DNA of 26,166 bases from a virus. The translations under genes and the position numbers were made by a program. The stretch spans positions 1 to 26,166 of the IMG/VR virus record IMGVR_UViG_3300010412_000070; one strand, 5' to 3'. Positions within the stretch are counted from its first letter, which is position 1; every line of letters starts with the position of its first letter. The notes under the pieces were generated by a model, which saw nothing but the letters and a program-made list of their open reading frames with translations, was not told the origin of the DNA and searched no databases. Of the stretch, positions 1-26,166 are shown piece by piece.

Positions 1-1
1 C

Positions 2-577
2 GACAAAGGCGCAGGCACAACCGATAGGTTGCATGATTTTATAATTGCGCAAGGTTGGGAACACAACAACGACGAAGCGGATTATGGATTTTTCAATTTA
101 ATCGCAATCCGCGCGTTTCAAATGAAACAACGATTAGACGTTATCGAACGTTTGGTCGGCGCATTCGAAAAAGCAGACATTATTATCACGCATTCGAACG
201 GCGCGTTTTTCACAACGCAAGCCCTGCATTGTTTGCCGAAACAATACCGCCGTTCGAAAATCGTCATTCACATTTCGCCCGCGCTTGACGCTGACACGCC
301 CATTCCCGACGCGGTTCATTCGCAACTGGTTTTATGCACGAAACACGATGGATGGGTACGACTTTCGTCGTATTTGTTTTGCCATCCGTGGGGGCGCATG
401 GGCGCAATCGGTTACACCGACGGCGATTCACGCAACACGAATATTTTGGACAACACCATCAAAGGGCATTCCAAATGGTTCAACAAGGCGAACGTCGAAC
501 GCACATGGAATTATTGTTATCGATTCACCATGCAAAATGATTTTATACTGTCCAAACACGGAGCATTGCCAACATGA
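2..577 (+). CDS. alpha/beta-hydrolase-like protein, 5' partial
   Basis: The reading frame is open from base 2, with no stop before the TTG at 29, so the gene very probably begins upstream of the window. Counting from the TTG codon, a nucleophile-elbow-like THSNGA lies at residues 54-59 (candidate Ser56) after a hydrophobic strand (ADIII). It is followed by a second hydrophobic strand ending in HISPALD, then HDGW and GHSKWF, which could supply the acid and the histidine of a Ser-Asp/His triad. The elbow is H-S-N-G and not the usual G-x-S-x-G, so the assignment is only to the fold. The substrate is unknown; an esterase or lipase-like role is possible. The stop overlaps the next start (ATGA at 574-577), which suggests translational coupling with the lipoprotein gene. 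There is no visible signal peptide, but the N-terminus is missing. Confidence 0.6.
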   Translation, partial: DKGAGTTDRLHDFIIAQGWEHNNDEADYGFFNLIAIRAFQMKQRLDVIERLVGAFEKADIIITHSNGAFFTTQALHCLPKQYRRSKIVIHISPALDADTPIPDAVHSQLVLCTKHDGWVRLSSYLFCHPWGRMGAIGYTDGDSRNTNILDNTIKGHSKWFNKANVERTWNYCYRFTMQNDFILSKHGALPT

Positions 578-879
578 AAACGTTTTTCGTAATTCTGATT
601 TTATTGTTATTGACTGCTTGCCGAACGCAATACGAACTGACGATTGAACGCGACGGTTTGACCATCAAAGGAAAGTCGTCGTCATATCGCGAATACGCGC
701 TGTTTTCTATGGAATACAATCCCGCGACGCATGACATCTCATTGATTGCGGTCGGCGTGACCGATGACACCGCCGAAGTCGTGCGCGATGTCGTCGCGGT
801 CGGCGGCGACGTAGTGCGCGATGTTGTCGCACCCGTTCACGGCGAACAAGACCCGCGATATACAAATGATTCCAATTAA
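574..879 (+). CDS. small phage lipoprotein
   Basis: A 101-residue protein that starts with a classic lipoprotein signal: Met-Lys, a hydrophobic run at residues 4-13, and the lipobox LTAC at 13-16 with Cys16 as the lipidation site. The residue after Cys is Arg, so no Asp(+2) inner-membrane retention signal is present and outer-membrane sorting is expected in a Gram-negative cell. The mature part is short and ends with an internal duplication, VVRDVVA repeated about 13 residues apart (around residues 67-87), which is hydrophobic enough to associate with membrane. A role in lysis (o-spanin-like) or superinfection exclusion is conceivable, but no proline-rich spanin signature and no partner i-spanin gene are visible. 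It overlaps the hydrolase gene upstream by 4 bases and the QueE-like gene downstream by 14 bases. Confidence 0.75.
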   Translation: MKTFFVILILLLLTACRTQYELTIERDGLTIKGKSSSYREYALFSMEYNPATHDISLIAVGVTDDTAEVVRDVVAVGGDVVRDVVAPVHGEQDPRYTNDSN

Positions 880-1459
880 CAGCATTCGGCAGTCATTCCA
901 GTTTGAGGGCGAATTTGCGGGCGTGCCGTCAATCACAATTACGTTGCAGCACGACACGTCGAACCCGGCGCACAAGGTCGACAACATCGACGACGCAACG
1001 CATTATTCGGATTTTTATTGGACGTTTGCCAATCGCGCGGCGATTTATCGATACGTCAATGCATTGTCAGGAATGCGCGTTCGCCACGTCATCATTAACG
1101 GCGACGAACCGTTTTCATTGAACGAGCAGGAATTAATTCGATTCGTCGGCGAATTAATGACAAAACGCTATTCGGTGCAAATCGTCACGCCTTGCACGTT
1201 GCCAATCCCGAAGGTTTTGCCGCGCATGGCGTTCATTACCGGCAAAACGTTCGAAGGCTCAAAACCCGAAATCATGTATGACTGCGACGAAATCATTCAT
1301 TCGGTCAGCAAAAAAAGCGACATCGCGGTTCTGGAAAAGTTGATTGCAGACATGCCAGACCCAAACGTTTGGTTGCAACCTGTTAGCCGAAAAAATAACG
1401 CGGTACAATTATGTATGGAAACGTGTTTTCAACACGGTTTCAAATTATCGACAATTTAG
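866..1459 (+). CDS. QueE-like protein lacking radical-SAM cysteines
   Basis: A 197-residue protein starting at ATG 866. An ATG at 821 in the same frame adds 15 residues, but the QueE-type N-terminus begins at 866. The order of motifs follows 7-carboxy-7-deazaguanine synthase (QueE): INSIRQSFQFEGEFAGVPS at 4-22 matches the QueE INEIFxSxQGEGxxAGxPS region, VIINGDEP at 75-82 matches the GGEP region, then a VQIVTPCT strand, and near the C-terminus VWLQPVS followed by CFQHGFKLST. The CxxxCxxC motif that binds the 4Fe-4S cluster should follow residue 27. That stretch contains no cysteine, and GGEP has become GDEP. The C-terminal Q-x-H-K of QueE is also absent before the stop. Radical-SAM catalysis therefore looks impossible. 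The protein may be a decayed or repurposed relative of phage 7-deazaguanine DNA-modification enzymes. It lies just upstream of the terminase genes. Confidence 0.7.
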   Translation: MIPINSIRQSFQFEGEFAGVPSITITLQHDTSNPAHKVDNIDDATHYSDFYWTFANRAAIYRYVNALSGMRVRHVIINGDEPFSLNEQELIRFVGELMTKRYSVQIVTPCTLPIPKVLPRMAFITGKTFEGSKPEIMYDCDEIIHSVSKKSDIAVLEKLIADMPDPNVWLQPVSRKNNAVQLCMETCFQHGFKLSTI

Positions 1460-1501
1460 ACACAACGACATAGCGCATTTTGGATTTGCGCACCTTACGG
1501 C

Positions 1502-1514
1502 AGGAGCAATAAGG
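1502..1514 (+). promoter_or_regulatory. ribosome binding site for small terminase
   Basis: AGGAG at 1502-1506 lies 9 bases before the ATG at 1516, with a second purine block AAGG nearer the start. This supports the 1516 start. The preceding 42 bases (1460-1501) contain no recognisable promoter. Confidence 0.6.
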
Positions 1515-1515
1515 C

Positions 1516-1908
1516 ATGGCACGTTCACCATTTAAAGCAACCGATGAACATCGGAACATTGTTCATTCGGCAAGCGGCATGGGTTTACCTCAAGAAATGA
1601 TTTGCTATTTAATCATGGATTCAAAAGGCAAACCGATTACCGAAAAAACCTTGCGAAAACATTTCAGGCACGAATTGGATACCGGCATTGCAAATGCGCG
1701 CGTGAAAATATTCCAAACCGCGTTCAAAGTTGCCACCGATTCGAAGCACCCCGCATTCGCGACAATGAATATTTGGCTACAAAAAACCCAATGCGGCATG
1801 CGCGAAGGCATGAAATTAGAATTGACCGGCAGCGGCGGCGCGCCATTGAATCAAACGCCGCAATTCGTCGTCAATGTAGGCGACACGTCAATACCGAAAG
1901 AAACATGA
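1516..1908 (+). CDS. terS: terminase small subunit
   Basis: A 130-residue protein immediately upstream of, and overlapping (ATGA at 1905-1908), the large terminase gene. The N-terminal part holds a helix-turn-helix-like segment at about 13-55 that includes GMGLPQEMICYLI and TEKTLRKHFRHEL. This arrangement is typical of phage small terminases of the family with the TLRKH-R-EL signature. It is followed by a helix (residues 60-75) and ATMNIWLQKTQCGMREGM, the usual conserved tail of this family. The C-terminus is variable and poor in motifs. The subunit would bind the packaging initiation site of the concatemeric DNA and recruit the large subunit. Function is inferred from the motif pattern and gene position. 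Confidence 0.85.
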   Translation: MARSPFKATDEHRNIVHSASGMGLPQEMICYLIMDSKGKPITEKTLRKHFRHELDTGIANARVKIFQTAFKVATDSKHPAFATMNIWLQKTQCGMREGMKLELTGSGGAPLNQTPQFVVNVGDTSIPKET

Positions 1909-3365
1909 TTCTTTCAGAATGCACATTGCATGATGGCCCGCAAAGCATAGCGTTTCAAAGTCCTGCAACTGAAATTTTGTACGGCGGCGCAGCGGGCGGC
2001 GGCAAATCGTTCCTGATTCGAATTTCATTAATCATTTGGTGTTTGGCGGTTCCCGGTTTGCAATGCTATTTGTTTCGGCGCACGTTTCGCGAATTGTTCA
2101 TGAATCACATGGAAGGCCCGTCGTCGTTTCCGCTGTTGTTAAATCCGTGGATTAAAAACAAACAGGTCAACATCAATTACCAATCGATGAAAATCATGTT
2201 TGCGAACGGTTCGGTCATTCACTTGTGCAATTGCCAATATGAAAAAAACCGCTTGAATTATCACGGCGCGGAAATTCACGTTTTAGCCATTGACGAATTG
2301 ACGACGTTCACCGCGACGATTTATTACTATTTACGCGGTCGCGTTCGCATGGTCGGTTTAGATTTACCGCCAAATTGTCCGTGGGCATTCCCGCGTATTT
2401 TGTGCGGCACAAATCCCGGTGGCATCGGTCACACGTTCGCAAAAGCCGATTGGGTCACGTCGGCAAATCCTTATGAAATTCACCGCGCAAGCGAAGACGA
2501 CGGCGGCATGTTGCGTCAATATATCCCTGCACGATTGACAGACAACCCGACGTTGATGCGTGAAGACCCCGGTTACATCGGTCGATTGGCAGGATTGGGT
2601 TCGCCCGAATTGGTGCGCGCGTTGCGCGAAGGCTCGTGGGACATTTTAGAAGGCGCAATGTTTACCGACGTTTGGGACGAAGCAGTCAATTGGATTGACC
2701 CGTTCCCGTTGCCGCAATCATGGCGTTTGACGCGTTCGTTCGATTGGGGTTCATCGAAGCCGTTTTCGGTCGGTTGGTGGGCAACATGCGACGGCACACA
2801 ACCGACCGACGAAGACGGAAATCGCATTTTGGATTACACTATACCGGCAAAATCGAAGATTCGCATTGCCGAGTGGTACGGATGGAACGGAAAGGCAAAT
2901 CAAGGTTGCAAATTATTGCCGAAACAAATTGCAAAAGGTATTCTGGAACGTGAACAGAAATTGGGCATTTTGGGACAGGTATACCCCGGCGCAGCAGACA
3001 GCGCAATATTCGACACCGACAGGGGCGAAAGCATCGCGACGAAAATGGAAGCGGTCAGGCTGAACGGTTCATCTGCAAAGGTGAAATTCAAACCGGCAAG
3101 CAAAGGGCCGGGTTCGCGAGTTCGTGGATGGGAAGTCGTTCGCGAAATGTTGAAAGCCGCACAACAACGCCCGATGGAAGCACCCGCCCTTTTAATCTTC
3201 AACCGTTGCACAAATTTCCGCAGAACCATTCCCGAATTACCGCGCGACGAAACGAAAACCGACGACATTAATACCGAGTCGGAAGACCACATCGCCGACG
3301 AAACACGCTATGAATTGACCTTGCCGTCTTTCGGTGCGACAAGGGCGCAAATTAAGGGAGCATAA
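1905..3365 (+). CDS. terL: terminase large subunit (packaging ATPase/nuclease)
   Basis: A 486-residue protein starting at ATG 1905. The same frame is open upstream to 1602, but that stretch is only the shadow of the small terminase gene, and the start overlapping its stop fits phage practice. The ATPase domain shows Walker A GGAAGGGKS at 27-35, Walker B VLAIDE at 126-131 with catalytic Glu131, and the coupling motif CGTNPGG at 167-173. The nuclease domain has the expected three acidic positions: RSFDWG (Asp280), GAADSAIFD (Asp365) and EDHIADE (Asp461 or Asp465). All motor and nuclease residues look intact, so the enzyme should be active. It drives DNA translocation through the portal, encoded immediately downstream, and cuts genome ends. 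Confidence 0.96.
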   Translation: MILSECTLHDGPQSIAFQSPATEILYGGAAGGGKSFLIRISLIIWCLAVPGLQCYLFRRTFRELFMNHMEGPSSFPLLLNPWIKNKQVNINYQSMKIMFANGSVIHLCNCQYEKNRLNYHGAEIHVLAIDELTTFTATIYYYLRGRVRMVGLDLPPNCPWAFPRILCGTNPGGIGHTFAKADWVTSANPYEIHRASEDDGGMLRQYIPARLTDNPTLMREDPGYIGRLAGLGSPELVRALREGSWDILEGAMFTDVWDEAVNWIDPFPLPQSWRLTRSFDWGSSKPFSVGWWATCDGTQPTDEDGNRILDYTIPAKSKIRIAEWYGWNGKANQGCKLLPKQIAKGILEREQKLGILGQVYPGAADSAIFDTDRGESIATKMEAVRLNGSSAKVKFKPASKGPGSRVRGWEVVREMLKAAQQRPMEAPALLIFNRCTNFRRTIPELPRDETKTDDINTESEDHIADETRYELTLPSFGATRAQIKGA

Positions 3366-3367
3366 AA

Positions 3368-4783
3368 ATGCCTGTTAATACCCCGCACAATGAACACTCG
3401 GATATGACAATCCGTTGGCAACGTTGTCGCGATGTTGTTTCGGGTTTGGATGCAATCAAAGAAGGCGGGCGTTTATATTTGCCCGCGCCGACAGGATTGG
3501 ATGATGAAGAATACGAACATTACCAACAACGCGCGACGTTTTTCAATGCAACGCAACGAACAATCGATGCAATGTCGGGTTTGATTTTCCGCAAAGACCC
3601 GAAATACGATTTAGAAGACCAATATTTATATTTGCTTGACCGCGCGACCGCTGACGGCATGCCAATGACAGATTTAGCAGTCAAAGCAGTTGAAGAAGTC
3701 ATGGTCGTTGGGCGCGTGTCATTGTTGGTCGATTTTCCGTTAGTTGAAAACCCCGAAACACGAACGCGCGCGCAAGCCGAAGCCGACGGCGACCGACCAT
3801 TCGTTGCTGTTTATCAGGGCGAAAACCTGACAAATTGGCGATACGTCATGAAAGGTTCAGAACGCATTTTACAAATGGCGGTTTTGATGGAATACGAAGA
3901 CATCATAGACCCCGAAGATAAATTCGTCGTCAAACAAAGAAAATGCTATCGCGAATTAAGCATCGAAACCGGCGTTTACACGCAAACGATGTGGCGTTGG
4001 GACGAAAACAAAAGAAAATATATTCCAGAAGAACCCATCACGCCGTTGATGAACAATCAACCGATGAAACGAATTCCGCTTTACGTCGCGTCGATTTTTG
4101 GCGAAACGGTCGATGTCCAAAAACCGCCGTTTTTGGATTTGGTCGATGTCAACATCGCCCATTACAGGAATTCCGCAGATTACGAACGCGGTTTGCATTT
4201 CACAGGCAACCCGATGCCGGTCATCACCGGATGGGACGCAGGCGAAACGACCGTGACAATCGGTTCTGAACGCGCATTGATTTTGGAATCGCCACAAGCA
4301 AAAGCGTTTTACATGGAATTGACCGGCGACATGGGCGCATTGAAAGAAGCGTTAAAAGACAAAAAAGCAGACATGGCATCGATGGGAACGAAATTGTTGC
4401 TTGAAGAAACGCGCGGCGGTGTCGAAGCCGCAGAAACAGCCGCGATTCGTCGCGCAGGCGAAAATTCGGTGTTGTCGGCAATCGCGTCGTCGGTGTCGCG
4501 CGTTATCACTCACGCGTTGGAAACAATGGTCGAATGGTCAGGCGGCAATCCCGAAGAAGTGCATTACGAATTGAATCGCGATTATTTGCCGTTCGCGATG
4601 AGTGCCGACACTATCACCGCATTGATGGGCGCATGGCAACAAGGCGTTATTTCGAAAGAAACGCTGTTCCAAAAATTGCAGGAAGGCGAAGCAATCCCGC
4701 AAGGCGTGGATTACGAACGCGACCAAGAATTAGTCGCGGAAGAAGGAATGTTGAATTTGCCGGTCGTAACAACGGCGGAATGA
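3368..4783 (+). CDS. portal protein (DUF4055-type)
   Basis: A 471-residue protein directly after the large terminase, preceded by the strong ribosome binding site AAGGGAG at 3354-3360. The N-terminal region (about 20-60) with RCRDVVSGLDAIKEGG and GRLYLPAP, then FFNATQRTIDAMSGLIFRK at about 58-76, is typical of DUF4055-type portals, and the length of 450-500 residues also fits. A long helical segment around residues 330-380 (ALKEALKDKKADMASMG, then VEAAETAAIRRAGENS) would form the portal stem and crown. It forms the dodecameric DNA gate at one capsid vertex and partners with the terminase and the neck proteins. The assignment rests on order and signature; no sequence search was run. Confidence 0.88.
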   Translation: MPVNTPHNEHSDMTIRWQRCRDVVSGLDAIKEGGRLYLPAPTGLDDEEYEHYQQRATFFNATQRTIDAMSGLIFRKDPKYDLEDQYLYLLDRATADGMPMTDLAVKAVEEVMVVGRVSLLVDFPLVENPETRTRAQAEADGDRPFVAVYQGENLTNWRYVMKGSERILQMAVLMEYEDIIDPEDKFVVKQRKCYRELSIETGVYTQTMWRWDENKRKYIPEEPITPLMNNQPMKRIPLYVASIFGETVDVQKPPFLDLVDVNIAHYRNSADYERGLHFTGNPMPVITGWDAGETTVTIGSERALILESPQAKAFYMELTGDMGALKEALKDKKADMASMGTKLLLEETRGGVEAAETAAIRRAGENSVLSAIASSVSRVITHALETMVEWSGGNPEEVHYELNRDYLPFAMSADTITALMGAWQQGVISKETLFQKLQEGEAIPQGVDYERDQELVAEEGMLNLPVVTTAE

Positions 4784-4784
4784 C

Positions 4785-6551
4785 ATGACATCGCCTGCGA
4801 ATCTTTATCGTTCGTTGTTTTCGCAATCGGTCGCGAAGATTGGTTATGCCAATCGAACGTCGCGCGAAGTGTTGGTTTTCCTTGACCAAATGGCAATCGA
4901 CATAGAAGACCAAATTAAAGCAGCATCGACCGATTGGTCGAAACGACGATTGGAGCAAATGCTCGGCGAGGTTCGCGTCATCACGCGCAGCGTAAGAGAC
5001 AAAATGTTTACGCACGTTTCAGAAGAAGCGCGCGTTATCGCCGAAGCCGAAGCCCGCATGGTCGTTAAAGGGTTAAAACAAATAGCACCGATAGCGGCGA
5101 CCGCGTCGTTGTCGGTATCGAAATTAAAGGCAATCGTCGAAACAACGCCGTTCGATGGTCGCATCATGAAAGATTGGTTTGCCGGTTGGGAACAATCCAC
5201 GTTCGAAGCGATGAAACAGCAAGTCTGGCTAGGATATGCAGAAGGCGAATCAGCCGCGCAAATCGCAAAACGTTTAATCGGCACAGTTCCCGACGATTTG
5301 TTGTTGGGCAAATCCGCGCCCGGTCGCAAAGGCAAAGGCGGCACACCGCGCCGTTATCGCGGCATCATGGTTGCATCACGACGCAACGCGCGCACGATTG
5401 CACGAACCGCGATTGTTCACGCGACAAATCAAGCGCGCATGGAAGTGTACAGGGCAAACGACGACGTGATTTCAATGGTCGAATGGGACGCAACGTTAGA
5501 CCATGCAACCTGTTCAGTGTGTGGCAGTTTAGACGGCAGGGTGTTTTCGTTGAAATTTACGAATCGCGTACCGCCCGCGCACCCGAATTGCCGTTGCGCA
5601 ATTTTGCCGGTCGTGAAAAAAGAATTCCTGCCAGACGATTTACCCGCAGGCGAAAAAGCAAGCATCGAAGGCCCGATAGACGCGCGCACGACATACGAAG
5701 ATTGGTTGCGCACACAATCACATGAAAACGTTTCGAAGGTGTTGGGCAAACAAAAAGCGAAATTGTTTTTAGACGGCAAACTGAAAATGGAACGGTTCAT
5801 CGACAATCAGGATTTTGAATTGACGTTGGACGAACTGAAAGCGTTCAATCCCGCAGAATGGCGATTGGCGTTCGGCACGAAAAACAACCCGATTATTCCG
5901 TCTGATTTCGAGCGCGAAGATTTGTTGAGCAACGCAATTGATTTGTGGGAAACGGTCGATGACATTCAAGGCGCGGATTTAATAGAAACGTTGCAAGAAT
6001 GGCAATCGCCGCGCTTTCAAGACATCAACGAATACATGCGCGCAAAAGCGGCGGGCGAAACCGCGTTTCAGAAATTTGTCGAAGAATTGGAAGTTCACGC
6101 GGTGCTTGAAGAATTGCATGCATACGCATTGATTTTAGAAGAAGCGTTCGAAGCAGGATTAGCGCACCAAATCGAAAAACCAATGATGGTGTTTCGTGGC
6201 GTATTAGGCAAAGTGGAACAAACTTTAACTGCTATGCGCGTTGGCGACACGTTCATGGACGCGGGTTTTCTCGCGACGACAATCGACCGCGAAGTCGCTT
6301 TAGGTTTTGCCGAAAAAATGGGCGGTGTCGTTTCAATGTTGGAAATCGAATTACCGACAGGAACGCGCGTGTTACCGTTGAACGCGAAATCGCCCCGGTC
6401 AGGACTTGCATTGTTGGACGAATGGGAAAAAGAAATATTGCTGCAAAACGAAGCCCAATTGCAATTAACACAAATCAGGCATGATAAAATCGAATCGAAC
6501 GGCATCATGACCGATGCTGTCATTTACGTTTTCAAATTGTTGAACCCATGA
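4785..6551 (+). CDS. MuF-type minor head protein with C-terminal ADP-ribosyltransferase domain
   Basis: A 588-residue protein that starts one base after the portal stop. Residues about 120-280 are a MuF (phage Mu gpF-like) head morphogenesis domain: ARTIARTAIVHATNQARMEV, then TCSVCGSLDGRVF with Cys243 and Cys246, and PPAHPNCRCAILP with His266, Cys269 and Cys271, a probable metal-binding set. Residues about 465-588 look like a VIP2-type R-S-E ADP-ribosyltransferase: VFRG (Arg471), GFLATT at 494-499 in the STS position, and EKEILL with Glu548 and Glu550 as the catalytic E-x-E. The triad looks intact. MuF domains carry effectors into the head in known polymorphic toxin systems, so this enzyme may be packaged and injected, acting like T4 Alt. 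Target unknown. The segment 281-460 is a helical linker of no recognised family. Confidence 0.88.
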   Translation: MTSPANLYRSLFSQSVAKIGYANRTSREVLVFLDQMAIDIEDQIKAASTDWSKRRLEQMLGEVRVITRSVRDKMFTHVSEEARVIAEAEARMVVKGLKQIAPIAATASLSVSKLKAIVETTPFDGRIMKDWFAGWEQSTFEAMKQQVWLGYAEGESAAQIAKRLIGTVPDDLLLGKSAPGRKGKGGTPRRYRGIMVASRRNARTIARTAIVHATNQARMEVYRANDDVISMVEWDATLDHATCSVCGSLDGRVFSLKFTNRVPPAHPNCRCAILPVVKKEFLPDDLPAGEKASIEGPIDARTTYEDWLRTQSHENVSKVLGKQKAKLFLDGKLKMERFIDNQDFELTLDELKAFNPAEWRLAFGTKNNPIIPSDFEREDLLSNAIDLWETVDDIQGADLIETLQEWQSPRFQDINEYMRAKAAGETAFQKFVEELEVHAVLEELHAYALILEEAFEAGLAHQIEKPMMVFRGVLGKVEQTLTAMRVGDTFMDAGFLATTIDREVALGFAEKMGGVVSMLEIELPTGTRVLPLNAKSPRSGLALLDEWEKEILLQNEAQLQLTQIRHDKIESNGIMTDAVIYVFKLLNP

Positions 6552-6751
6552 GAACATTGAAACGGAAATTCAAAGATTCGGCGTTCAAAATTTTAACGCC
6601 GTGCGCAACATGCAAACATCGCATTTCGCCGTTGACGTGCAAGGCATTCCCGACGCAGATTCCGCAACCGATTCTGCGCGGCGCGAACAAACACACCGAA
6701 CCGTTTTTGAACGACAACGGCATCCAATACGAAAGAAAAAAAGATGCTTGA
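6548..6751 (+). CDS. small Cys-rich protein of head gene cluster
   Basis: A 67-residue basic protein overlapping the MuF-ART stop by 4 bases (ATGA). It carries CATCKH at 19-24 and a third Cys at 31 (TCKAFP), followed by the pattern IPQPILRG, HTEPF and NDNGIQYE. Small proteins with this arrangement (CxxCxH, CxAFP, GIxYE) recur in phage head regions, but I know of no assigned function. Three Cys and one His could bind a zinc ion. The tight coupling to the MuF-ART gene makes an accessory, immunity or folding role possible, though nothing in the sequence proves it. Confidence 0.7.
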   Translation: MRTLKRKFKDSAFKILTPCATCKHRISPLTCKAFPTQIPQPILRGANKHTEPFLNDNGIQYERKKDA

Positions 6752-7016
6752 ACGATTCAATGATTGGCGTTGCCCGGTATGTACGCAAAACGGCATCGAC
6801 CGGCGCACGTTGGTTTTGCGGTTCACAAATATTAAACTTATTGACGGTTGCAAATTAGACGTTGATTCGTCAACCGTCGAAACGATTGCGCGTTGCGGAA
6901 CGTGCAATACAAAAGTTGCAATGTTTCACCCCGATTTAGGTTGGCGAACGTTGCGGATTGTCACAAATCACGGAGCAAGGAAAGACGATGGATTACAAAG
7001 AATGGTTAAAAACTGA
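6744..7016 (+). CDS. small zinc-ribbon-like hypothetical protein
   Basis: A 90-residue protein with two CxxC pairs, WRCPVC (Cys10, Cys13) and RCGTC (Cys51, Cys54), spaced as in a zinc ribbon. Between them are alternating hydrophobic residues compatible with beta strands. It overlaps the previous gene by 8 bases and the scaffold gene by 29 bases. The ribosome binding site is a weak purine run. No family is recognised. Location between the minor head protein and the scaffold suggests a procapsid or packaging accessory, or a small nucleic-acid-binding protein. Confidence 0.65.
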   Translation: MLERFNDWRCPVCTQNGIDRRTLVLRFTNIKLIDGCKLDVDSSTVETIARCGTCNTKVAMFHPDLGWRTLRIVTNHGARKDDGLQRMVKN

Positions 7017-7701
7017 CGAAGGCAAAGCGGCGATTCAACCGTTAATCGCGCAAGCAATTAACGATTATGAAAAAACCGAAGTCGCCGGTTTGAAAAAAAA
7101 CCGCGACGACGCGCTGAAAGAGAAAGACAAACTTGCCGAACGGCTGAAAAAGTTCGAAGGCATCGACCCTGACAAAATTCAGGACGTTATCGCAAAAGCG
7201 CAAAAAGCCGAAGAAGATAGAATGAAATCAGCGGGCGAATGGGAAAAATTAGACGAACAGCGCAAAATCGCGCACCAAAAAGAAATCGACAAATTGACGA
7301 AACAAATCGAAGATTTGAAAAAGGCGAACGACAACTTTTTGGTCGAAACGTCAATCGGCGCAGCAATCCGCGAAGCGAAAATCGCACCCCACGCGGTTGA
7401 TTTGGTTTCAGCATACGTCGGGCAAAAAATCGCGATTGTCGATGTCGACGGCAAACGGCAAGTGCGCGTCGGCGATGATGACGTAAGCAATTTTTTGAAA
7501 AAATTCGTCGAATCAGACGACGGCAAACATTACACGTTGGCTGATACGAATACCGGCGGCAACGCAAGCGGCGGCGGCGGGTTCAAAAATGCCGGTTCGA
7601 ATCCGTGGGCAAAAGATTCGTTCAACGTCACCGAACAGATGAAAATCAAACGCGAAAAACCAGACTTAGCCAAACGTTTGCAGGCGCAAGCGGGGCAATA
7701 G
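6988..7701 (+). CDS. capsid scaffolding protein
   Basis: A 237-residue protein with the start set at ATG 6988, which has the strong ribosome binding site AAGGAAAG at 6977-6984; an upstream in-frame ATG at 6958 lacks one. The first 120 residues are charged and heptad-like (coiled coil), including LKKNRDDALKEKDKLAERLK and repeated Lys/Glu runs. A small folded part follows (IREAKIAPHAVDLVSAYVG), then a Gly-rich linker and a short basic C-terminal helix. This build is typical of phage scaffolds encoded just before the major capsid gene; the C-terminal helix usually contacts the shell. It ends with TAG, one of only two amber stops in the window. Confidence 0.85.
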   Translation: MDYKEWLKTDEGKAAIQPLIAQAINDYEKTEVAGLKKNRDDALKEKDKLAERLKKFEGIDPDKIQDVIAKAQKAEEDRMKSAGEWEKLDEQRKIAHQKEIDKLTKQIEDLKKANDNFLVETSIGAAIREAKIAPHAVDLVSAYVGQKIAIVDVDGKRQVRVGDDDVSNFLKKFVESDDGKHYTLADTNTGGNASGGGGFKNAGSNPWAKDSFNVTEQMKIKREKPDLAKRLQAQAGQ

Positions 7702-7725
7702 TCCACTTTTCGTTTTTGATTCGAA

Positions 7726-7742
7726 GTGGTACGATATTATAA
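7726..7742 (+). promoter_or_regulatory. putative late promoter, extended -10 type
   Basis: GTGGTACGATATT at 7726-7738, followed by ATAA, lies in the 133-base gap before the capsid gene. TG at 7727-7728 followed by TACGAT at 7730-7735 reads as an extended -10 element. No good -35 is seen at 16-18 bases; TTGATT at 7716-7721 is too close. The motif recurs almost exactly at 22692-22704, in another intergenic gap. The polymerase that would use it is unknown. Confidence 0.5.
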
Positions 7743-7743
7743 A

Positions 7744-7761
7744 GGGCGGCAGGAGTCGCCC
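7744..7761 (+). promoter_or_regulatory. hairpin in capsid gene leader
   Basis: GGGCGGC (7744-7750) pairs with GTCGCCC (7755-7761) as seven pairs including one G-U, around the loop AGGA. It falls just downstream of the putative promoter, and no T-run follows it, so it looks like a 5' untranslated-region structure and not a terminator. The rest of the 7702-7834 gap holds an 18-base sequence shared with 6390-6407, an AT-rich stretch near 7798-7812, and the capsid ribosome binding site TAGGAGA. Confidence 0.5.
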
Positions 7762-7834
7762 CGGTCAGGACTTTCAGGGAAAGGCTGAACGACAAAGATT
7801 TTTTATTTTTCGTTAAAGCCATAGGAGAACTGAC

Positions 7835-8842
7835 ATGGCACAAGTGCAATTAGCAGACATCATTGAACCTGAATTGTTCACCGACTATGTACGTCAGCGC
7901 ACAACCGAACTTTCAGCTTTTTTCGCGTCAGGCATTATTCAGCAAACCGATTTGATGAATCAATTGGTTGCTGACGGGTCGACTACCTTTAACGTTCCGT
8001 TCTGGAACGCAACCGCATCAGATGAACCGAACGTTGGTTCTGACGCGCCGGGTACGACTTCGACACCAAAGAAAATCACCGCAGCATCGCAAGTCGGCAT
8101 CAAACAGTATCGCAACCAATCTTGGTCAGCGATGGATTTGGTCGCCGCAGTCGCGGGTTCCGACCCGATGAACGAAATCGTCAACAACGTTGCTTCTTAT
8201 TGGGCGCGCGTGTTGAACAAAAATGCGCTGCAAATTCTGCAAGGCATCATTGCAGATAACATCGCAAACGATTCGGGCGACATGGTTTATTCCATCGCGA
8301 CCGACGCGGCATTGCCGGTATTGGCAGCAGAAACCGTTTCGCCAGACGCTATCATTTCAGCATGGGCAACGATGGGCGACCATTCAGGCGATTTGGCAGG
8401 CATGGCAATGCATTCGACGGTTTACCACAACTTGCAAAAACAAGACGTGATTACGTTCCGACCCGCTTCTGAGCAGAACGTCATGATTCCGCAATATCTC
8501 GGCAAAGATGTTGTTGTCGATGACACGATGCCCGCAATTGCAGGTACGAACCGAATCACTTATTGGACGGCGTTGTTTGGTCGTGGCGCATTCGGATACG
8601 GCGAAGGCAATCCACGTTTGGCGACAGAAGTCGACCGCATCCCGGCAGCGGGCAACGGCGCAGGTCAAGAAGTGCTGTTTTCGCGCAGGCATTTCGGCAT
8701 TCACCCCGGCGGGTTCAAATGGCTATCGGGTTCGATGGCAGGCACGACACCGACGAACGCGGAACTGGCATTGGCTGCGAACTGGGACAGAGTATTCGAC
8801 CGCAAGAATATTCCAATCGCATTGCTGAAAACCAACGCGTAA
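7835..8842 (+). CDS. major capsid protein
   Basis: A 335-residue protein directly following the scaffold gene, with its own leader, a putative promoter and a good ribosome binding site (TAGGAGA, about 9 bases before ATG). The N-terminus (LADIIEPELFTDYVRQRTTELSAFF) and the middle (ITAASQVGIKQYRNQSWS, AMDLVAAVAGSDP) match the coat-protein pattern of an HK97-fold family about 330-350 residues long. In this family a helix with E-F-x-x-Y is followed by a VPFWN strand. The C-terminal segment with SRRHFGIHPGGFKWL is also characteristic of the family. It forms the icosahedral shell. No protease gene or cleavable delta domain is visible, so maturation probably depends on the separate scaffold. Confidence 0.92.
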   Translation: MAQVQLADIIEPELFTDYVRQRTTELSAFFASGIIQQTDLMNQLVADGSTTFNVPFWNATASDEPNVGSDAPGTTSTPKKITAASQVGIKQYRNQSWSAMDLVAAVAGSDPMNEIVNNVASYWARVLNKNALQILQGIIADNIANDSGDMVYSIATDAALPVLAAETVSPDAIISAWATMGDHSGDLAGMAMHSTVYHNLQKQDVITFRPASEQNVMIPQYLGKDVVVDDTMPAIAGTNRITYWTALFGRGAFGYGEGNPRLATEVDRIPAAGNGAGQEVLFSRRHFGIHPGGFKWLSGSMAGTTPTNAELALAANWDRVFDRKNIPIALLKTNA

Positions 8843-8855
8843 CGATTTAACTGTT

Positions 8856-8876
8856 CCCGCCCCGCAAAGGGGCGGG
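8856..8876 (+). terminator. strong hairpin after capsid gene
   Basis: CCCGCCCC (8856-8863) and GGGGCGGG (8869-8876) form a perfect 8-bp stem with the 5-base loop GCAAA, placed 14 bases after the capsid stop. It is followed by TAAACACGG and has no T-run, so it is not a classic intrinsic terminator. It may stabilise the 3' end of the abundant capsid mRNA or partly attenuate transcription into the neck genes. Confidence 0.55.
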
Positions 8877-8894
8877 TAAACACGGAGAACCGAA

Positions 8895-9026
8895 ATGACA
8901 TTTGAAAAAGGCAAAGTGTTGTCTTGGGAAGAAGAACGCGAATTCGTGCGGAACATGGAAAAAAAGTCCGTCGAAAAACCCGCTTCCAAACAGGACAAAA
9001 AACCCGCGCCGAAACCGAAAAAATAA
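8895..9026 (+). CDS. 43-residue charged small protein
   Basis: A short ORF reading MTFEKGKVLSWEEEREFV at its start and ending in a Lys/Pro-rich tail (KKPAPKPKK). GGAG at 8884-8887 lies 7 bases before the ATG, and the TAA stop is followed closely by AAGGAG, the ribosome binding site of the next gene. The spacing and codon use are like its neighbours, which argues that it is translated. It sits between the capsid and the first connector gene, where phages sometimes encode small head proteins such as decoration or head-fibre proteins. No family is recognised. It has an acidic first half and a basic second half. Confidence 0.6.
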   Translation: MTFEKGKVLSWEEEREFVRNMEKKSVEKPASKQDKKPAPKPKK

Positions 9027-9037
9027 GGAGTTGACCG

Positions 9038-9550
9038 ATGGCAACCATTGATGCAACGGTCGGCGGCGCAAACGCAAACAGTTATATCACGGTTGCATTC
9101 GCTGATACTTTTTTGCTTGAAGAACGATTAGGCGCGGAAGCGTGGGATTCGGTCGAAAACAAAGTCAACGCGTTAATCATGGCGACGCAACAAATCGACC
9201 GATTGAATTTTGTCGGCGACCGCGCGACAGAAACGCAAACGCTATCATGGCCCCGCTATAACGCGTTATACCCTGACAACCGCATTGTGACATCGACCGA
9301 CATTCCGGTCGAAATCAAACGCGCGACCGCAGAAATGGCTTTTTGGTTATCGCAATCCGACAGGACAATCCCGCCCGACGGCGACAGCGTTTCGGAAGTT
9401 CGCGCAGGCCCGATTGCAGTCAAATTGAACAATCCCGCAGGAATCGGCGGCATCATCGACCAAATGCCCGATGTTGTAAAAGGGCATTTGAACCCATTGA
9501 TGCGGTTCGGCATGATTGGCGGCGCGTTTCGTAAGGTGCTGCGCGCGTGA
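9038..9550 (+). CDS. head-tail connector (DnaT_2/gp6-like)
   Basis: A 170-residue protein with ribosome binding site AAGGAG 8 bases before ATG. The N-terminal pattern NSYITVAFADTFLLEE, then WDSVENKVNALIMATQQIDRL, LSWPRYN and IPVEIKRATAEMAFWL, matches the family often labelled DnaT-like ssDNA-binding protein (DnaT_2) in phage genomes. By position and helical build this family is an adaptor that binds below the portal. The ssDNA-binding label is probably historical. It is the first gene of a four-gene neck block that ends at the tail tube. The stop overlaps the GTG start of the next gene. Confidence 0.8.
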   Translation: MATIDATVGGANANSYITVAFADTFLLEERLGAEAWDSVENKVNALIMATQQIDRLNFVGDRATETQTLSWPRYNALYPDNRIVTSTDIPVEIKRATAEMAFWLSQSDRTIPPDGDSVSEVRAGPIAVKLNNPAGIGGIIDQMPDVVKGHLNPLMRFGMIGGAFRKVLRA

Positions 9551-9915
9551 CTTTAAAAGCGACATTGCTAAACGCAGTCAACACGGCGTTTAATGCGGTC
9601 GGCGATGTCAAAATTGCGTTGACGATTACGCGCGAAATTTCTGGAACCTATAACCCGGCAACGTCGACGATTACCCCGGACGCGAATCAGGGGGCGACAT
9701 TTACAACCGACGCGGTCGAAGAACAATTTAGGTTCGCACAGGTTGACGGCATTACCGTGAAATCAGGCGATGTCGTCGTTTATTTTCCGTTCGCTGACGC
9801 GACATTCGAACCGACGGTGAACGACAAAGCAACGTATAAAAGCGTTGAATGGGGGATTCAAGCAGTACAGAATTATTCCGATTTATTGTACGCATTGCAT
9901 TTGACGCGTGGCTGA
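9547..9915 (+). CDS. head closure / neck protein
   Basis: A 122-residue protein starting with GTG in a GTGA overlap at 9547-9550. An ATG-free start coupled to the upstream stop is repeated at 10304. The sequence is rich in Thr/Val/Asp with alternating hydrophobics (VKIALTITREISGTYN, then VKSGDVVVYFPFADATFEP), which indicates a small beta-barrel as in head-closure proteins of the gpFII/gp16 type. Identification rests on its place between the connector and the gp10-like tail completion gene; no specific family motif is recognised. Confidence 0.6.
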   Translation: MTLKATLLNAVNTAFNAVGDVKIALTITREISGTYNPATSTITPDANQGATFTTDAVEEQFRFAQVDGITVKSGDVVVYFPFADATFEPTVNDKATYKSVEWGIQAVQNYSDLLYALHLTRG

Positions 9916-9917
9916 AA

Positions 9918-10307
9918 ATGGCAGGATTCAAACCAAAATTGAAGAACAACCAAATCGCCGAAGAATACGGACGACGCGCGCGCGCGGTTGCGTTCGAAGC
10001 CTATCGTCGCATTTTGAAAAGAACGCCCGTCAAAACAGGAGTCACCAAAGCAAATTGGCACGTTTCCGTCGGGCAACCTTCCGAATGGTTGACGAAATCG
10101 ACAACAGGGCAGGGTTTTCCAAAAATCGACCCGGAACAAGTCATGCGATTTAAAACAATCCACATTCAAAACAACGTCGCGTGGATTGGTTTATTGGAAT
10201 ACGGTTACAGCAAAAAGTCGCCCGCAGGCATGGTTCGCATAACCGCCGTTGAATTATCAAGCGGCGTGAACATAGCAGTCAATGGCAATTACGGAGCAAC
10301 GCCGTGA
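9918..10307 (+). CDS. HK97 gp10-like tail completion protein
   Basis: A 129-residue protein starting at ATG 9918, two bases after the previous stop; the same frame is open upstream to 9849, but that stretch lies inside the preceding gene. The core signature is a helix (RARAVAFEAYRRILKR), then TPVKTGVTKANWHVSVG, the TPVxTGxxxANW motif of the HK97 gp10 family, and later a WIGLLEYGYSKKSPAGM segment, the conserved LExGxSxxxPxGM element. These proteins bridge the neck and the tail tube. It ends in a GTGA overlap with the next gene. Confidence 0.85.
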   Translation: MAGFKPKLKNNQIAEEYGRRARAVAFEAYRRILKRTPVKTGVTKANWHVSVGQPSEWLTKSTTGQGFPKIDPEQVMRFKTIHIQNNVAWIGLLEYGYSKKSPAGMVRITAVELSSGVNIAVNGNYGATP

Positions 10308-10708
10308 CTTGGGCGGGCGAATTAGGAACGCTTGAATCGTATTTTAATACGAATTGGTCGACAACGCCGATTCAATTTGAAAACGTGAAATTCGACGTTC
10401 CTGCGAATCAGGCAGAATATGTCAGATTTCGCGTGTTGCCGGGGAATTCACAACTTGCCGGTTATCGTGGCGGTACAGGGCAAGGTTTGTGGCGGCATTT
10501 CGGCATTGTTCAAATCGACATTTATGTACCGATTGGGGCAGGCACGAAACGAGGGTTAGAACTGGCTGATATGGTATCGGCGTTGTTCAGGGGCAAACGA
10601 ATCAGCGACGTTTTGATTCGGGATTTGAGTATAGCCAAACCGCAAAGCGAACAGGGATATTTCCGCGTCGTTTTAACTTGCGGATACCAACGCGATTCGA
10701 TTTTATAA
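10304..10708 (+). CDS. tail terminator (DUF4128/gpU-like)
   Basis: A 134-residue protein with a GTG start coupled to the upstream stop; GGAG at 10293-10296 supports that start. The pattern ESYFNTNWSTTPIQFENVKFDVP followed by YVRFRVLPG, IVQIDIYVPIGAG, AGTKRGLELADMVSALFRG and a C-terminal FRVVLTCGYQRD strand matches the tail-terminator family (DUF4128-type). This family caps the tail tube and joins it to the neck. The order gp10-like, terminator, tube is standard for siphophages. Confidence 0.8.
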   Translation: MTWAGELGTLESYFNTNWSTTPIQFENVKFDVPANQAEYVRFRVLPGNSQLAGYRGGTGQGLWRHFGIVQIDIYVPIGAGTKRGLELADMVSALFRGKRISDVLIRDLSIAKPQSEQGYFRVVLTCGYQRDSIL

Positions 10709-10721
10709 AGAGGATGAAACC

Positions 10722-11651
10722 ATGAGCGAAAGCAATCAAATTTTAATTAGGTATGTCACCGAAGCGACATACGGCACGACACCACCCGATAGCGCGAATT
10801 GGAAAACACTTCCGCAAAATTCCGATACATTGGGCGGTCAACCAATCACGGTCGAAAGCGCGCGCATTCGTGGTTCTAATCGCATGCCCGCAGACCAGAT
10901 TCTAGTCAGCCTTGAAGCGGGCGGCGGTGTCGAATATGAACTTTCATATGCCGATTTTGAAGACATGATGGAAGCGGCAATGTGTGCAACGTGGTCAACC
11001 AACGTTTTGACGTTGGGAACGACCGACCATTCGTTTTCAATCGAAAAAGAGTTTTCCGATTTAGCGACCGTCAAATATTTGCAATTGAAAGGCGTTCGCG
11101 TCGGACAAATGGACTTGAATTTCCGATTCGGCGAACAAGTCACAGGTTCATTGCAATTTGCCGGTAATGCAGCATTGGAAAGCGAAACGTCGTTGGTCGG
11201 CACAGGTTCAACGGCAGGCCCGACATCGAACCCGATTCTGGCGGCGAACGTCGACATGGACAGCGTAACCTACGACGGCACAAGCATTGCAACGTCGGGA
11301 ATTGAAATCGAAGAAATTACGTTTTCAATCAACAACAACCTGCGCCCGATTAACAACATCATTGCGCAAGCACCGACGAATCAGGCAAAAGGAACGGCGC
11401 GCGTAACAGGTCGAATCCGCGCTTATGTGTCGACACCGGCATGGGCGATTTACCAAAAGATGTTATCCAATGCGGCGACATCACTGGCATGGACGATTAC
11501 CGACGGCGCAAGCAAAGGCTACACGTTCACTTTGTCGAATATTAAATTGGGCGGCAACGCGCCTGCGGGCGGCGGCATTGACACCGACGCAATGGTCGAA
11601 GCAACGTACCTTGCAGTCGTAACCGCGCCGACGATTACAAGAATTCCTTAA
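10722..11651 (+). CDS. tail tube protein
   Basis: A 309-residue protein with ribosome binding site AAGAGG at 10707-10712. The start (SNQILIRYVTEATYGTTP) and the segment IRGSNRMPADQILVSLEAGG, GVEYELSYADFEDMMEAA, match the large phage tail tube family in which two beta-sandwich halves flank an Ig-like insert. The C-terminal half repeats the pattern (ITFSINNNLRPINNI, GTARVTGRIRAYVS, and GYTFTLSNIKLGG). It polymerises around the tape measure to form the tail. It is followed by a large structured gap and not by a coupled gene, as expected for a highly expressed product. Confidence 0.9.
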   Translation: MSESNQILIRYVTEATYGTTPPDSANWKTLPQNSDTLGGQPITVESARIRGSNRMPADQILVSLEAGGGVEYELSYADFEDMMEAAMCATWSTNVLTLGTTDHSFSIEKEFSDLATVKYLQLKGVRVGQMDLNFRFGEQVTGSLQFAGNAALESETSLVGTGSTAGPTSNPILAANVDMDSVTYDGTSIATSGIEIEEITFSINNNLRPINNIIAQAPTNQAKGTARVTGRIRAYVSTPAWAIYQKMLSNAATSLAWTITDGASKGYTFTLSNIKLGGNAPAGGGIDTDAMVEATYLAVVTAPTITRIP

Positions 11652-11663
11652 CGGGAAGCGGTT

Positions 11664-11726
11664 TTCGGTAGGCGCGCCTGTACAGGTGGCGGGAGTTCTG
11701 TTCCGTGTCTCCCGTCGCCTACCGAA
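11664..11726 (+). promoter_or_regulatory. branched RNA structure between tube and chaperone genes
   Basis: TTCGGTAGGCG (11664-11674) pairs perfectly with CGCCTACCGAA (11716-11726), an 11-bp outer stem. The enclosed 41 bases can form CGGGAG/CTCCCG (11690-11695 with 11709-11714), and upstream of it a short CCTGTACAGG palindrome (11677-11686). No T-run follows, so it is not a textbook terminator. It could end or attenuate tail-tube transcription or stabilise its mRNA. The flanks 11652-11663 and 11727-11772 contain no ORF. Confidence 0.65.
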
Positions 11727-11734
11727 TTAATACA

Positions 11735-11760
11735 CGGAACAAAAACGGAACGAACGGAAC
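11735..11760 (+). repeat. triple CGGAAC repeat before tail chaperone gene
   Basis: CGGAAC occurs at 11735-11740, 11746-11751 and 11755-11760 in a purine-rich leader that ends with AAGGAAA, the probable ribosome binding site, and ATG at 11773. The repeats could be a standby ribosome site or a protein-binding element; chance in a purine-rich leader is also possible. Confidence 0.5.
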
Positions 11761-11772
11761 GAAGGAAACATT

Positions 11773-12264
11773 ATGCCAATTGTTATCACAAAAGACGGAA
11801 AAGCAGCGGAACGCGAATTAAACGGCGTTTGGGTCGATTACGAAGAAGGCGAATTGTTGATTGCGCGAATGGGCAATCCGATGAACCGAAAAGTCTATCA
11901 GCGTTTGATGAAACCATACGAACAGAAACAGCAACGCGGCACATTGCCGACGCATATCAAGGAACAGGTCGTTTGCCAATGTTACGCAGAAACGCTGTTA
12001 TTGGATTGGCGCAATCTCGTTGACGAAGAAGGCAACCCCATCGAATATTCGCAAGACATCGCTTATCAGGCATTGTTGAATGACCAAGATTTGCGCGAAT
12101 TCGTGGAGTTGCAATCGACGAACCAATCGCTGTTCAGAGATGAATTGATAGAGAAAAGTTCGGGAAAATTGTCGCCGAAATCGAATGGTGTCGTCGATGG
12201 GGGCGGTCAATCGACACACTCTACAGAAGTTGGCGAAGCAGCGGAGAAAAACCCGACGCACTGA
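11773..12264 (+). CDS. tail assembly chaperone, short form (gpG-like)
   Basis: A 163-residue acidic protein located between the tail tube and tape measure, the standard position of the G chaperone. The N-terminal half is folded (VITKDGKAAERELNGVWVDYE, then IARMGNPMNRKVYQRLMKP). The middle is helical, and the last 35 residues after the slippery site are low-complexity and polar (SPKSNGVVDGGGQSTHST), as usual for the unshifted tail of such proteins. With the frameshifted longer form it would bind the tape measure and recruit tube subunits. Absent from the virion in known systems. Confidence 0.85.
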   Translation: MPIVITKDGKAAERELNGVWVDYEEGELLIARMGNPMNRKVYQRLMKPYEQKQQRGTLPTHIKEQVVCQCYAETLLLDWRNLVDEEGNPIEYSQDIAYQALLNDQDLREFVELQSTNQSLFRDELIEKSSGKLSPKSNGVVDGGGQSTHSTEVGEAAEKNPTH

Positions 12265-12506
12265 AAACGCGACCGACATTAAACGAACAGGAGACAGAAT
12301 GGTTAAAAGCGTGGCGCATGATTTCAAGAGAACGTCCACAGTCATTCGGCGGTGGCGTTCTTGGAATCACGCTAGAATCGATTGAGCGATACCTGACAAT
12401 ATGGCCCCAACACGATGTCGAATTGTTTGTTGAAGTCATGTTGCAAATCGATGACGGTTTCAGGCATCCGATAAACGTCAAGGCTGAACGAGACAGGAGA
12501 AAATAA
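11773..12506 (+). CDS. tail assembly chaperone, -1 frameshift fusion (gpGT-like)
   Basis: At GGGAAAA (12162-12168) a -1 shift moves the ribosome from the gpG frame into a frame that is open from 12144 to TAA at 12504-12506. The fusion keeps 132 residues of the short form and adds 112 residues beginning IVAEIEWCRRWGRSIDTLYR and continuing with EWLKAWRMISRERPQSFGGG. The added domain has the general character of T domains: helical, with a small Gly run. It has no good independent start with a ribosome binding site; the only ATG in frame is at 12318, deep inside the domain. The stop abuts the tape measure start at 12507. The total length would be 244 residues. Confidence 0.85.
12162..12168 (+). 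other. -1 ribosomal frameshift slippery site GGGAAAA
   Basis: In the gpG frame the heptamer reads G GGA AAA, a canonical X XXY YYZ -1 slippery site closely similar to the GGGAAAG of lambda G/T. The downstream frame is open beyond it. A possible stimulatory stem starts about 19 bases on: GTGTCG (12188-12193) with CGACAC (12212-12217), or TCGAT (12194-12198) with ATCGA (12210-12214). Confidence 0.85.
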
Positions 12507-15500
12507 ATGGGTCGCGAAGTTCACACAATGGAATTGCGGTTCAGCGCAGACAAGGCCGCAAAGGACGCTGCCAAACTTGACCGTCAATTTGACCAATTAG
12601 ATTCGAAAGCCGCAGGCGCAGGAAAGTCGTTCAACAAACTGGGTTTGGTTTTGCAAGGGTTAGGCATCGGTTTGCTTGCCCGCGACATGGTAAAAACAAT
12701 CGTCGAAACCGAACGCATGAAAGGTTCGTTGGTCACAATGACCGGTTCGATGGAAAACGCCAACAAAGCATTCGCCGCGTTGGAAGTGTTTGCCAAAACT
12801 ACGCCATTCACGATGGAACAATCCGTCAACGCGTTTACCCAATTGAAATCGCTTGGTTTAGAACCCACCGCTGCCGCGTTGACATCATTCGGCAATACGG
12901 CGGCGGCAATGGGTAAAGATATGTCGCAAATGATTGGCGCGGTCGCCGACGCGTCAACAATGGAATTCGAACGGTTAAAAGAATTCGGCATCAAAGCAAA
13001 AAGCGAAGGCGACAAAGTTCAATTTACGTTTCAAGGCGTAACAACCGAAATTGAAAAAAATTCTAAAGAAATCGTCAAATACCTGCAAAACATTGGTGAA
13101 ACGACATTCGCCGGGGCAATGGAAGAACAAATGAAGCGGTTGCCCGGCAAGATTTCAAACTTGCAGGACGCAATTCGAAATTTATGGCGCACGTTGGGCG
13201 ATACCGGCGTGACCGAAGGCTTGGGAAAAATTGTCGATTATGCGGCATCATTAATCGAACGTTTAGGGAATTCCATCAAATCAGGATTTGCCGCCGACGC
13301 GATGAAAATTCAGATGGACGCGTTTTTGCAACCGATACGCGACGCGTTCGCATTTTTAGGCGGCATGGACAAAGAATTAGCGAAAGACATCGGCAGCGCG
13401 TGGGGTACGTTTTTTAAATTCCTGATTGACGAAGGCCCGATGTTGTTGGTCGACACGTTCACGTTGTTGCCGTATGCATGGCAATTGGCGGTCGACGGGA
13501 TTTTGGAAACCGGCGGCGCAATGGTTCAAACGTTCAAAAACGATTGGGAACTGATTAAAAAATACGTCGGCATCGCGGGCGTTTCAATCGTCGATGGATT
13601 TCAAGGCGCGTTCGACAAATTGCGATTGAAATCAGCAGAATTGCACGATGACATGTTGAACATATTTGCCGATATGGGCGAAAAAATCGGCGCGACGATG
13701 TTAAACATTCCGTGGATGAAAGACTTGGGCGAAGCGATGTTAAACGCAGCAGCAGCAGCGCGCGAAAATGCAACCGCACTCGAAACGCAATTGCAAAAAC
13801 AAGCCGCGCGTCAACAAGCATATGATGACACGATTGCCGCGATTGAACGCGAAATCAAAATCCTGCAAGACCAAAACGAAATGATAGACGCGAACATGCG
13901 CGGGCAATGGGAAGCCAACCTGAAATTATTGCAGGCGCGCCGTGATTCGTTGGTTGCCGCGCGTGAAGAAGCGCGCGCGACAGCAGAAGCGAACTTGGCG
14001 AACGTCGATATGGTCGCCATTCTGAATGAATTAGGAAAAAGCAAAGAAGAACAACTCGAAATCGACAAAGCATTGAAAGTCGCAAACGAAGCCGGGTTTG
14101 AATCCGTCGACGCGTTGCGCAAAGCGTTCGAAGCACTGGAAGATAAATTAGACCCGGTCATTGCGAAAAAACGCAAACTGGAAGCGATTGAAAAATTATT
14201 AAAAGCCGCGTTAGACGCGGAAATCATTTCACAAACGCGCTTCAATCAATTAATGGCAGAAGTGCCAAAATTGTTGGACGACAACATCGACGCGCACGAC
14301 CGTTATGTTAAAAGCGTGGAACGCGGCATCGAACGAATCGATGATGCATTCGGCAATATGTGGGCTGATTTCATCGCCGAAGGCCAGTTGACGTTTGATT
14401 CGGTTCAGGAAGCATTTTCGCAAATGATTGGCGACATGATTCACGAAGCGACGACGCGCACCATCAAATTGCAAATCGACAAAGCGATGGCGGGCGAAAA
14501 AGTCGATTGGGGCGCGGTTGGCGGTTCAGTGTTGACGGGCATCGGCACAATCGGCGGCGCAGCGTTGGGCGGCGGCGGTTCAGGCGCAGCGACAGGTTCA
14601 AGCATCGGCGCATTGGTCGGCATGTTCGCATTAAGCGGGCCGTGGGGCGCGCTGATTGGCGGTTTGGTCGGCGGTTTGTTGGGCGGCATTTTCGACAAAG
14701 ACCCGCAATTGAATTTAAGCGGTCGCGCACAAGGCAAAACACAACAACAACGCGACACCGCATTGGGAACAATTTTTCAGCAAAAAGGCGCGAAGGTCGG
14801 CGGCATCAATAACTTCGGAACAGCCGCAGCGATTGCCGACGAAATCGAACGATTCGACCAAACCATCGCTGACATGTTGGACAAAGAAACATTAGCGAAA
14901 GTTATCGAACGCATGAAATCGTGGGACGTGACATTCGAGGACGGCGCAATCAGCGCGGCGAAAGTCGTCGAAGACAGGTTCGATTTCATGATGGCGGCAT
15001 TCGACGAAGGCGTTCAAAAATTCGTCGCGGGCGGTTTATCGTTCGAAGAAAAAATGAAACGTTTCGGCATGGCAATGGTTGTCATGAATGAAATGTCCGA
15101 AAACGCGGCATTGTTTGGCGAACGCACGTTCACCGAATTGTTGACCGTCGCGGAAGGCATGCAAAAATATGGCGAGGATTTGGGCGACACGTTCAAACGC
15201 CTGATTGACGAAATGATTCAGGCGCAAGCCGCAATGGAATACTTGCAGGAATTTCTTGATTCGGATTTGGCAACGGCATTTGAAGAAGCGGCGACCGCGC
15301 AAGGCCGAACGCTATATGAAAATTTGATGCATTCGGCAGAAGCGGCAGAAGACATGGCGACCGAATTCGACGGCACGTTGTCGTCGATTCTGAACCTGAC
15401 GGACGGCGTTCGAACTTTCGGGCAATACGCGGCGCAAACCTTGATGGAAATTCAAAACGTCATGGACAGCGTTGCGGCGCGTTTTTCCACGGCGCGCGAA

Positions 15501-16130
15501 TCCGTCATCGAACAGACAAGCACCCGCGAAGAAAACCTTGCGCGATGGAAACAAGAAATCGACACACTGGCGCAACAATTGATGACGGCGGTCGACCCGG
15601 CAGAAATCGAACGTTTGACCGCGCAAATTGACACGCTATCGCGCAAATCATTCGGCGCGTTGACCGACGAAGAAAAAGCCGCGCAAGCACCCGCATTGTT
15701 GGAATATTTGTCTTGGGTCGAAGGCATCGCGCAACAACGATTGGAACAGGCGCGGCAAACGGTTTTGGACAAAGCCGACGAATTGAAAATCCATGTTCAA
15801 GGGGTTTTGGACACGATTGTCGACCCGTTGTTGTTGGTCGCACAAGAACACGGCATCGCAGCAGAAGCATTGTTGGAAGCGGGTTTGGCTTTGAATCCGA
15901 ACCAATCGCATGACTATAGCGGCGCAACTGGCGGCGACAATATCGGCGACCAAAAATGGACGAACGATTTGAATTCAGTCATCGCGACAACCGAAGCGGC
16001 GGCAAGCGTTTTGTCGTCCGAAGGCGCAGCCTATCGCGCAGCGACCGCGCAAATGGTCAACGCGGTTTACAACGTTTTGAGTACCCGACAAGTCGTTTAC
16101 GTTAAAAGCAAAAATGGAGAACTGGTATGA
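12507..16130 (+). CDS. tape measure protein
   Basis: A 1207-residue protein, the longest complete gene here. The start at 12507 follows GGAGAAAATAA. Residues about 50-240 form a tape-measure N-domain (MKGSLVTMTGSMENANKAFAALE, FAKTTPFTMEQSVNAF, then GKDMSQMIGAVADAS and a KISNLQDAIRNL segment). Residues about 410-620 are rich in Ala/Glu/Lys and predicted coiled coil. Residues about 668-730 are Gly/Ala-rich and hydrophobic (GTIGGAALGGGGSG, then GALIGGLVGGLLGGIF), a segment that may insert in membrane during DNA ejection. The C-terminal 470 residues are again helical. At about 0.15 nm per residue, the length would suggest a tail of about 180 nm. It sets tail length and forms part of the injection conduit. 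Confidence 0.95.
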   Translation: MGREVHTMELRFSADKAAKDAAKLDRQFDQLDSKAAGAGKSFNKLGLVLQGLGIGLLARDMVKTIVETERMKGSLVTMTGSMENANKAFAALEVFAKTTPFTMEQSVNAFTQLKSLGLEPTAAALTSFGNTAAAMGKDMSQMIGAVADASTMEFERLKEFGIKAKSEGDKVQFTFQGVTTEIEKNSKEIVKYLQNIGETTFAGAMEEQMKRLPGKISNLQDAIRNLWRTLGDTGVTEGLGKIVDYAASLIERLGNSIKSGFAADAMKIQMDAFLQPIRDAFAFLGGMDKELAKDIGSAWGTFFKFLIDEGPMLLVDTFTLLPYAWQLAVDGILETGGAMVQTFKNDWELIKKYVGIAGVSIVDGFQGAFDKLRLKSAELHDDMLNIFADMGEKIGATMLNIPWMKDLGEAMLNAAAAARENATALETQLQKQAARQQAYDDTIAAIEREIKILQDQNEMIDANMRGQWEANLKLLQARRDSLVAAREEARATAEANLANVDMVAILNELGKSKEEQLEIDKALKVANEAGFESVDALRKAFEALEDKLDPVIAKKRKLEAIEKLLKAALDAEIISQTRFNQLMAEVPKLLDDNIDAHDRYVKSVERGIERIDDAFGNMWADFIAEGQLTFDSVQEAFSQMIGDMIHEATTRTIKLQIDKAMAGEKVDWGAVGGSVLTGIGTIGGAALGGGGSGAATGSSIGALVGMFALSGPWGALIGGLVGGLLGGIFDKDPQLNLSGRAQGKTQQQRDTALGTIFQQKGAKVGGINNFGTAAAIADEIERFDQTIADMLDKETLAKVIERMKSWDVTFEDGAISAAKVVEDRFDFMMAAFDEGVQKFVAGGLSFEEKMKRFGMAMVVMNEMSENAALFGERTFTELLTVAEGMQKYGEDLGDTFKRLIDEMIQAQAAMEYLQEFLDSDLATAFEEAATAQGRTLYENLMHSAEAAEDMATEFDGTLSSILNLTDGVRTFGQYAAQTLMEIQNVMDSVAARFSTARESVIEQTSTREENLARWKQEIDTLAQQLMTAVDPAEIERLTAQIDTLSRKSFGALTDEEKAAQAPALLEYLSWVEGIAQQRLEQARQTVLDKADELKIHVQGVLDTIVDPLLLVAQEHGIAAEALLEAGLALNPNQSHDYSGATGGDNIGDQKWTNDLNSVIATTEAAASVLSSEGAAYRAATAQMVNAVYNVLSTRQVVYVKSKNGELV

Positions 16131-16633
16131 CGCGCACGTTGCCCGGTTCGATGGGAACGTCGGTCGCGGCGAAAATCACCGACCCGGTTTGGCTGATAGA
16201 TTTAAAATTCGCGTCATGGACATATTGGTCAAGCCGCGAGTTAGTCGATTACGGCGGCAATTCATACGCGCAAGCGCGATTGGAAGTTTTGTCCATCACG
16301 CCGACAGAAACGACGTTTCGTTTAGCCAATCATGACCGCGCGATTTCCGCGTTGGCATTAGCAGGACAAATTCGCGAAAACCCGGTCATCGTCGGTTTGT
16401 ATTACAACGGCGATTACCTGCAATATTGGGAAGGCGAAATCGATTCGTTCGACATCACCGACGACCGGCAAGGGAACTGGGTCACGTTTACATGCGTCGC
16501 GATGTCGGCGCGTGACGCGGTATTTCCGCGCGACAGGATGATACCGTCGGCGACATCATTCAATCATGTACCGCCGTCAGGTTCGACGATTAAATGGGGC
16601 GCGAATTACGTTATTTTGGAGTCATCAGAATGA
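16127..16633 (+). CDS. distal tail protein (DUF2163-like)
   Basis: A 168-residue protein overlapping the tape measure stop by 4 bases (ATGA), with GGAGAA upstream. It contains the features of small distal tail/hub proteins: an N-terminal beta region (DPVWLIDLKFASWTYWS), VLSITPTETTFRLANHDRAIS, ENPVIVGLYYNGDYLQYWEG, and a C-terminal FNHVPPSGSTIKWGANYVILES. This combination resembles DUF2163-type tail proteins that sit at the tail end next to the tip. The exact family is inferred from pattern and position. Confidence 0.6.
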   Translation: MTRTLPGSMGTSVAAKITDPVWLIDLKFASWTYWSSRELVDYGGNSYAQARLEVLSITPTETTFRLANHDRAISALALAGQIRENPVIVGLYYNGDYLQYWEGEIDSFDITDDRQGNWVTFTCVAMSARDAVFPRDRMIPSATSFNHVPPSGSTIKWGANYVILESSE

Positions 16634-16971
16634 GCGATTTCAACACGGTTACAGGTTTAGGCGAACCGGGCGAACGAACCGAAGTCGAACCAGATGCGGG
16701 GATTACGCTTTTCCGCACTCAAGGCGGCGGCGTTCGTGGCAGTCGCTATTATGCTGCAACGCGTTATTTGTTGAAGGTGTATTTCGATTACTGCACAACG
16801 ACGCAAGTTACCGCAATCATGGGACATTTCGACGGCGCGCCGACAAGCGACCACACAATTACGATTGACGGCATCACATATAATTTCAATTACATGAACC
16901 GCCCGATGATTGTCGGTTTTCATGGGCAACACCGACACGTTGCATTCGAAGCCGAAGGTTGGATTACCTAA
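16630..16971 (+). CDS. small tail protein, hypothetical
   Basis: A 113-residue protein starting at ATG 16630, overlapping the previous stop (ATGA); the same frame is open upstream to 16594, but that part lies inside the preceding gene. It is mostly beta (GITLFRTQGGGVRGSRYYAA, RYLLKVYFDYCTTTQV, and HTITIDGITYNFNYMN) and ends AFEAEGWIT immediately before the tip gene ATG. No family is recognised. Its place between the distal tail protein and the tip suggests a baseplate/tip assembly role. Confidence 0.65.
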   Translation: MSDFNTVTGLGEPGERTEVEPDAGITLFRTQGGGVRGSRYYAATRYLLKVYFDYCTTTQVTAIMGHFDGAPTSDHTITIDGITYNFNYMNRPMIVGFHGQHRHVAFEAEGWIT

Positions 16972-19569
16972 ATGGTTACGAAAACAAAAATCATTTATGA
17001 CCCGTTCGAAAAACCCGACAAATGGGCATTGATTGGAAAAGTCAAACCATACCCCGTCGCGCCGATTATCCCGCCAGATAAAGCGGACGGCGCATCACCG
17101 AAAATTTTAAAAGAAACCGCACCCCGCAATATTAATTATTCCATCAGCGCGGAAGGCGCATTGATTCCGATTGCTTACGGGCGTTGTTCGCCGCCGGGTC
17201 GAATTTTCGCCGTCACGACAGACGGTTCATATTTGATTATGGGCATCGCATGGGCGGCGGGCGAATGCGCAGCAATCAACAACGTTTACGCCGACAAAAC
17301 AGCAATCGCCAGTGCGAACGTCCACAACTATTTAGGCACACCGACCGGCGCGGTCGATTCGTGGTTATCGGCGAATATTTCGGGTTATGGCGACACGTTG
17401 CCGAACATTTGTTATTCGGTCGTTCGCATCAATGCGGCAACGTATTCGTCGCCGCCGAAAATTTGGGTTGATTTGAACGCATTGAAGGTTTACGACCCGC
17501 GCACAACGTCAACCGGGTTTTCGGAAAACTTTGCTTTGCATTACCGCGACGCGGCGGTTCGCATGGGTTTTTCGGTTGACGACGCAAGCATCGAAGACAC
17601 CGCCGACAGGTGCGACACCGAAATTGGCACGACATTAACGAAACGCAGGGCGGGCGGGTTTTTTTTCGATTATGCGGTTCGCGCGGAAGACGCGTTGTTG
17701 ACGTTGGCAGAATACGCGGGCGGTTTTCATTACATCGAAGGCAATACCTGTTATCTAATTCCTGACGCGCCCGCATCGGTTACAACGTCGTTCACATGGG
17801 ACGAAACCGACGGCACGGCGATTAAAATCCGCGAAGGTTCATTCGTCCTGAAAAAGCGTTCGATGAATCAATCGCCGAACCACGTCATTGTCGAATATAC
17901 CGATTTGACGACGAAGCCGTGGCGGCGCGCATTCGCGCAAGGTTCGTTGCCGTCTGGCACGTTGCGGTCGACGCGAATCGCTATGTCGGGTTTTCACAAT
18001 TACAACACCGCGCACCGATACAGGATTGAAAAGCAAAACTATTACGACCTGATAGATTTGGAAGTCGAATTCGTATGTTTCGACGACGGTTTGGAAATGG
18101 CGGTCGGCGACGTGTTCGACATCGATTCGCCAGATTTGACCGCCAAGCAATTTCGTTGTTTGAGTATGTCGCCCGCAGAAAACGGGCAATGGAATATTTT
18201 CGGGCGCGAATACGACCCGGCAAAATACAGCGACGCAGACGAAGACGAACCGACGTTCGACGACACGACATTGCCGAACCCGTCGATTGTGCCAGACGCG
18301 CCGGTTCCGTCGTTGTCTGAGGAAAATTACCAACTGCAAAACGAAACATGGGCAACGCGCATTCACGCAGAATGGGCAGCGGTCACGGATTACCCGTACA
18401 ACCACGAATTCGAAATGCGCGCGTATGTCGGCACAGCGTTGATTGGCACAGTACGCACCGACGATTTAGAAGCAACATTCGGGCCATTGCAGGAAGCTGT
18501 TCAATACGACATCGATTTATATGTCGTCGGCGTTGGCGGCATTCGGGGCGCAAAAGGCAGCAACAGTTTAACTGCGTTGGGCAAACAAAACCCGCCCGAA
18601 TTTGGAGTCGGCGCACAATTGCGCGGTGTCGAAGCAGGCGGGCGCGTGTTCTTGAATTGGGACGCGGCGGACGATGACATTTGGGCATACGAAGTTCGAT
18701 TCGGCGGCAGCGGGCAAACATGGGCGCAAATGTCGACATTAACGCAAACCGATACGTTATGGTATACCGCCGAAACCGTGCCGCAAGGAACGTGGGATTT
18801 CAAAGTTCGCGCAATCGATTCGGTCGGCGTTGAATCGACCAACGAATTGACGTTATCAAGTTTGGAAGTCACAAGCGACGCGGACAGTTATGCGGCGGTC
18901 GATGCAACCATAGCGGTCGATACCGGCAACTTAACCAACATGACATTATCGGGCGTTGAATATTTGCCCGACGACGGCACATCATGGAACACGTTATTTC
19001 CAAACGCCATGAATACCTACACGAACCCGCTAATCACTTACGGCGGAAGTTTCACAACCCAAGTTTGGTCGCAGGAACACGACATCGGCGCAATCGTTTC
19101 GGCGAATTTTCAGATGTCGACGAACGTTCAAGAATATGTCGGCACGGTCGATTACACGTTGCAGATTTCCGACACGTCGGGCGGGCCATACGACGATTAT
19201 TCCGTTTTGTCGGTGAACGCGTCGGGTCGTTACGTTCGCCTGAAAGTCATCGGCTTGACGACCGACCGTTGGGTATTGCGCCCGGAATATTTTCACATCA
19301 CCGCATTAGTGAACACGATTACCAAAGAAGGTGAAGGCACAAGCAGTTCGTCGACTTATGTAAAAATTACATTGGACAGGGCATATTCGAAAGTCGTCAG
19401 TTTGAAAATTCAGCCTGTCAGTAGCGGCGGCGCGGAAGATTTGACAGGCGTTCCCGACGACATCATTTTGAACGATGCGGGTTATACGACGTTCAAGGTT
19501 TATGTTTTCAAAGACGGCGTTGGACAAGTTGAGCGAGATTTCTATTACACGGCAAGAGTGATTAAGTAA
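16972..19569 (+). CDS. tail tip / host specificity protein (J-like)
   Basis: An 865-residue protein starting at the base after the previous stop. The N-terminal half has hub-like features: SAEGALIPIAYGRCSPPG near 57-74, and WVDLNALKVYDPRTTS, then a GFSVDDASIEDTADRCD segment of the kind found in lambda J-type and tail-hub proteins. Residues about 446-536 and 543-623 resemble fibronectin type III-like beta domains (the second with VFLNWDAADDDIWAYEVRF and WDFKVRAIDSVGVES). The region near 725-765 (VDYTLQISDTSGGPYDDY, then ASGRYVRLKVIG) resembles a discoidin/galactose-binding fold. The tip would plug the tube and contact the host receptor. Two unusual features are the near-absence of Cys and the length, shorter than lambda J. 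Confidence 0.8.
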   Translation: MVTKTKIIYDPFEKPDKWALIGKVKPYPVAPIIPPDKADGASPKILKETAPRNINYSISAEGALIPIAYGRCSPPGRIFAVTTDGSYLIMGIAWAAGECAAINNVYADKTAIASANVHNYLGTPTGAVDSWLSANISGYGDTLPNICYSVVRINAATYSSPPKIWVDLNALKVYDPRTTSTGFSENFALHYRDAAVRMGFSVDDASIEDTADRCDTEIGTTLTKRRAGGFFFDYAVRAEDALLTLAEYAGGFHYIEGNTCYLIPDAPASVTTSFTWDETDGTAIKIREGSFVLKKRSMNQSPNHVIVEYTDLTTKPWRRAFAQGSLPSGTLRSTRIAMSGFHNYNTAHRYRIEKQNYYDLIDLEVEFVCFDDGLEMAVGDVFDIDSPDLTAKQFRCLSMSPAENGQWNIFGREYDPAKYSDADEDEPTFDDTTLPNPSIVPDAPVPSLSEENYQLQNETWATRIHAEWAAVTDYPYNHEFEMRAYVGTALIGTVRTDDLEATFGPLQEAVQYDIDLYVVGVGGIRGAKGSNSLTALGKQNPPEFGVGAQLRGVEAGGRVFLNWDAADDDIWAYEVRFGGSGQTWAQMSTLTQTDTLWYTAETVPQGTWDFKVRAIDSVGVESTNELTLSSLEVTSDADSYAAVDATIAVDTGNLTNMTLSGVEYLPDDGTSWNTLFPNAMNTYTNPLITYGGSFTTQVWSQEHDIGAIVSANFQMSTNVQEYVGTVDYTLQISDTSGGPYDDYSVLSVNASGRYVRLKVIGLTTDRWVLRPEYFHITALVNTITKEGEGTSSSSTYVKITLDRAYSKVVSLKIQPVSSGGAEDLTGVPDDIILNDAGYTTFKVYVFKDGVGQVERDFYYTARVIK

Positions 19570-20382
19570 ATGGCATTTGACCCCACAAAACCAGTTGGCA
19601 CAGATACAGGCCCGACCGTCGTCACCGACACGCGCAACAATTTAAACGAATTGAAAGCGTTAATCGACGTAAGGATTCCGTTTACAGGTTCAGGCACTTA
19701 TGCGTTGACCCCGACTTGGTCGGGAACGCATACATGGGACGCGGCGGGCATTGTGGTGAAGCGCGCGCACGGCGGCGACTTTTCGATTTACACGCAAAAG
19801 ACAATCGAAGCAGGCCACACGAACGCGCACCGTTTAAGGATACTGGCAACCGACAACGGCGCGACGATTGCATGGCGACCCGAAATCGACGGCGTAGACG
19901 CGCCGACCAAACAACTGCGTTTCGATTACGCGGGCGAAAAATGGGTCATAGGCACAGGTTCAGACGAACTTTGGCATGGCGGCAATTTTGACCCGTTGAA
20001 CATTAAACCGACGACGGCGAAATTCGGGCGCGTTCGGAAAAAAGTAACAAAATTGACAAGCAGCACAGCGGTTGGTTTGTCGCCTGATACCGACGGCGAA
20101 CATTATGTCATCCAATTAGCGCACACGTCGACGTTCACGTTCACATTGCCGACGGGCGCAGATTCCGATTTGGGCAGTCATTACAGCATTTCTGGAATCG
20201 TCACGATTGAAAACGTTTCAGGCGCGGGAACGATTACATTGGCAGCGACCGGCGCAGACAAAACCGAAACGAATGGAACGCAGGATTCGACCGTCGGCAA
20301 CGTGCAAACTTTGGCTTATACAATCACGCGTTTCGACGCGTCGGGCGAACGCAGGATAGTCAATTTTTCTTGGGTATCGTGA
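19570..20382 (+). CDS. tail fibre-like protein with anchoring N-terminus
   Basis: A 270-residue protein that starts at the base after the tip stop. It opens with FDPTKPVGTDTGPTVV followed by NNLNELKALID, an anchoring module typical of phage fibre proteins and repeated in the gene at 20968. The middle (residues about 40-145) is beta-rich and contains a fibre-like segment WHGGNFDPLNIKP at about 135-147. The C-terminal part (about 150-270) is Thr/Ser/Gly-rich with alternating strands, suitable for a trimeric shaft or head. Probably attached to the tip. The receptor is unknown. Confidence 0.7.
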   Translation: MAFDPTKPVGTDTGPTVVTDTRNNLNELKALIDVRIPFTGSGTYALTPTWSGTHTWDAAGIVVKRAHGGDFSIYTQKTIEAGHTNAHRLRILATDNGATIAWRPEIDGVDAPTKQLRFDYAGEKWVIGTGSDELWHGGNFDPLNIKPTTAKFGRVRKKVTKLTSSTAVGLSPDTDGEHYVIQLAHTSTFTFTLPTGADSDLGSHYSISGIVTIENVSGAGTITLAATGADKTETNGTQDSTVGNVQTLAYTITRFDASGERRIVNFSWVS

Positions 20383-20967
20383 ATGGCAACAACGACATCA
20401 TACGAATATATTCCGTCTTGCTACGAAGCGTCAGACGGAAATTGGCCGTGGAATTCGATTGCCGCATTGCCAAGCGGCGAAGCCAGTTGGTCGCAACCCG
20501 GCGACGCGGCGCACATCAACGAAAGCCTGAATCGAATTATTTTCACTGGCATCGAAAATATGTTTTCGTCGCACAACCTGACACCCGCCCATCGCTTGCG
20601 CGACGTGGATTTCAAATTTGAAGCGCGGCAAGGTTTGGCGGTTTTTGCAGAATATGACCCGTACAAGATTCGGCTTTATTGGTCATACGCAACGCAATAC
20701 ATTCAACCGCCATTGGACTTTGCGTGGCCCGGAACAGTTTTCACAAGCGGTCACACGTTGGAACAATGGGGGTTTTCTTTGGCGGGCGACGGCACAGCAG
20801 CGATGACGAAATTGTTGTCGGGCGATTTTAGACCGCGCATTCAGCCCTACAATTTTGACGGCAGCGGCGTATTGGCAACGCCCGCATACGTTCGGCAATT
20901 CCAATTGCGCATCACTTACGATTTGCCCGTTCCACGGAACGCCGGTTTATTGACGGGGATTTTATAA
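20383..20967 (+). CDS. hypothetical virion protein of fibre cluster
   Basis: A 194-residue protein abutting the preceding stop (TGA then ATG). It is rich in aromatic residues and proline (IPSCYEASDGNWPWNSIAAL, IRLYWSYATQYIQPPLD), with no clear repeats, signal or membrane segment. It ends in a beta-rich FQLRITYDLPVPRNAG. Its location between two genes with the same anchoring module makes it a likely fibre or tail-tip accessory. No family is recognised. Confidence 0.6.
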   Translation: MATTTSYEYIPSCYEASDGNWPWNSIAALPSGEASWSQPGDAAHINESLNRIIFTGIENMFSSHNLTPAHRLRDVDFKFEARQGLAVFAEYDPYKIRLYWSYATQYIQPPLDFAWPGTVFTSGHTLEQWGFSLAGDGTAAMTKLLSGDFRPRIQPYNFDGSGVLATPAYVRQFQLRITYDLPVPRNAGLLTGIL

Positions 20968-21348
20968 ATGGCAACATTGCCACATGCTGTTTTCGATGAT
21001 GGAAAACCCGTCGGCACGGATACAGGCCCGACCGTTGTTGGCGACGTTCACGACAACTTGCAGGCGTTACGCGACGCGGTTGTTTTGGGCGCGATGGAAG
21101 ATTGGGACTGCACACGAACGTTTGATGGCACTTATACCGACGAAGTTGCTACCGAAACTTATGACAAATCGACGGAACGCGTTCAGGCGGTTTACACTTG
21201 GGAATTGTCATCGGGCGTTCGACGCGTTTCGCAAATCGTTTATAAATATAGCAGTACAAGCGGCGCGGATTACGACACGATTGGAACATGGACACCGACA
21301 TACGCGGGCGCGTCCGACCATCGAATCACAAGCGAGACGTGGACATGA
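20968..21348 (+). CDS. small fibre protein with duplicated anchoring module
   Basis: A 126-residue protein whose first 40 residues (FDDGKPVGTDTGPTVVGDVH, then DNLQALRDAV) are a divergent copy of the N-terminus of the 19570 gene. The shared DNA includes an exact 17-base match (19603-19619 and 21019-21035). The rest (WDCTRTFDGTYTDEV, then VYTWELSSGVRRVSQIVYKY) is a short beta domain. It could be a short fibre or a capping protein that docks on the same site as the longer fibre. The stop overlaps the start of the Gly-rich gene (ATGA). Confidence 0.65.
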   Translation: MATLPHAVFDDGKPVGTDTGPTVVGDVHDNLQALRDAVVLGAMEDWDCTRTFDGTYTDEVATETYDKSTERVQAVYTWELSSGVRRVSQIVYKYSSTSGADYDTIGTWTPTYAGASDHRITSETWT

Positions 21349-22217
21349 GCAACGGATTAATTGCGACAATCGCGGCATGGGTCGGAAAAATCAAAACCGA
21401 CGTTGCGGATATTTTGACCGATACCGCAGCCATGCAACCGACGATTGCGACGAACCTTGACGGCAAAATTTCTGAAATTGCATCGGGCGCGATGCTGAAT
21501 CAAACGCAACTTACTTCCGGTTCTGGAACGTGGACATTCCCAACCGACATGATTGGCGATTTCGTCGTCGTAACATTGACCGGCGCGGGCGGCGGTGGCG
21601 GGTTCAAAAACGCGACAGGCGACGGCGGTGGCGGTGGCGGTGGCGGCGAAATCATTTGGCGCGCAAAAATATTTGTTGACAACATCGCGCAATCGGGCAT
21701 CGCGTATTCAATTGGTTCGGGCGGTACTGGCGGCGCAACGGGCGCACACAATGACGGCGGCAACGGCGGGTCAACAACGTTTGGTTTGCTTTCAGCGGCG
21801 GGCGGTTACGGCGGCGACGGCAACGCGGGAGGGACGGGCGGCGCGGGCGGCGGTTCGACGGGCGCGGCAGCACCGGCAGCAGATGACGACGGCAACGACA
21901 GCACCGGAACGTCGGAATTCGTCGGCGAAGTTATTCGATGGGGCGGCGCAAGCGGCGGCAGCGGCGCATTTAATCTTACATCGGGCAGTGACGGCGGCGA
22001 CACTTATTTTGCTTTAGGTGGCGACATCAACACGGTTTTAGGCGACGACGCGGGCGGCGGCGGTGCGTCGTTGGGCGGCGGCGGCGCGCAAGGCGCGAAT
22101 ACGACAACCGTCACACCGACATATGGCGCGGGCGGTTCGGGCGGCGATTACGGCGCGTCGCTTGCCGGTCAAAACGGCGCGAACGGAATCATCATCATCG
22201 AATATTGGACGGGTTAA
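21345..22217 (+). CDS. glycine-rich fibre/adhesin protein
   Basis: A 290-residue protein starting at ATG 21345 in an ATGA overlap; the frame is open upstream only as a shadow of the preceding gene. Residues about 1-50 are helical (IATIAAWVGKIKTDVADIL). SGTWTFPTDMIGDFVVVTL leads into a Gly-rich domain of about 210 residues with GAGGGGGF, a run of eight Gly, GGYGGDGNAGGTGGAGGG and GGGGASLGGGGAQ. It ends with a hydrophobic strand NGIIIIEYWTG. Gly-rich domains of this kind appear in phage adhesins; the T4-like S16 gp38 uses polyglycine-II helices for receptor contact. The similarity here is compositional, so the receptor role is inference. Confidence 0.75.
   Translation: MSNGLIATIAAWVGKIKTDVADILTDTAAMQPTIATNLDGKISEIASGAMLNQTQLTSGSGTWTFPTDMIGDFVVVTLTGAGGGGGFKNATGDGGGGGGGGEIIWRAKIFVDNIAQSGIAYSIGSGGTGGATGAHNDGGNGGSTTFGLLSAAGGYGGDGNAGGTGGAGGGSTGAAAPAADDDGNDSTGTSEFVGEVIRWGGASGGSGAFNLTSGSDGGDTYFALGGDINTVLGDDAGGGGASLGGGGAQGANTTTVTPTYGAGGSGGDYGASLAGQNGANGIIIIEYWTG
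21580..22180 (+). repeat. GGC/GGT-rich low-complexity coding tract
   Basis: The DNA for the Gly-rich domain is dominated by GGC, GGT and GCG codons, with (GGTGGC)n-like short repeats near 21620-21648. It is coding, but such tracts can expand or contract by slippage, giving length variants of the adhesin. Confidence 0.65.
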
Positions 22218-22690
22218 TGATTACATACGCAGAAGTTCAACGATTCAATGACACCAAATTCGGCAGGGTGCATGTTATCGCGCAAGCGGAAACTTTGCCG
22301 GTCAGCGTTCCGCAAATTTTGTTTATCGATTTAGCGGGCTATTCGCCGACCCCGTTGGTTGGTTGGTATTACGACAAAACGAACGACGTGTTTTCCGAAA
22401 CATTGCCGTCGGGCGCAATCGAATCAAAACCGTTATTGACACCCGTTCAATTTTGGTTCGAAAAATTTACCGACGACGAACGCGCGATGGTTTGGGCAGC
22501 ATTGGCGGGCGTTGATTTGCCGGGCGTTTCGTTTTCGCAAGAACGGCATCGGTGGCGCATAACCGCGTGGCGCGATGTTTACTTGCGTTCGAATGTTGAC
22601 CGCGCAAATTCGGAAACGATTTGGTGCGTCAATGCACTGGAATTGGCAGGCGTAATTTCTGCGGGCAGGGCAGCGGAAATTCTCGGTTAA
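22217..22690 (+). CDS. hypothetical, tail fibre accessory
   Basis: A 157-residue protein starting at ATG 22217 within a TAATG overlap. It has an aromatic beta-rich N-terminal half (VHVIAQAETLPVSVPQILFI, then PLVGWYYDKTNDVFSE, a GW-Y-x-x motif recalling fibre-associated and chaperone proteins) and a helical C-terminal half (PVQFWFEKFTDDERAMVWAA). A fibre chaperone role is possible, because it follows a Gly-rich adhesin as such chaperones often do, but it is not established. It is the last gene before the promoter-like motif. Confidence 0.6.
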   Translation: MITYAEVQRFNDTKFGRVHVIAQAETLPVSVPQILFIDLAGYSPTPLVGWYYDKTNDVFSETLPSGAIESKPLLTPVQFWFEKFTDDERAMVWAALAGVDLPGVSFSQERHRWRITAWRDVYLRSNVDRANSETIWCVNALELAGVISAGRAAEILG

Positions 22691-22691
22691 C

Positions 22692-22707
22692 GTGGTATGA
22701 TATTTAT
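22692..22707 (+). promoter_or_regulatory. putative promoter, extended -10 type
   Basis: GTGGTATGATATT (22692-22704) then TATA lies right after the 22690 stop. TG at 22693-22694 followed by TATGAT (22696-22701) is a close match to an extended -10. It differs from the motif at 7726-7738 by a single base over 13. No convincing -35. It would serve the small genes from 22745 onward. The ribosome binding site TTGAGGAA at 22729-22736 follows. Confidence 0.5.
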
Positions 22708-22744
22708 ACCGGCGAACCATAACAATTGATTGAGGAAAAATGTT

Positions 22745-22948
22745 ATGAGCAACGAACACGAAATGGATAAGGCAACACAAGCGAAATATCTTGCCAATCC
22801 TGAAACAATTCAACTGGCTATCGATGCCGCCGAACGTCGTTTAGAACAAGCGCATTTCAAGGCGAAACATGCGTTTTATGCGGCGAAGGTTGCGACGTTG
22901 ACCAAACTTCAAAAAGCCGCGAAAGCGGCGGGTTTATTGGGAGAATAA
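22745..22948 (+). CDS. small helical hypothetical protein
   Basis: A 67-residue protein with ATG 22745 chosen because GAGGAA lies about 9 bases upstream; a TTG at 22730 in the same frame is less likely. It is almost entirely helical (IQLAIDAAERRLEQAHFKAK, then HAFYAAKVATLTKLQKAAKA), so probably a short coiled coil. No family is recognised. It is the first gene after the promoter-like motif and abuts the next gene with a 3-base gap. Confidence 0.65.
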   Translation: MSNEHEMDKATQAKYLANPETIQLAIDAAERRLEQAHFKAKHAFYAAKVATLTKLQKAAKAAGLLGE

Positions 22949-22951
22949 ATC

Positions 22952-23377
22952 ATGGCACTTGAACCGCAGATTAGTTATCTGGCAGCAAAAGCCGCACTTG
23001 ATAATTTGTTGGATTTGGTCGATGGCGGCGCATCATTTGGCTATATTGAAATCCGCGACGGCACGAAACCGACGAATTGCGAAACCGCATCGGCGGGAAC
23101 ATTGGCGGCAACGTTGACAATGAGCGACCCGGCGTTTTTGGCAGCAACCGACCAGAACCCGAATGCGCGCGCAGCGGCAGACACGATTTCGGACGACACA
23201 AGCGCAGACGCAACCACGACGGTTACATATTTTCGCGTGTTCGATTCGAACGCTGTTTGCATCATGCAAGGCACGGTTGGCACGTCAGGCGCAGACATGA
23301 ATTTTAATTCGGTCGCATTTCAATCAGGAGCGAATGTAAGCATTTCATCGTTCTTGGTAACAATGCCTGAATCCTGA
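22952..23377 (+). CDS. hypothetical phage structural-type protein
   Basis: A 141-residue protein with ribosome binding site GGGAGAAT. It has an N-terminal helix (ISYLAAKAALDNLLDLVDGG), then the pattern GYIEIRDGTKPTNCETASAG, TLAATLTMSDPAFL, FRVFDSNAVCIMQGTVG and TSGADMNFNSVAFQSGANV. This arrangement is known from small proteins of unassigned function near phage tail genes, where Gly-Thr and Thr-rich strands predict an Ig-like or jelly-roll domain. A virion decoration or fibre-associated role is likely but unproven. Confidence 0.65.
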   Translation: MALEPQISYLAAKAALDNLLDLVDGGASFGYIEIRDGTKPTNCETASAGTLAATLTMSDPAFLAATDQNPNARAAADTISDDTSADATTTVTYFRVFDSNAVCIMQGTVGTSGADMNFNSVAFQSGANVSISSFLVTMPES

Positions 23378-23385
23378 TAATTGAT

Positions 23386-23405
23386 AGCCGCCCCAACGGG
23401 CGGCT
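23386..23405 (+). terminator. GC-rich hairpin between small tail genes
   Basis: AGCCGCCC (23386-23393) and GGGCGGCT (23398-23405) form a perfect 8-bp stem with the loop CAAC, 8 bases after the stop at 23377. Only one extra T (23406) follows, so intrinsic termination would be weak. GGGAGG at 23407-23412, immediately after the stem, is the ribosome binding site of the next gene, so this hairpin could also affect its translation. Confidence 0.55.
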
Positions 23406-23417
23406 TGGGAGGGCGAC

Positions 23418-23798
23418 ATGCCAATAGGTCGTCTGGAATTCCATGACGCAGACGCGAATCAATGGGTTACTGAGCGTCCCGCAAACGAGGATGGCATTCG
23501 TTTAATTGGCGCAGGAAAAACAGGTGTCATCGAAATTCTGTATTCCGAAATTCCCGGCGGTTCGTGGAACGCAAACCGACTTGCCAAATTCGCCGAACGC
23601 GCGCAACAACTTATCGATTATCGCATACCGTTAAACGACCCCGAATTAGCCGACGACCCACACGGCATCAATGGCGCAGACCCCGCACGACCCGATTTTT
23701 TTTGGGATTCGGGCGATTTAGTTGCCCGCCCCGTCATCATCAGCAATGTTACATGGGACGGCGCGCACATTAAATTCACATTGAGCAGGGCGGGTTAA
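23418..23798 (+). CDS. hypothetical protein preceding large fibre
   Basis: A 126-residue protein with a strong ribosome binding site (GGGAGG) 5 bases before ATG. The sequence is acidic and rich in Asp/Trp/Pro (FHDADANQWVTERPANEDG, PLNDPELADDPHGING), with a beta-strand ending (PVIISNVTWDGAHIKFTLS). It has no signal, repeats or membrane segments, and I do not recognise a family. The TAATG overlap with the large fibre gene indicates coupled translation, so it may be a partner or chaperone of that fibre. Confidence 0.6.
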   Translation: MPIGRLEFHDADANQWVTERPANEDGIRLIGAGKTGVIEILYSEIPGGSWNANRLAKFAERAQQLIDYRIPLNDPELADDPHGINGADPARPDFFWDSGDLVARPVIISNVTWDGAHIKFTLSRAG

Positions 23799-26166
23799 TG
23801 TCAGCACTTTCGTTTTGGTATGTTCGCGGAAACCTCGGTACAAGCGACCCGCAATCGGTTTGGACAAATGATGCAAACGCATTCGACACGCTGACAAATA
23901 CTTGGGCGACGACAACCACGACGGGTTCGAAAACGACCAATTATTTGCTCGGCAAAGGAGCGCAAATATCAAGCGGCGGGCCGGTCGGACTGATAACAAA
24001 AGTTGAATTACAACTAAGCGGTTATTCAACGACCGCGAACAGCACGATTTACGCGACAGCATACACGACGGGTTTAGGGCAGGAATTAGGCACATGTTCG
24101 CTTGTGCGCACAACGCAGGGGCTTGGCACAGCGGTTGAAATCAGCGCACCGTCAGGCGGTTGGAACCACGACGACTTAGAAAACATAGAAGTTAAAATTT
24201 ATTGTACGCGTGATGGTTCGGATACGTGTTACGTTGCAGGCGTAAGGCTTCAAGTCTCGTTTCTTGTTATCAACAGATTTTTAGGTGCCGAATCGGGCGG
24301 CATGTATGAAACCGATTCGTTTTCCGGTTTTTCCACGACAGGGACAGGCGGCACACGGCATTCGGGCGCGTATGCTTATTATTCCGGCGCGTCAGGCGAC
24401 AATTTCCGTTTTCAACAATTTAAAAATGTAACTGCCAAAGACACTGGTAACTTATTTGGCGCGTGGGTAAAACGCGGCGCAAACGGGTCGTTTCAATTCA
24501 CGTTTTATGAAACTGGCGAAACAACATTCAGTTGTCGCGTGACGGTTTTAGGCACAGGCGCAATTCGTGTTTACAACGCGAACGGTTCGCAAATCGGTTC
24601 TGACACAGCAACAGGAACAATACCAGAAAACACTTACGTCGCACTTGAAGTTTCTTGGCTTTACGGAACAAACGCCGGAATAGTGGTATACGTTGACGGC
24701 ACATCGGTATTCAGTGCAACGAATCAGGATTTGTCCAACAGTTCAAGTCTGTATTCCACCGACATTTCCATGCAGGCAAGCTATCTATGTTATTTCGACG
24801 ATTTATATTTTGCGTCCGGCGCATCGACAGACGAATGTCTGACCGATTGGGGTCTTGCCACCTACATCACAAACAACACCGGCGCGTCGCCGGACAATGG
24901 CGCAGCACCGCTTGACGCGGGAACGTGGGATTTAACTTCTGAACTTGCATTCAATGATTCGAACATAGCAAGTTACGACGGCGGGTTATGGGCGGCATAT
25001 CTGCGCATGGACGGGGGCGGCGCAGAAAACAATGGCGGGCCATACGCTGATTCGAATGTAACCGGCGTTGTTGCCGCGCATAAATTCGTTGGCAGGTTGT
25101 CACGCGGCGGCGGTGGCGGAACGCTGCATTATGTACATCTTGGTCGCGCAAGTTCAACGCTTTTCATGTTGACCACTTCTGCCGATTTGGCATTGACGAC
25201 ATCGATTACAACGTATGAATTTTACGAAGCGAATTATTTGCCGACGATGAAATCGACCGGCTATAACATGGGCGCAATCGGTTATTCCAAAGATTCAGGC
25301 GGTCGGGATTACGACATCGCGGAAGGCGTTTACATGATGATGTATATTCCCGCCGCGACGGGCTTCACCGGCACAGTTGCGATGACGTTCAACAACCCGA
25401 CGTATTCGGCATCGGGTACGCATACCCCGAATTTTTCTGCTACCGCGTCGCCGGTTTTATCGAACATCACGCAAAGCGCAAGCGGCAAACAAACGTTCGC
25501 CGGTTCGGGCAATCCGATATTGACAAAAATCGCTCAGGCAATCAGCGGCGAATTGGGTTTTATTGGTTCGGCAAATCCCGTTTTGCCTTCTTTGAATTTC
25601 GACGTTTCAGGCGAATTGGGATTTTACGCGACCGCCGACGCAACATTGCAAAACGTCACGATTGATTCGGCAGGTACGCACACACCGAATTTTTCAGCCA
25701 CCGCAGATTTGACATTAATCAAGTTGATATTTGACGCGACCGGCAGCACGACCGAAACGTTCGACGGCTCGGCAGATGTCACGCTGAACAAAAACGTATT
25801 CGACGCAATCGGCGCATTGTCGTTTGATGCAACCGCCGATTTCAATTTAAACAACATCGACATCGCGGCAAACGGCGCGTTAAATTTTGTGGCATCGTCC
25901 GCGCTTTCATTAACTCCTATTGTTTACACAGGGAATGGCAAAATTGGGTTTTTGGGCGCGGGCGATTTCACAATGCCGTTTTTGACAATCAGCGCGTCAG
26001 GCAAACAATCATTCAACGGCACAGCATCGTTTGACGTGCCATTGTTCGCATTCGAAGCGAACGGCGAATTGGGCTTTTTTGCATCGACAGTTTTTGATTT
26101 GAACCCAATCGCAATCGCCGCAATCGGGCAACAAGGCGGCGTAAACGGTCAAGCGGTCATTACCTT
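23798..26166 (+). CDS. large tail fibre/adhesin with C-terminal repeats, 3' partial
   Basis: The frame is open from ATG 23798 (TAATG overlap) to the window end, at least 789 residues. No stop is seen, so the gene continues. Residues 1-155 form a beta-rich N-terminal module (SFWYVRGNLGTSDPQSVW, ending VAGVRLQVSFLV). Residues about 168-345 resemble a LamG/concanavalin-like domain (FSGFSTTGTGGTRHSGAY, GAWVKRGANGSFQFTF, then YLCYFDDLYFASG). A second beta region spans about 368-525. From residue 537 a tandem array of 21-23-residue units runs to the window end. Trimeric fibres and bacterial adhesins often use such an architecture. The lectin-like fold suggests glycan binding, which is inference from pattern only. 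Confidence 0.75.
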   Translation, partial: MSALSFWYVRGNLGTSDPQSVWTNDANAFDTLTNTWATTTTTGSKTTNYLLGKGAQISSGGPVGLITKVELQLSGYSTTANSTIYATAYTTGLGQELGTCSLVRTTQGLGTAVEISAPSGGWNHDDLENIEVKIYCTRDGSDTCYVAGVRLQVSFLVINRFLGAESGGMYETDSFSGFSTTGTGGTRHSGAYAYYSGASGDNFRFQQFKNVTAKDTGNLFGAWVKRGANGSFQFTFYETGETTFSCRVTVLGTGAIRVYNANGSQIGSDTATGTIPENTYVALEVSWLYGTNAGIVVYVDGTSVFSATNQDLSNSSSLYSTDISMQASYLCYFDDLYFASGASTDECLTDWGLATYITNNTGASPDNGAAPLDAGTWDLTSELAFNDSNIASYDGGLWAAYLRMDGGGAENNGGPYADSNVTGVVAAHKFVGRLSRGGGGGTLHYVHLGRASSTLFMLTTSADLALTTSITTYEFYEANYLPTMKSTGYNMGAIGYSKDSGGRDYDIAEGVYMMMYIPAATGFTGTVAMTFNNPTYSASGTHTPNFSATASPVLSNITQSASGKQTFAGSGNPILTKIAQAISGELGFIGSANPVLPSLNFDVSGELGFYATADATLQNVTIDSAGTHTPNFSATADLTLIKLIFDATGSTTETFDGSADVTLNKNVFDAIGALSFDATADFNLNNIDIAANGALNFVASSALSLTPIVYTGNGKIGFLGAGDFTMPFLTISASGKQSFNGTASFDVPLFAFEANGELGFFASTVFDLNPIAIAAIGQQGGVNGQAVIT
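25406..26166 (+). repeat. tandem 21-23-residue repeats in the fibre gene
   Basis: About eleven and a half units, each of the form x-A-x-G-x-x-x-F-x-A/G-S/T-A-x-x-x-L-x-x-I/L-x-F. Examples are ISGELGFIGSANPVLPSLNF and ANGELGFFASTVFDLNPIAI. Two units carry a 2-residue extension (GTHTPNF and GSTTETF types). At DNA level the copies have diverged; the closest pair lies near 25412-25443 and 25672-25703, sharing GAATTTTTC. Confidence 0.75.

Follow-up and report, generated by a model that had tools for sequence, protein, structure and literature searches.

A siphophage genome fragment free of GATC and of several other restriction-type palindromes

Introduction

The 26,166-base virus contig analysed here (IMG/VR record IMGVR_UViG_3300010412_000070, the whole of which is referred to as the window) contains no GATC, an exact count which, the word being palindromic, applies to both strands. 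The contig is an open-ended fragment of a siphophage, and we think it likely that this fragment has long been under selection by several Type II restriction–modification systems, one of them GATC-specific, possibly in Pyrinomonadaceae-like hosts. Site avoidance by phages is already known; what is new is the breadth of the purge and the lead to a host. About one viral genome in ten has been described as showing complete or near-complete site elimination, and in all 46 phages with hosts carrying Type IIM GATC enzymes GATC fell below expectation (Rusinov et al., 2018, PMC6286503). GATC avoidance has also been found across whole chromosomes, with inter-strain DNA exchange or MutH action as the proposed reasons (Rusinov et al., 2015, PMC4687349), and the latter paper cites a proposal of MutH-like GATC counterselection for enterobacteriophages (Deschavanne & Radman, 1991, as cited in PMC4687349).

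Results

The virus fragment. Judged from PHROGs matches, the window carries siphophage genes for packaging, head and tail, and all features described here lie on the + strand. An ORF without a Pfam, PHROGs or PADLOC match (29..577) is followed by a gene for a QueE-like protein (821..1459; TIGR04322, E = 3e-19, with a score far under the model's cut-off) that lacks the CxxxCxxC cysteine motif of radical-SAM QueE; its match to PDB 6nhl_A (E = 8e-14) likewise leaves the QueE cysteine stretch unmatched. The small ORF at 1516..1908 (phrog_12540, labelled as of unknown function, E = 1e-7) is a candidate small terminase by position only, preceding the terminase large subunit (1908..3365; phrog_979/phrog_2), which is 51–58% identical to its aligned viral relatives and was read from 1908, its ORF opening further upstream. 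Next come the portal protein (3368..4783; phrog_145, E = 8e-124), the head morphogenesis protein (4785..6551; phrog_241, E = 9e-89), the head scaffolding protein (6988..7701, scanned from 6958; phrog_206, E = 7e-33) and the major head protein (7835..8842; phrog_247, E = 1e-107), which reaches 46% identity to phage records. The head–tail connector genes (9038..10708: adaptor, head closure, tail completion and tail terminator; phrog_477, 161, 169 and 179) lead to a tail protein (10722..11651; phrog_290, E = 9e-62), the tail tape measure protein (12507..16130; phrog_1716, E = 1e-50) and a central tail fibre or host-specificity protein (16972..19569; phrog_31, E = 1e-29). A long ORF without a PHROGs match, taken from the ORF list with open ends, runs off the end of the record (23798..26164). 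No tRNAs were found in the window, and PADLOC detected no defence or methylase genes among its nine uncharacterised ORFs. No replication genes were recognised in it; part of the phage genome is therefore probably missing from the record, so that the zero count of GATC holds for the 26-kb fragment only.

Queuovirinae such as Pseudomonas phage JG012 have deazaguanine-modified DNA. The window resembles them in its major head protein, with relatives at about 41% identity, and in its QueE-like gene, but the encoded protein is without the catalytic cysteines, on which ground deazaguanine DNA modification was rejected, and the window shows no further deazaguanine gene. Modified DNA of this kind would moreover be expected to remove the need for site avoidance, unlike what the window displays.

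GATC count and codon junctions. The original prediction of no GATC in 26 kb where about 100 would be expected is borne out, the expectation being 88–96. Trinucleotide and dinucleotide counts (maximal-order Markov) give 88.0 sites; the comparison with a codon-preserving null that the prediction had proposed, made here with 200 synonymous-codon shuffles of 31 reading frames, gives 89.8±7.6 (minimum 73); and the strictest null, 200 shuffles in which the amino acids, the codon usage and the dinucleotides at all codon junctions are kept, gives 96.3±7.3 (minimum 80). Under the strictest null GATC is the lowest of all 4-mers (z = -13), followed by CGGA (z = -7) and GGCC (z = -6), and at 0/96 it ranks as eliminated (O/E < 0.1 at an expectation of at least 15). 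We found nothing in favour of an assembly artefact or of an origin in chance, composition or codon usage, and give these a negligible probability: none of the 200 shuffles of either kind fell below 73 or 80 sites, respectively, and a library without GATC fragments would, by simple reasoning, break contigs at each site and make a 26-kb contig impossible.

The loss is written into the codon junctions much as had been predicted. Aspartate before C is encoded by GAC 58 times and never by GAT, whereas the control, asparagine before C, uses AAC 41 and AAT 42 times; isoleucine after G is ATT (102) or ATA (14) and never ATC. Arginine and glycine codons before TC are CGA or GGA in 0 of 51 cases, and leucine after aspartate is TTR instead of CTN in 46 of 47, leucine codons being mixed after asparagine, tyrosine and phenylalanine. 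Junctions of aspartate with C thus have two synonymous exits, GAC for GAT and TTR for CTN leucine, and the loss spans all three codon phases by more than one synonymous route. The depletion is word-specific, and neither composition nor codon use accounts for it according to the codon- and junction-preserving shuffles; as causes of the GATC loss both were rejected by these shuffles and the dinucleotide analysis.

Viral relatives. Among 164 related loci, identified as terminase or capsid relatives and mainly by terminase, the median GATC O/E is about 0.93, and only three are purged (observed/expected): L137 (0/59), L153 (1/64; five GATC in total over three pieces of its 52-kb record) and L157 (1/41), all of which have ordinary dinucleotides. 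With most relatives normal and three purged, the trait arises by lineage and has done so more than once, which is what local restriction would be expected to bring about; inheritance of the GATC loss from the terminase clade was rejected, most relatives being normal. Searches for close relatives, with capsid and portal against viral contigs and with capsid against genome contigs, found none, and there was no DNA-level match to phage records.

A loss that is word-specific, palindromic, present in all codon phases, beyond composition and absent from most relatives is well supported as selection against a restriction recognition site. To this extent the proposed selection against sites of the Dam/MboI/DpnI type stands; Dam methylation alone would not select against GATC.

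Other missing palindromes. We scanned 417 palindromic words against the strictest null, 310 of which had an expectation of at least eight, counting over the coding sequences of the window. Eight words have no occurrence at all: GRCGYC (55 expected), RGCGCY (27), GDGCHC (22), GGWCC (20), CCGCGG (14), GCCGGC (13), CGTACG (13) and CCWGG (12). YGGCCR and GGYRCC occur once each (28 and 27 expected), and GGCC (22 against 55) and AGCT (3 against 14) are lowered. The first four of these words rank as eliminated by the same thresholds as GATC. Some scanned words overlap (for example, GDGCHC with GKGCMC), so that distinct specificities were counted conservatively, and at least eight are missing, GATC included. 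Most of the missing words are Type II restriction specificities, such as those of AcyI/BsaHI (GRCGYC), HaeII (RGCGCY), AvaII (GGWCC) and SacII (CCGCGG). With a fixed site list applied to pieces of 17–20 kb, eight sites are eliminated in the window, and all seven comparison pieces reaching at least eight come from Pyrinomonadaceae genomes; judged against the loci compared here, the breadth of the multi-site purge is unusual. Exposure to GATC methylation or restriction, as originally proposed, covers only part of this pattern: with at least seven further Type II-like palindromes absent, a single GATC-specific cause is insufficient, and the pressure looks like that of a battery of restriction systems and not of GATC methylation alone.

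Dinucleotide signature. The symmetric dinucleotide rho values of the window are 0.41 for AG/CT, 0.48 for TA, 1.76 for CG and 1.52 for AA/TT. These odd values run through the whole window and all codon positions and are weaker yet present in its 778 nt of noncoding DNA. The very rare AG/CT dinucleotides and the other eliminated palindromes had both escaped the original prediction. In the named genomes that carry a terminase relative, a similar profile was found in one contig, L103, from a metagenome-assembled genome (G001) of the Pyrinomonadaceae, a family of Acidobacteriota (AG/CT 0.64, TA 0.50, CG 1.79, AA/TT 1.51). Seven of the ten sequences nearest to the window by dinucleotide distance, out of 229, belong to Pyrinomonadaceae, the rest being the virus contigs L130/L132 and L060. 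The distance between the window and Pyrinomonadaceae, 0.10–0.13 with other phyla thinly sampled, exceeds the 0.03 between the halves of the window, and the relationship is therefore one of likeness, not identity.

Pyrinomonadaceae genomes. Whole-genome counts were made with the six-base probes CGATCG, GCGATC and CGGCCG, plain GATC being too short. In G001, GGCC is absent from 81 kb (264 expected) and CGGCCG from the whole 5.7-Mb assembly; CGGCCG is also at zero in two more of 119 Pyrinomonadaceae genomes and below 20 in over a dozen others. GATC is low in part of the family (observed/expected 59/583 in G051, 17/221 in G027 and 20/206 in G022) and normal in G001 (450/488). When 166 sequences of at least 11 kb were ranked by the sites missing from the window, 29 of the 30 lowest were from Pyrinomonadaceae, with GATC in or out (Mann–Whitney p about 3e-16, uncorrected for the choice of low-CGATCG genomes, which favours a match to the window as genomes were picked partly on this basis, or for several pieces per genome). 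No sampled genome matches the missing-site set of the window exactly: GGCC, almost absent from the matching genomes, is only reduced in the window, and the closest genome by site set, G051, nevertheless keeps GRCGYC (121/317). When all palindromes were compared by a blind rank correlation, Pyrinomonadaceae did not stand out, and this host test was dropped as not discriminating. A capsid search of the 119 genomes found no relatives; terminase relatives reach 41% identity in G001 and 54% on a short contig of G002. Dinucleotides and the missing-site set together match Pyrinomonadaceae best, from which we infer a Pyrinomonadaceae-like host, a link whose chances we regard as about even.

This likeness is also what lends some weight to a mutational origin, in which host mutation and repair, for example where methylated C within GATC and GGCC is deaminated, erase words from all DNA and leave the phage with a host-like composition. 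The odd dinucleotides occur in coding and noncoding DNA alike and resemble those of Pyrinomonadaceae chromosomes that lack GGCC and often GATC, and the near-exclusive use of TTR leucine after aspartate is what C-to-T change would yield. The null that preserves dinucleotides still expects 96 GATC, however, and what has disappeared is a set of specific palindromes whose base content is mixed; deamination of GATC would not yield GAC before C, which stands at 58 against no GAT, and G001, with a similar signature, has normal GATC. We consider such an origin unlikely.

GATC-type enzyme genes. G021, a GATC-depleted genome, encodes a methylase whose closest match is DpnII methylase 1 (2dpm, E = 2e-53), with a protein matching MutH (4e-9) and Sau3AI (7e-6) downstream of it. 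G019 has a methylase similar to that of G021, adjoined at the end of its contig by a DpnII-family fragment, and a second contig carries the remainder of a DpnII-family protein; both methylases have the same radical-SAM-type neighbour gene. By similarity only, these gene pairs would be GATC-type cassettes. GATC nuclease genes of the DpnII or MutH families were found in 4 of 15 GATC-poor genomes (G017, G019, G021 and G037), most GATC-poor genomes being without them, and in 15 of the 104 other Pyrinomonadaceae, the assemblies being incomplete; the excess is weak, and an enzymatic cause of the GATC depletion in the family is suggested by these genes. DpnI occurs in five Pyrinomonadaceae genomes and was rejected as the agent there, its carrier G001 keeping normal GATC with a matching signature.

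Counterselection through mismatch repair, by MutH-like nicking of unmethylated GATC, would fit the fact that GATC is the strongest signal, and MutH-family genes are present in 15 of the 119 genomes. It is nonetheless a very improbable explanation for the window, as it leaves the absence of GRCGYC, RGCGCY, GDGCHC, GGWCC and others unexplained, and the MutH-like gene of G021 adjoins a DpnII-like methylase, as in a restriction–modification cassette.

Discussion

Selection by restriction would have acted on a phage lineage long exposed to hosts, or to a host community, with several Type II restriction–modification systems, including a GATC-specific one. An unmethylated site would leave incoming phage DNA open to cutting, and site-free mutants would be favoured, mostly through synonymous change, until GATC had disappeared together with at least seven other palindromes. 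We infer that restriction exerted this selection and that the phage met it in Pyrinomonadaceae-like Acidobacteriota, some of which have a similar signature in their own genomes together with GATC-type methylase and nuclease genes.

As in the avoidance of sites by dsDNA phages (PMC6286503), palindromic Type II sites are eliminated from the window (O/E < 0.1 at an expectation above 15) and GATC is a typical target; unlike those phages, the window misses at least eight specificities within one 26-kb stretch, and its host is a candidate family proposed from composition and site content. The staphylococcal phage phiAGO1.3 (PMC6346686) is similarly poor in GATC and free of GGNCC, which has been interpreted as an escape from Sau3A and Sau96I, but it is a small podovirus with known hosts and two GATC left. 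The chromosome-wide depletion of GATC in part of the Pyrinomonadaceae is like that of bacteria with systems of the DpnI/DpnII type (PMC4687349), although the genomes of that study have annotated systems, whereas only part of the depleted Pyrinomonadaceae yielded enzyme genes.

A wider reading, which we offer tentatively and hold to be less probable than its opposite, is that a Pyrinomonadaceae clade and its phages have had many Type II palindromes purged from chromosomes and viruses alike. It would cover GGCC, GATC (down about ten-fold in some members), GRCGYC, RGCGCY, GDGCHC, TTCGAA and TCGCGA, and the cause might be restriction that is unusually persistent or leaky, or else some process to which all DNA of the cell is subject.

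In the window, an uncultured phage offers a clear natural example of the complete removal of sites for several enzymes, and the combination of a multi-site purge with a resemblance to a family of bacteria almost devoid of GGCC makes it worth following. If the purge is clade-wide, the missing sites of a phage would be a fingerprint of the restriction repertoire of its hosts. If the host link is true, lists of missing sites could help to assign hosts to metagenomic phages, and the window would point to a soil-associated family whose own chromosomes lack whole restriction palindromes.

Dinucleotide composition and a QueE-like gene

The dinucleotide AG/CT is very rare across the window (1–26166), with a strand-symmetric observed/expected ratio (rho) of 0.41 and a CT rho of 0.28 on the plus strand, and its frequency is lower than in every related or candidate-host sequence listed. 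The product of 821–1459 is QueE-like (TIGR04322, E = 3e-19) and lacks the radical-SAM cysteine motif of QueE; it is a degenerate or repurposed copy.

Missing words in relatives and the candidate host family

Three terminase-related virus records (L137, L153 and L157) contain 0–1 GATC sites in 14–21 kb and have ordinary dinucleotides; GATC has been lost independently in these records. Within the Pyrinomonadaceae, GGCC is absent from 81 kb of MAG cam-2 (G001; contigs L103 and L169–L171), where 264 sites are expected, and GRCGYC, TTCGAA, TGATCA and AGATCT are each absent from the same 81 kb. CGGCCG is missing from the entire 5.7 Mb assembly of this genome and from two further genomes of the family. 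Another genome, G049 (L214, L231), holds only 8 CGATCG sites in 4.6 Mb, although the portions of it that were read carry GATC at a nearly normal level, and the six-base word is thus avoided separately.

A DpnII-like methylase gene occupies a similar chromosomal site in G021 (L250) and G019 (L244/L248), paired with a MutH/Sau3AI-like nuclease in the former and a DpnII-family fragment in the latter. These differing partners suggest that GATC restriction genes are swapped as cassettes.
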